Of a stretch of DNA of 64,000 nucleotides, positions 1 to 64,000 are shown in pieces (the stretch's first letter is position 1; each line of letters opens with the position of its first letter). The position numbers and the translations under genes were made by a program. This DNA is from Limnomonas spitsbergensis (taxonomy: Eukaryota; Chlorophyta; Chlorophyceae; Chlamydomonadales): NCBI GenBank assembly GCA_037349105.1, contig JAYJMM010000017.1:558001-622000 (forward strand), read 5' to 3'. A model generated the notes under the pieces. It had not been told where the DNA came from, did no database searches, and saw only the letters and a list, made by a program, of their open reading frames with translations.

Positions 1-191
1 GACCGCCTTCTGCGGGATGCTACCACCTGGCTGACTGGCCGCACAACCATGGCCGATCAGCGGCCAGTGGCCCGAGCACAAACATCGTGTATAATGACTA
101 TCAACCCATTAATGATCCACATCACCTCGTATACTCCACAATAACCCACACAACATTGTATAATAACCCTGAACCCATTAATCCCCAGTAG

Positions 192-3100
192 GAGGCGGGT
201 ACCGCTGAACTCGAGGCTCTTCACTTGGAGCTCGGCAACACGGTCCGCAAGGCGACGGCGGCGGTCATGGCGGCGGAGGCGGCAGAGGCCCGGGCCAAGA
301 TGGCTGAGGCGGCTAGAGCACAGGTGCGTCGGAAATGGGGGGAGGGAGAGGGCTGACCCAGGACCCTGAGACCTCCCTGAGCCTGTGCTCGGGTCACGGC
401 CTCGTGGGCCATGACCCAAACATTATTTCGGTGGCGGACGTCCCTACTGGCAGTCATGGAATTTTGGCTTGGGCACAGTTACAGTGTCAACTGGAGGGGG
501 GGAGGGGACTGACCCTGGATCTCGGGAAATAACCGAGCCTGTGTTCGGGTGACAGATGGATTGGATTCGGGGGGCGGAGGTCCCTGCTGGCATTCATGGT
601 TTCATACAGCTTTGGCTCAGACACTGGTGCGGTGGCAACTGGGGAGGAAGAGGGCTGAGCCTGAACCCTGAGATCTCTCTGAACCCGTGTTAGGGCCACA
701 GGTGCATTGATTTCGGGGTGGAGGTCCGTACTGGCAGTCATGGTTTCATACAGCGTCGGCTAGGGGTCCTGGTGCGGTGTTAACTGGAGGGGGGAGAGGG
801 CTGGTCTTGAACCCTGTCCAGCTGACGGAGGAAAGTGTGGTGCTATTATGCGACCTTGCTGCACCATTTACCCAGGGGTTAGTGAGGTAGCCCTTACCCC
901 TCCAAGCTCCCATCGATTGTGGAAGGCGCCGTCTCACTCACCCCTCCACTCTACTTTCCCATTCATGGAGTGAAGGTACCTCGTGCTGAATGATGTGTTG
1001 CAACCTGATCCTTGCGAGATACATCGCCTCTTTTGTTGTGCAACACATTTTTACGAACACTGCGAGCTACGACGCATTGCTTGTTGCGTAACATCTGAAC
1101 CACCCCCAACATGGTGCATTGGTGCAACACCTCCATTGTTTATAGCAGCTACGCCTCGACATGGTGCAGCACCTGGTTATTTGCGCAGCACCCACCCCTC
1201 CAATGGGTTGCAGCACCTGGTTTGTTGCGCAGCACCCACCCCTCCAATGGGGTGCAGCACCTGGTTTGTTGTGCAGCACCCACCCCTCCAATGGGGTGCA
1301 ACACCTGGTTTGTTGCGCAGCACCCACCCCTCCAATGGGGTGCAACACCTCGTTTGTTGCGCAGCACCCACCCCTCCAATGGGGTGCAACACCTGGTTTG
1401 TTGCGCAGCACCCACTCCTCCAATGGGGTGCAACACCTGGTTTGTTGTGCAGCACCCACCCCTCCAATGGGGTGCAACACCTGGTTTGTTGCGCAGCACC
1501 CACCCCTCCAATGGGGTGCAACACCTGGTTTGTTGCGCAGCACCCACCCCTCCAATGGGTTGCAACACCTGGTTTGTTGTGCAGCACCCACCCCTCCAAT
1601 GGGGTGCAACACCTGGTTTGTTGCGCAGCACCCACTCCTCCAATGGGGTGCAACACCTGGTTTGTTGCGCAGCACCCACTCCTCCAATGGGGTGCAGCAC
1701 CTGTTTTGTTGCGCAGCACCCACCCCTCCAATGGGGTGCAACACCTGGTTTGTTGTGCAGCACCCACCCCTCCAATGGGGTGCAACACCTGGTTTGTTGC
1801 GCAGCACCCACTCCTCCAATGGGGTGCAACACCTGTTTTGTTGCGCAGCACCCACCCCTCCAATGGGGTGCAACACCTGGTTTGTTGCGCAGCACCCACC
1901 CCTCCAATGGGGTGCAACACCTGGTTAGTTGCGCAGCACCCACCCCTCCAATGGGGTGCAACACCTGGTTTGTTGCGCAGCACCCACTCCTCAAATGGGG
2001 TGCAGCACCTGTTTTGTTGCGCAGCACCCACCCCTCCAATGGGTTGCAACACCTGGTTAGTTGCGCAGCACCCACCCCTCCAATGGGGTGCAACACCTGG
2101 TTTGTTGCGCAGCACCCACCCCTCCAATGGGGTGCAACACCTGGTTTGTTGTGCAGCACCCACCCCTCCAATGGGGTGCAACACCTGGTTTGTTGCGCAG
2201 CACCCACCCCTCCAAAGGGGTGCAACACCTCGTTTGTTGCGCAGCACCCACTCCTCCAATGGGGTGCAACACCAGTGTCATAGTGACGCCTGCACCCCGT
2301 ATGTGTAGCAGCACCTCCATTCTCATGCAACAACTGCACCTCTTGTACGGTGCAACACCTCTGATTTTGTGCAACAACTTAATTTGTATACAACACTAAC
2401 ACCTCTAATAAGGTGCAACACCTCTAAATGACCTTGCACAGACACCATGGTGTTGTGCCAACTGCCAACCCTGGACTGTCCATTCATGCTGACAGACATC
2501 AGTCGCAACGAGGCCGACCGGCTGAGGCGGGAGGCCCAAGGAGAGGCGACACCTCCATTCTCATGCAACAACCGCACATCTAATATGGTGCAACACCTCT
2601 GATCTTGTGCAACACCTTCACTGTTGTGTGCCACCCCCGCACTGTCCATTCATGTAGGCAGAGACAAGTCGCAATGAGGCCGACCGGCTGAGGCGGGAGG
2701 CACAGGCGGAGGCGCATGCAGCGGTCTCTGCAGCGGAGGCTGAGAGGTCGACGCGTGCTGAGGCAGAGGGGCTGAGTGAGACGTTGCGCCAGGTGGGCAC
2801 GAGGGGGGAGGGGCTGAGCGAGACGTTGCGCCAGGTAGGCACGAGGGGGAGAGGGGTTCCTGGTCACTGCGGTCCAGCGTTGGGAACTATTAGCGGTGAA
2901 CAGGGGAGAGTTCCAGTTGGGGACGAGGCCGAGGAATTAGGGTGCAGAGTTTGATGGGCTGAGCGAAGTTAGTGGGGATGAGGAGTCAGGGTGCAGAGGC
3001 TAAGTAAGTGGGGATGAGGGTGAGGGTCGCAGAGGTGGGGACAGGAGCAAAGAGTCTGGGGTCAGTGGCTGAGCACGGTGGGTCTTGACCCTGATTATAG

Positions 3101-6100
3101 ATGCCCTCTACATCCTGATCCTTCACCTAATTCACCAAGAGGGACCAGTGCAGACGCGTGTCCAACGTTATCTAGCTATTTACAAGGAAGGACAGTGGCA
3201 TGTGTGTTTATGTACTCTGTACTCTGATCCTTATCTTAACCCCTAACCCCTGAACAAGGACAGACAGCGACGGGTGCATGTATGCACCCCATGTCCTGAT
3301 CATTACCTTAACCCGGAACCCCTGAAGCAGGACAGACAGCGACGGGTGCGTGTATGCACCCCATGTCCTGATCATTACCTTAACCCCTAACCCCTGAACC
3401 AGGACAGACAGTGACGGGCGCGTGTATGCACCCCATGTCCTGATCATTACCTTAACCCCTAACCCCTGAAGCAGGACAGACAGCGACGGGTGCATGTATG
3501 CACCCCATGTCCTGATCATTACCTTAACCCCTAACCCCTGAACCAGGACAGACAGCAACGGGTGCGTGTATGCACCCCATGTCCTGATCATTACCTTAAC
3601 CCCTAACCCCTGAACCAGGACAGACAGCAACGGGTGCGTGTATGAACCCCATGTCCTGATCATTACCCTGAACCGCTAAGCAGGATGGACAGTGACGTGT
3701 GTGTGTATACACCCTGCATCCTGATCCTTACCTTGAACCCCTAAACCAGGATGGGCAGTGAGGGATGCGTGTATGCATCCTACCTCCTGATCATTACCTT
3801 GAACACCTGAATTAGGACGGACAGTGATGGGTGTGTGTATACACACTACTTCCTGATCCTTGCCCTTAACGCCTTAACCCCTTAACCCCTTATCCCCTTA
3901 TCCCCTTAACCCACTAACCCACTAACCCACTAACCCACTAACCCCTTATCCCCTTAACCCCTTAACCTCTGAGCCAGGATGGAGAGCGACGGGCACGTGT
4001 GTTCAATAATGCTGTCAAGGCCGCCATTGGGAAAGTGCAGCGGGAGCTGGAGACGGAGCGGGACGAATTGCAGGTGAGGGCTTGATGGATATGGGTTGGG
4101 GACTTTGGGTATATTTATGGGCGTGTGTATTCAACCTTGAAAGGAAAGTGCGGTGGTAGCTGCAGATGGAGCGGGATGAGCTGTTGGGAGGGTTAGGGGT
4201 GGAAGGTCAGGGCACGCGTGCATCCATCGTAAACTCGGGCGGGATTGATGTAGGTGAGGGTTTTGACATGTAAGAAGCCTACGGGCTTCCAGGATTGCAA
4301 TCTTCCTCCTCTTACGAGCAAGATTTGTGGATGAAACCTTGACATAAAACGTCTCTTTCCTGGTACTGGTAGTATTTGCGCTGATATTTACCAAAACCAG
4401 CAGTATAGCTAGTTAACCGTAAACTAAGAAATGACGCCGGCCTCTTTTTTCAAGCGCCCCTTGCCTTGGTACTACTTGCCGAGCAACGAGGGGGATGATT
4501 TTTGTTACATACTTATATACCAGTACTTACATTTCTGACCTTTTCGCCCCCGATCCCCCACCCCCCACGGCTTGCCGCTGCCCGCAGTCCCAAATCCGTG
4601 AGCTCCAAATGCTTCTGGTGGACTCAAAGACCGAGCTCAGCCGTGCCCATGCTGCCGAAGAGGCGGCGCTGACAGAGGCAGCGGTGCGGACTGCCGATGC
4701 AGCCGCAGTCGGCCACGTGGCTGATGCTGCAGAGCAGGCAGCAGAGAGGGCACGGCAACGGGAGCAGGTGAGGGCTGTTGGGGTCTTAGGAGCTGAGGGG
4801 CGATGGAGGTGGGAGCAGGTGCGGGCTGTGGGGTACGTGGCAGATGCAGCAGAGCAGGCAGCAGAGAGGGAGGGAGCAGATGAGGGTTGCTGGGGACTGA
4901 GCGCTGTGGGGTGAAGGAGGACTGGAGGAAGCGGGTGAGGGCTGTGGGCCATGTGGCAGATGCAAAAAAACAGGCAGCAGAGTGTGCGGAAGAAAAGGAG
5001 CAGATGAGGGTGGCTGGGGACAATGGGCTGGGGGGTGGAGGAGGAGGGGAGGAGGTGAGAGCTGTGGGCTATGTGGTAGATGCAAAATAACTGGTGGCAG
5101 AGTTTGCAGAAAAAGGGAGCAGATGAGGGGTGCTGGGAACTGAGGGCTGGGGGGCATTGGGGGAGTTGAGGGAGCAGCAGTAGGCGACGTGCAGATGGAG
5201 CGGATTTGGCAGCAGAGAGAAAGAAAGAGGCAGAGGGTGCAAGTCAGTGCTGTTGGGTGTGAGAGTGGGGGGGGGCGGCGGTGACGGTGTTTAGGCTAGC
5301 TGCAGAGATAGGGGGCAGCTGCTATCAGGACGCAGCAGCTGAGAGGAATGTGGCGGATACTCTGGGTAAGCGGCGGAGCAAACGCTGCCAGGGTAGCAGG
5401 CATGAGAGGCTTGGGCTCAAGAGCCGAGGGGGCGGTGAAGGGGGAGTGGAAATAGGTGAGGGGCTGTTAGGGACTGTTAGGGAGCTGGCTGTGGCAGTGG
5501 AGGAGAAGAGGGAGCAGTAGTAGAGAAGCTGGGAAGGCGAGGTCCAATCACCTAGCGGAGGATCACCAAAATCCGCACCCCCCTGCAAGCAGGGGGGGCC
5601 CGCCTCTACCTATTGTTACCCAAATTGACCCAATTCTGTCGAAATTGCGCTCGAAAAGTTACAAAACCTGCGTCTCTCACCGAAACCCGAAGATCACTGG
5701 CTGGCTCTGGCAGGCGGGAATAAGAGAGGTGCATGTGGCGGCGGCTATTGAATTCTACCACGTGACTGGCCCGTCCCCTTCTCCTCAGGATGCCACCATG
5801 CGGGCCAAAGCTGCGGAAGCTGCCAGGCAGCTGGTGGAGGCCGAGGCTGTCTCTCTCCGCCTCGAGCAGGCCGCCGGCCGGGCCGCTGTCGAGCAGGCGC
5901 AGGCGCAAGCCATGGCACTGCAGGCAAGGTTGTCTTTGCCATGTTCTTGCCAGTTCGTGGTATTCAGTACAATGTCATCCGATGTGGGCACAGGTCAAGG
6001 TGTTTTCTTCTGACGGAGGCAAGTACAATTTGTGGAAGATGGCAAACTTGCTGGCATTGCACGGGTAGTTTTTATGTAACCAGGGTGGTGTATTGTACTG

Positions 6101-8976
6101 CCTGTACTGTCCTGCAGGTGGAGGCGGAGGCACTGCGTGAGGCCTCTGACGCCCGCTGCTGTGAGCTGGAGCGCGAGCTGTCAAGATGGCGGGAGCGCGC
6201 GGAGGCGTCTGCATCGGCGCTGGCGGCAGCAGAGAGGACGGCTGAGCATGCACAAACACTTGGTGAGATGGAGGGGGTTGCGAGGGGCCAGGAGGGGGGG
6301 GGGGTAGACACTCCGTGCAATGGGTGGGGGGTGAGAGGGGCCAGGGCAGGCATCTGAAATGTAAAACGATGCGTAAGAATGCCACGCCACGCCCCCCCGT
6401 CCTGGGATGTGTGCTGGTATAGCTTGTTTTTATGCTCCAATACAGTCTTTTGATGCTGCAGGAGAGCATATGCACTGAGTGGATTTGCTAGGCGAGGTTT
6501 GATCGAGTGGCTTCGACCGTTCGTACCCCGTTCTGCTTGAATTCGTGTTTTTGTGTGCAGGCAACAGTATATGTTGGGCGTTCAACGTGGCCTGCAGTAA
6601 CTCATCATGTTGATATTCAGGAAGTTCAGGACACCGGTGGAACGAACGAGGATAAAGAATGAATGAACCTATGCAAGAAAAATACATATAACATTGCCAT
6701 ATGGTTGGTGGCCTCCCCTGGTGGCCTAATCCTTGCTGACGCCTCCGTGGTGTGGAGCCCCTCGTCACAGGCCGGTGGGGCTTTTGCCTCACTCCTTGAC
6801 GCTGCCTGGAGGTTTTCGAGGCAAGGAACTCTGAAGTCTGAACCTTAGGCTCTGGGGCAGGAGGGCCTCGCTAAGAAAACGCTCTCTCTGAACTATTTGT
6901 GTGGCATCACTCGTTGAACATATCCACCTGCGTTTTGACAAATCCTGTCTCAAACACGGCATTTTTTTACTGCGCAGGTTCCGAGGGTGTGCTGAGACCA
7001 CAGGCTGAGTATCTCACAGACGGAGACAGGCTTCCAGCTTGGGAACTCCTGTTTGATTGACTCGTGCCGGCGCCCCCCTTTGTTCTTGACTGCGCAGGTT
7101 CTGAGGCTGTTTTGAGAGCCCAGGCTGAGTTTCTCGCGGACGGAGACAGGCTTGCAGCCAGGGAAATCCTTTTTGATGGACTCGTGCCGGCTCCCCCCTC
7201 TGTTCTTGTCACTGCGCAGGTTCTGAGGGTGTCTTGAGAGCACAGGCGGAGGGCCTCGCAGCGGTGCGCCGGGCATTCAGCCAGGAATATCCTTTTTGAT
7301 GGACTCGTGCAAACTCTCCCCTCCTTTACTTGACCGCACAGGTGCTGAGGGCGTCTTGAGAGCACAGGCCGAGGGACTCACAGCGGTGCGCCGGGTGGAA
7401 GAGCTCGAGGCGGAGGTGCAACAGCTCAAGGCCAGCGGAGGAGTCATGTCCCGACTGTTCCAGATGCCCACCAAAGAGGATGTGCTGACAGGTGTGGGAG
7501 CGGAAGGGGGGGAGTTTGAAAGCTCGCAATGGATGGGTCTGATGTTGCGCCCAACTCTGGCTGCACAGCCTAGATGTTGCACCCTGATAAGAAAGTACAG
7601 CTCCCTCCTCCCTCTAAACCCTACACATCTCAACTACCTCCCCTAAAGTGTCTTGTCCTGAGTGCTGCCCCCACTTCCCCTCCAACCCTCCCATGTACCC
7701 TGTTGTGGCGGCCTCCCATTACCCCACTTCCCCTCCAACCCTCCCATGTACCCTGTTGTGGCGGCCTCCCATTACCCCACTTCCCCTCCAACCCTCCCAT
7801 GTACCCTGTTGTGGCGGCCTCCCATTACCCCACTGCCCCTCCAACCCTCCCATGTACCCTGTTGTGGCGGCCTCCCATTACCCCACTTCCCCTCCAACCC
7901 TCCCATGTACCCTGTTGTGGCGGCCTCCCATTACCCCACTTCCCCTCCAACCCTCCCATGTACCCTGTTGTGGCGGCCTCCCATTACCCCACTTCCCCTC
8001 CAACCCTCCCATGTACCCTGTTGTGGCGGCCTCCCATTACCCCACTTCCCCTCCAACCCTCCCATGTACCCTGTTGTGGCGGCCTCCCATTACCCCACTT
8101 CCCCTCCAACCCTCCCATGTACCCTGTTGTGGCGGCCTCCCATTACCCCACTGCCCCTCCAACCCTCCCATGTACCCTGTTGTGGCGGCCTCCCATTACC
8201 CCACTTCCCCTCCAACCCTCCCATGTACCCTGTTGTGGCGGCCTCCCATTACCCCACTGCCCCTCCAACCCTCCCATGTACCCTGTTGTGGCGGCCTCCC
8301 ATTACCCCACTTCCCCTCCAACCCTCCCATGTACCCTGTTGTGGCGGCCTCCCATTACCCCACTGCCCACAGGCCGGGGTTTAGGGTTGTGAAAGACGTG
8401 ATCTGTCCTGATCAGAGCCCTAGTTGAGGTTTTAGGTTTTTGCAATGTCACTTGTGGTATCTGGCGCCAGATGTCCCGAGTGTTATTGCAAAACATGACA
8501 AACCTCAACTACCTCCCCTGAAATGTCCTGTTATGAGTGCCGCCCCCACCTCCCCCTAAAATCCATTGTGGTGGCGTCCCATCTCTTAATCTGCTCACAG
8601 GCCTGGGTGTAGGGTTGTGAAAGACGTGCCCTGTCTGGATTGGCGTCCCCAGCTCCCCTTAAATGTCCTGTCCTCATTACCGCCCTGGCATCCCCCTTTT
8701 ATTGGACTGGGTCTTGAGCTGTGGATGGGTCGGCTGTTGTGCCCAGATATGAAACGCAGCTCAGATGTTGCACCCAGATATGAAAGCGCAGCTCAGATGG
8801 CATCCCCCTCTATAGGTCTGGGCCTGGAGCTGTGGAAGGATGACCGGTTGCGTTGGAAGGGGGAGGGGGACGTGGAGGCAGCTGGAGGGACATCCGTGGC
8901 AATACGACCCAAGGCGAAGGGCCAGGGGCAGGGGGCAGAAGCAGCAGCTGGCAAGGCACCCGGGAGCAAGGTGTGA
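192..8976 (+). CDS. Coiled-coil protein, 3' part of a multi-exon gene
   Basis: Eight frame-compatible exons can be read: 192-323, 2658-2792, 3978-4073, 4588-4767, 5789-5923, 6118-6262, 7342-7491 and 8816-8976, ending at TGA 8974-8976. They sum to 1,134 nt (377 residues plus stop). Junctions are phase 0 up to the last two, which are phase 1. The product is almost wholly Ala/Glu/Arg/Gln-rich with heptad-like stretches (for example MAAEAAEARAKMAEAARAQ in the first exon and VEELEAEVQQLKAS in the seventh), so a long coiled coil is expected; the tail after 8816 is Gly/Lys-rich and basic. No catalytic motif is visible. The 5' end lies left of the window. The intron after 5923 has a GC donor (CAG|GCAAGG). 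A structural, cytoskeletal or basal-body role is only a guess. Exon calls rest on splice consensus and frame continuity; extra small exons in the long introns are possible. Confidence 0.72.
335..790 (+). repeat. Intronic tandem repeat, about 140 bp, three units
   Basis: Three diverged units follow the first visible exon. The landmark actggcagtcatgg recurs near 447, 587 (as gctggcattcatgg) and 730. Each unit also carries a ctgaccc/ctgagcc...ccctgag block and a G-rich stretch. No reading frame is conserved between units, so this is treated as intron. Confidence 0.6.
1184..2275. repeat. 44-bp minisatellite, about 25 copies
   Basis: The unit reads roughly gcagcacccacccctccaat followed by ggggtgcaacacctggtttgttgc, repeated with a few point differences. 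It lies inside the intron between 323 and 2658. The unit has no stop in most frames and 44 is not a multiple of 3, so several frames on both strands stay open for hundreds of codons. These are artefacts, not genes. The unit resembles flanking unique sequence (ggtgcaacacctctgattttgtgcaacaac, about 2350-2380), which is a likely seed. Confidence 0.9.
2473..2545 (+). pseudogene. Decayed duplicate of the 2658 exon start
   Basis: 2498-2542 nearly repeats 2666-2707 (cgcaacgaggccgaccggct... against cgcaatgaggccgaccggct...), and both follow actgtccattcatg. The upstream copy lacks the TAG acceptor seen at 2655-2657 and loses the exon after about 45 bp. It is a partial duplication of acceptor plus exon start inside the intron. 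Confidence 0.65.
2793..2834 (+). repeat. Tandem copy of exon end and 5' splice site, 42 bp
   Basis: The exon end gggctgagtgagacgttgcgccag followed by gtgggcac (donor at 2793) is repeated, giving a second donor at 2835 after gggctgagcgagacgttgcgccag. The extra 42 bp is open in frame (14 codons), so either donor gives a translatable message. Confidence 0.7.
3237..3977 (+). repeat. 72-bp minisatellite copying an acceptor and exon start
   Basis: Six close units (3258-3670) and about three degenerate ones (to about 3850) share a 72-bp period. Each has ctgaaccaggacagacagcg acggg and then gtgtatgcaccccatgtcc. The real exon boundary at 3971-4000 reads gagccaggatggagagcgac gggcacgtgtgttc, clearly the same sequence. 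Each unit therefore carries a CAG acceptor and about 25 bp of exon start. The ccttaacccc runs (about 3866-3965) are part of this drifted array rather than telomeric DNA. Confidence 0.8.
4110..4200 (+). pseudogene. Decayed copy of the 3978-4073 exon
   Basis: The stretch gtgtattcaaccttgaaagg... followed by gtgcggtggtagctgcagatggagcgggatgagctg parallels the 3978-4073 exon (gtgttcaataatgctgtcaa...gagacggagcgggacgaattg). It contains stops and lacks a convincing donor. It is read as a second, broken copy of the exon downstream of the intact one. Confidence 0.5.
4768..5130 (+). repeat. Three tandem, decaying copies of an exon end and donor
   Basis: The end of the 4588-4767 exon (ggccacgtggctgatgctgc...gcagagaggg...gagcag|gtgagg) recurs with the landmark at 4831, 4947 and 5067, a period of 116-120 bp. 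Copies keep the (g)acgtggcagatgca core and a gagcag(g/a)tg donor-like end. The first copy is closest to the exon; the later ones have stops such as aaataactgg. More diverged relatives may extend to about 5360. Confidence 0.75.
6955..7341 (+). repeat. Three tandem copies of an acceptor and exon start before the intact exon
   Basis: CAG acceptors end at 6977, 7097, 7219 and 7341, spaced 120-122 bp. Each is followed by gttccgag/gttctgag/gtgctgag and then a block matching the exon GVLRAQAEGL. Only the last copy continues into the full exon 7342-7491 ending at a donor. The earlier copies keep the correct phase for about 25 codons. They are spare acceptors or decayed cassettes. Confidence 0.8.
7673..8369. 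repeat. 53-bp minisatellite, about 13 copies
   Basis: The unit is cttcccctccaaccctccca followed by tgtaccctgttgtggcggcctcccattacccca, almost identical in every copy except tt/tg in ccact(t/g)cccc. It fills the intron between 7491 and 8816. The unit length is not a multiple of 3 and it lacks stops on the + strand, so all three + frames remain open; these are not genes. Confidence 0.92.
8370..8815 (+). repeat. Diverged partial duplicates in the last intron
   Basis: gggtttagggttgtgaaaga (about 8377) recurs as gggtgtagggttgtgaaaga (about 8606). gaaacgcagctcagatg (8752) recurs as gaaagcgcagctcagatgg (8783). The second pair sits just before the terminal exon, and tgggtcttgagctgtgg (about 8708) matches the terminal exon start ctgggcctggagctgtgg (8818). 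This is again a copy of an exon start upstream of the intact exon. Confidence 0.55.
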
Positions 8977-9616
8977 GGGGGGCGTGAGGGGCATATGGGG
9001 GCGGTAGGGGGCTTATCGTGACTTTGCTGTTTTATCATGGAATGGTGTTGGCGATGGTTTTGGGGCAAGCTGTCATATTTGTTTGGAACTGCGTGTTTGT
9101 CCGCCCCGCTGGGATTGCAGAGAGTGGAAGACTGTACAAGCCGGTCTTCCCTTGTGCCCATGAATACTTGGAAGATACCGGGATCCTTCAAATCCCTCAA
9201 AAAGGCTCCCCCCTCCTCACCGGTAATTCTTGGGCGCAGGATCCGTATGCGCTCTTTCTCCGTCCCGGGGAAATTGAGACTCTGGAAATTGGTCTGTACT
9301 TTAACCCTTAGGTCCCTCCCTCTTGATAGGTATTGTGGGTGCAACATCTGTTTCCCAAGGATATGGCTCATCACCTGGTTCGGACTCCACCTCCTCAACC
9401 CCATCCCCGCCCTCCCCCATGCACAGGTGTTGGGCGCAGTATCCCTACGTGTGTGGCTCATTGCTGGCTACCTGACACTGCTCCACATAGCCGTTATGGT
9501 CAGCTTCACGCACAGTTCTCACGGCACGTCCACCTCCGACTGTGAAAAACTGATGCTCAAAGCTGAGCAGCATATCTTGCCGTGAGCGAGCGCGGAAGTG
9601 GGTACACGGCACGGGG

Positions 9617-10183
9617 CTACGGTTGAGCTGAATACAAGTGAAACAGGATTTGCATGGCTGCTGGTCGAGCGAACGAAGAAACGGGGTGAATCTTGTCGCA
9701 AGCTGGCGTGTCATGGGACCTGGGCCTGCCATGGTCTAAGCGGCCGAAGCTTTTGTATATCGGAGATCTTGTCGTAAGCTCGCGTGCGCCGGTGGGATAG
9801 CCCTTTCCTTGAGTGATCGTGGGCTGGGCCAGAGATCTCTGGATGGGGCAGGCTGAGTATTCTTTATTCAGGAAATCATGCCACATGCTGGCGTGTGCGG
9901 TTCGAGGTACGGTTATCCGCTCTGTGATCATGGGGAGGGGCAAGCATGTTGGAGAATGAAAACGTGATGCTTCGCTGGATTGAGCGAGATTTCCGGGCAA
10001 GATTTCTCGCTTTTCACAACTGTGAAGATGGCGGCTCCGAGTATTAGCTGCTAAAGTAATAGCGAGGAGGTACCCTCGGCCCTGAGCTGTGCTGTTCCCT
10101 TCACCGTCATGCCTCAAGGCAAAGCTGTTTTCTTGGTTCAGCTCAAATGGATTCTCAAACGGGGTTGCAGGCACCTGTCCCAT
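9617..10183 (-). other. Open frame of unknown status, no recognised domain
   Basis: A 188-codon ATG-started frame has no repeats and no recognisable motif. No splice-linked neighbour was found. The word gtgatgcttcgctgga occurs at its 5' side (about 10193) and inside it (about 9967), suggesting a repeated element rather than a gene. The rest of 8977-10600 shows no gene I can support. Confidence 0.15.
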
Positions 10184-10624
10184 GCATCAAATGTGATGCT
10201 TCGCTGGACTTTAAATTAAATCGCACTGTTTGTATTCAGTTGAAGTCGAACACGTTACACCTCTGGGCCCGTATTCAGTTGAAGTATTGGTAGCTGTGAA
10301 AGAGGCGGCCCTTCACATCTTGTATGTGTCAGCAATATAATCTGCTTGCGCCGCCTGCCCTCCTGATGGCAAAATTGGTAGCGCTTACTTTATTTTGATG
10401 GTGGCCCTTGGCTTGCACACCGGGTTGCAGAGATCCAGGTTTCAGATGACCCCTGAGGCTGGCAATCGCAGGCCCTTCGCATTATCTATCTATGATGTTT
10501 CAGCTACATGACAGCTGTGGAGGCCTGCCGGCTTGGTGTCGCAGCTACCGCTGCTTTTGCCACCGGTTTGTCAAGATATGATTTGGTCCAGCTAACGCTC
10601 ATACGTGATCTGTCACACTCTTTG

Positions 10625-11070
10625 ACTTACGTGTAGGCGCAGGTTGCGCTCCAGCACTCAGGGAGTGACCAAGAGCCCACTTAGTGACATGTATCGTAAG
10701 TTAATGACGTGACACATCTGGGCCTTGGTGTGATGGCGACCATGTAGAGGATGCACTACATGCTTGCTTCCCATGCCTTAGTGTCAGGGGGCAGTGTCAG
10801 GAGCGGGGGTGGGCAGGTCCCCCGGACGGTGCCACAGACTTCCACCAGCTGTACCAGGCCGAGCAGGGGTGCGATGCATGTGCTTTTACGGACGCCGTTG
10901 TAGGCATTGTTGAGGGCTAGCTTCTAGAGAAGCTAAGGTGTTGGACTTGTTTGTCTTCCCGGCCTTTCCTGTTGTCCCTTCCCCCCCCCCTCCTTCCTTT
11001 TAGTCTATTATTTTCTTCCATCTGAACAGTTGGGCGCCCATGCGATCGAGCCTTCTGCGTGGGCGTCTAA
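10625..11070 (+). mobile_element. Degraded 3' end of a LINE-type retrotransposon
   Basis: 10745-10925 parallels the end of the LINE reading frame seen at 57610-57806: gaggatgcactacatgcttgcttcc, gtgggcaggtcccccggacgg, ttccaccagctgtaccaggc, gacgccgttgtaggcattgttgagg. It is followed by a pyrimidine-rich 3' region ending ttttcttccatctgaacagt tgggcgcccatgcgatcgagcctt, which matches the shared LINE 3' UTR block. Many mutations show the copy is dead. Confidence 0.65.
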
Positions 11071-11239
11071 CTGTCTGGCTTAAAGAGGAAGGTAACTTGA
11101 TGAGAGGAAAAAGGGAAATGCTGAAAATGAAAAGAAAGTCCAGCCATGCTGCCCCTGCAGACCTCAATTCCACCAACATTCAAAGGTCTATGTCGTCACA
11201 CCTTCGGGCTTAAGACAGCTGGGCTGTGGGGGCGCCCAG

Positions 11240-13241
11240 CTATTTGACAGGAAAAATATCGGGTCGTTTGATCGTATTACGCCAGGGGTGCAACGTCATT
11301 AACTTGCCATCATATACCGGTACATAAGCAGCAGGGGCATCATCGACAGAAGCAGCAGGGGCAGGCTTGGGTGGGATGCCCTGGCTTTTGGGGAAGACGT
11401 GGCAGATATCCATGAGGAGTAGACGTTTTCACAGACTGGAACTTCCTTTGTCTTCCTTCTCCAACGTTTTGTCTGTCCCTTCACTTTATTTCCCACTTTT
11501 CCTTTTTATGCCCCCTTCTGTTTGGTTCGTTCCCTTTGGTCAGGCACTCACGCCGCCGAGCCAGATAGATGTTAAACGTCATATTGACGTAAGCAGCAAG
11601 ACGGTGACGGTCTTTGTCTTGTGCATCGGACGTAAACTTCATGAGGACTGCCTTGAATTGGAAGGCAAGATCTGGATGGTTCTTGTGTCGCGTGGCTTCA
11701 ATGGTCAGATCCTGATATTCCAACGTACCATTTAGTTATATACTGTACTCTATATTTGCTTTGCCTTCCCTCATAATTAACGTTGTTTGGGGTTGAGAAC
11801 GGACTTTCAGGCTATAAACCAAATTTCCAGACGGTTAATTGGTGTTTAAATAAAACCAACCATTAACATGAGTTTATTTCAGGTACCGGTACAATAAAAC
11901 AAAAACCAACCATTAAACCAGTTGAGTGACTGTGTAAAGTTGGAGTACCAAAAAATAAAACCAACTCGGAATAAAACCAAATCCAGTCCGACTGATACTA
12001 CGGTATGTATTTATCTGTCTCGAGCGATGTACTGGTGCATGTTTGTGTGCTTACAAGTTCTGACCAAGTTTGTATATCGCGATGGAGAGTTTGAGACTGA
12101 AGGCGGTAGTTTCACATCATGTTCTCAGGGAATCGTTAGTCCTTATGCATTTTCGATGGCGCAGTCAAGGGCCATAAACTTCGCATTGCCTTTCCTTTTT
12201 TGGGGCAGGGATAATTTCCCTCCCCTGTTCATCTTCCTGACTTCCTCTCTTTCATTCCCTCGCCTCTGAACTTTACCGGTAGTTTCCGTCCTTCTACCAG
12301 CTTGACTGTTAAGCGGCCGAGCCTTTTAAGCATGGCCCAGAGGTGACATACCGTAGATTAAATTTGCCTTCCCTAGGGTATGAAAAAACGATTTCTTTTA
12401 GTGCTGTCCACATGGCAAACTGTCCACCAAAAGTCTTATTTTCTGACAGAATTCTGGTGTTGACAATCGAGCATTAGTAATTTCGTGGATCCCTCAACCC
12501 GCTGAAAATCTCTACGCAGAGCCTCAGCCCTGTAGGTAGCACTGACAGTCAGAAAGGAACCTAAAGCCGAAGTTGCTACCAGATAAATAAATATGTACCG
12601 TATCGGCAGTCAGTGGCTGTCAGACATGCCTCACTAGTTACTGCCCTATCCCCCTCAAATGCAAGGAGACGAGGACTGCGGCTGCTAGGCCCCGCCTCTC
12701 CCCATGCAGGTCCCGGAAACACCTCATCAGCTAACCGAACAACTTTGACAGCCCTTTCTACGTTCTTGGCCTTTGCTCTAGCGAATGACTCTAATAATCC
12801 AAACTGCCTTTTCATTCTAGACACCGGGTACAGATTGGTCGCAGTGGGCGCTGAATGGGGATGAAAATGACTGCCTCTTCAGTCTGGACTGCCTCCTCAC
12901 TCTAGATGGAGATTGGTCGCGGTGGGCGCAGTATGAAAACAAAAGAGGAAGAAACCCTGGGGGTGCACCGACGAAATATTTGGTTTCTGGGTTGGTTTTT
13001 CTCTTTGGTACCTCAAACTGTTGGTTTGAATGATTGGTTCTTCATAATAATAAAAATCAAATATGACTGATACCACGGTATGCTATTATGCCCACACTGC
13101 AGGCATCTGCGTTGCACTCCCGTCGCCGTGCGGCGCATACTACATACCTTGCTTGATTGCACGGAAAGTAGCATGAAAATGCATGGCATTGACGTCAAAC
13201 GGTGCAAGGCGCTGCTTCATTTTCATCAACACACACGGATG
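11240..13241 (-). CDS. Unidentified multi-exon gene (incomplete model)
   Basis: Three blocks read as coding on the minus strand. 13148 up to about 13230 ends at donor CAAG|GTATGT and includes FDVNAMHFHATFRAIKQ. 12642-12816 starts after tgtctag and ends at a phase 0 GTAACT donor (FARAKAKNVERAVKVVRLAD). 11552-11711 starts phase 0 after atatcag and ends at a GTGAGT donor, phase 1 (SDAQDKDRHRLAAYVNMTFN). The middle two join in frame. A terminal coding block ends at TAG 11240-11242 (APAAYVPVYDGKLMTLHPW, then NTIKRPDIFPVK), but I could not join it in frame, so an exon is missing or the model is wrong there. The family is not recognised; a transposon-encoded protein is possible because a LINE remnant lies in one intron. 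Confidence 0.4.
12196..12349 (+). mobile_element. LINE 3' UTR remnant
   Basis: The stretch contains ttttggggcagggataattt, pyrimidine-rich sequence, then cagcttgactgttaagcggc cgagccttttaagcatggcccagaggtgacat. This is a diverged copy of the LINE 3' block seen intact at 15525-15605 and 36490-36580. It sits in an intron of the minus-strand gene at 11240-13241. Confidence 0.55.
12817..12940 (-). repeat. Duplicated acceptor and exon start
   Basis: On the minus strand gcgcccaccgcgaccaatct ccatctag followed by agtgaggaggcag (about 12932-12885) precedes gcgcccactgcgaccaatct gtacccggtgtctag followed by aatgaaaaggcag (12852-12804). Only the second continues into the 12642-12816 exon. Confidence 0.65.
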
Positions 13242-13797
13242 GATTCAATGCACATTTTGTTGGAACGTCAAATATGGTAGCACAATCCGGCTTATGATAA
13301 GCTATGGCATATTTCAAAACTTCACAGAATTTTATTGCATGATGATACCTTGGCAGTGCAAACTGGCTAAACTTGTGCCATACTGTGCCATATCTTGCCG
13401 TTTTGTGCTACCTTGTCCTCAAACATCGTGGCAAATTCTGGAAACGTACTACCTCATATAGTTTGACAGCTCATGAGTCCCTGAGAATTCCCTGAGGCAT
13501 AAATGTCAGACTTAATGCCTCACCATCTGAGGATAGTACCTGGCCATTGGGCGCTGAGCCCTGGCCATCACGAGATAATCCCTGTCCTTGTCCCTGTCCC
13601 TTGGGTGCGCAGCCATGGCCATTGGGGGGGGAATCACTGTCCCTTGAGCGCGCAGCCATGGCTATTGGGGGGGGAATCACTGCCCCTGCCCCTCTCGCTG
13701 TCCCTGTCCCTGTCACTGTCCCATTCACAGTAGCTGGCCCTCTTACTGTCCCTGTCACCGTCCCTTGGGCGCGCAGCCATGGCTAGCGGGGGGGGGA

Positions 13798-14439
13798 TCA
13801 CTCCCTGTCCCTGTCCCTGTAACTGTCCCTGTCCCTTGGGCGCGCAGCCATGGCCATTGGGGGCGCATCCATGGACCTCTGGGGAGGAGGCATGGCCATT
13901 GGGCGCTCAGCCATGGACCTTTGAGGAGGAGGCATGGCCATTGGGCGCTCAGCCATGGACCTTTGAGGAGGAGGCATGGCCATTGGGCGCTCAGCCATGG
14001 ACCTTTGAGGAGGAGGCATGGCCATTGGGCGCTCAGCCATGGACCTATGAGGAGGAGGCATGTCCATTGGGCGCTCAGCCATGGACCTTTGAGGAGGAGG
14101 CATGGCCATTGGGCGCTCAGCCATGGACCTTTGAGGAGGAGGCATGGCCATTGGGCGCTCAGCCATGGACCTTTGAGGAGATGGCATGGCCATTGGGCGC
14201 TCAGCCATGGACCTTTGAGGAGGAGGCATGTCCATTGGGCGCTCAGCTATGGACCTTTGAGGAGGAGGCATGGCCCTCGCCATCCGAGGAGAATCCCTGG
14301 TTATCTGGGGAGAATCCCTGGCCATCACATGCCATGGCACCCTTGCTGTCCTTTTTGCTTCAGCTTGCATGGTCTGCTCCACTTCGACAGCCTGCGAGCA
14401 AACAATCGAGATCATAAGTAAACTTCTGAGGTGTTGCAT
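13798..14439 (-). CDS. Possible secreted repeat protein with 14-residue units
   Basis: An ATG at 14437-14439 starts MQHLRSLLMISIVCSQA, which looks like a signal peptide (short basic start, hydrophobic core, small residues at the end). The following 196 codons are dominated by about ten copies of MPPPQRSMAERPMA, encoded by the 42-bp minisatellite at 13880-14275. The tail (RPRDRDSYRDRDRE) ends at a stop beside a G-run, and related sequence continues downstream in another frame, so a length change in the G-run may have shifted the frame. A cell-wall or matrix protein is one reading. Equally, the 42-bp array is open in both strands and could be non-coding. No family recognised. Confidence 0.3.
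   Translation of the reverse strand: MQHLRSLLMISIVCSQAVEVEQTMQAEAKRTARVPWHVMARDSPQITRDSPRMARAMPPPQRSIAERPMDMPPPQRSMAERPMAMPSPQRSMAERPMAMPPPQRSMAERPMAMPPPQRSMAERPMDMPPPHRSMAERPMAMPPPQRSMAERPMAMPPPQRSMAERPMAMPPPQRSMAERPMAMPPPQRSMDAPPMAMAARPRDRDSYRDRDRE
13868..14280. repeat. 42-bp minisatellite, about 10 copies
   Basis: The unit is aggcatggccattgggcgct followed by cagccatggacctttgaggagg. Its length is a multiple of three, so every open frame shows a 14-residue periodicity on both strands. Flanking sequence (13600-13860) contains related but less regular gcgcagccatggccattgg words next to G8-9 runs. Confidence 0.9.
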
Positions 14440-14559
14440 GTTGAGCTCCTTGCTGTCCAGCAAGGGTGGGTTGGGGTTGCCAGGGCGGGGCAGGGCCTGA
14501 GGGAAGGTTGTGCCACGGTTTATGTTAGTCTCCATCAACTGCCTTTCAGTCACATACAT

Positions 14560-15190
14560 CCTATGGTCATGGGGGCTTGTTGCAACAAGTTGCGTAGCAG
14601 CAGTCGAAGATGTAGTGCACTGATGACAGGGTACGATGATCTTCAGTGGGAAGTCGCTTGTAGGCGATCTTCAGATGGGGAGACTCGCTTGATGATCTAT
14701 CAGGGAGTCGACTTGGAGCCTCTGTACTGGCTGTTGATGAAGAGTTGATGGAGTTGGTGGTGGTATACCAGCTGGAAGGCTGGAGAATGCCTGATAAAGG
14801 CCGAAATATCAAGAGTATACCTTCAAGGCTAAGCATTGTTTGTGCTTGCTTAGACTGAAAGGGGTCGAACAGTTTTAGTGCTTGTTCTGTTTGGTGGTTC
14901 GATACTCGAGCAGTGTTTGTGCTTGCTGAAGTTAAGTGAGCAGTGTTTGTGCTTGCTCGATGAGGAGTGACTATGCAACTTCAGATTAAAGGGTGATTAC
15001 GAAATCAGGGCTTCAAGTAAGAAAGAAATAGTGGCTGCAGAAAACCAAGCAGCCACTAAGAAGGAGGCTAAAGTGTGAAAATACACACTTCTCTGACATC
15101 CAGAGAAAACACAAAAGTGTAACTGCAACAGCAGTTCCGTAAACAGAGTTCAACTGCAGGAATCCTTAAACAAGGAGCTGATAATTCAGT
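14560..15190. other. No gene recognised
   Basis: I see no supported gene here. The stretch has short repeats of agcagtgtttgtgcttgct (about 14905-14960) and a few short open frames without motifs or splice-linked partners. Confidence 0.4.
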
Positions 15191-15194
15191 AATA

Positions 15195-15606
15195 CGCGCG
15201 GTGCGCTACATCAGCATGACAGATACACTGCATGTCTACTTCCAGTGCCCTAGCGTGAAGGAGTGGCTTAGGGAGACAGGTTGGGCAGGCCCCCCAGAGG
15301 GCGCCAAAGACTTTCAACAGTTGTACCAGGGCAGGCTTGGATAGGAGGCTCTGACGTATGTTGAGGACGTCGTTCGCTTTGTTGAGGCCTAGTTTTGTTG
15401 TTTTTCTTTGCCTTCTTGGGGAATGGCTTGAGTGGGGCAAAGGTACCTAAGGCTGCCTTTTCCTTTGGGGGGGGTATTTCTTGCTCCTTTGTGTACTTCT
15501 CCTACTTTCCCTCCTACCTTCAGTTCCTTTTCTTCCAACGGGACAGTTGGGAGCCCACGCGGCCGAGCCTTTTTGAGCAGGGCCCAGAAATGTCATGTCA
15601 TTGACT
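15195..15606 (+). mobile_element. LINE 3' end with intact 3' UTR block
   Basis: 15210-15390 matches the coding end of the LINE at 57610-57806 (gatacactgcatgtctactt, cctagcgtgaaggagtggctt, ttgggcaggccccccagagg, gtatgttgaggacgtcgttc, ending gaggcctag). The shared 3' UTR follows: tgttgtttttctttgccttc ttgggg, pyrimidine-rich sequence, ccttttcttccaacgggaca gttgggagcccacgcggccgagcctttttgagcagggccc. The copy is 5'-truncated, as expected for LINE insertion. Confidence 0.75.
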
Positions 15607-15774
15607 GCTGCGGTGGTAGAATTTCCAAAATTTCGTAAATGCTGGGGACTGGTGGGGGAGACTCTCCAAAAATATTAGCCAGTGTTCTTGCAGCCGGTCT
15701 TATACAGCAACTCCCCGTTCCAGCATGAACCAATGCAAGTTTGAGAGACTGGCAGTCCACATCATGCAAGAGTC

Positions 15775-15890
15775 TTGCAACTTGGCAGTTGGTACACTAG
15801 GGATGGAGAACAGAGGACTGTCGCAGGCCGTTCTAGGCGGGGTGAGAGAGAAGATTGGGTGGCGGGTTCGATCCCTCAACCTCTGGGTCA
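15775..15890 (+). other. tRNA-like segment, possible SINE head
   Basis: 15867-15877 is a good RNA polymerase III B box (ggttcgatccc). A weak A box-like ttggcagttggtacac lies about 80 bp upstream. No full cloverleaf folds from it by eye. It may be the head of a tRNA-derived SINE; a second copy would be needed to show this. Confidence 0.2.
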
Positions 15891-16300
15891 CTGGTATCCA
15901 TATGAAACATTAGTGTCCAGCCTAAGCCGTGGGGGCTTGAGCTCCTCCCACTCACAACTCACAAACCATCCTCCACCATTCACTCATTCACTGAAAGTCT
16001 TTAACCGGAAGCACGGTGGGCAAAAGCTACTGAAGGCGAATGAGTGATCAGCCTCAGCAAAAATTGCCTGCAATCTCCCAGGCGCATGCAACTAGCTAGG
16101 ATAGCAATGGAAGTACAGGCAAAATCAATTCTGACGGTATTAAAAGTCGAATTCTATAAGAAAAATAGTTGGGAGGGTTTTCTGCCTACTGCCTACCGGC
16201 CCTAATGGCCCTTCGCCTGCTACCTGTCAGGGCCTGTCCCTCCACCCACCCGCTGCCCGTCCCACCACCCTCAACTTCTGCTGCTGCACAAAAGCATTTG

Positions 16301-19300
16301 TCACTCCCGCGGGGCCCTCAGCGGTGGCGGCACGTTGTGTGCGAGATTCAATCCGGGCAGCGGCTGGGCAGCGTGCGCGAGGTTTAACCCCGGCAGCGGC
16401 GGCGGCACCTCGTGGGCGAGGTTCAGTCCAGCACGTGGAAGCGCATCCTGAGAGCCCTCCCACAGGGGGCGTACTGCCAGCCGTGGTTGCACCTGGGCGG
16501 CATGCCCGGCAGTACCGTGCACCTGGGCGGCATGCCCGGCAGTACCGTGCATGTGCTGAGCAGCAGGGGGCGCCGGTCCCTGTGCTGCAGCTGGTGTTGC
16601 TTCCATGCCAGCTGTCTTCTGGGGACCTCCGTCTGACGAAGAAGGTGCCGAGGCGGCAGCAGCAGCTTCCGCTGACGCGCTCCACGTCTGATGCTCCCGC
16701 CCAGCAGGTGTGGCTCGCTGCTCTTGCCACGCACGTGTCGTGTGGACCTCGCTGGGCAGCCTGGCGGGCGCATTGCCATGGGCCATGAACGCAGGGCCGG
16801 GTCCCGGGGTAGTGACAGGGGCGGGGGCTGCCAGGCTGGTGGAGGGAAACATTGCCGCTGGGGTCTGAGTAGTGCCTGAGGAATGCTGCTGCTGCTGGTG
16901 CTGGTGCTGTTGCATGGGCTGCTGCTGCTGCATGGCGTGCTGTTGCATGGGCTGCTGCTGTTGCATGGCGTGCTGCTGCATGGCCTGCTGTTGCATGGGC
17001 TGCGGCTGTTGCATGGCGTGGTGCTGCATGGCTTGCTGCGTCTGACGAGGGCCTTGGACGGGATTTGCGTCATACCCTCCAGGCTGTGGCAGCTGTTGCC
17101 GCACCGAGTCGTTCCAGGCAGCCTCTCCGCTTCCTGCGGGAACGGGGCCGGAGCCACCTGGGGCATGCCCCACTGCAGGGGGGCCGCGCGGATTCAAGCC
17201 AGCCGGCGCTGCTACCGCAGTGGCAGCGGGTGCATCGGGGACCTGCCTTGGCGGGCCTGTCAAAGGTGCGCCAACCTGCAGCAGTGATTTTGTTTTCAGG
17301 CCATGAGCAGCCTCAGGTAGACAAACAAAGCTAAACGAAGCAGACATCGTTTTCCGTTGAAATGCCTGACAAGCACATTTGCAGTTTGTCCCCACCCAGG
17401 TCCGCCGGTACACACAATACAAAATCGCCCTGAAACGAATGAAACTCCACTGACCTGCAGCAAAGCCATGCGGCCGTCTGGGAGCCGCGCCATCTGCATC
17501 ACAGCGATGCTTCCGTCCTGTCGCCGCATAAACTGCTGACCGGGCTGTAGCACCGGGAGGTCAGGGCGCGGCGGGTGAGCAGGCTGCTGCTGCGGCTGTT
17601 GCGGAGACCCTGGCGAGTGTCGTGGCTGTTGCAGCTGTTGTTGCGGCGGCTGTTGGGGCTGCTGCAGCCCTGGCAAGTGACGTTGCAGCTTCTGTGGCTG
17701 TTGCTGCTGTTGCTGCTGTTGTTGCTGTTGTTGCTCCTGTTGCTGCTGCCTTTGCCCCTGGTCCAGACCCCCCTGCTGCTGATTCTGCGCCAAGAGCAGA
17801 CTTGACTGCATCTGACGCTGCTGTTGTTGCTGCTGCTGCTGTTGCTGCTGTTGCGATGGCTGCTGCTGCTGCTGCGGTGGCTGCTGCTGCCGCAATGGCT
17901 GCTGCTGCTGCTGCTTACCCTGCCCTGCCCCCACCGAGGTCAGCGCAGCCGGGGCCCCCTCGGGATCCTCATCATGCTCCGTGAGATCAATGTGCTCAAT
18001 CTCTGTGCTCATCTTACGCTTTGTCGACGCGACTGACGACCGCCGCCGCTGCTGCTGCTGTAGCACCTGCTGCTGTTGCAGCTGGTGTTGCTGCTGCATC
18101 ACCTGCTGCTGTTGCAGCTGGTGTTGCTGCTGCATCACCTGCTGCTGTTGCAGCTGGTGTTGCTGCTGCAGCACCTGCTGCTGCTGCAGCTGGTGTTGCT
18201 GTTGCTTAACCTGCGCGACCAAAGGCAGGCCTTGGACACCTGAGGGGCCCGGCAGGCCCTTCAGGGGCGGTCGCTGAACACCGCCGTTCAACCAAGGGGA
18301 GGGTTGCTGCGCCTGGGCCAGTGCAGGGGCCTGTGCCTGAGAGTGAACCTTTGCTTGGGCCTGTGCTTGGGCTCGGGCCTGCCCCTGTGCCTGCCTCCCC
18401 ACAGCAGGATCCCCTTGCTGCTGACCGTGCACGGCTGGCTGGCCCATGATGGGCGGCGTCTGCTGCTGCGGCCGTTGCTGCTGCTGCGGCTGCTGTTGTT
18501 GCTGCTGCTGTTGCTGCAGCTGATGCTGCAACGCTTGAGTGCCTACAGTTCCCGACCCCCCATGCTGCCAGAGGTCCTGTGGCTGTTGCTGCTGTTCTTG
18601 CTTCATCTGCTGTTGCGGCTGTTGCTGCTGTTGCGGCTGTTCTTGCTTCATCTGCTGTTGCAGTAAAGGGCGGTGCTGCTGCTGCTGTCCATAGGTCGAA
18701 CCCGGCTGATGCTGAGGCAGAGAGACTGGCCCTGCCGGCCTGACCAGCTGAGCAGGCTGCGACTGTCTCCCCTGCTGCCCCGCCACCGCAGCCGCCTGTT
18801 GCTGCTGCTGCTGGAGCTGTCGCTTCTGCGTCGTCGTTTGCGGGTCAGGTTGAAGCTGGCTGGCGGCTGCAACGCCAGTCTGCAGGTGCGGGCGCTGCGG
18901 CTGTTCTTGCGGGCCTGCCGGGCGGCCGTGCTCGCGGGCGGCAGCAGCGGCGGTGTCGACGGGGGACGGGCTGTACCGCTGCACCGCGGCGGGGACCTGG
19001 CCGTCGGGACCTACATGGTGTATTATTGCCAACGTGCCGTCGGCCAGACGGACAAACTGCTGCTGCTGTTGCGGCCGCGCCTGCAGGGGGCCTGGCAGAG
19101 GCGCCGGCCCGCCGGGCCGAACGGGTGGCTGCGGCGGCGACGGCAGCGGCGCCTGCCCGCCTGCCGCCGTCCCCAGTCCCGCGGGCCCGAAACCGTCATG
19201 TTGCAAAAGCGTGAAGGACCCGTTGGGCAGCTGTACGATGCGCAGGCCTTGCTGCATCTGCGGCTGCGGGCTTGGCTGCCAGGAGTGCGGCTGCGGCTGC

Positions 19301-22300
19301 GGCTGCTCGTGGCCGGGCCATGGCGGCGGCGACGTGTCAGCGGGCGGACTGGGTTGGTGGCCGGACATCGCCGCAAGCGGAGGCGACGGGTGCAAAGCGG
19401 GTGCGGGCACAGCCGCAGGGGCAGCCGCCATACTTGCCGGCGGTATTGCATGCTGCTGCAGCTGTTGCAGTTGTTGCTGTTGTTGCACAGCTGCAGGGGC
19501 AGCTGCCATACTTGCAGGTGGCATTGCATGCTGCTGCAGCTGTTGTTGCTGTTGTTGCACAGCTGCGGGGGCAGCCGCCATACTTGCAGGTGGCATTGCA
19601 TGCTGCTGCAGCTGTTGCTGTTGTTGCTGCTCCTGATGGTTAGGAGGGTTCATCATGATGGCGATGCGTCCGTCTGGCAGCTGCACACGCCACGACCCTG
19701 CTGGAGGACGCTGCATAGGTGCCATCAGGATCGGCCCGGGCGCCATCTGAAAGGAAGCGGCTGGGTCACCTGCACGAGTGCACGGCAGGATAGCAGAAGG
19801 TCAGGGTTAAGGGTTTCCAGCTCGTCTGCATGGGTGCCATCAGCATTGACCCGGGTGCCATAAGAAAGGGAGCGGCCAAGTCAACTGCACGGCAGCATAG
19901 CGGGGGGTCAGGGTTAGGGTTTCCAGCTCGTCCGCATGGGCGCAATCATGACCGGCCCGGGCGCCATTTTAAAAGGTGTGACCGTGACACCTGAACTGCA
20001 AGATGGCAGGAGTTCAGGGTTTCGATCTCGCCTGCTTGTGCACCATCATCACCGGTCAGGGCGCCATCTGAAAGGGTGCGGAAAGATCACCTGCACAGCA
20101 TGATAGCGAGTGGCGTTGGTATATATTTTAGAGTTTCCGAATTTCCTGCAGAGGCAGCATCATGAGCCGGCCAGTTGCCATCTGGAGGGGAGCAGAAATA
20201 TGCATGTGGGGCTCAGCAGGATCAACAGGTCAAGTTACTCAGCTTAAGGGTTTAGTGTTGAGGGCTAATAGGAATCTGATGGCAGTCGCCGCAGAGGCGC
20301 CATCATCACTGGTTGGGTTATATCTGGAGGGGGAGGAGCCGGATCGCCTGCACAAGGGGTGCAGGGGAGCAACAGCTTAAGGGTTTAGTGTTGAGGGCTA
20401 ATAGGAATCTGATGGCGGTCGCCGCAGAGGCGCCATCATCACTGGTTGGGTTCCATCTGGAGGGGGAGGAGCCGGATCGCCTGCACAAGGGGTGCAGGGG
20501 AGCAACAGCTTAAGGGTTTAGTGTTGAGGGCTAATAGGAATCTGATGGCAGTCGCCGCAGAGGCGCCATCATCACTGGTTGGGTTCCATCTGGAGGGGGA
20601 GGAGCCGGATCGCCTGCACAAGGGGTGCAGGGGAGCAACAGCTTAAGGGTTTAGTGTTGAGGGCTAATAGGAATCTGATGGCAGTCGCCGCAGAGGCGCC
20701 ATCATCACTGGTTGGGTTCCATCTGGAGGGGGAGGAGCCGGATCGCCTGCACAAGGGGTGCAGGGGAGCAACAGCTTAAGGGTTTAGTGTTGAGGGCTAA
20801 TAGGAATCTGATGGCAGTCGCCGCAGAGGCGCCATCATCACTGGTTGGGTTCCATCTGGAGGGGGAGGAGCCGGATCGCCTGCACAAGGGGTGCAGGGGA
20901 GCAACAGCTTAAGGGTTTAGTGTTGAGGGCTAATAGGAATCTGATGGCGGTCGCCGCAGAGGCGCCATCATCACTGGTTGGGTTCCATCTGGAGGGGGAG
21001 GAGCCGGATCGCCTGCACAAGGGGTGCAGGGGAGCAACAGCTTAAGGGTTTAGTGTTGAGGGCTAATAGGAATCTGATGGCGGTCGCCGCAGAGGCGCCA
21101 TCATCACTGGTTGGGTTCCATCTGGAGGGGGAGGAGCCGGATCGCCTGCACAAGGGGTGCAGGGGAGCAACAGCTTCAGGGTTTAGTGTTGAGGGCTAAT
21201 AAGAATCTGATGGCAGTCGCCGCAGAGGCGCCATCATCACTGGTTGGGTTCCATCTGGAGGGGGAGGAGCCGGATCGCCTGCACAAGGGGTGCAGGGGAG
21301 CAACAGCTTAAGGGTTTAGTGTTGAGGGCTAATAAGAATGTGATGGCGGTCGCTACAGAGTGACCATCATCACTGGTGGGGTTACATCTGGGGGGAGTAG
21401 AAACATCACGTGCATGAGGGGCGCAGCAGAAGCAAAGGCGTAGGTGTTGAGGGCTAATAAGAATGTGATGGCGGTCGCTACAGAGTGACCATCATCACTG
21501 GTGGGGTTCCATCTGGAGGGGGAAGAGCTGGATCACCAGCATACCACGAATGGCTCCCTCAACCCACATCTCAGGGCGTTAATATTGCAAACTAGGGAAA
21601 TGTACAATATGTCAAAATGTGTCATTAGTGAGTTTATTCATGAGCGTGGCTGGGCCGCAGAGTTCAGTACAACATGTTTGAAAAAAGCTGCAGGGGCATC
21701 ATCATCATCATCATCATCATCATCCAACCGTGTGCCGCTTGGAAGGGAGCGACTGGATCGCCTGCAGGTCAGGACGGATAGATTAGAGTTCAAAGGACGG
21801 ATATATTAGAGTTCAGAGGTTCAAAGGACAGAGATGTTGGAGTTCAGAGGTCCAATTCCAGAGCCCCCGAAGGAGCATTGGAAGGGAGTGACTGTAGCAT
21901 TGGAAGGGAGTGACTGTAGCATTGGAAGGGAGTGACTGTAGCATTGGAAGGGAGTGACTGGAGGGAGCATTGGAAGGGAGTGACTGTAGCATTGGAAGGG
22001 AGTGACTGGAGGGAGCATTGGGAGGGAGTGACTGGAGCATTGGAAGGGAGTGATTGTAGCATTGGAAGGGAGTGATTGGAGCATTGGAAGGGAGTGACTG
22101 GAGCATTGGAAGGGAGTGACTGGATCACCTGCATGACTCAATCGAGGGGGGCTGATAACATCAGGGTTGACTCAGCTTATTTGCAAAGTGTTAATACTGT
22201 ATATTTAAATTGCCTTCCCTCAAGTGTGAATTTTTAATTAATTTCAGGCTTGCCCTACGGATTTTCTGATGATTTGTTTGACTGAATTTGGAATTTTACT

Positions 22301-25300
22301 TTTTTCATAGACACATGGACATAAACTACCCTCCATTTCTGGCTACCGGCGTTGACCATCGATAAAGTCTTTTAACGCATCTTTCTCCTCCCCTGAACAA
22401 CGTTACTCTTGAGGAAAGATATTTGATTCTGCCGTACGGTACCTCATCTTATTTGTTTCTCATACTTCAAGCAATACCTTCTCTCCTTAACACCCTGATG
22501 CAGCAGAGGAGACCCCCAGGTAACCCTGCGAATTAAATTGGGGCCCCAGACACGCTTGAGAGAAACAGCGGCCCTAAGGGTACCCGAGCAATCCCAATGT
22601 TTCTTTTAAGACGTGATACGCTTTACAGAAACAGAAGTACCTAACACCCGATCCCTCTTCGCCACTGTCCAAAGAAAGACATTGGCGCACAACACCGCGA
22701 ACAGCTTAGGGTTGCACAAACCTGCGGGTGGCGTCGCGGCAGCAGGGATCCCCATCGCGGAGTTGGCGATCCTGGCTATGCGACCGTCCGGCAGCCTGAC
22801 CAACTGATAGCCGGCGACAGCCTGCGGGAACGGTGAGGGCTGGCTCATAGACGGCGGCGGGGAAGGCTGCTGCTGCTGCTGCTGTTGCGGCGGCGGAACG
22901 TCATCTGGTGGCAGGGTATATAACACCATCCTTCCGTCCGGCAGCCTCAAGTACATCGGCTGCTTGTGCTGCCTCTGTGCACCAAGCAGGTCAGGAGCCA
23001 GGAGGAAGGCTGGTCCCGCAGGCCCAGGCTGCATTCCAAGCTGGCCCAGCTGCTGCTGCACAGGAAGCGGGGAGCGGGGAGCGGCGAGCAGGGCCGCAGG
23101 CAGCGGCTGCGGTTGCTGCTGCTGCTGCTCGGAGAACCTGCGAACCGGCATGTATGGCCCATGGGGGCCGCCGTTGTTTAACCAGCTGCGCTCGCTGCCG
23201 CCGCCGTCCTCAGACGGGGCCCGGATGTTTGCGGCGGCGGCCGCGGGCCAAGGCCTTCCTCCGCTCGGGGCCGGCTCGCTCACATCCCTGCTGTCGCCCG
23301 AAAAGGATTGCCCCAAAGGCTGCTGCTGCTGCTGGTGCGCGTGAGGGCCTTCGCTCGGCCGCTGCCAGGAGGACAGCGTCGGGCAGGACAACAGTGGCAA
23401 CCTGCCGCCTGACGCCGGAGGCAGACCGCCGAAGGACAGCGTTGGCTGTGGGCCTGGTGCGGCGGGCAGCCGGCCACTGGATAGGGGCATCAATCTGGCG
23501 CTGGAAAGGGGGGTGAACCTGTCGCGCTGTCCCTGCCCATTATCCAGGGCGGACTGAATGAAGGTGGACAGAGCAAACAGCCAGGGCTGGCTCGGCCTGC
23601 AAAACGTGCTCCGCAAGCCTGTGGGTGCAGGGTTAGGGTTCCAGTTTCAGATTTGCTAGTCTCCTGACGCCTGCAGCGGAAGGGTTTTGGGGTCCAAGTT
23701 GAAGGATAGAGGGTCTGGGATTCAGGGTTAAGGTTGTATTAGGCTCCTGAACCCTGATGAGTGCAGTTGAAGGGCTGGTATATAGGGTAAACAGCTTTAG
23801 GTTATAGTAAGGCTTAGGGTTTAGGATCCTGAATCCTGATGAGTACTGTGGCATTTTACTGCTGCTGAACATACCTTGCAACGGTACTGAACACACTATC
23901 CATCCCCTCACCTCTCGTCATCACCCGGGGCATGTAACCCGAGGGGAACATCGACACGGGACGATACCGATGTCGCCCAGGGCCGCGCGGAGGGATGACC
24001 GCGCCGCCGTCCCCGCTGCTATCCTCCTCCTCCTCCTCCTCCTCCACAGAGGCGGAGAAGCTGTTGAAGGATTTCCCCCCGCTGCTCCGCCTCAATCCCT
24101 CCTCCTCCTCGTCCTCCTCCTCCTCCGAGGAGGAAGAAGGAGCATCGGCACGGTCCACGCTGCCGCCCACACCGCCGTTGCCCCCAACGCCGCTGCCACC
24201 GGCGTCGCTGCCCGCTCCGCGTGGCCGCTTCTGGCCGGAGGTTGCGTGGCCTCCTCCGTCGCCGCGCCCGGCCGCTGTCTGCAACCCCGTCGGCTTGGGC
24301 CAGCGGCCCCGGCCGCGGCCGCCCCGCGAACGACCCCACGCCCTGCGGGTCCCCCTTGTCTTGGGCTGGCTCACCTCCAGCAGCACAGGTCCAGCCTGCC
24401 CCCCTCGTCCGGCGCCGAACGCACCCCCCCGTGAGAAGCGTCCAGATCCTCGCCCGAAAATCCGGCGCACGCCCCGTGCCTTGGGCACTGAATTGTGATC
24501 CAGCCGCCACGCTGCCTGACCCTTTTTGCTGCCGTCCACGGACGTCAGAAGGTCGTGGAGGTGCGTCCCTAAGACACTGCTGTCCTCAAGCAGAAGGCTG
24601 CCCACCCCATCATGCACACGCGCTTTGTTGTCCAGCTGGTCGATTGCGTCCCCCAAGACGCCGGTCTGTTGCAGCGCCTTCGACAGGCCACCTAACCGCC
24701 CTAGCCGCGGTCCGGGCGGCGGCGGCGGCGGGAGGGGCCGAGAGTCGGCCAGATACGCCGCCCGCTGCATCATCAGCCATGCGCTCGACGGCTGCTCGTG
24801 CTGCGCCGCCAGCTGACGCAACATCCCGGCTGCTTTGAGCCGCACATCGGGTTCGAAAGGCCCCGACAGAAAATCCTCCTGGCTACCTTCTGCAACTTCG
24901 CCAACGGCAGAAGCAGCTCCTTCGGGGCTGCGGCTGCTGACGGCAGAGGCGTCGGCGGCGGCCGCCGCCGCCGCCTCTGCCGCGACCACGGCCGCGGCGC
25001 GCGCCAGCGCGGCCACAGCTGCATCGGGGAGGGCTCGTTCGGCGAGCACTTGACTATGAGGCAGGGGCTTCCTCAAAGCCGTTGCTAAAGAGGTCTGCCG
25101 AGCTCTCTGCAGAATGGCTGCGATGTGAATGGACGTGCCTGCTGTGGCCCGTTGAGGAGCTCCCCCTGCCCGCTTGCGAGAGGAGCGGCCGCTCGCCGCG
25201 GCATGCGCAGCGGGAGCGCCCCCTGAGGGGGACTCCCCGTCTACGGCAAGCTCGGCTGACAGCTCCTCGCCTGAACCCCGTAGCCGCTTGTTCGGAAACG

Positions 25301-27296
25301 CTGCGCTGACCGCCGCAACTCCGCCGGATGTGTTGCTGGCGGAGGGCTGTGCGTGCTCGAGCGGACTAGCGGCTCGCACAATCCCGGGCGCCCCCTCGTT
25401 CTGAACACCCTCCATCGGCGCCACACAGCTCGGAAATGTGCGTGAAGTGGTGGCTTGCGTGTCAGGTTCTTCACTAGACAGCTCGCCCATAGGCCGTACC
25501 GCTCTGCTGCGCCTTACTGCTTCAGTAAATGCACCCGCTACCGCAGAGGCCGCCGGTCCAGGGCTAGCTCCTGGTCCCCCCTCGTTCAAATCAGCCGTGG
25601 CAGCTGCAGCCGCAGCCACAGCTACTGCCCCGGCGTCAGCCCGCGCTCCCGCTGACGTGGCAGCCATGCCTCTCCCGCCGCCGCTGCTGGTGCTCAGCGT
25701 CAGTGGTCCTCCGTAGCTCCGCACCTTGATCGAGCCTTGGGCCTCATACGGAGAGTGAGGCGGCAGAGAAGCGGCTGCCGCCGCCGCTGCGGCGGCAGCC
25801 AACCGGGCGGCCATCGCAGCATCGTGGCTGCACTTCACATCCGGCTGAGGCCAGCCAGCTGCTTTGTCGTCGGACGGCAGTGCCGCTGAATCCTTGCTTC
25901 CTCCCGGGGTGGCAGCAGGTGAGGTGTCAAGGATATCTCCTGAACCTGCGGGCCGCGGAGGAGACCCCTCTCCCTCGGCGCCTGCAGCCATCAACCCCAG
26001 GCGGAGTGTACGAGCCACTTTCAAAGGCGCCTCTGTCGACTGCTTTTCCTCAGGCTGGTTCTCCCTGCACGGATCCGCGTCGGATTTTGTATCCTCGGGT
26101 TGCGTCTCCCCTGGCTTATTCTGCTCAAGCTGGTTCTCCTCGGGCCGTGCTGCTGATTCCGCCTGCAAGGCTTCAGCAGTTCCTTCAAGGGGAACAGGCT
26201 GCTCGACAGATGTGCCAGCGGAAGCCTTAGCGGGGATGGAGGGAGCCGTTTTCTCAGCTGAAGCCTTGGCGGAAGTGCTGGAGGGACCGGTCTTCTCCGC
26301 TGCAGGCTTAACGGAGGAGGAGGGAGAGACCCGCTCAGCCGAAGCCATAGCGGATATGGAGGGCGAGATCTTCTCGGCTGAAGAATTGGTGGAGGTGGAG
26401 GGTGCGGTCTTCTCAGCTGAAACCTTAATCGAGTGAGCAGTCTTCTCAGAAAGGGAGGTATTGGTCTTTTCAGCTGAAGCCTTAGCGGGGACGGAGGGGG
26501 AAGTCTTCTCAGCTGAAACCTTAGAAGAAGGAGAGGGAGTGACCTTCTCAGCCGAAACCTTGGCGGAGGTGGAGGGAGCGACCTTCTCAGCCGAAGCCTT
26601 GGCGGAAGGGGAGGGAGAAATCTTCTCAGCCAAAGACTTAACGGAAGTGGAGGGCGCCATCTTCTCAGCTGAAGCCCTGGAGGACGTGGAGGGACTCGCT
26701 TTCTCAGCTGACTTCACAGAGGTGGAGGGAGAGACTTTCTCATCCGAAGCCTTCATTGAGGGAGCGATCTTTTCAGCTGAAGCCTGAGCGGGGATGGAGG
26801 GGGAAGTCTTCACAGCGGAACCCTTAGAAGAAGGAGAGGGAGCCACCTTCTCAGCCGAAGCCCTGGCGGAAGGGGAGGGACCAGTCTTCTCAGCCGAAGA
26901 TTCAACAAAGGGGGAGGGCAAGATCTTCTCAGCTGAAGCCTTGGCGGAGGTGGAGGGAGAGATCTTCTCAGCTGAACCCTTAGCAGAAGGGGAGGGCAAG
27001 ATTTTCTCCGCTGAAGCCTTGACAGAAGGGGAGGGAGAGACCCTCTCAGCCAAAGCCTTGGCGGAAAGGGAGGGAGCCATCTTCTCCGCCAAAACCTTCT
27101 TGGTGGTGTAGGGAGCCATCTTGTCAGCTGATGCCTTGGCGGAGGTGGACGGAGCCATCTTCTCAACATAAATCTTGGCCGAAGTGGAGGGAACGCTCTG
27201 GTCGGCTGCCATGGGAGAGCTTGAGGGATTTGCAGTGACAGACGTGTCCCTACAGTCAGGGCCAGAGAATGAAATGCTCAGCCATTCATGATCCAT
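16301..27296 (-). CDS. Large Q-rich protein with LPDGR motifs and a PSxSAKASAEK array
   Basis: Exon 1 (27296-23912) starts at ATG with an in-frame stop just upstream and ends phase 1 (AGA G|GTGAGG). Exon 2 is 23618-22722, phase 1 at both ends. Exon 3 is 19746-17455 and exon 4 is 17275-16301 (TGA). Exons 2 and 3 join in frame only through a small exon; 20067-19991 (77 nt) fits phase and has both splice sites, but is tentative. Residues about 30-360 are roughly 25 13-residue units like SPSTSAKASAEKI; then Ala-rich, RG-rich (RGGRGRGR) and acidic Ser/Glu stretches. Exons 2-3 are Gln-rich and carry seven copies of a motif like VRLPDGRIAxI. The C-terminus has GLNLAH repeats. Low complexity plus RG boxes suggests a nuclear or RNA-associated role, but no family is recognised. 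It could be two genes if the small exon is wrong. Confidence 0.6.
19747..21530 (-). repeat. 133-bp array and relatives copying an acceptor and exon start
   Basis: Eight near-identical 133-bp units run from 20245 to about 21310 (each starting ttaagggtttagtgttgagg on the + strand), with diverged copies on both sides (19800-20200, 21310-21530). On the minus strand each has a pyrimidine tract, (c/t)cag and then atggaacccaaccagtgatgatggcgcc. The real exon 3 start is ttcctttcag|atggcgcccgggccgatcctgatggcacc, so the unit is a copy of that junction. Reading frames within the units are incidental. Confidence 0.8.
21695..21724. repeat. ATC/GAT trinucleotide microsatellite
   Basis: About nine consecutive atc triplets inside the exon 2-exon 3 intron of the Q-rich gene. 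A similar gat run lies at 29718-29742. Confidence 0.85.
21868..22130. repeat. 22-bp minisatellite, about 11 copies
   Basis: The unit agcattggaagggagtgactgt is repeated with occasional ggaggg additions. The word aagggagtgactggatcacctgcatg at its right end matches the pyrimidine tract region of the 133-bp unit. It is probably a secondary array grown from one decayed acceptor copy. Confidence 0.8.
23619..23911 (-). other. Intron with two diverged direct repeats
   Basis: The intron between exons 1 and 2 of the Q-rich gene contains two copies of aggctcctgaaccctgatgagt / aggatcctgaatcctgatgagt (about 23740 and 23825) and several agggttagggtt-like words. The words are not in a regular telomeric array. 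Confidence 0.5.
26230..27200 (-). repeat. Coding 39-bp array (13-residue PSxSAKASAEK units)
   Basis: About 25 in-frame units encode (A/S/G)PS.SAKASAEK(M/I/V/T). Identity is much higher in protein than in DNA, and lengths vary only in whole codons, consistent with selection to keep the frame. The Lys and Ser/Thr-Pro positions recur regularly, which suits a phosphorylated, disordered, positively charged spacer. Function unknown. Confidence 0.8.
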
Positions 27297-27334
27297 TGGC
27301 TACTCCCTAGTGGCGTCGCAACCAGTGTTTCTCT

Positions 27335-27500
27335 TTTTGGCTGCAAGGCCGCCTTGGACAGGCCTCGTGGCAATCCCAAGGCCGCCAAAGGCCCGATGGG
27401 GACCAAAGCTAAACCGGCCTAGTGGTGGCCCCCCATGAGCATGGTTGGCCACTTGCGGGCCTTCGGCCAGAGGCTAGACAGTAGCTGACAGGTAGCTGAG
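27335..27500. repeat. Dispersed SINE- or MITE-like repeat, copy
   Basis: ggccgccaaaggcccgatgg ggaccaaagctaaaccggcctagtggtggcc...cacttgcgggccttcggcc parallels 37390-37550 (ggccgccaaacacccaacta ggaccaacctggaccggcctaaagtggtggcc...ggggcctacggcc). The family is described under the findings. It lies just upstream of the Q-rich gene start. Confidence 0.5.
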
Positions 27501-28063
27501 ACACAAAATCAGAAACACTGGAGGCGGGGCGGGCCGAGGGGTGGCTCACCCCCTTGCGGTGCGTAAAACACGAGGAAAAACGTTTTATGTAACACGGGAA
27601 AAACAAGAGGGGGACTTTTATTGTACATGGGGAAACACGGGGGGAAACGTGTATTGTACATGCAACATGGTACGCAAAGTTGGGGGCATGCTTGGCTCTC
27701 TTGCTCCACTCCTAATTTGGAAGAGTCTTGAGGTACACAATAGTCACAATCTGACCAAGGGCCAGCAAGGTTGGGGAAGACAGCCCGGATGCTTGGGCCG
27801 GTCAAAGCTGGGGGCAGGGGTTTGCTCCCTTCCTCCACTCCTGGGTTTTAGAGAACTTGAGGTACACGTCAATTACAACCTGACCAACAGGGCTTGGGGC
27901 AGAAACCCCGGATGCTTGGGCCGGTCAAAGCTGGGGGCAGGGGTTTGCTCCCTTCCTCCACCCTTTTTTTTATAGGGCTTGAAGTGCACATGGGTTATAA
28001 CCTGACCAGCAGGGCTTAGGGCAGAAACCCCGGATGTTTTGGCTGGTCAAAGCTCGGTCACAA

Positions 28064-31000
28064 TCAGTGGAAGCCGCCCGGTAGCCACCCAAAGGTGGTG
28101 TGGTGCTCGCAAAAATGAGCACTCCCCTTCATCTGCTCATCTGCCAAGCTTCTCCACATAGTTTTCAAGTTTACTCGCCTCAACCAGGATGTGGGCATAG
28201 GAGGCCTTGCATCTTGCGAGCGAGACTCGGAACCCAGCATGTGCACCACCTTATCCAAGGTCATGCCTGAAAAACACGGATCACAATGAGAAAGTGTGAA
28301 CACAGGGAAGTAAGACAGTGCATGGAACCCAGCATTTGCACCACCTTGTCTAAGATCATGCCTGAAAAACACGGATCACAATGAGAAAGTGTGAACACAG
28401 GGAAGTAAGACAGTGCATGGAACCCAGCATTTGCACCACCTTGTCTAAGATCATGCCTGAAAAACACGGATCACAATGAGAAAGTGTGAACACAGGGAAG
28501 TAAGACAGTGCATGGAACCCAGCATGTGCACCACCTTATCCAAGGTCATGCCTGAAAAACACGGATCACAATGAGAAAGTGTGAACACAGGGAAGTAAGA
28601 CAGTGCATGGAACCCAGCATGTGCACCACCTTGTCTAAGATCATGCCTGAAAAACACGGATCACAATGAGAAAGTGTGAACACAGGGAAGTAAGACAGTG
28701 CATGGAACCCAGCATGTGCACCACCTTATCCAAGGTCATGCCTGAAAAACACGGATCACAATGAGAAAGTGTGAACACAGGGAAGTAAGACAGTGCATGG
28801 AACCCAGCATGTGCACCACCTTATCCAAGGTCATGCCTGAAAAACACGGATCACAATGAGAAAGTGTGAACACAGGGAAGTAAGACAGTGCATGGAACCC
28901 AGCATGTGCACCACCTTGTCTAAGATCATGTCTGAAAAAATACAGGGACCAAACAAAAATGAGAAAGTGTGAAAACAGGGAAGTATGATGACAGTGCATG
29001 GAACCTAGCATGTGCACCACCTTATCCAAGATCATGCCTAAAAGACGCAGGGAAAATTGGGGACGTGTGAACACAATGGAGTATGACAGTGTATGGCCCT
29101 CTGACATGAAGGGCATAAACCAAGGCCATGCCTACAAGTACAGAAAAACGAGAACAAGTGAGAAACGTGTAGATACAGGTGGACTTTAACAGTGTGTGGC
29201 CCTCTGACAAGAAGGGCGTAAACCCCAGGCCATGCCTGCAAATCATGAAGGAAACGGGGGAAGTGTGGACATGAGACAGCTTGGAAAGTGTGGACGCAAG
29301 GCAGCGTAACAGTTTCCCCCCTACCAGATACTGTGACCCACTGACCCAGGCCCTTCACAGCCTATGCAATGCAGCGTTTCGCCCCCCAACCAGATGCTAC
29401 CAGATTCGCCCCCCTACCAGATACCGTGACCCACTAACCCAGGCCCTTCACAGCCTATGCAATGCAGCGTTTCGCCCCCCACCAAGATGCTACCAGATTC
29501 GCCCCCCTACCAGTTGCCGTGACCCACTAACCCAGGCCCTCGACAGGGCCAACGGGCGGCCGCAAGTGGGCCTATAGGAACCCAATCTTGACTAGCCTAC
29601 GGTCGGCGGCCTGAGCAGTAGGCTTTTTGCTGCACCCCGCCCCCACAGTCGCAGGCCCTGATGCAGCTGGATTGTAGCTAAAGCCCACTTAATAAACAGA
29701 GGTGTCCATCACCACAGGATGATGATGATGATGATGATGATGATTGCGATGATGATTCACATTGGTGGCCAGAGATGCAGAAACTGAACGAACTGGAAGT
29801 CCACCATTTTCTGGCAGGCACTGACATGACATGATAGGACACCAAATAACATGCGTGCAGAGAAGTATGTCATAGCTGCGGGTCGCTGCTGGAGCGGGTC
29901 CCCTGCGGGTCCAGCTGGTCCCTGTTAAAGTTACCTTGCAGCAAGGCAGCCTCTTCTGTGTAGTTGCCGATCGGTAGATTCGTGATGGCATTGGTGAGGC
30001 CAGCTATGGAAATGAGCGCCCTGTCGTAGGCGCGGGCTGCAGCCACTTCCTGGAAGAGGTGTGGAAGAGGTATGAAGTGTGTGTGGAAATGAGCGCCCTA
30101 TTGTAGGCGCGGGCTGCAGCCAGTTCCTGCAAGAGGTGTGGAGGATGTGTGGAAGAGGTGTGGGGGAGGTTTGGAGGGTGTGTAGAAATGAGGGCCTTGT
30201 CATAGGCGTGAGCTGCAGCCAGCTCCTGGAAGAGGTGTGGATGTACAAGGCACAGAAGTGGCGATCAGTAATAGATGCACAGCCGTCCCTACGTACTGGG
30301 TATACCCTGCATAGTTCTACCCTACCTTACCCTACCCCTACCCTGCAATCCTGCATACACCTGCCCTACCCTCCCGGGCTAAAAAAACGACCCAAATTTA
30401 ATTCTTGCGGGCCTCGGCGGACCCCACTCACCTTAACGGAAGTATGATTTACATTTTAATTTGAAGGATTCAAAAACTAGAGGTTTTGTTAAAAGATGAT
30501 GCTGATAGTGGCAAACCCCCTTCCGCCAACCCCAGTAAAATTGGAGGTTTCACTGGTTTTATGGCAACTGTCTATCAGGCAGTCAACTGCTTCCCTCAGT
30601 CAATGGCAGCCATTGGAACCAACAAAGGAAGCTGTGCTTCCATGGAGGCCACGGGAGCAGTTGCTTCTGTTGTTGCTGTTTTGGTGTTACAGCAGCTACG
30701 AAACCACCCAACAGCCTTTTTTGAAAGGGCCAGGCAGACAAGCTGTTAGCACAGCTTGGGGCAGATAGGCCGCCGCGTCTGCGCCAGCTCCCAAGGACAA
30801 AGAGCATGGAGACGGAGACGAGATTTCAGTCCGAGAACACAGCGTCAGCTCACCTCTGGAAATTCGCCCAACACAACCATCGCATCTCCGTCGTGGATCT
30901 GGGGGGTGCGTAAATAGGCACAGACTGTCATTCAAGCGATCAACAAGAGAGAAAAGGTTGAGACACATGGGAGAACAGCTGCCGCAGCCAAAATAGCTGA

Positions 31001-34000
31001 GGTGGCTGAGGAAAGGAGAGCAGCGGAAGCAACGAGGGGAGCGGAGGAGGAGGAGAAGTGGAGGGCAGCTGAGAGCAGCTGCTCTCAGTTATGCAGGACG
31101 AGCAGCAGCTGAGAAGCAGCAATGAGGAGAGCGGAGTAGGATGAGGAGTAGCTGCGAGCAGCTGAGGCAGCAATGAGGAAAGCGGCGGAGGACGAGAAGT
31201 AGCTGCGAGCAGCTGAGGCAGCAATGAGAGCCGAGAGAGTGACGGCAGGGAGTGCAGCTGCCACAAAGAGCAATACAAAACCAGCATGGCCAACAATTAG
31301 CATGGCACACAATCAGCATGTCCAGCAATCAGCATGGCACACAATCAGCATGTCCAGCAATCAGCATGGCCCACAATCAGCATGTCCAGCAATCAGCATG
31401 GCCCACAATCAGCATGTCCAGCAATCAGCATGGCACACAATCAGCATGTCCAGCAATCAGCATGGCCCACAATCAGCATGTCCAGCAATCAGCATGGCAC
31501 ACAATCAGCATGGCACACAATCAGCATGTCCAACAATCAACATGTCCAACAATCAACACTTCAAAAATATCAACAAGGGTGTGTGGGGGGAGGGGCGTGG
31601 ATAGGCACTGACTGTCATTCAAGCAATCAAGAAGTCCAGCGAAGTGATGCCAGCGTGTCCAACAATCAACACATCCAAAAACATCAACAAAGGCCCAGCA
31701 GAGATATTTTCTTTTTGCATTGCGTGCATGTGAGGATGTATGCATGCCATGGTGCCGACGTGTCAAGAATCAACCCTGCCGATTTTTGTGTGTTTAGTGC
31801 GCACCAGACCCACTTTGCAAGGCTGTTGGGCCACCATCCCTGGGCTGCTGGGGACCAAGCCTTGAACCGAGGCTTGCTTGTTCACCAGGCCAGCCAGGCC
31901 ATGGCCGTGATGCAGCTCAATTGCAGCTGAAGCACCCCCAAAACACCGCGAAACAAAACTACAGATAGCGACCCCTCTTGCATCTCCCCTCACAAGATTC
32001 ACTGCCTTGGTTATACCTCTTCGCTCCGACAGGTGCCTCCAATGTAGGGGATCAACAGGTCAGGCACTTTTTGTGAATGCCATTCCCTTCAGACACCCCT
32101 AAGCATTGCACAGAAGACCTGGCAGCAACAACCCCTAAGCAGGTTTCTTCGGGTACCCCTCTCTGACAGACCTCCCACAGATCGCCAAGGGAAGGAACCC
32201 TCAGGCATGGGTCCAGCTCAACCCCATGGACGCAGCCCTGCCGTATACCACAACTTATTTAGTGTGCTCCAGCTACCATAAATGTGCATCACAACCTTTG
32301 GCCCGAGATGCTTGGTGCAGCAAGCTCTGCTACTCATGCCACCAGCCGTAGGCCTGATAAAGGTTTTGTCCCAACTCTCCTAGGGGTGGCCATCAGGCAG
32401 CCCCCCAAGGACATTCTGCCGGATTAAAAAATTAATCACTGCCATGTACGTTAGCCTTTTTGAGGTCAACCCCTCATCCCCTGCCATGCAAGCATGGCCA
32501 ACCCTGGGCACGACCCTCCTCCATCCTTCCATGCCATGCATGCAGCCCCCTGGCCTTGTCACACCCCATACTCCCTGGCATGCAAGCATTCCCTGACCTC
32601 TATACAACCTTCCTCCCTCCTGGCCATGCATGCTGACCCTAATCAGCTACGCCAACAAAGACAAAAATGCGGGTTGTGTTCCTGCCAGGTCTTTTGTGCA
32701 GCAACAATCCCCGCATCAAACTCTCCTTATCGACATCCCGAAAAGGACGCTACGAAATTGTATCGAAGGTGCAACAAGCGAGCTGTCTACCGCTTCTCGC
32801 ACCTGCGCTCGCCAGCAGCCTCCCATACATCCACTCGACGACGACGGTGTCCAAGTCACCCCCTGTATGTCATGCATGTCAGACGGGTGTCGAGTGAATG
32901 CGTTGCTCATGTTATCGCTAGCGAGAGTAGGCCGTATAAAGTGTGTCCGTGGGTCCGTCCACGAAGTAGCCGTGTAAAGCTTCGGTCGCTGTCGCAGTCC
33001 ATAGACTATGTCGCTGACGGTAATCAAATTCTGATTTTGTTCATAGAATGGGTCCAGTGTCGGGGACGCCTTCAGAAGTCCGTCTCGCCAGGAGAAAACT
33101 GGCATGGAAGTACCGGTAATAATTGATACAGATACTTTGGCATGCCAGTGCTGCATTACTGCTCCTTGCTGAATAGACACGATTGACGACCGTACGTGCG
33201 GAATACAATAGACAGGGGGGCATAATGCACCATGCTGATGACGCTGCCCATGCATGCATGGCTGATGATTCTGTCGTGCATGGTGCATGAGAGATTCGAA
33301 CCAGGCTCGTCGATGAACCATGATTTAGCAGGCTGGAATGGAAGTAATGATGGACGGTCGGCTATGCATAGCGCTGTGTGCACGTGGGCGCTGGCGTTTT
33401 CACCTCGTGGTCCCGATTGACATGTCGTCGTCGAGTGAGAACGTCACTACAGCTTTTCCCAGCGAGATCCGTCCGATCACTTCGTCTGCATGCCCACATG
33501 CTTACCGGTACAAAGACATGGACAATGTGGGAATGTTCGCTTAGTCCCGGGCGTGTCACTGACCTTGTAAGAGCAGCTGATCCTGTTGTCGTTAGGCAGT
33601 GAAGCAGGGGAAACATGTGTTTGCTGAAGGTTAGACATAAGTTCGCGTCCGTCGTCGAGCATGTCATGTAGGCAGCTCGGCGTAAGGCGATATGGGCATT
33701 GCGGTACGAGTATTTTTTAATGCCACCAGTATGCGCGTCCTTCCTCGCAGCGCGGCGGCCCCAATAGCTGTGGACACTCGGAGGAAATCACTTCACAGTC
33801 AAGTGCAGAAATGCTCGGATCGCCCAAGTATAATGTGGATGTGCGTCAATGCCAACATTGCACAGATGGCCACGGTCGTCTAAGAATAAGAGCAACGTCA
33901 ATAGTTCATTCTCCCCACCATGCGCGCATGTAGACATGTATGACCAATCATCCCCAGCAAGCCGTCCCCGCTGTACATGGGGAAGGACAGGAGCAGTTGT

Positions 34001-34121
34001 GGCGTGGCCGCGAGGCAAGCGACGTATCGTATCCAGCGCTGAATTGGGTTGTGCAAATCCACGTGGCACACGCACCACCTTCCACTTGGCACAGCTGGCA
34101 CCAGCCCGATTCTGCAACCGA
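28064..34121 (-). CDS. AP2-domain DNA-binding protein (5' end missing)
   Basis: Four minus-strand exons: 34121-34063 (candidate), 30898-30854, 30049-29935 and 28266-28064 (TGA). They are phase-compatible (1/0, 0/0, 0/1, 1/stop). Together they encode an AP2 domain: GLVPAVPSGRWCVCH, then IHDGDAMVVLGEFPE, then EVAAARAYDRALISIAG and NAITNLPIGNY. The spacing from the first Gly to Trp, to the next Gly and to LGxF matches AP2 domains, and AARAYDRA...NxPxxNY is the hallmark helix and end. AP2 proteins bind DNA in the nucleus as transcription factors in plants and algae. The YRGV-type start is altered (RIGL). The first exon has a weak donor (CAC|GTGGAT) and is the least certain part. A TGTAA poly(A)-like word lies on the minus strand at 27873-27877. 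The large intron between 30899 and 34062 is full of repeats. Confidence 0.6.
28236..29045 (-). repeat. 95-bp array copying the last AP2-gene exon start
   Basis: Acceptor-like ttttcag|gcatga(c/t)ctt junctions (minus strand) occur every 95 bp: beside 28267, 28362, 28457, 28552, 28647, 28742 and 28837, with variants near 28932 and 29037. The one beside 28267 belongs to the intact terminal exon. Each unit repeats acceptor, 33 coding bases (GMTLDKVVHML) and intron. Two sequence variants, ccttggataagg and tcttagacaagg, alternate irregularly along the array. Confidence 0.85.
29318..29548. repeat. 93-bp repeat, about 2.5 copies
   Basis: Units start cccccctaccagataccgtg and contain cccttcacagcctatgcaat gcagcgtttcgcccccc. 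They lie in the last intron of the AP2 gene. No coding signal. Confidence 0.75.
30050..30240 (-). repeat. Two extra copies of the AP2 helix exon start
   Basis: On the minus strand, CAG acceptors beside 30226 and 30127 are followed by ELAAAHAYDKALIS and ELAAARAYNRALIS, before the intact exon (EVAAARAYDRALISIAG) at 30049. Each copy keeps about 45 coding bases and then runs into tandem cacctcttcc sequence. The copies keep AP2 helix residues at the protein level. Confidence 0.8.
31030..31245. repeat. Diverged purine-rich tandem repeat
   Basis: Units of about 50-60 bp share agctgcgagcagctgaggcagcaatgagga and gcggaggaggaggagaagtgg. On the + strand they read like short coiled-coil peptides (AEVAEERRAAEATRGAEEE) but stops interrupt them. 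I see no supported gene. Confidence 0.5.
31283..31556. repeat. 32-bp minisatellite built from two 16-bp halves
   Basis: cagcatgtccagcaat and cagcatggc(a/c)cacaat alternate about eight times. The flanks carry a pair of matching words (taggcac(a/t)gactgtcattcaag near 30917 and 31605), so the array lies inside a larger duplication. Open frames through it are incidental. Confidence 0.88.
32320..32405 (+). repeat. Dispersed SINE- or MITE-like repeat, copy
   Basis: Contains ccaccagccgtaggcctgat aaaggttttgtcccaactct, nearly identical to ccaccagccgtaggcctgac caggtttggtcccaatttgg at 51190-51230. Both are followed by aggggtggcc / agggtggcc. Confidence 0.6.
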
Positions 34122-36480
34122 CTGTGACGTAATGAACGCTCAAGGTTTAGTGCGACCACGTGCGGCCACGTGTGTAATGTTGTTGATCAATGTGGGCGGG
34201 CAGTCACTTCCGGGGACCAACCGCCGAATCAAATCCTCCCCCATTATTTTCTGGCCGAGACGAAAATCTTCGATTTCTGATCAGCCAGCTTAAACTGCGA
34301 CAAATTAATTATTTACGTATGATGTAAACGATGGGTAGAAAGTAGAAACAGTCACACATTGCCATGCGTGCATGAGTTGCTGACATGCTGTACATGATTG
34401 CTGTCAATGTGGGCGTACCGGTGGCCATGTCCATGCGGCTACGAGCTACGAGTGCATACACGACATCGATCGATCAGGCACACATCTATCGCGCCAGACT
34501 ATAATAGAGGGGTATACAGACCGGGGCTTACTTGGGCGTCTCGTCAACCTGTACTTCCCAAAATCCACGCCGCATCGGCGTTCTCTTTTCTTTCTTTTCT
34601 AATATACCAACTGAACGTGGCACGCCTTCAACGTTAGCATGCCTACTATACCATGCATTACCTGGATAGCCCCGGATGACTGAGCAAGCAATCATTACGT
34701 GCTTGGTCGGGTGGTGCTTGGTATACGTGCGCGTGGGGCGGGCGGAAACTCGGGGAGCCTATTCTAGCGATCGTCAATCTCTTCCAGTCACTCGGAGCAA
34801 CCGAGTACGCGTACTTGATTGCCTTGCCGTGTATTTGAACTTCGCAGAACTAATAAAAAAAACATAACAGATATCCTTGGGGTTGCAGGGATATCCAAAA
34901 TGTGGACGACATCTCATGCATGTGAATGGGTCACTCCTCAGTCCGAATGAAGTCGTGATGTGCCGTATTTTGAGTTCGTCGCCTGCCACCACCGCCCTCG
35001 ACCACCGCCTGCCTGCCTGGCAGGCAGGCTGGAATGCTGGATGATGAGTGATAACTAAGTGGAGCAATGGAAAGCTCGCTCCTCGCATGCAGAAGCAGAA
35101 CTGCATATCTTTCATAGCGCTTGAGAACAAATATGTATCTTATGATTCTTATCCCATGCATTCCTGCCAGGCACTCAGTGAAAACTAAAGAAAAGAGATA
35201 GAACGCCGACGCGCCGAATGACTGAACGCCTCGGCTGGATTTTGGGAAGTGCAGGTTGACGACTTTACGAGACACCCACTCGAGCCCCGTCTGTATCATC
35301 TTGAAAGGGGGAAGGGGCTACGGCGGGTCAGCTAAAACAGGGGGAGATGCATGCCTGCAGTCGGCCGGGTCAGTGGACCGTTTTCAAGGAAATGTCGGAG
35401 GCGATGGATGGAAAAGGCAGACTGGACCACCGGACTGGACAGTGTAAATAAACTGCCAGATGTCATGTCGACTTTCCCTATGTTCCCTTTTTCCGACATG
35501 ACGGCTAGTTTAGGGAGAGGCAAACGGATCCATGAAACGTGTCCAAACTGTAGTTCCCATTATTCACCACGCACTGATTATGTGAGCGTGCTTCAGAACA
35601 GTTAAGCCACATCATGACCTATGGCCAAGGGGGGCTGGTGTAGGTTGGTGAAGGAAACCTTGATGCTCAGACAAGTTGGTGAAGGAAACCTTGATGCTCA
35701 GACCACCAGCCGTGCACTGCCTCAGGGTTATTCTCGATTGGCCCTGTCTTTGGCTAAAGTGGTTGGCCAAGGTGGTAGAATGCGCAATAAATGAACCCTG
35801 ATACTGGTATTCATACATTGATATATACAATTACATCAGAAGTCTAAGATCCGGGATCTCTACAGATCCCTTAATCCCTATGGGCACAATGGGGACACGT
35901 TTTAAGGACTACCAGCCTTGCCCCATCATGAAGGAAAACGAGGGGTTGCAATTGCCACCTGCAATTGTCGAGCGGATTATGGAATTGTTGGATGTACTAC
36001 CTACTGGGCAACTCAGCGGCCCCATGAAAAATAAATAAGCCTTTTATGTGCCTCAACAGCCTGCACTGCGACAATCTTCAGGCATCATGACGTCTTTGGT
36101 GCTCAATGACTAGAGTTCACACTACAACAAACGCGAAAAAATAATGATAAAAGCGGTTAAAGCGGTAGACCGTTCAGGCACAAAGAGTTCTATATGAGGG
36201 GCAGGTCAGCCCCAACCCAGCTTTCTGCCTTATGAGCTAGCCAGCCGTGGTGCCATGGCAGAAGCCTGCATCGTAAGGGTCTAAGCAGACTGTGCCTTCT
36301 GGGGTACAACAAACAACCTCCGCACTCAACAACCTGCCATTCTAAAAGAAAAGTACCCTAATCCTACAATGGTATTTGTCAACCGTCCTTTATTACCAAT
36401 GCGTTGGCGATACGGCCGAGGCTGCCTATACTTTTCCAGAGATAGGGTTTGAGCATGCATAAATAGAATCCCACACTTCT
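32640..36480. other. Low-repeat DNA without a confident gene (except the AP2 exon candidate)
   Basis: The texture changes to mixed-composition DNA with few tandem repeats and many catgcatg and accggta words. Several 70-200 codon frames exist on both strands, but none shows a recognisable motif or splice-linked partner apart from 34063-34121. Further 5' exons of the AP2 gene may be here. A 32-bp direct repeat (aagttggtgaaggaaaccttgatgctcaga) lies at 35644-35702. Confidence 0.4.
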
Positions 36481-36483
36481 TCT

Positions 36484-36582
36484 TGCCGGAAGTTCCTTTC
36501 CTTTTTCCTACCAACGACACAGCTGAGCGCCCACGCGGCCGAGCCTTTTTGAGCAGGGCCCAAAGGTGTAACATCACTGACT
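36484..36582 (+). mobile_element. LINE 3' UTR fragment
   Basis: gaagttcctttcctttttcct accaacgacacagctgagcg cccacgcggccgagcctttttgagcagggcccaaaggtgtaacatcactga matches the 3' end of the LINE at 15525-15606. No coding part remains. Confidence 0.65.
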
Positions 36583-36863
36583 TCTTCCAGCAGAAGCCAG
36601 AGTAGAAAACTGTTATCAATCCAAAGCGACGGCTTTCGTGGTACCTCAATACACAGCCCCCCCCCCCGGCTGCCAGGATGATTCAAGCCACATCAGCGAG
36701 ACAGTAGCCTAGAACAATATCAGCTTCCCCATGTTAATGGAGCTCCTCCTCCTAGTCTTCCAGCTGCCTCCACATGGCCTTGGCATTATTGAGTCACCAA
36801 CAGCAGCCGGGGCCGAGGGTCTAGTCCTACAACACTGCCCATCTCACTACCATCCACACTGCG

Positions 36864-39800
36864 TTACCACGCACTAGCCCCTTTCCTGTGGCCTGCTCGG
36901 AATGCAGTGGGTGATTCACAACGCGGCCGCGATGCCACCAAGGGGGAGGTCGGTGAGGCCAGAGGCATCTCATCAAGGATGGACGGAGTGCGCCGGGCAC
37001 CTGGGGAGGCTAAATCGTTCGCCAGATAGGGAGAACGTCGGCCGCTAGGGGAGAACAGCTCGTTGAACGCCAAGGGGGAGTGCCGGCTCCTTGGAGAATA
37101 CAAATTGGGGAGGAGGCACGAGGCAGGCCGGCTCACCGGTGATGGAGGCTCCGGGAGCATCAGGGACGCACGATGGCTGCCGGGCGAGGCGGCGCTACTG
37201 CCCGCTGTGGCCGCAACGCTGGCCCCTGCTACACGCGAGGATACCACAGACCTCCTATTTTGGTGCTGCAATGCCGAAGCTAGGTACGGTGAATGCGAGA
37301 CACCGCTGGACACCCTATAAATGCACGGGCACACGACAAGGGTCACGACATGTACAGGTAGTCCAAGGCAGTGTTTCTTTTGTCGGCTACCAGTTCGATT
37401 TAGGCAGGCCGCCCAGCGGCCGCCAAACACCCAACTAGGACCAACCTGGACCGGCCTAAAGTGGTGGCCAACGCAACAGGGCTGGCCACAAATGGGGCCT
37501 ACGGCCAGCGGCCAGAATGTATCGAACACGTAGCTGAGTCACGAAATAAGAAAATCTGGCCCAAGGCAGCGAACTCCAGCCACTAGAGTGGCCGTCCTGA
37601 AGGATACTCGGGAGGCTTGCCATAAACTGGCTTGCCTGAAGGATGCTACAGTGGTAGCCCACTGCTCGATATTTTGAGTGTTACTCAAACTCCAGCCCCA
37701 AACCAGTTTAATCTGAGAGTTGCCAGGGTGGCAGACGCGCTACTGCAACTGGTAAAAGGGATACCATCCATAATTTAAACCCAGGTTGACCTGAGATATA
37801 TGCTCTGGGGTGGCAGACACGCAGCTCAATTTCGACCCCAACTTAACCCTCAATCCGCAAACCCATTACCCAAAACCCGAGTGACCTGAGAGAGGCCGGG
37901 GTGGCGGACACGCAGCCCAATTTCGACCAAAACTAAAACCTCATCTTTGACCACAACTAAACCCTCAATCCGCTAACCCTTTACTGACACCCAGCATTAC
38001 CTGATGGAGGCCAGTGTGGCAGACTCGCCGCTCAATTTTGATCAAAACTAAACCCTCAATTTTGACCACAACTAAAGTACGAAACCCTCAATGCGCAAAC
38101 CCATTACCCAAATCCAGCATTACCTGTTGGAGGCCGGGGTCGAGGAGGCACCGCTGCAGCTGCTGAGAGATGTTGTCGGCCGCTCCAGGCCCGCTCGCAT
38201 CCAAGAGAGTGACGACGATAGAGATGCTGATACCGAGGAAGATAGGCTGCATCGTGACTCGGCAATGGGCCCAGCAGTTGATTCGGGTTTTTCAGCCTCA
38301 GCCTCACCAGCTGGCTCCTCAGCCTCAGCCTCAGCAGCTGGCTCCTCAGCCTCAGCAGCTGGCTCCACAGCCTCAGCCTCAGCAGCTGGCTCCTCCTCAG
38401 CCTCAGCCTCAGCAGCTGGCTCCTCAGCCTCAGCAGCTGGCTCTACAGCCTCAGCCTCAGCAGCTGGCTCCTCAGCCTCAGCCTCGGCCTCGGCCTCAGC
38501 AGCTGGCTCCTCCTCAACCTGAGCTTCAGCAGCTGGCTCCTCAGCCTCAGCCTCAGCATCTGGCTCCTCCTCAGCCTCAGCATCAGCAGCTGGCTCCTCC
38601 GCCTCCTCCGCCTCCGCCTCACCAGCTGGCTCCTCAGCCTCAGCCTCAGCCGCTGGCTCCTCGGCCGCTGGCTCCTCATCATCAGCAGCCGGATCCTCTG
38701 CCGACGGTGCCTCCTCCGCAACAGGTTCATCCTCCATTGCCTCTCCTGCCCCCTCCGCTACCAGTTCCTGTGCAGCAAAAGACTCCCACTCAGTAGCATC
38801 CTCCCCAGCTGCCTCAACTGCAGTTCCTCCATCGGCCACAGGCGCCTCTGCAGCCGCAGGCTCCTCCCCAGCTGCTGGCCCTTCATCATCAGCAGCATCC
38901 TCCCCAGCTGCCGCAACTGCAGTTTCATCCTCCTTTGCCTCCTCAGGTGCCTCCTCTGCTGCTGGTTCCCCAGCCTCAGCAGCAAGAGGTGCCTCCTCTG
39001 CTGCAGGTGCTTCAGTCCCCGCTGCTGGCTCCTCAGACGCATCGAGTCCTTCTGCCGCAAGTTCCTCCTCAGCAGCAGGCGCCTCTCCTGCTGCCACAGG
39101 TGCCTCCTCAGCTGTTGGTTCCTCCTCACTCGCAGCTCCCCCCTCTGCTTCTGTACCTGCCTCCTCAGCCGCTGGATCCTCCTCGGAAGCGACAGGCTCA
39201 CCTTCAGCAGCAGGCTCCTCAGCCGCTGGTGCCTCCTCAGCAGCAGCGAATTCCTCGATGGCCTCTCCTGCCGCCTCCACTGCCAGTGCCAGTATACCAG
39301 CAGGCTCATCTCCAGCAGCAGCTTCCTCCACCGATCGCGCTTCCTCTGCAACAGGTGCATCCCTCTCTGCCTCCTCTGCCGGGGCCTGCCCAGCAGCAGG
39401 CTCCTCTGCACCAGCGGATTCCTCGGCTTCCGCAGCATTTTCCTCCACAGCAGCAGCAGGTGCCGCTTCGGCTGCTGACTCCTCCTCCTCCTCGCCTGCT
39501 GCCACCGCCTCCTCAGCAGCAGCTGGCGCTCCATCAGCTGCCACCCCCTCCTCATCAGCTGCAGGATCCTCGGCAGCAGCGGGCTCCCCATCAGCTGGTT
39601 CGCCTTCCTCAGCGGGCTCCCCATCAGCTGGTTTGCCTTCCTCAGCGGGCTCCCCATCAGTAGCTGGCTCCCCTCCTGCTGCCGCCGCCTCCTCATCAGC
39701 TGCGGGATCCTCAGCAGCAGCGGGCTCCCCATCAGCTGGTTCACCTTCCTCAGCGGGCTCCTCAGCAGCAGCTGGCTCTACAGCAGCTACGAGCTCCTCA

Positions 39801-42800
39801 GGACAAGCAGGCTCAACTGCCGCAGCTGGCTCCTCCTCCTCAGCAGCAACTAGCTGCTCAGCCTCAGCAGCATGCTCTTCTTCAGCAACAGGCTCATCCT
39901 CCGCTGGAGCTTCATCATCAACAGCTGGGTTGCCGGCGGATGCCTCCTCCGCCTCCTCTGCTGCAGTCTCATGTTCAGAGCCATGCGTCTCCCCCGCCTC
40001 CTTCTCCGCCTTGAGTTTCTTCACCCTCTCGCGGCTCATCATGCCCCGGGCTCCAGCCTCAAGCTTCCTGGCAGCCAGATCCTCTTCTTCGGTATACTCC
40101 CGCGTAGTAGCGGCCTCCCCGGCCCTCTCTGTCGGGGGCGCCTCCTCAGCAACGGGTACCTCCTCCTCCGCAGGGGGCATCTCCTCAGTTGGGGGCACCT
40201 CCTCCTCAGTTGGGGGCACATCCTCCTCGGTTGCAGGGGAGTCCTCCTCAGCAGCAGGTGACTCCTCCTCGGCTGCGGGCGCTCCCTCTTCAGCAGCAGG
40301 GGGCACCTCCTCAGTTGGGGGGACCTCCTCCTCGGTTGCAGATGCCCCGTCAGCAGCTGGTGACTCCTCATCAGCTGCAGGGGCCTCCTCAGTTGCGGGA
40401 TCCTCCTCTTCAGCAGTAGGGGGCGCCTCCTCAGCAGCGGGCACCTCCTCCTCAGTTTCGGGCGCCTCCCCAGCAGCAGGCACGTCCTCCTCAGTTGCGG
40501 GCACCTCCTGTTCAGGAGCAGGGGGCACCTCCTCAGCTGTAGGGGGTGTCTCCTCCTCAGCAACAGCGGGTGCCTCCTCTTCAGCAGCAGGAGGCAGCTC
40601 CTCAGTTACGGGCGCATCCTCCTCGGTTGCAGGTGCCTCCTCAGAAGCAGGGGGTACCTCCTCAGCTGCTGGCACCTCCTCCACAGATAAGGATGCCTCC
40701 TCAGTCAGGGGCCCTTCCTCCTCGACTGCGGGCACATCCACCTCAACAGCGGGCGCAGAGGTCACAGCCTCCTCCTCAAAAGTGGACTCTTCCTCTCCCA
40801 CAGGGAGCGCCTCCTCCTCAGCAGCAGGCTCCTCCTCCTCAGCAGCGGGTGCATCCTCCTCGGTTGCAGGAGCCTCCTCAGTTGGGGGTGCCTCCTCCTC
40901 AGCTGCTGATGCCTCCTCATGTGCTGGTGCCTTTTCAGCTGCGAGCGCCTCCTCAGCTGCAGGCACCTCCTCCAAAATTGCTTGGGCCTCCTCGGTTGTG
41001 GGCGCCTCCTCTGTCCCTGCTGGCTCCTCCTCCGCTGCAGGTGCCTCCTCAGTGACAGAAGGCGCCTCCTCCTCGATTGCAGGCGCATCGTCCCCAGTAG
41101 CGAGTACCCCCTCAGTTGGGGGCGCGGCCTCCTCAGCTGCAGGTGCCTCCTCCTCGGTTGCAGGTGCCTCCTTCACCAATAGTACCTCCTCATCCTTCTC
41201 AGCCTCCTCAGCCTCCTCCGCCTCCTCCGCCTCCTCCGCATCTTCAGCGGCAGTCTCCTGTTCAGAGCCATGCGTCTCCCCCGCCTCCCTCTCCGCCTTG
41301 AGTTTCTTCACCCTCTTGCGGCTCATCATGCCGCGGGCACCAGCCTGAATCTTCCTGGCAGCCAATTCCTCTTCTTCGGTGTATTCCCGGGGGACAGCGG
41401 CCTCCTCCGCCGCCTCAGGTGCGGGTGCCTCCTCAGCCTCCTCAGCTGCGGTCTCCTGCTCAGAGCCATGCGTCTCCCCCGCCTCCTTCTCCGCCTTGAG
41501 TTTCTTCACCCTCCTGCGGCTCATCATGCCGCGGGCTCCAGCCTGGAGCTTCCTAGCAGCCATCTCCTCCTCTTCGGTGTACTCCCGGGGGACGAACGTG
41601 TCCTCGTCCTCCGCAGCTGCCGTCTCCTTGGCACCGTCCGCAGCGCCACCCTCCTGCTCTGCCTTGAGCTGTTTCACCCTCTTGCGGCTCAGCATACCGC
41701 GAGCCCCGGCTTGCACCTTGATCGCAGCCTGCTCCTCTTCTGCGGTGAACTCCCGGGCCTCGGCGGCATCCTGGCTCGAAGCATCGTCGGACGCAGCAGG
41801 GCCATCGGTTGCCGCACCTTCAGGGTCAGGACCAACCTCCTGCTCCGCCTCATCTGCAGAGTCCTCCTCGGCAGCCACCGCTAGATCAGCGGCAGGATCC
41901 TCTCCTTCAGCAGAAGCAGGATCTGCATCAGGATCCTCTTCATATTCATCGCTTCCGGCTGCTGCTGCTGCCGCATCAGGCTCTGCATCGGCATCTGCTG
42001 CATCCTCCTCATACTCAGCATCAGCCGCGTCAGCGTCAGTCCCAGCCACTTGCTTCTCCTCCTCCTCCTCTTCCTCTGCCTGTGCCGCAGAAGCAGCGGC
42101 GGCGGCAGCGACTGCTGCGGCGGCACGGCCTGGACCAGGAGCCCGGCCCTCTGCCCTCAACCCTGGCCTGTCTGTGGGGGCAGCCAGGCCTTGCACGGCC
42201 GCCGGAGGCCCATTACCTCGGGACGAGGCGGCGGAGCCGGATGCACTCGTTGGAGTCAGAGGCCTGCCAGTGCTGATGCCCGCCCCCTTTGCTCCACGAG
42301 GGGACCCTGCCGGCTTGTCCCAGCCGAATTCGGCCGCGGCGCCGGGGAACGCCGCAGCGGGCGCAGTCTGGGAGCGGTTCCTGCCGGAGGGCGTGGCGCC
42401 GTGCACCGCCGGAAGGCCCGTGGAGGGCCGCTGCTGCTCGCTGAGCGGCTGGAAGCGGCGAGGGCTGCCCGTCGGGGGGGGCAGGCCCGCAGAGTTGGGG
42501 ACAAAGTAGCAGTCGGAGGGGCCGCGGAACTGCGACTGCTGCAGCATGAACTGCTGGTTGGCGAGGTGCTGCGGCTCCAGAACCGTTGGCGACAGGCTGG
42601 ACTTGAGGCCCTCGATGGTTCGCAGAAGCTTAGAGTTCTGTGGGCGGGGGCCGGGGCGACATGTGGGGACAGAGGTAAATCATGGAGGAAACTATATCCG
42701 AATCGTCATTTAATGTTTAAACATTTTGCACCTCAATATAAGCATGATGCAAGAAGCTTGGAAGAGATTGACGGCTCTGATCAGGCCCGAGCCTTTTCTT

Positions 42801-44811
42801 TGCAAACACAGATGAGCGTCAGAAAGCTGTGGGCCAGAATGCGTCACCCCTCAGCTGTGGACCAGTATGCTTGAACCCTCAACTGAGGGCCATAATGCTT
42901 GGCAAGCGGTGCTGCGTGTGCCCCTGCTTAGCTTGATTTCGTCCTCCGTAATAGGTCACACTTGCTCAGACCTAACCTGGCCCATCCTCTTGCATGACCC
43001 ATCCTCTTGCATTGCCCATCCTCTTGCATGGCCCATCCTCTTGCATGGCCCATCCTCTTGCATGGCCCATCCTCCTGCATGACCCAACCAGCACCCCTGC
43101 TCCCAGAGGCCCCCCTCCCCTGCACTTTCGCTCCGTCAATGCAGCCCCCACCCCAAAGCCATGTTATACGAAACCTCCATCCCACCACTCACATTCTCCT
43201 GGATTTGCATGTACCGCTGCACCGACTTGTACTGGGTCGCTCCTGTGGTGCTGGTGTGAAGGAAGTGATGCACGCTGCGCGGGCTAGTGGTCAGCGTGCG
43301 GTTGATATGGTCAACACACCTGTAGGGAAAGGCGCATGGCGTGTCAGCAAGAGGGCATGGAGTTTCAGCAGAGGGGCGGAGAAAAAACAGCAAGAGGGCC
43401 AGGGATTGCCGCAAGAGGGCAGGGAGATATGGCAGGAGGGCAGGTCGTAAGCGGATGCGGGTGAAAAATTGCAGTGTCTTTCTTTGTGCGCACCATGCAA
43501 AGTTTGGCAGGCAGCTGCGTTGTCACCAACGTGCCCTTTGGAGCCAAACCTTGACCGGCTTACAACTGCTTGCCTAAAGAGCAGGGCTTGCTGCACCAGG
43601 CCCTCCCTGACCGTAGGCCAAGATGCAGCTGAGCTGTTGCTGACACACCGTAAAATAGAAAGTGGGCTGCTCCAAAAACATTGCGCACAAATGTGGCCGT
43701 GCATTGCTACCAGGTCTACAAGAGGCCCTACGGTCATGATCAGCGGGCTTGTTTTTTTCCTGTTCACACTGCCTGGCCATTACGATGATGATTGATGCAT
43801 CCAGTAGGCCCTGAGAGAACAACACATCAGATGCATGCGGGTTGCATGGCAGCATGAGTCTCTGGGGGGTCTGAGTCTGGGATGATCAGCCAAGGGCAAT
43901 GCTGCCCTCACAGCACTGACAATTGTGTCCGTTAATAAGTTAAGAGAGGAACAAGAAACGTGATTTTGCAGGGAGTACGGCATGATGCCTGTCCGTACTG
44001 AACAGAGAAGTAGCTTCCTCGCTCACTTTGTGCCGGAGGTGGCATCGTAGTAGAGGCCTGGAGCCCACTGAAACGTTGATCGGCCGAGCCACGGCCTGAA
44101 CGTCTTTTCGGTGTCAGTGCTCTTGATTTTGATGAGCTTGTCCAGTAAAATACGATTTTCCTGCGTGTCAGGAAATGCAGCAGGTCGGGTCGGCCGTTAT
44201 TGAGCAGTGATTTACCAGCAGGCGACCGCGCCGGTGGACAAAAGTGAGCGAGGGTCGCAGTCGGGCCAACAAATTATCGTGGATGGCTGCCGACGCAGTA
44301 TGCAATTTGGAGAATCCATGCAAATTGGGATGTCAGACATTTGAACGGTGTCAGATTGGGTTTTTTTCGGAGTGTAGCATGTGATGTCGGCTAGCTAGCA
44401 TCGGGCCTTTCGGAAAGTAGTCCTTTATTGCATGGATTGCACAGTATCGTACCAGGTCGATTTCGGTCTGTCGTTCAGCTTTCTTCATTTCTGCCTTCCC
44501 CTTGAAAGCATCGTAGTCGATGGTGGCACAAACTGGTATTTCCTGGTCGATTCTGCTCTTGATCTTCGAGAGTCGCTCTTTGTGCAGGGTCTGGCAATGA
44601 TCCACCCAACGCTGCAGAATGGAAAATTTGAACCATGGATAGCATGCTACAGTGAGCGGCAAGACGAATTCGACAAACAGGAATGTAGCATAACGTGCCG
44701 GCATGTGCAGTGGCTGGGTCGATGTAGCATCGTTACCCCATGCACTGCATTTCTTACTTCATTGCAGAGGTTGTTGGAAACGGGCAACGCTTTGCGCCCG
44801 CGATCCGCCAT
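36864..44811 (-). CDS. CFAP97/hemingway-like protein fused to a Glu/Ala-rich region with IQ motifs
   Basis: Six exons fit splice consensus and phase: 44811-44758 (ATG, MADRGRKALPVSNNLCNE), 44611-44453, 44160-44027, 43319-43193, 42637-38124 and 37197-36864 (TAA). Total 5,322 nt, 1,773 residues. Residues about 19-90 (WVDHCQTLHKERLSKIKSRID; KKAERQTEIDL|ENRILLDKLIKI) match the arrangement of the CFAP97/hemingway (KIAA1430) domain of cilium-associated proteins. About 1,100 residues of Glu/Ala/Pro repeats follow, with IQ-type calmodulin-binding motifs near residues 460, 515, 580 and 1010 (AARKIQAGARGMMSRKRV and variants); in the last the key Gln is Glu. A flagellar, calcium/calmodulin-responsive scaffold is inferred. 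The last acceptor (gcgggcag|T) has a weak pyrimidine tract and was chosen because it keeps frame; the 37265 acceptor does not. Confidence 0.72.
37390..37555. repeat. Dispersed SINE- or MITE-like repeat, copy
   Basis: See 27335-27500. Shared parts include ccaa(c)ctggaccggcctaaagtggtggcc and ggggcctacggccagcggcca. It lies in an intron of the CFAP97-like gene. Confidence 0.5.
37690..38123 (-). repeat. Four decaying copies of an exon end and 5' splice site
   Basis: The intact exon ends ggcctccaacag|gtaatgctgg (minus, donor at 38123-38122). Copies follow at 38000 (ggcctccatcag|gtaatgctgg), 37885 (ggcctctctcag|gtcact), 37790 (atatctcag|gtcaac) and about 37711 (aactctcag|att, donor lost). Spacing shrinks from 123 to 78 bp and similarity falls with distance from the exon. 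Confidence 0.82.
38124..41050 (-). repeat. Coding Glu/Ala/Pro-rich repeats
   Basis: Within the large exon, short in-frame repeats such as EEAPAAEEE, AEAEEPAAEAEAEE and EEGEPADGEPAAAEDPAADEE are densely packed. Opposite-strand and alternate frames stay open over kilobases because stop-containing words are rare in the repeats. Only the minus frame links to spliced neighbours and carries the IQ motifs. Confidence 0.8.
42985..43088. repeat. 18-bp minisatellite, about six copies
   Basis: catcctcttgcatggccc is repeated, in the intron between the 42637 and 43193 exon borders. Confidence 0.88.
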
Positions 44812-45348
44812 GTTGTCGCAACACGAGTCTCAAAGCTTTCAGACTTTAGAAGTACAGGTCGGCTATGGATGCATATATCAGGCAAATATAAGAATTCTAA
44901 TCTACGCGATGACGAACACGGCGTGTCTGTCTATGCAATTTGTTGTTATAAGGCGTATGCACATTATGACATGGCGGTACCACCACGGCAGTAGTATGGA
45001 GCCAAGTATGGAAGCAGCACATCGTTGCTGCCAAGCATCTGACAAGGACTGGCCATAGCTTCCCGACACTCAAACATTCTGGAATCAGGAAATGTTATCA
45101 TCTAGATAACCGGTGTGCCCATATTCGACCTGTGTGAGGCTGGGAAACAACCTTCATTGTGCCCAATCGCGATGAACCGACAACCTATTGCGACAATGTT
45201 ATCGTCTAGAACATTTTCAAGAATGCGCATGGTTGCGCCCTCCCGAGCTCAGGCCACAGTGCAGCTGGTAAGTTTCGGATATGGCGAGCGCCCATGACTG
45301 ACTAATCGCGACCAAACCGGGCTCAATTGCGCGTAGGGTCACTCTGGA

Positions 45349-48300
45349 ATGTTCAGCGGGGGTGGTCGACGTCTAAGGAGTGCTCAAAGCGTGGTAGAAA
45401 ATCGTTTATCTCTGGCATGCCGTTGCTCGCCAGCGCCAGGCGGCAACGATTTAGAAAAACCGCCCAACCATCCTCAGCCACAGCCACAGCCACAAGCAGC
45501 TTCTAAACCTGACGAGGCGGAGTCCAGCTCCACACCGACGCCCGCATCGGCGCCCACGTCGCCCGAGGCATCCCCCCCCAGCAGCAGCAGCAGCCCTGGT
45601 AGCAGTGGCTACAGCCGGGGCCCCCAGCTGCCTGACCGGCCGCCCAAGAAGCAGCCCAAGGGTTCGCGCCGTCCCTTCGGATTCCAAAGGCCATCGGCAC
45701 TCTCCATTTTTGCGACGTATGGCGTGTTCACGGGTGAGACTTGGAGCCGCCATGCAAAGGCATGAGCGCCTGTATCCTCCCTCTCCCTCCAGCACCTGCT
45801 TGCCATGCATTTGACATGAAGCTGTGAACAGAGACAGTAAGTAAAGGAAATGACACCCATGCAAGGCTTAAGGGTGACCAACATCTCGGTAATTGAACGC
45901 CATGGTCTAGAAGACTAGAAGCAGTTTTTTCAGTTTTTACCGGACCACCCATGGGGCGCTACCAGGTGGCCACCACTGGGACGATGGGGACCAGGCCTTG
46001 ATGGACCTACGGCTGGTGGTCCAAACAACAGGGTTTGTCGCACCAAGCCCACCAGCCGTACTTCGGATTGTGGCCCAAGCGTGACTGAAATGTTTGGAAA
46101 TTAAAGAGCAAGAGTAATGAGCGCAGGCAGGCTTATTCCTGACACCGGCACACCGCTGTTGTTTGTATGAACCTAGGCAATGTCCCAATTGAATAGAGCC
46201 AGACTTTGCAAAAAGGGAAGTCAGCAACAAGTACCAGAAACAAGCCAGCAAGGTACAGTATATCTGAACACAAGGGTTGTGGCGAAGAAAACATTCTCCT
46301 CTCGGAAGCTCTTGTAGGAATAGTGTTCCATTTGTTTAGGGTGTTCCAGATCCAATAACGATCCAATAAAGCTGCATCACAGCCTGCGGCAGTTGGACCT
46401 GGTTCAGCTAGCCCTGCTACTCACCCCCCTGGCTGTTGGCTGTTGGCCGGTCAAGGCTCGATCCTCATTGGCTCAGTGGCGGCTGCCTGACTGCCCTCCT
46501 AAAGTGCACACGTTATTAAGCAGGGACACGGGATACAGAATATGGTAAAACGAGACGGTACGGGTTTTTTGTACGATACGACACGTGATTTTTGCCAGTA
46601 CGGGTCAAAAGTGTGAATTTGCAGTCGGTGCACTGTAGCTGACCCTCTGAGCTGACCGTATCAATACAAAACAGTACAGTACAATGCAGGATTTGGGCCA
46701 AAACGGCCTGTGTCCTGTGTCCCTGTTATCAAGGTCTGAGTGGCAGGGAGGGGGATTTCAAATGACAAATCGCCGTCATGAGCCTGTCCCAGATGGAGAC
46801 TGTGATATCATGCTGAGTCGCTGAGTCATTGTCAAGCCCTTGTTGAGTCAAAGACCTTGCTGTACCCTGGTGTCTCCTGGACCTTACAGTATCCTGGTGT
46901 CTCGGTGAGGAGAGGTGTCAGGTGCGCAGTGGCAGAGTCTGTGGAAATCGCGAAATTGTGGGTGGGTTTACAGTACAGCAGAGCATCACATTTGATGCAT
47001 GGGACATGTGCAAGCAAACCGGTACGAACACTGAAATAAACTAGGACGGCGAGCTAAAATCAGAAACAGCGAAAAAGCAGAAAGAGCTAAAAGGTAGAAA
47101 CAGCTCAGCTGCTGGTGCTACCTATTGGGCTGCTGTGGCCTAATGTGCTCTTTACCAGGTGCACTAGCCTAGCAGCCAATAAGCTTAGGCTGAGCGGCCT
47201 GAGCTGAAGGCGTGCCAGCTCAGCAACTTCAGCATGCTCAGAACCCTTACATCTGGACCCTGTGCTGAGATGTTTTTTGATAATGTATGGCTTTATGGCC
47301 ATACGCGCCCTGTCCCCATCTTCCTAAACGCTTGCCCCCTTCTCAAACGTCCCCGCCCCCCTTCCTAAGAGCGCGCCCCCCATTCCCGCCTTCCCCCTCC
47401 CAAACGCCCCCGCCCACCTCCCTAACAGCGCACCCCCCATTCCCGCCGTCCCGTCGTCCTTCCAGGTCTCATTGGCACCCTCGCTGTCGGCACAGCCTGG
47501 GCTACTGATCTGAACCTGGCCGGTATGTTCCACCTGGCCGCCGGATCTGGATCCGCAGGTTCTGCCGGCGGCCTCGCCTCGCAGCTTGAAACCATCGCGA
47601 TCTGCACGGCCCCGCTACTGGCGCTCAACGCGGCGATTATGGTGCCGGAGTACAACTCTTGGTCGCTGCCGAAAATGCCTTCAGGAACCCCACCACCACC
47701 ACCACCTGCGCCTGTGCCTGCGCCTGCTTCGCTGCTGGACGATGCGGCCGCTGCCGCCACCACCTCGTCTAACCAGGGCCTGCCTGGGGATGGTGGGGAT
47801 GCCTCTGTTCGAATTAAGGAGGCGCGACCGTCTTCGGATGGCCCAGCTGTCCTCCCGGGAGAAAGCGTGCAGGTGGGGCAGGGGAGCGTGCAGGTGGGGC
47901 AGGGGAGCGAGAGGAGCGAGGGGGGAGGGGTCACAGGCAGGGGAGCGAGGGGTCACAGGCAGGGGAGCGAGAGGGGGGAGGGGTCACAGGCAGGGGAGCG
48001 AGGGGTCACGGGCAGGGGAGCGAGAGGAGCGAGGGGGAAGGGGTCACAGGCGAGGGGAGCGAGGGGTCACGGGCGAGGGGAGCGAGGGGTGAGGGGTGAG
48101 GGGCGAGGGGAGGGGAGCGAGGGGAGCGAGGGGTCACGGGCGAGGGGAGGGGAGCGAGGGGTCACAGGCGAGGGGAGGGGAGCGAGGGGTCACGGGCAAG
48201 GGGAGCAAGGGGTCACAGGCGAGAGGAGCGAGGGGGGAGGGGCGAGGGCAGGGGAGCAAGGGGTCACGGGCTAGGGGAGCGAGGGGTCACGGGCGAGGGT

Positions 48301-51300
48301 AGGGGAGCGAGGGGTCACGGGCGAGTGGAGGGGAGCGAGAGGTCAGGAGCGAGGGGTCTCGGGCGAGGGGAGCAAGGGGTCACAGGCAAGGGGAGGAGAG
48401 CGAGGGGTCACGGGCGAGGGGAGCGAGAGGTCACGGGCGAGGGGAGGGGTTCGAGGGGTCACGGGCGAGGGGAGCGAGGGGGGAGGGGCGAGAGGAGGAG
48501 AGGGAGGAGGCAGGGGCGAGGGGAGGGGAGCAAGAGGGCATGGGCGAGGGTAGCGAGGAGGGAGGGGGGAGGGGAGGGGAGGGGAGTGAGGGGTCATGGG
48601 CGAAGGGAGCGAGGGGGCACGGGCGAGGGGAGCGAGGGGGCAAGACAGGATAGGGGAGCGAGGGGTGAGGGGTCAGGTGCGAGGGGAGTGAAGGGTCAAG
48701 ACAGGATAGGGGAGCGAGGGGTCAGGGACGAGGGGAGCGAGGGGTCACGGGCGAGGGGAGCGAGGGGGGAGGGGCGAGAGGAGGAGAGGGAGGAGGCAGG
48801 GGCGAGGGGAGGGGAGCAAGAGGGCATGGGCGAGGGTAGCGAGGAGGGAGGGGGGAGGGGAGGGGAGGGGAGCGAGGGGTCATGGGCGAAGGGAGCGAGG
48901 GGGCACGGGCGAGGGGAGCGAGGGGGCAAGACAGGATAGGGGAGCGAGGGGTGAGGGGTCAGGTGCGAGGGGAGTGAAGGGTCAAGACAGGATAGGGGAG
49001 CGAGGGGTCAGGGACGAGGGGAGCGAGGGGGCAGGGGCGAGGGGAGCGAGGGGGGAGGGGCGAGAGGAGGAGAGGGAGGAGGCAGGGGCGAGGGGAGGGG
49101 AGCAAGAGGGCATGGGCGAGGGTAGCGAGGAGGGAGGGGGGGAGGGGAGGGGAGGGGAGCGAGGGGTCATGGGCGAAGGGAGCGAGGGGGCACGGGCGAG
49201 GGGAGCGAGGGGGCAAGACAGGATAGGGGAGCGAGGGGTGAGGGGTCAGGTGCGAGGGGAGTGAAGGGTCAAGACAGGATAGGGGAGCGAGGGGTCAGGG
49301 ACGAGGGGAGCGAGGGGGCAGGGGCGAGGGGAGCGAGGGGGCAGGGGCAAGGGGAGCGAGGCGGCAGGGGCAAGGGGAGCGAGAGGGCAGGGGCGTGGGG
49401 AGCGAGGAGGCAGGAGCGAGGGGGCAGGGGTGAGGGGAGCGAGGGGGCAGGGGCGAGGGGAGCGAGGGGGCGGGGGAGCGAGTGGTCAAGACAGGAGGGG
49501 GGAGCGAGGGGAGGGAAGTAAGGGGTCATAATTGCAGGTGGCGGTAGTATAGGATTGGATAGGGTGGGGACATGCCGTGTGCATGGCCCTGGGGGTCATG
49601 TATACGCCTTCGCTGGGTCTGTAGGGCTTGCCAAGGACCAGACTTACTTGGTTGTGCTGTCAACTGCAGTCTTTGCTGTGAGCTGGGTTTTGACACATGT
49701 GTTGCTGTCTATTTCTTCTGGCCTAGGTTCCTGGATTTAGGGTGAAAGGTGTGGACCCTACCCCTTCCACCCTTTGTCTAGAGTTCGGTCTTGAGGCCTG
49801 CATAGCTTCCTGAGCTGTCCGGGTCAGGTTCCTAGGGATCTGGGAATGCAGACAAGTTGGACAAGACAGAATAAGGGAAATGCCAGACTAGGAGAACAGA
49901 ATCTAGGGGAGAGGGAGAGGGAGTAGTGTTGAGTGCCCTCGGACATAAAGGCATCAGATACCATACTACCGTACCATGCAGGAAGACTTTACTGTGTTGC
50001 CAGTGAGGGATCTGATGGATCTGGATATCTGGCGGATCTGAATATCTGGTAGATCTGATGGATTTGCGTCTTGCCTGCAGGCGGCTGAGCTGTTGGGGCG
50101 GTTGCGGGATTCAGACGCCGCTTCCAGCCTGCAGCTCCCTGAGAAGGCGGTCTCCGCGGCGGCGTGGGGCAAGAAGCGCGAGTCGACCATGACGCCGCTC
50201 AAGATGCTCAAGGATGCAATGCACCTAGCGCAGGTGGGGATGCATCCGTCAGATCTACCGAGATTCTGTCGACGGAGGGCCCCAGATTCTGTAGATTAGC
50301 CCAGATGTGGCAGATCCGCCCAGGTGGAGGTGCGCCCATAGTATCGGTCAGAATTCGTTTTTTCTGTCATCTGTTTCAAATAGTTGTATGGTTGATTTGG
50401 GTGATTATTTCCCCATTATATCGGTACGTCAGATTTACCAAGATTCTGCCGACGGAGGGCCCTAGATTCTGTAGATCTGCCCAAATTTGGCAGATCTGCT
50501 TATACTGTACAGATCTTCTCAGGTCTTTGACCCTGGTGCTGCAAGTTTGGGGGCCGGGAGTGCAACCAAGTGGAGAGAGGGCTAGAGGATAGGCCCGGGA
50601 AGACAAGCCACTCACGGTAACAGCGCGGATGTGGCTTTGGCCCAGGCTGCGCTGTTTCCTTAAATCTCACACCTCCCATGGGGCGTAGCTTTCTTTCTCT
50701 CTTAAGGAAAAGCCCAGGAAGACTTACCTCTACCTAGTGGAGCTAGGGACCGCCTCTGATGTCCTTCCCGTAGATTATGTTTTGGCCTAGGGTTTTGTTG
50801 TTAACAGCAACGATCCATCTTGACTTAATTTATGCCTCACACCTGAGCCTGATGCAGGAGTGCCAAGCCCCTGCAGGCATCCGCATCTGTTGCCCGAGCC
50901 GTAGTCTCACTCCCACCCCACCCATGCCCCCGCCCCCGTCCCATGCCCTGGCCCTGGGCAGAGAGCAAATTTCCCTTGGAAACATAACCATGGAGACTGC
51001 AGCGCTTTCCGTGTCTCAATTTTTAATTTGCATTGGGATTTGATAGCACCGGGCAGATGGCAGTCCTGCGCCATGCTCCGGACCCTCACCTCCTCCCATT
51101 CAGTGTCTCTTTGATCGTGCGTCAGCTACATTTCAGCTACCTCCCGGCCTCTGCCCGGAGCTCCCGTTTGTGGCCAGCCATGCTGCTTAGGCCACCAGCC
51201 GTAGGCCTGACCAGGTTTGGTCCCAATTTGGCGGCCGCGGGGCGGCCTGCCTAGGGTGGCCTCGTAGCCAAAAAATGAACACTGTTCCCCTTCCATTGAT

Positions 51301-54300
51301 TCCATGCTGCTTCTGCAGGGGCACTACACCGCCAACAACCCCACGGGAGGGCTGAACCCCGGCCTGGAGCTCCTGGCAACAGCGGTCAACAGCATGGCCC
51401 TGGAGCTGCTCTACAGGGGCTGCGGCATCACGCTGCTGTCCCTCTGGCTCAATGATCGGTGAGTGGGGCCGCGGGCGCGATCAAGTGTGCTTGGGGCTGA
51501 GAGCGCGAGAGTGCGTGTGGGGGGCTGAAAGTCGTGAAAGTGTGTGTGGGGAAGTGGGTGTGAGAGGGTGGAACAACGACCTGAAGCTGCCGTTTGCTGT
51601 AGTCGTTGCAAAGCTTCACTACTGCTGGGAAGCGTTGTGTGGCAAGACTGCCTACTCTCTCCTCGCCTGCCCCTCACACCACAAGTTTAATGAAGCTGGC
51701 ACCGAGGACTCAAAAGCAAACCTTCCGCACTCCCCTGGATAACAATAATGCATCCACCTCCCCCTTGCCTGCCCCTCACTGTGAAGTTTCATGAAGCTGG
51801 CGAGGACTTGCCAATGGAACGCTCCGCACTCCCTTATGGATAACAATAATGCATCCACTTGAACCTGCCACTCATTCCCCCAAGTTCTATGAGACTGGCG
51901 CAGAGGGCTTGCCACTGAAACCTTCCGCACTCCCCCCCTCCTGGATAACAATAACGCACCCACCTCCTCCTCCTCGCCTGCCCCTCATTTCTGCAGGTTG
52001 TATAAGTCGGGCGTAGGGGACGTAATTGCAAGCGTCCTGCACTCCCCTGGATGACAATAATGCACCCTGCTCCTCCTCCTCCTCCTCCTCCTCCTCCCAA
52101 AAGAATGCACCTTCATCCTCGCCTGCCCCTTACTCCCACAGGTTCTATGAGGGTGGCGCTGAGGACTTCATGTCACTACCCGCGCTGCTAGGCGGCGGGC
52201 AGGCAAGCACGCTCGAGGTAGCCAAGTGGACAGCTGTTGCGTTGTTCGTGCTCCTGTCCGGCGGCCTGGCGCTCCGCAAGGTGTGTTTTTGTGCACTGTT
52301 GGCCAGGCAGGCAGGTAGGCAGGCGTAGAAAGGCAGGTACCTCGGTAGGTATGCTGGTAGGCAGGCAGACGGCTCCGCAACGCATGCATTCGTGCACTGT
52401 TAGCCAGGCATCGGCAAGCAGGACTGCCCAACAGCATGTCAACGGTGGTCCGGTGCGCACTCAATTAAAGGCCACCATCCACTGCTCTATGCGCAATACA
52501 TGGGATGCTGCGTATTGTATTGAGGAATGAGCTCTGTGGAGGTGTGATTTATTGTGTGTGATTATGCTGTCACTTGCAGCGTTGGGCTCTCCGTCAGGTG
52601 CCCATCAACCTTTTTAACCTGGGGTTACCGTTGGGTCCTCAGTCAGATGACCATCAAAGAAAGAAAGGTACCCCCCCGTGGGAGGCGTGAGAGTTAAGGA
52701 AACAGCGCAGCTTGGGCTGAAGCCACATCCGCGCCGTTACCGGAATGTGCCCTTGAACCTTTTCACCACTGGGGTTCTCTTCAACCCTAGCCGATGTCTA
52801 GGATGGTCATCTGCTGCGCTCCCCTGTTAGTTTTGCCTCACATCTTTCCTGCCCCGCTGCCCTGCAAGCAGTCCCTGCAGCCGCAACGCCGCATCGCAGT
52901 CATCCTGAACGTGAAGAAGGGCGTCGATAAGGATGGCAAGCCCAAGTTTACGGAGGCGCCCCCCAACAATGCTTTCACCGACGTCATGAACCTGGCTGCG
53001 GGGATCCAGGCAAGTGGTCAGATCTGCACGCCTCTAGATCTGTAGGCCTCTAGACCTGCTGGCTGTTAGGTCTACAGGTTTTGAGGACTACAGGCGCCTA
53101 GATCTGCAGGTTTTTAGATCTGTAGGCTTCTAGATCTGCAGGCTTCTAGATCTGTAGGCTTCTAGGTCTGCAGGTTTGAGGATTGTAGGCGTCTAGATCT
53201 GCAGGTTTCTAGATATGTAGGCTTCTACATCTACAAGCATCTAGATCTACAGGCCTCTAGATCTGCAGGCTCGGAGATGTGGGGATGTGGCGCCCACTAG
53301 GTTAATACAAACATGAGGGACAGGGTTGTGCCCTTGTAGAGTTCAGGGTCCTGGAATACTGTATAAATGTGTGGGGTATGTGGCGCCCCGCTAGGTTCAT
53401 ACAAGCACGATGAGGGACCAGCAGGTTGAGCCCCCTTCCCCCTGCTCCCCCCCTCCCAGCTCTCCACCTCCCCGCATGACCTTGCTCCCCACACTGTCCC
53501 GCTCCAGGGCTTCCGCAACACAGCCCAAACAGCCGTGCTCAACTTTGTGTTTGTGGCCTCTGGCGGCAACCTGGCGGCGTCCTTCGCAGCCAGCCTGACC
53601 AACCAGGTGGTATTTGCGGTCATGCAACGCTACAGCTCTGAGCGCATGCGGAAGGTGCGTGTGACACTATTTTTAGCAGACTTAGGCTGCAGCCTGGCCA
53701 ACCAGGTGGTCTTTGCAGTCATGCAACGCTACAGCTCTGAGCGCATCGGAAGGTGCGTTTGACACTCTATTTTTAGCAGACTTAGGCTGCAGCCTGGCCA
53801 ACCAGGTGGTCTTTGCAGTCATGCAACGCTACAGCTCTGAGCGCATCGGAAGGTGCGTTTGACACTCTATTTTTAGCAGACTTAGGCTGCAGCCTGGCCA
53901 ACCACAGGGTCTTCGCGGTCATGCAACGCCACAGCTCTGAGCGCATGCGGAAGGTGCAAGCAACACTGAGCAACGCTGTAGTTCAGTTATTTGTAGAGCC
54001 CTGACAGCCGCGCTGTAGCTTCAGTTATTTTTTGAACGCACTCCCTCCCTAACTTTTAAGCGTCAGCTCTAGGGTTAAGGATTTATGAGTGCATGTGGAA
54101 AAAGCGTGCGGCACTGACCATTTTTAGCGCACGTAAGCCTGGCCTACGGCTGTGGGTGCCTGGTGCAGCAAAGTTTGCTTGCCCCTTGGGCCTGCAGCTG
54201 GACACTGGCCGAGGTTAAATTCCCAGTGGCCCTTAGCCTCCTAACGACCTGTTGCAGGTGGCCTGATACGCACAAGAATTATGTGCCTGATGCGCACAAA

Positions 54301-55097
54301 AATTTGTGCACTGGTGCTGGGTTTGCCTGCTGGGGGGTGTGATCTATGGGGGGTGACACTGTGCAGGGTCTTAAAACTGAAGGCTTTCCTTGTCAACCTG
54401 TCTTATGCTAAGATGGTGAATGTGGACTGGCGTAGAATAAGCAGTGTAAGGGGCATTTTTTCTGTTTTAGAAGCCTCGGCCTTGCCCATAAGCGCATTCC
54501 CGACTCCTGAGCCATGCAACCCCTGCTAAATTGTCAGTAGACTGCATAGCCTAACCCTCTCACCTAAACGCCCGTGACTCTTCTTTGCAGAGGAGCGCTG
54601 CATTGGCGACAGAGCTCAAGGAGTTCAACTTGAAGCTGCGGGCAATCCAGGAGAAGAAGAAGAACACCCTGATCGCAGCTGCAGCCGCCTCCGACGGCAC
54701 GGGCGGCAGCGCCGCCGCGGCCGCGGCGCGGCCCATGGCGGCAGCCTCAGCGCTCGACACCCCTCCATTGAGCCTGACGGGAGCTCCTCCCGCCCCTGAA
54801 GCGGAGCGGGCGCATCAGCCTGCTGCCGACACAGCGGCTGCCGGGGCGAGCGTGATGGCCGTGTCGACAGCGGACGCGGTGGGGACTGCCGCTGAGGTTT
54901 CGGCGCCTATGCCTGCAGAGTCTGCTGCCGCTTCGGCTCCACCTGGCAGCGGGTCTCCCCCTGGGTCCAGCAGCGCGGACTCGTCCCTCGGGAATCACGT
55001 AGCGGACGACCAGCTCAGCCGCGCGCTCATGGCGTTGGACATGCTCCTGCCGGATGAGAAGCTGCCCGCAGCTGCCGGCAAGTCCTCCAGCAAGTGA
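45349..55097 (+). CDS. Probable plastid membrane protein, possibly CPBP-like
   Basis: Eight exons join in frame: 45349-45733, 47466-47872, 50081-50233, 51319-51458, 52142-52280, 52872-53009, 53508-53654 and 54591-55097 (TGA). They total 2,016 nt, 671 residues. An in-frame TAG lies at 45334. The N-terminus (MFSGGGRRLRSAQSVVENRL) is basic and Ser-rich, like a chloroplast transit peptide. Hydrophobic stretches include IFATYGVFTGLIGTLAVGTA, ICTAPLLALNAAIMV, KWTAVALFVLLSGGLAL and TAVLNFVFVASGGNLAASF. ALELLYRGCGIT resembles the first CPBP (CAAX-protease-like) motif EExxxRG with the first Glu replaced, which would make it catalytically degenerate; this family call is tentative. The C-terminal 170 residues are charged then Ala/Ser-rich. 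The intron after 53009 has a GC donor (CAG|GCAAGT). Exons 7-8 are duplicated downstream. Confidence 0.7.
45955..46085 (-). repeat. Dispersed SINE- or MITE-like repeat, copy
   Basis: gaccaggccttgatggacct acggctggtggtccaaacaa...accaagcccaccagccgtac contains the family core in both orientations, giving an inverted-repeat look. It lies in the first intron of the plastid gene. Confidence 0.5.
47300..47465 (+). repeat. C-rich repeat before an acceptor
   Basis: gcgcgccccccattcccgcc and gcgcaccccccattcccgcc, each preceded by cctcccaaacgcccccgccc-like sequence, form about two units of roughly 57 bp immediately before the acceptor at 47465. It probably extends the pyrimidine tract. Confidence 0.55.
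47873..49525 (+). repeat. G-rich purine minisatellite seeded at a donor, about 1.65 kb
   Basis: The exon ends gaaagcgtgcag|gtggggcagggga at 47872; the next unit is gcgtgcag|gtggggcagggga again, then the array drifts to ggggagcgaggggtcacggg units. Larger blocks of about 290 bp carrying caagacaggataggggagcg agggg recur near 48640, 48930 and 49210. The strand is strongly purine-biased with many G3-G5 runs. Long open frames here are artefacts. Confidence 0.88.
50240..50500 (+). repeat. Intronic direct repeat, about 185 bp apart
   Basis: cgtcagatctaccgagattc tgtcgacggagggccc... (about 50249) recurs as cgtcagatttaccaagattc tgccgacggagggccc... (about 50426). Related gatctg words also precede the 50081 acceptor (50005-50065). 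No coding signal. Confidence 0.65.
51170..51280 (+). repeat. Dispersed SINE- or MITE-like repeat, copy
   Basis: Contains ccaccagccgtaggcctgac caggtttggtcccaatttgg cggccgcgg and ends agggtggcctcgtagcc. It matches 32320-32405 closely. Confidence 0.6.
51610..52141 (+). repeat. Four copies of an acceptor and exon start before the intact exon
   Basis: Acceptor-like AGs end at 51685, 51786, 51884, 51996 and 52141. They follow cctgccc(c)tcac-type tracts and precede tttaatgaagctggcaccga, tttcatgaagctggcgagga, ttctatgagactggcgcaga, gttgtataagtcgggcgtag and finally gttctatgagggtggcgctg. Only the last continues as the exon. Copies also share ggataacaataatgca and a CTC microsatellite (52068-52097). Confidence 0.85.
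53015..53285 (+). repeat. AGATCTG-type short repeat, about 18 bp
   Basis: ttctagatctg(c/t)aggct is repeated about 12 times with variation, directly after the GC donor at 53010. The first unit follows gatctgcacgcctctagatctg. Confidence 0.8.
53655..53960 (+). repeat. Three copies of an exon end and donor, about 100 bp
   Basis: The exon end aaccaggtggtatttgcggtcatgcaacgctacagctctgag is repeated with the landmark at 53601, 53700, 53800 and 53900. The first step (99 bp) keeps frame, so read-through adds 33 codons before the next donor. Later copies carry one-base changes (cgcatcggaagg). The last restores cgcatgcggaag|gtgcaa. Confidence 0.87.
54125..54230. repeat. Dispersed repeat, copy in the last intron
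   Basis: taagcctggcctacggctgt gggtgcctggtgcagcaaag resembles the ctacggctgg...gcaccaagcc core of the dispersed family. The same copy recurs in the tandem duplicate at 61990-62095. Confidence 0.4.
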
Positions 55098-55375
55098 GGT
55101 CCCAGATCACCTGCGAGCCAGGGGGTCTAGGCTGCCCGCAGCTGTCGGCAAGGATGCCTGCAAGACCCTAGGGGTACCTGGGGCCAGGGAGTCTTGGCTG
55201 CCAGCAGCTTCCAGCAAGGATGCCTGCAAGACCATATGGGTACCTGGGGCCAGGGAGTCTTGGCTGCCAGCAGCTTCCAGCAAGAATGCCTGCAAGACCA
55301 TATGGGTACCTAGAGCCAGGGAGTCCTGGTGTCTTGGCTGCCCGCAGCTGCAGGCAATAATGCCTGCAATTGAGG
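55060..55375 (+). repeat. 66-bp repeat derived from the coding end
   Basis: The last codons ctgcccgcagctgccggcaagtcctccagcaag and stop are followed by ctgcccgcagctgtcggcaa ggatgcctgcaag, then 66-bp units (gcctgcaagaccatatgggt acctggggcc...ttggctgccagcagcttccagcaag). The array has four units and lies in the 3' UTR. Open frames here are incidental. Confidence 0.75.
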
Positions 55376-55589
55376 GCGTGAGAGCCCAGGTCCCCCACCC
55401 GTCAGGCAGCCGAGGCTGCCCGTTGCTCTGGGTCCGGGTGGTTCCAGGGTGACCCCCAGGGTGCTGAGCTGGCACACAGACAAGTGTACATATACCGGTA
55501 GCCAGGACATGTTGCTTTATGGCTTGATGGTTTCACGAAACCTGAAACACTTTGTGAGTGTGTGTCAGCCGTCTGCTCGCTACGATTTA

Positions 55590-55829
55590 CGTGTACTGCT
55601 GGCGCCCACAAGCCGCTGTCGTGTACTGCCAAAGTCAACAAGCGGCTCTTGTGTAGTGCCGTCGTCCACTAGCCGCTGTCGTGTACTGCTGAGGTCCAAT
55701 AGCCGCTATCGTGTGCTGCCGCTGTCCACTACCTGCTATTGTGTACTGCGGACATCCACTAGGCTCTACCGTGTACTGCCGCTGCCCACTAGCCGCTATT
55801 GTGTACTGCCGCCGTTCATTAGGTGCTAT
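55590..55829 (+). repeat. 30-bp minisatellite, eight copies
   Basis: Eight consecutive 30-bp units have the form cgtgtactgccgctgtccac tagccgctat. Each differs at several bases, so the array is older than the neighbouring ones. The unit is a multiple of 3 and stop-free in one frame, giving a spurious open frame. Confidence 0.88.
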
Positions 55830-56344
55830 ACTGCTATCGAAGACTGCCGTGTCAGGAGAGGGCTATTTACTGATATTTTGATGTGTCCCTCAACATGTGT
55901 GGAGGTCGTATTTAAGCTGTTTCATAGTATGCCGAAATGCTGACAGCAAAAAAGTCAAAATGTTAGTTATTTCCCGCCTTGTGAAAAAGGGTGGCCTGTG
56001 ACCAGGGCCTTGGAAGAGTGCTGGATTTTAACTAGAGCCTCTGGTCTTTTGGCCCAGGGCGGATGGCCATACCCACTCTGTTTCTCATCCTTGGCAGCAG
56101 GGCCCCTGACTCGTGTTCAACCTAGTGTGTACCGTAATTGTGTTTTATTTTTTATGCATCCATGTCAACGATGAGGCTATGCCCAGTCGAGGATTTGTCA
56201 ACCCAATCCAATGGATATGCCTTCCAAGAATCTCCCGACATGCACACAAGTTCCACTTGCCCGCCCAAATTGTAATGTGTCCATGACGTTGCACACATGG
56301 GCCCTGCTCAAAAAATGTTGTGATGTATCCCTGGTTGTAAATAA

Positions 56345-56480
56345 GTGTTCTTGAGCGCACCTGCCAATGACATTACACCTCTGGGCCTGCTCAAAAAGGC
56401 TCAGCCGCGTGGCGCCCAAATGTCCCGTTGGAAGAAAAGAAAAGACACTGAAGGTAAGAGGGAAAGAAGAAGAGGAACAC
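56345..56480 (-). mobile_element. LINE 3' UTR fragment, reverse orientation
   Basis: gccaatgacattacacctct gggcctgctcaaaaaggctcagccgcgtgg cgcccaaatgtcccgttggaagaaaag is the reverse complement of the LINE 3' block at 15525-15606. Confidence 0.65.
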
Positions 56481-56570
56481 AAAGGAGAAAGAATGACCCC
56501 CCCCTATACTACGCCCCAGGCTCAGCCCCCTCCTTTTTCAGACTCAATATCAGCGATCTGCCGGGCATGA

Positions 56571-57850
56571 TTGCAGCTCAGAGCTCTGCAGAGGTCATTA
56601 TGCTCCTCCATGTCAACGTCGACAAGACAGATATTGGAGTTTGGCGGCCGCTTAGCTGCGCAGCGACGGCAATCAGCCTATCCTTGCATGTATGGCCCCG
56701 ATAGAATAGTGCTGGAGTGCGTCCAGGATTTTAAGTTAATGGGCATCATTCAGCTCAAGAGCGGCAGCATGAGGAAGGCCATGCAAGGTAGAGAGGTGCC
56801 TTTCGCTACCGCGTTGCACCGTGTCCGCCGCATGGCCGCCAGGGTGCACCTCAGGCATCATCTGCCTACACGCAGCTGGTTGGCATCTGTCTATGCAGCG
56901 CCTGCGGCCAACTACGGTGATGTGGTGTGGGCCACCGATCACCTTAGGCCGCGGCATTGCCTCAACAGGAAGATGCCGTCCAGCTTCCTCCAGCATCTGC
57001 ACCAGGCTGCAGGTAGGGCTACTTCTGTCCGCTGCCAGTTTGGGGGTCATGAGGGAGCTGCAGATCCAGCCGTTACAGCGAAGGTGGTGGCAGCATGTAC
57101 TTCGCTTCTACAACGCGGCGGTAACACCAGCAGCACAGCAAGACAGCCCATTCATGGCGGCAGCCTTGGCGGCCGACATGCAGCTCGCTGTCAGGCAGGG
57201 CACCGGAGGGCGCAATTGCTGCAGTGATTTGCTAGGTACCTTGCTGAAGCTGGAGATGGGATCCGCCGATCCCAAACTGCGTCAGACAGCAACTAACCTA
57301 CAGCCGCTGCCTGTCAGAGAGGTGCAAGCGCTAGTTGATGCAGCATACGAGCGGGCGCAGCTGGATGCAGCTGGCAGAGGGGACCCCAGAAATTCCTGCC
57401 ACTGAACACAGGTCTGCGGCCGCCTATCGCACCTGGTTTGAGTCTACGGCGGGCGCAGGCCAGGGGCCGCACCAGCCGAAGGGAGTGTGCTTGCGTGCGC
57501 ACAAACTTCAGGCTGCGGCTCGGCACCGTCAGCACGACTGACACAAGAGGTCGGCGCAGTGGTCAGCAGCGTGACGGACGGTGCTGCCAACGGTGTTGGA
57601 CAAGGGGAGATGGCGAGCATGTGGAGGATGCGCTGCATGTCTGCTTCAAGTGTCCTAGCGTGAAGGAGAGGCTTAGGGAGACAGGTTGGGCAGGCCTCCC
57701 CGGAGGGCGCCCAAGACTTTCAACAGTTGTACCAGGACAGGCTTGGATCATTGGATGGGAGGCTCTGACTTCTGTTGAGGACGTTGTACGCATTGTTGAG
57801 GCCTAGATGTGTTGTTTTTCTTTGCCGTCTTGGGGGAATTGACTTGAGAG
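56571..57850 (+). pseudogene. Frameshifted 3' half of a LINE reverse-transcriptase ORF
   Basis: Successive frames encode the region after the RT domain (GSMRKAMQGREVPFATALHR; SVYAAPAANYGDVVWATDHL), then LQRRWWQHVLRFYNAAV, and a C-terminal Cys/His knuckle (CQRCW...GDGEHVEDALHVCFKC) ending at TAG near 57806. At least three frame changes are needed, so the copy is dead. The 3' UTR start (tgttgtttttctttgccgtc ttggggg) follows and is cut at about 57870. The RT catalytic part is missing (5' truncation). This is the longest copy of the family in the window. Confidence 0.7.
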
Positions 57851-57869
57851 GGGCAAAGATACTTCGGGC

Positions 57870-58519
57870 TGAGGGGGGAGCAAAAAACAACGAAAAACAC
57901 CCCATCCTCGAAAAATATGGAGCTTGACGAGAGCTTTTCCATCTCTGGTCTTAAAATGTTTTTTGTTTTTGGCCCAATGCCTGGTGACTGAGGTACACAG
58001 AGCCAAACAACTAAGATTTCGTAGATTTCAAAAAAGCTTATTTTGCGAAGAACATCTCAGCCCCGAGAAAACAGAACTTAAGTAAATTACAATTTTGCCG
58101 TTGCGCATGAGTTTTTCACTTCTTTTTTGGCTGCGCGACGAAAAAAATAAGTGTTTTGGGGGGTGCGCGGACCCTAATGCGTTTAACGACATTCTTCCTG
58201 CAAATGGGATCATCAGGACCAGTGGGATCATCAGGACCAAGGAACCCTGATCAGGACAGTCTTGAGGCCCCTGAAATCCTGAATTCGCAATGGACCATCA
58301 CCATGGTTGATGGCTGTGCTTATCCTCAGCTAAAGTTGCGGTTTGGCACAAATCTAGGTACGTCGTGGTTAGGAAGGGGTAATTTTCAACGATAATCAAT
58401 GTGGAAGACAAAGACATGTCGTAATTTCCCTTACTGGATGAGCACGCGGCTGAGGGTGGTGTCCGTCACAAGCAAGGGCTAGGGCTAGGATAAACCGGCG
58501 ATCTCCGGCGGAAAATGTG
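57870..58519. other. No gene recognised
   Basis: AT-rich runs (gaaaaaaataagtg) and a short direct repeat (gggatcatcaggaccagt, about 58208-58240) are visible. No supported gene. Confidence 0.4.
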
Positions 58520-58602
58520 TGGAACCACTGGGGCTCGAACCCAGGCGCACTGGGTGCAACGCATCTTAAGTGCGTCCCGTTAACCAACTCCGGCATGGAT
58601 CC
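58520..58602 (-). tRNA. tRNA-Leu (anticodon UAA), intronless
   Basis: On the minus strand a class II cloverleaf folds. Acceptor GGATCCA pairs with TGGTTCC with one T-T mismatch, and A is the discriminator (58520). The D stem is CCG/CGG. The anticodon arm is ACGCA-CTTAAGA-TGCGT with TAA at the anticodon. The long variable arm is GCAC-CCA-GTGC and the T arm CTGGG-TTCGAGC-CCCAG. The internal B box GGTTCGAGCCC is present. The long variable arm and anticodon fit Leu decoding UUA. No CCA is encoded, as expected for a nuclear tRNA. Confidence 0.9.
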
Positions 58603-58625
58603 AGATTTCAGGGTTACGACCATTG

Positions 58626-59195
58626 CTAGTCCAGTATCCATATAGAATTAATAAAATTAAGATGAAAATGGAGCGGATGGCCCTGGATGGGGCCAGGGCC
58701 ACCAGCGGGTGCTATTTTTGTGGGACATAATGGCAGCACAACAGAGGCGGACGGATCCGGAGGCGCCTTTATGACTTCGTCGCCCCCCGCCCTCTCGGTC
58801 CGCACCGCCGCACCGATTCCCGCATGCTTCTTGCGCCAACCCAAGAACAGCGCAAAAAGGCGCGAACCAGCTTCATTCGTGGCTTGGGCCTTGTCCATGG
58901 AAGTTGATTACGATAGTTGAGCCTGTGGCGGATGCGCAGGTTGATGCAGCGGCGTCTGCGAACAGAACCTCCATGCAATCCCTTTGTAAGCTGGCATGGG
59001 AAATGAGGGCAACAAGACCTTCTGGCAGCTTCCAGGAGACCTTCGGTCAACGTCATCCCAGTAGCTGGAGGTCATGGCATTGCGCATCCTGGACCATGCC
59101 CTTGCGACTGGCAGGGCTCACCTCCAGCACAGGAGCAACTGCATTACTGTACCGAGCTATGCAGCAGCAGACTCATGTCTTCTGGTCATGCCCTG
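58626..59195. other. Open frames of unknown status
   Basis: Overlapping frames of about 90 codons occur on both strands (for example minus 58626-58898, including GSRLFALFLGWRKKHAGIG). There is no motif and no splice-linked partner. I cannot decide whether any is real. Confidence 0.2.
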
Positions 59196-59199
59196 TCAA

Positions 59200-59300
59200 T
59201 GACATTACGCCTCTGCCCTCAAGGCCCTGCAAAATAAAGCTCGGCCGCGCGGGCGCCCAACTGTCTCGTTGGAAGAAAAGAAACTTAAGTTAAGAGGGAA
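59200..59300 (-). mobile_element. LINE 3' UTR fragment, reverse orientation
   Basis: gtcaatgacattacgcctct gccctcaagg ccctgcaaaataaagctcggccgcgcgggc gcccaactgtctcgttggaagaaaagaaac is the reverse complement of the shared LINE 3' block, with small insertions. Confidence 0.6.
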
Positions 59301-61109
59301 AGACGCAGGTCATGCCCAGAGTCTTTAGTCGTGCGAGCTCCTATTAGATCAGTCTTGCCCCCGGAGACACCTCTCCCTTGCTCTTCAGCATGGCTGTTTA
59401 AGCCCCCCTCTGGCACTCTTGCTGACGTATGGTCGGTGGTGTGTGCGGCAGCTGTGGAGTGTGGGGGTCATGGAAAAGGGGTGTCGGCACCTCTGAGCGC
59501 TGGACTATGATAGCAAGGAGGCGGAAGATAGGCTTAAATGCTCCCAGTCGTATCACAGCCTTTATCCCTTTTTCTTTTATATCAGGAAATGAGCAGGCCA
59601 ATTTTGTGTACCATGACCCCCACCGGGCTGTATGGTGGTGCATTTCCGGTTTTTGCTGCAAGACTTTGTGTCTCTGGCCTCCGTCCACTCTGGGTAGCAA
59701 ACGGTGCCCCCATCTCACTCTTTCATTGGTGTCCGAGGAGAGGAAAGCGGGTAGCCTTGCATCTGAACTTGTCGCCTGGGGTGACTTGGGATGGTGACGG
59801 CACCTAGTTTCTTGTTGCTTGCGGCCAGGTCCCGTCTTGACTTGTGGGGCAGTTTCCTTTCCTGCGGAAGTCTTTGTTCCGATTACGGAGCTATTGCAAG
59901 ACGTGCTTGTCGCTTCAGCTCTTGGCAGTTTCTTTGGGCCAGGTTTGGGAGCTTTTGGTCTCTGCCTTGACGCTGCATGTTGGAGTAGCAGGCTGATTTT
60001 TTTCTCTTGGCTTTCCTCGCAGGGGGTTCTCTCTCTCTAGCTCTTTCAGCATTGCAGGGATCTCCCTAGTTTCAGATTTTTCTTGCTCTCTCTCTTCTGA
60101 GATTGGCTCGCCCTGAGCTGAACCAGCTCGAATTTTTCGGTTTGTCTGTCTGGGATCGAGCTCTCTAGATCTAGCAGTATGGATAAGGGATGCTCAGCGG
60201 TCGGCCCCCTGTTGTAATAAAAATAAATATCAAATGATTGATCTAAAAGTAGCCCACTGCAGGTCGTCTCTGCTAGGTGCCATATTCCCAATTTCCCATT
60301 GTAACACCTGAAGGCATTTTCTTTGAGCTACTCTAACATTAGTGGCCAGGCACCCGCTCCATCCTAGCGTTAACCTCCCCCCCCCGGCCATGCCCACACC
60401 CGTCAGGCGTAGCCGGCGATTCTTATCATCTTTTGGACACAGCAGTCCTTTGGCGTATATTTAATTACATTGTCCTCCCAGTTCGCACTCATCACTGCCT
60501 GAGTGCCTGGCCCTTTGCAAATATAATAATCGAGTGGATGCAAGTAACAACAAGCGATGTACCAGCAACGTAATTAGGTCTGGCAGTAAGCGATGTACCA
60601 GCAACGTAATAGGGTCTGGCAGAGGTTAGGCGGCGAGTGCGTTCGGCCATGACGGAAAATATTCAAAACTAAAGCGGCTGCTGTAGCCGATAAGAAGTCA
60701 GCCACACTTGTTCTAGTCCTAGCCTGCCCTCTGCTTATTGACAGGGATACATCTGCAAGACCCCTACGGGTACAGGTTGGGGGGGGCCCAAGCGCTTGAT
60801 TTACTGCCCAACTGGAAGATGACCCCCTCCCCCCTGCCCTCCCCTCCACAGCCCTGGACATTCGACTAAGAGGAGGATGATACAAACGGTTCCCCCCTTG
60901 GCAGCAGTGGCTGTAGCAATAAGAGCCACGCGTCTGGAGCCCTGGGATGCACATCGGGCCTATGAATGGATAGGCGGCCGTACACCCATTTATTGCAAGT
61001 CCCATCGAAGGCATCAAATTTGATGCACCTCCGTTGGTTCCCCCCCCCCTCCTCCCCACACACTCAAATTTACTTCGCAGCCTGCAGATCGATCCTGTGT
61101 TTGCAGGCC
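59301..61109. other. No gene recognised
   Basis: A direct repeat of about 37 bp (aagcgatgtaccagcaacgt aat...ggtctggcag) occurs at 60550-60620. Otherwise only short open frames without motifs. Exons of the minus-strand gene ending at 61110 would lie to the right, not here, because 61110 is its stop. Confidence 0.4.
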
Positions 61110-61253
61110 TCACACAAGCACCTCATATTGCGGATCGACCTTCTCCACCAGGTTGAGGAGGTCCGTGACTTTCTCTCCCAGCGTCTGGCGCTCGTTCCGG
61201 GCCTCGATGAGGGCCTCCGCCTTGGCCTCGGTCGAAAAGGTTCCCGAAAGCAT
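61110..61253 (-). CDS. C-terminal coding fragment cut at the duplication junction
   Basis: On the minus strand 47 codons read LSGTFSTEAKAEALIEARN, then ERQTLGEKVTDLLNLVEKV and DPQYEVLV before TGA (61112-61110). The charged, helical, repeat-free composition looks coding. The frame begins exactly where the second copy of the duplicated unit begins (61254), so the upstream part of the gene has probably been separated from it here. The ATG at the border may be fortuitous. No family recognised. Confidence 0.45.
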   Translation of the reverse strand: MLSGTFSTEAKAEALIEARNERQTLGEKVTDLLNLVEKVDPQYEVLV

Positions 61254-64000
61254 CGCTAGGTTCATACAAGCACGATGAGGGACCAGCAGGTTGAGCCCCC
61301 TTCCCCCTGCTCCCCCCCTCCCAGCTCTCCACCTCCCCGCATGACCTTGCTCCCCACACTGTCCCGCTCCAGGGCTTCCGCAACACAGCCCAAACAGCCG
61401 TGCTCAACTTTGTGTTTGTGGCCTCTGGCGGCAACCTGGCGGCGTCCTTCGCAGCCAGCCTGACCAACCAGGTGGTATTTGCGGTCATGCAACGCTACAG
61501 CTCTGAGCGCATGCGGAAGGTGCGTGTGACACTATTTTTAGCAGACTTAGGCTGCAGCCTGGCCAACCAGGTGGTCTTTGCAGTCATGCAACGCTACAGC
61601 TCTGAGCGCATCGGAAGGTGCGTTTGACACTCTATTTTTAGCAGACTTAGGCTGCAGCCTGGCCAACCAGGTGGTCTTTGCAGTCATGCAACGCTACAGC
61701 TCTGAGCGCATCGGAAGGTGCGTTTGACACTCTATTTTTAGCAGACTTAGGCTGCAGCCTGGCCAACCACAGGGTCTTCGCGGTCATGCAACGCCACAGC
61801 TCTGAGCGCATGCGGAAGGTGCAAGCAACACTGAGCAACGCTGTAGTTCAGTTATTTGTAGAGCCCTGACAGCCGCGCTGTAGCTTCAGTTATTTTTTGA
61901 ACGCACTCCCTCCCTAACTTTTAAGCGTCAGCTCTAGGGTTAAGGATTTATGAGTGCATGTGGAAAAAGCGTGCGGCACTGACCATTTTTAGCGCACGTA
62001 AGCCTGGCCTACGGCTGTGGGTGCCTGGTGCAGCAAAGTTTGCTTGCCCCTTGGGCCTGCAGCTGGACACTGGCCGAGGTTAAATTCCCAGTGGCCCTTA
62101 GCCTCCTAACGACCTGTTGCAGGTGGCCTGATACGCACAAGAATTATGTGCCTGATGCGCACAAAAATTTGTGCACTGGTGCTGGGTTTGCCTGCTGGGG
62201 GGTGTGATCTATGGGGGGTGACACTGTGCAGGGTCTTAAAACTGAAGGCTTTCCTTGTCAACCTGTCTTATGCTAAGATGGTGAATGTGGACTGGCGTAG
62301 AATAAGCAGTGTAAGGGGCATTTTTTCTGTTTTAGAAGCCTCGGCCTTGCCCATAAGCGCATTCCCGACTCCTGAGCCATGCAACCCCTGCTAAATTGTC
62401 AGTAGACTGCATAGCCTAACCCTCTCACCTAAACGCCCGTGACTCTTCTTTGCAGAGGAGCGCTGCATTGGCGACAGAGCTCAAGGAGTTCAACTTGAAG
62501 CTGCGGGCAATCCAGGAGAAGAAGAAGAACACCCTGATCGCAGCTGCAGCCGCCTCCGACGGCACGGGCGGCAGCGCCGCCGCGGCCGCGGCGCGGCCCA
62601 TGGCGGCAGCCTCAGCGCTCGACACCCCTCCATTGAGCCTGACGGGAGCTCCTCCCGCCCCTGAAGCGGAGCGGGCGCATCAGCCTGCTGCCGACACAGC
62701 GGCTGCCGGGGCGAGCGTGATGGCCGTGTCGACAGCGGACGCGGTGGGGACTGCCGCTGAGGTTTCGGCGCCTATGCCTGCAGAGTCTGCTGCCGCTTCG
62801 GCTCCACCTGGCAGCGGGTCTCCCCCTGGGTCCAGCAGCGCGGACTCGTCCCTCGGGAATCACGTAGCGGACGACCAGCTCAGCCGCGCGCTCATGGCGT
62901 TGGACATGCTCCTGCCGGATGAGAAGCTGCCCGCAGCTGCCGGCAAGTCCTCCAGCAAGTGAGGTCCCAGATCACCTGCGAGCCAGGGGGTCTAGGCTGC
63001 CCGCAGCTGTCGGCAAGGATGCCTGCAAGACCCTAGGGGTACCTGGGGCCAGGGAGTCTTGGCTGCCAGCAGCTTCCAGCAAGGATGCCTGCAAGACCAT
63101 ATGGGTACCTGGGGCCAGGGAGTCTTGGCTGCCAGCAGCTTCCAGCAAGAATGCCTGCAAGACCATATGGGTACCTAGAGCCAGGGAGTCCTGGTGTCTT
63201 GGCTGCCCGCAGCTGCAGGCAATAATGCCTGCAATTGAGGGCGTGAGAGCCCAGGTCCCCCACCCGTCAGGCAGCCGAGGCTGCCCGTTGCTCTGGGTCC
63301 GGGTGGTTCCAGGGTGACCCCCAGGGTGCTGAGCTGGCACACAGACAAGTGTACATATACCGGTAGCCAGGACATGTTGCTTTATGGCTTGATGGTTTCA
63401 CGAAACCTGAAACACTTTGTGAGTGTGTGTCAGCCGTCTGCTCGCTACGATTTACGTGTACTGCTGGCGCCCACAAGCCGCTGTCGTGTACTGCCAAAGT
63501 CAACAAGCGGCTCTTGTGTAGTGCCGTCGTCCACTAGCCGCTGTCGTGTACTGCTGAGGTCCAATAGCCGCTATCGTGTGCTGCCGCTGTCCACTACCTG
63601 CTATTGTGTACTGCGGACATCCACTAGGCTCTACCGTGTACTGCCGCTGCCCACTAGCCGCTATTGTGTACTGCCGCCGTTCATTAGGTGCTATACTGCT
63701 ATCGAAGACTGCCGTGTCAGGAGAGGGCTATTTACTGATATTTTGATGTGTCCCTCAACATGTGTGGAGGTCGTATTTAAGCTGTTTCATAGTATGCCGA
63801 AATGCTGACAGCAAAAAAGTCAAAATGTTAGTTATTTCCCGCCTTGTGAAAAAGGGTGGCCTGTGACCAGGGCCTTGGAAGAGTGCTGGATTTTAACTAG
63901 AGCCTCTGGTCTTTTGGCCCAGGGCGGATGGCCATACCCACTCTGTTTCTCATCCTTGGCAGCAGGGCCCCTGACTCGTGTTCAACCTAGTGTGTACCGT
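61254..64000. repeat. Second copy of the duplication, truncated by the window end
   Basis: 2,747 bp corresponding to 53389-56135. I noticed no difference, including in introns, minisatellites and homopolymers. The left junction falls within intron 6 of the plastid gene (53389) on one side and next to the minus-strand coding fragment (61253) on the other. Confidence 0.88.
61373..62962 (+). pseudogene. Orphan duplicate of exons 7-8 of the plastid gene
   Basis: 61373-61519 and 62456-62962 are identical to exons 7 (53508-53654) and 8 (54591-55097), with the same splice sites and the 53655-type exon-end repeats between them. Exons 1-6 are absent from this copy within the window. It could be an unused 3' fragment, or an alternative 3' end reached from exon 6 across the intervening 8 kb. 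Confidence 0.7.

What the first reader, a model, noticed from the sequence alone, without database searches (positions are those of the whole stretch)
192..55375. Introns grow by tandem duplication across splice junctions, gene after gene
At least eleven arrays begin or end exactly at an exon border and contain it. Acceptor plus exon start: 3237-3977, 6955-7341, 12817-12940, 19747-21530, 28236-29045, 30050-30240, 51610-52141. Exon end plus donor: 2793-2834, 4768-5130, 37690-38123, 47873 onward, 53655-53960. One array copies the coding end (55060-55375). They occur in all five multi-exon gene models, on both strands and with different units. Generic intronic minisatellites should not coincide with splice sites so often. 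The pattern suggests a mechanism (replication slippage or break repair tied to the RNA-DNA or exon boundary) or selection for spare splice sites. I know of no named class of element that matches this.
Basis: partly seen in the sequence, partly recalled or inferred. Interest (0 to 1): 0.88.

Follow-up and report, generated by a model that had tools for sequence, protein, structure and literature searches.

The report
Exon edges copied into neighbouring introns
In a green alga's genome, 56 of 263 tested introns hold tandem copies of the edge of a neighbouring exon together with its splice site; this likely reflects blind local DNA-copying errors that are tolerated because splicing would keep using the outermost site, and the same pattern was reported in chickens in 2026.

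Summary
Of the 12 splice-border arrays named, 11 have a border-crossing copy above 300 shuffles; three borders are fixed by homologous proteins. In seven dynein loci elsewhere in this 260-Mb genome I modelled 283 introns, 263 homologue-supported; 56 of these carry a border array. A screen after the chicken study found 76 exon copies in adjacent introns and none in others above threshold.

The interpretation mostly fails. Blind placement of the same units predicts 28-33 of the 41 border-spanning arrays in the main settings, 19-51 over all tried. Spanning units show no frame preference (11 of 41 divisible by three), against selection for spare splice sites. The coding-end array shows the pattern with no splice site. 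A named class exists: "exon stuttering" of chicken dot chromosomes (PMC12954441); crowding of tandem repeats near intron ends in green algae was reported in 2013 (PMC3887541).

Still unusual: exon parts stop near 60 nt (none longer, 5.5 expected), and array edges crowd borders (77 against 40 expected, though not if introns were half as long when hit). New member of a recently described kind.

The parts
2765..2856 (+). donor array, 42 bp x 2.2; exon ends at 2792, intron starts 2793
   Evidence: TRF; crosses border; exon end fixed by P0123 and P0124
3224..3977 (+). acceptor array of the same intron, 72-bp units, about 9 copies, followed by 8-bp repeats; exon starts 3978
   Evidence: TRF; copy holds 28 exon nt; exon start fixed by P0123 and P0124
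4735..5154 (+). donor array, about 120 bp x 3.5; exon ends 4767
   Evidence: TRF; crosses border with 39 exon nt
6969..7373 (+). acceptor array, 120 bp x 3.3; exon starts 7342
   Evidence: TRF; the exon is conserved in P0122-P0124 but the border itself is not crossed
12817..12940 (+). two-copy duplication claimed as an acceptor array; no exon found here
   Evidence: similarity real, no gene support
19747..21541 (-). acceptor arrays (106 bp x 2.3 and 133 bp x 9.8); exon starts 19746 on the minus strand
   Evidence: TRF; crosses border with 36 exon nt
28229..29043 (-). acceptor array, 95 bp x 8.5; exon starts 28266
   Evidence: TRF; crosses border with 38 exon nt
30007..30241 (-). acceptor array, overlapping 77-bp and 99-bp periods, about 2 copies each; exon starts 30049
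   Evidence: TRF; crosses border with 40 exon nt
37825..38140 (-). donor array, 115 bp x 2.7; exon ends 38124
   Evidence: TRF; crosses border with 32 exon nt
47864..47909 (+). donor array, 21 bp x 2.2; exon ends 47872; exon part 9 nt; runs into low-complexity arrays up to 49511
   Evidence: TRF; not above shuffles in the region tested
51610..52141 (+). acceptor array, diverged copies of about 100 bp; exon starts 52142
   Evidence: TRF 51661-51858; crosses border with 26 exon nt; exon start fixed by P0121
53591..53957 (+). donor array, 100 bp x 3.7, 64 exon nt plus 36 intron nt; exon ends 53654; the two middle copies carry a 1-nt deletion in the exon part
   Evidence: TRF; sequence; the 8 genome matches found lie in this array and its duplicate
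55060..55375 (+). array repeating the coding end (stop codon 55095-55097) into the 3' flank; no splice site involved
   Evidence: TRF 55109-55329; crosses the stop

Best explanation
Introns of this green alga carry short tandem duplications, many of which run across an exon-intron border and repeat the exon's edge with its splice site; they likely arise by microhomology-guided copying errors that strike genes more or less blindly, and are likely kept at borders because splicing would go on using the copy nearest the exon. Shown: the arrays, their exon copies in the adjacent intron only, and the fit of the outermost sites with homologous proteins. Inferred: the copying mechanism, the order of events, and the actual use of the outermost site. 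A duplication inside coding sequence would survive only if it keeps the frame; inside an intron or a 3' flank any length would survive; across a border any length would survive, provided the outer splice site stays good. An acceptor copy would in addition have to bring its own upstream acceptor region, which fits the longer intron parts of acceptor arrays. Repeated rounds would lengthen the intron.
For: Seven dynein loci on six contigs plus this window show it: 56 of 263 supported introns, 4 to 13 per locus. Exon copies: 76 in adjacent introns, 0 in other introns, at a threshold set by 5 shuffles. Blind placement predicts 28 to 33 of 41 spanning arrays in the main settings. Filter: arrays inside five long open frames of the window have periods divisible by three in 19 of 19 (long open frames favour this by construction), spanning arrays in 11 of 41, intron-internal in 36 of 115. 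The intron part of the unit is under 30 nt in 9 of 21 donor arrays but in 1 of 20 acceptor arrays (Fisher p 0.009). Homologues fit the outermost sites at three window borders, and each supported intron joins its exons without a gap against at least one relative or paralogue. Of 18 uniform two-copy arrays, 12 have an extra match of 2-13 nt, 5 are shorter than two units, 1 is 79 longer; against simulated joints without microhomology p 0.004 for all 18, and 1e-7 for the 12 non-negative ones under 30 (median 5.5 against 1.0). Introns with border arrays are longer (median 646 against 410 nt, p 1e-6; partly by construction); extra copies make up 19% of intron sequence. The coding-end array shows the same geometry with no splice site.
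Against: Edges are not uniform: 77 lie from 60 nt inside the exon to 20 nt inside the intron against 40.2 expected; the class with 20-60 exon nt is 27 against 12.2. Exon parts over 60 nt are 0 against 5.5, and exon share is below uniform (mean 0.35, p 3e-5); blind placement alone does not give this. The spanning excess is strongest in the most uniform arrays (19 against 10.6 at identity of 90% or more), so it is not just old arrays surviving. No transcripts were available, so use of the outermost site rests on protein alignment. The microhomology test rests on 18 arrays.
Confidence: 0.72

Rival explanations
1. Exon-intron borders are mutational hot spots for tandem duplication, for example through chromatin or transcription at exon edges, so arrays are aimed at borders.
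For: Edges from -60 to +20 nt: 77 against 40.2; edges 20-60 nt inside the exon: 27 against 12.2; present in the most uniform arrays. Tandem repeats are more frequent near intron-exon junctions in Chlamydomonas and Volvox (PMC3887541, passages).
Against: The spanning excess disappears if introns were 30% shorter when hit (41 against 38.5), the edge excess if half as long (77 against 73.8). The coding-end array has no splice border. Exon parts are capped near 60 nt, which suggests a later filter.
Confidence: 0.2
2. Selection keeps border arrays because the internal copies serve as spare or alternative splice sites.
For: Many internal copies keep intact sites: GT in 35 of 51 donor copies, AG in 21 of 25 acceptor copies.
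Against: Units are in frame in only 11 of 41; hosts of border arrays have ordinary splice strength; in locus C22 intron 7 the ten internal copies found all lack GT; the two middle copies of 53591-53957 carry a 1-nt deletion.
Confidence: 0.06
3. The arrays are assembly or gene-model artefacts.
For: No reads and no transcripts were available; gene models come from my own HMM gene finder.
Against: Copies differ from one another in most arrays; the pattern recurs at eight loci on seven contigs; 263 of 283 introns are supported by gapless protein alignments; in chicken the repeat structure of one such gene was checked in raw nanopore reads (PMC12954441).
Confidence: 0.03

Closest known systems
Exon stuttering / sequence stuttering on chicken dot chromosomes (PMC12954441, 2026; sections 7 and 9 read, other passages)
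   Same: Local repeat clusters of tens to hundreds of bases in introns that copy the lateral part of an exon with the adjacent donor or acceptor; exon part median 36 bp there, 34 here; copies mainly in adjacent introns; coding sequence left intact.
   Different: Here in a green alga, at every locus examined rather than on special chromosomes; 39 of 283 introns by a similar screen without manual curation against 3.4% of dot-chromosome introns after curation; source within 1 nt of the border in 56 of 76 hits against over 90% of expansions; length variation between individuals untested.
Tandem repeats more frequent near intron-exon junctions in Chlamydomonas and Volvox (PMC3887541, 2013; passages read)
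   Same: Green algae; repeats densest in introns and toward intron ends.
   Different: In the passages seen that survey does not mention copied exon edges or duplicated splice sites.
Intron gain by tandem genomic duplication of an AGGT-bearing exon segment (review PMC3443670; PMC2891723; passages read)
   Same: Tandem duplication of exonic sequence with splice motifs.
   Different: There a new intron is created inside an exon; here existing introns are lengthened and a border is repeated.

Membership tests
exon stuttering (chicken) | intron clusters of tandem repeats, units tens to hundreds of bases | tested here: met
   156 arrays with periods of 20 nt or more in 120 of 263 introns; 24.7% of intron sequence
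exon stuttering (chicken) | lateral part of the exon with its splice site is copied into the adjacent intron | tested here: met
   39 of 283 introns; 56 of 263 by TRF or BLAST
exon stuttering (chicken) | local: adjacent introns, not others | tested here: met
   76 adjacent, 0 distal hits above threshold
exon stuttering (chicken) | source sequence within 1 base of the exon border in over 90% | tested here: inconclusive
   56 of 76 hits, 74%
exon stuttering (chicken) | extensive intron-length variation between individuals | not testable with these tools
   one assembly only
exon stuttering (chicken) | GC-rich genomic setting | tested here: inconclusive
   introns 56.8%, exons 59.9% GC
introner elements | one element dispersed over many genes | tested here: not met
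   one unit tested: 53591-53690 has 8 matches in the genome, all in two neighbouring arrays (the tool calls such counts lower bounds); no distal exon copies within genes
intron gain by tandem genomic duplication | a new intron between two copies of an exonic AGGT | tested here: not met
   spanning units join exon edge and intron sequence; exon-only arrays 2 in 58,916 exon nt. Whether some host intron was once born this way was not tested

The most novel reading that the evidence does not exclude
Exon edges are hot spots of tandem duplication across eukaryotes: a zone from about 60 nt inside the exon to 20 nt inside the intron takes twice its share of breakpoints in an alga, and the same exon-edge pieces of about 35 nt are copied in birds, pointing to one conserved mutational process at exon borders that makes introns grow.
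Probability: 0.2. Interest if true: 0.8.

Novelty: new member of a known kind. Interest (0 to 1): 0.5.

Why it matters
Exon stuttering was published in 2026 as a feature of bird dot chromosomes, with gerbil genes as a noted exception. Finding it at every locus examined in a green alga would make it a general route of intron growth rather than a bird oddity, and gives a microbial system in which its mutation rate could be measured. The frame, splice-module and exon-length patterns turn "why do introns lengthen" into counts that can be tested. Gene prediction in such genomes also needs care: my gene finder took some internal copies for exons.

Tried and rejected
First gene models included 9-nt and 15-nt exons inside arrays. 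I removed predicted exons of 24 nt or less with length divisible by three and treated the stretch as one intron.

A first count on 237 introns with periods of 15 nt or more was superseded. Laxer TRF settings give the same direction (273 arrays, 68 spanning against 48.0, p 0.001) but also 36 exon-only rows, so I do not rely on them; with periods of 40 nt or more, 38 of 96 span against 23.6, p 0.0003.

Easier detection of old exon-anchored arrays as the cause of the border excess: rejected as the main cause, because the excess is strongest at identity of 90% or more. Weak host splice sites as the cause: no difference. Exact starts on the border: not the rule.

Pfam gave nothing for six window proteins tried (one match of E 0.11 below its cut-off), so I name no domains. 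In one search two of three joined exon models were in the wrong frame; one search repeats them.

Rows dropped before counts: arrays in unsupported introns; introns outside the first and last supported intron of each locus; arrays with period under 20 nt or under 1.8 copies; overlapping TRF rows of lower score.

Papers: PMC12954441 sections 7 and 9 in full plus passages; PMC8226300, PMC3443670, PMC2891723, PMC5966456 and PMC3887541 passages only; other titles from search listings. That I found the name exon stuttering in no other paper rests (one paper), as wider nets; the library lacks most subscription journals.

Full report
Setting. The window is contig 17, bases 558001-622000, of a 260-Mb assembly in 124 contigs. 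The dynein at locus C109 is 79-80% identical to Gonium, Chlamydomonas and Volvox proteins, the Chlamydomonas one named inner-arm dynein 1-alpha, and a coiled-coil protein at 0.2-9.6 kb is closest to Haematococcus and Chlamydomonas proteins. It is therefore a green alga of that neighbourhood, by its dyneins likely flagellate; I did not name the species.

Observation. TRF lists 155 rows above score 50 in 64 kb. One of them (12817-12940) has no exon support, and one (47873) has an exon part of only 9 nt and is the one not above shuffles. The intron 2793-3977 has arrays at both ends: the donor array (42 bp) repeats exon end plus donor, the acceptor array (72 bp) repeats acceptor plus exon start. 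The joined exons align without a gap over the junction to the Haematococcus and Chlamydomonas homologues, so the outermost sites fit the protein. The same holds at 51458 joined to 52142 with P0121. The array at 53591-53957 repeats 64 exon and 36 intron bases; its two middle copies have a 1-nt deletion in the exon part. The array at 55060-55375 repeats the coding end with its stop codon, where there is no splice site.

Replication outside the window. A search of the genome with the Pfam family PF12774 gave 89 exon matches. I fetched 280 kb around seven of these dynein genes, trained a small HMM gene finder on the first six, and required that each predicted intron join its exons without a gap over 16 residues, with at least two identities on each side, in an alignment to at least one relative or paralogue. 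238 of 274 introns passed at first. After adding C22 and removing in-frame micro-exons, 263 of 283 passed. For five of the six loci listed the best relatives are paralogues at 33-44% identity, so support there is weaker than for C109.

Exon copies. I followed the chicken paper's screen (blastn-short of each exon against all introns of its gene, hits of 20 nt or more, threshold from shuffled introns), plus strand only and without its manual curation. It gave 76 hits in adjacent introns and none in other introns above 36.2 bits. 39 of 283 introns are affected; the longest exon part per border is 20-61 nt with median 34; 36 of 51 donor-side and 20 of 25 acceptor-side hits reach within 1 nt of the border. 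With TRF added, 56 of 263 supported introns have a border array: 32 at donors, 28 at acceptors, 4 at both. Per locus the counts are 4 of 36, 13 of 48, 13 of 50, 8 of 51, 7 of 24, 7 of 32 and 4 of 22.

How surprising is it? For each of 156 arrays in supported introns I collapsed the array to one unit and dropped the unit at random over its intron and exon edges. Observed spanning 41 (21 donor, 20 acceptor), expected 28.4 (p 0.004). The result depends on assumptions: 33.3 (p 0.074) if one intronic base suffices, 19.4 (p under 0.0002) if 25 are required, 38.5 (p 0.34) if introns were 30% shorter and 50.6 (p 0.97) if half as long; in introns with a single array 27 against 17.1 (p 0.004). So the bulk of border coincidence is geometry: spanning units of about 70 nt in introns of about 400 nt hit borders often. 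Steadiest: no exon part over 60 nt (0 against 3.4-9.1 over the settings tried). The 20-60-nt class is 27 against 12.2 in the main setting, with p at most 0.004 in all settings but the half-length one (27 against 21.7, p 0.12). The crowding of edges from -60 to +20 nt is 77 against 40.2, still 77 against 55.2 at 70% length, but gone at half length (73.8, p 0.32). Edges are frequent 4-20 nt inside the intron (25 against 11.5) and scarce 60-150 nt inside (40 against 65.1). By identity the spanning counts are 19 against 10.6 (90% or more, p 0.003), 18 against 13.7 (80-90%, p 0.11) and 4 against 4.1 (60-80%).

Filters. Arrays inside five long open frames of the window have periods divisible by three in 19 of 19 (choosing long open frames favours this); the other 42 window arrays, a mix of coding and non-coding, in 22. 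In the dynein loci spanning units are divisible by three in 11 of 41, internal in 36 of 115: border units are free of the frame, as expected if their internal copies do not reach the mRNA. Acceptor units carry at least 25 intron bases in 20 of 20 and at least 30 in 19 of 20; donor units carry fewer than 30 in 9 of 21 (p 0.009). This fits the textbook rule (recalled) that an acceptor needs its upstream branch region while a donor is short. The cap near 60 exon nt may be a further splicing filter, since very short exons are poorly recognised (recalled); that is inference. One window array, 53591-53957, has an exon part of 64 nt, just past the cap.

Origin. In 18 two-copy arrays of identity 90% or more the self-match exceeds two units by 2-13 nt in 12, falls short in 5 and exceeds by 79 in 1. 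Artificial duplications without microhomology (534 of 600 detected) give a median of 0; p 0.004 for all 18. Among cases from 0 to 29 nt the medians are 5.5 (12) against 1.0 (463), p 1e-7. This points to microhomology-guided template switching or end joining; the enzyme is not identified.

Known kind. The 2026 chicken paper describes the same anatomy, names it exon stuttering, reports exon parts of 20-187 bp with median 36, and says it can only speculate on mechanism. The 2013 survey already reported more repeats toward intron ends in two green algae. The algal case therefore widens a known kind rather than founding a new one.

Noticed in passing
53389-56135 and 61254-64000: An exact 2,747-bp direct duplication, offset 7,865 bp, running to the end of the window; both copies are in the assembly. 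Sequence upstream of 53389, with the exons at 51-53 kb, is not part of the match; recent segmental duplication or assembly duplication.
   Followed up: partly
52871-53011: The exon with the protein end AAGIQ appears to be followed by a GC-AG intron (CAG|GCAAGT), read by eye.
   Followed up: no
58519-58602: tRNA-Leu (TAA) gene on the minus strand, found by ARAGORN and Rfam.
   Followed up: no
16301-19800, 23856-27299, 38120-42679, minus strand: Long reading frames built of in-frame repeats (glutamine-, serine/alanine- and glutamate-rich); the TRF periods of 20 nt or more kept there are all divisible by three; no Pfam match for 23859-27299.
   Followed up: partly
L007, contig C86, about bases 1754600-1755600: Downstream of the C86 dynein a 30-bp unit is repeated about 33 times and read by the gene finder as coding.
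   Followed up: no
G000 locus C22, intron 7 of the model: The ten internal donor copies found all lack the GT, so the array probably grew from a copy that had already lost its splice site.
   Followed up: partly
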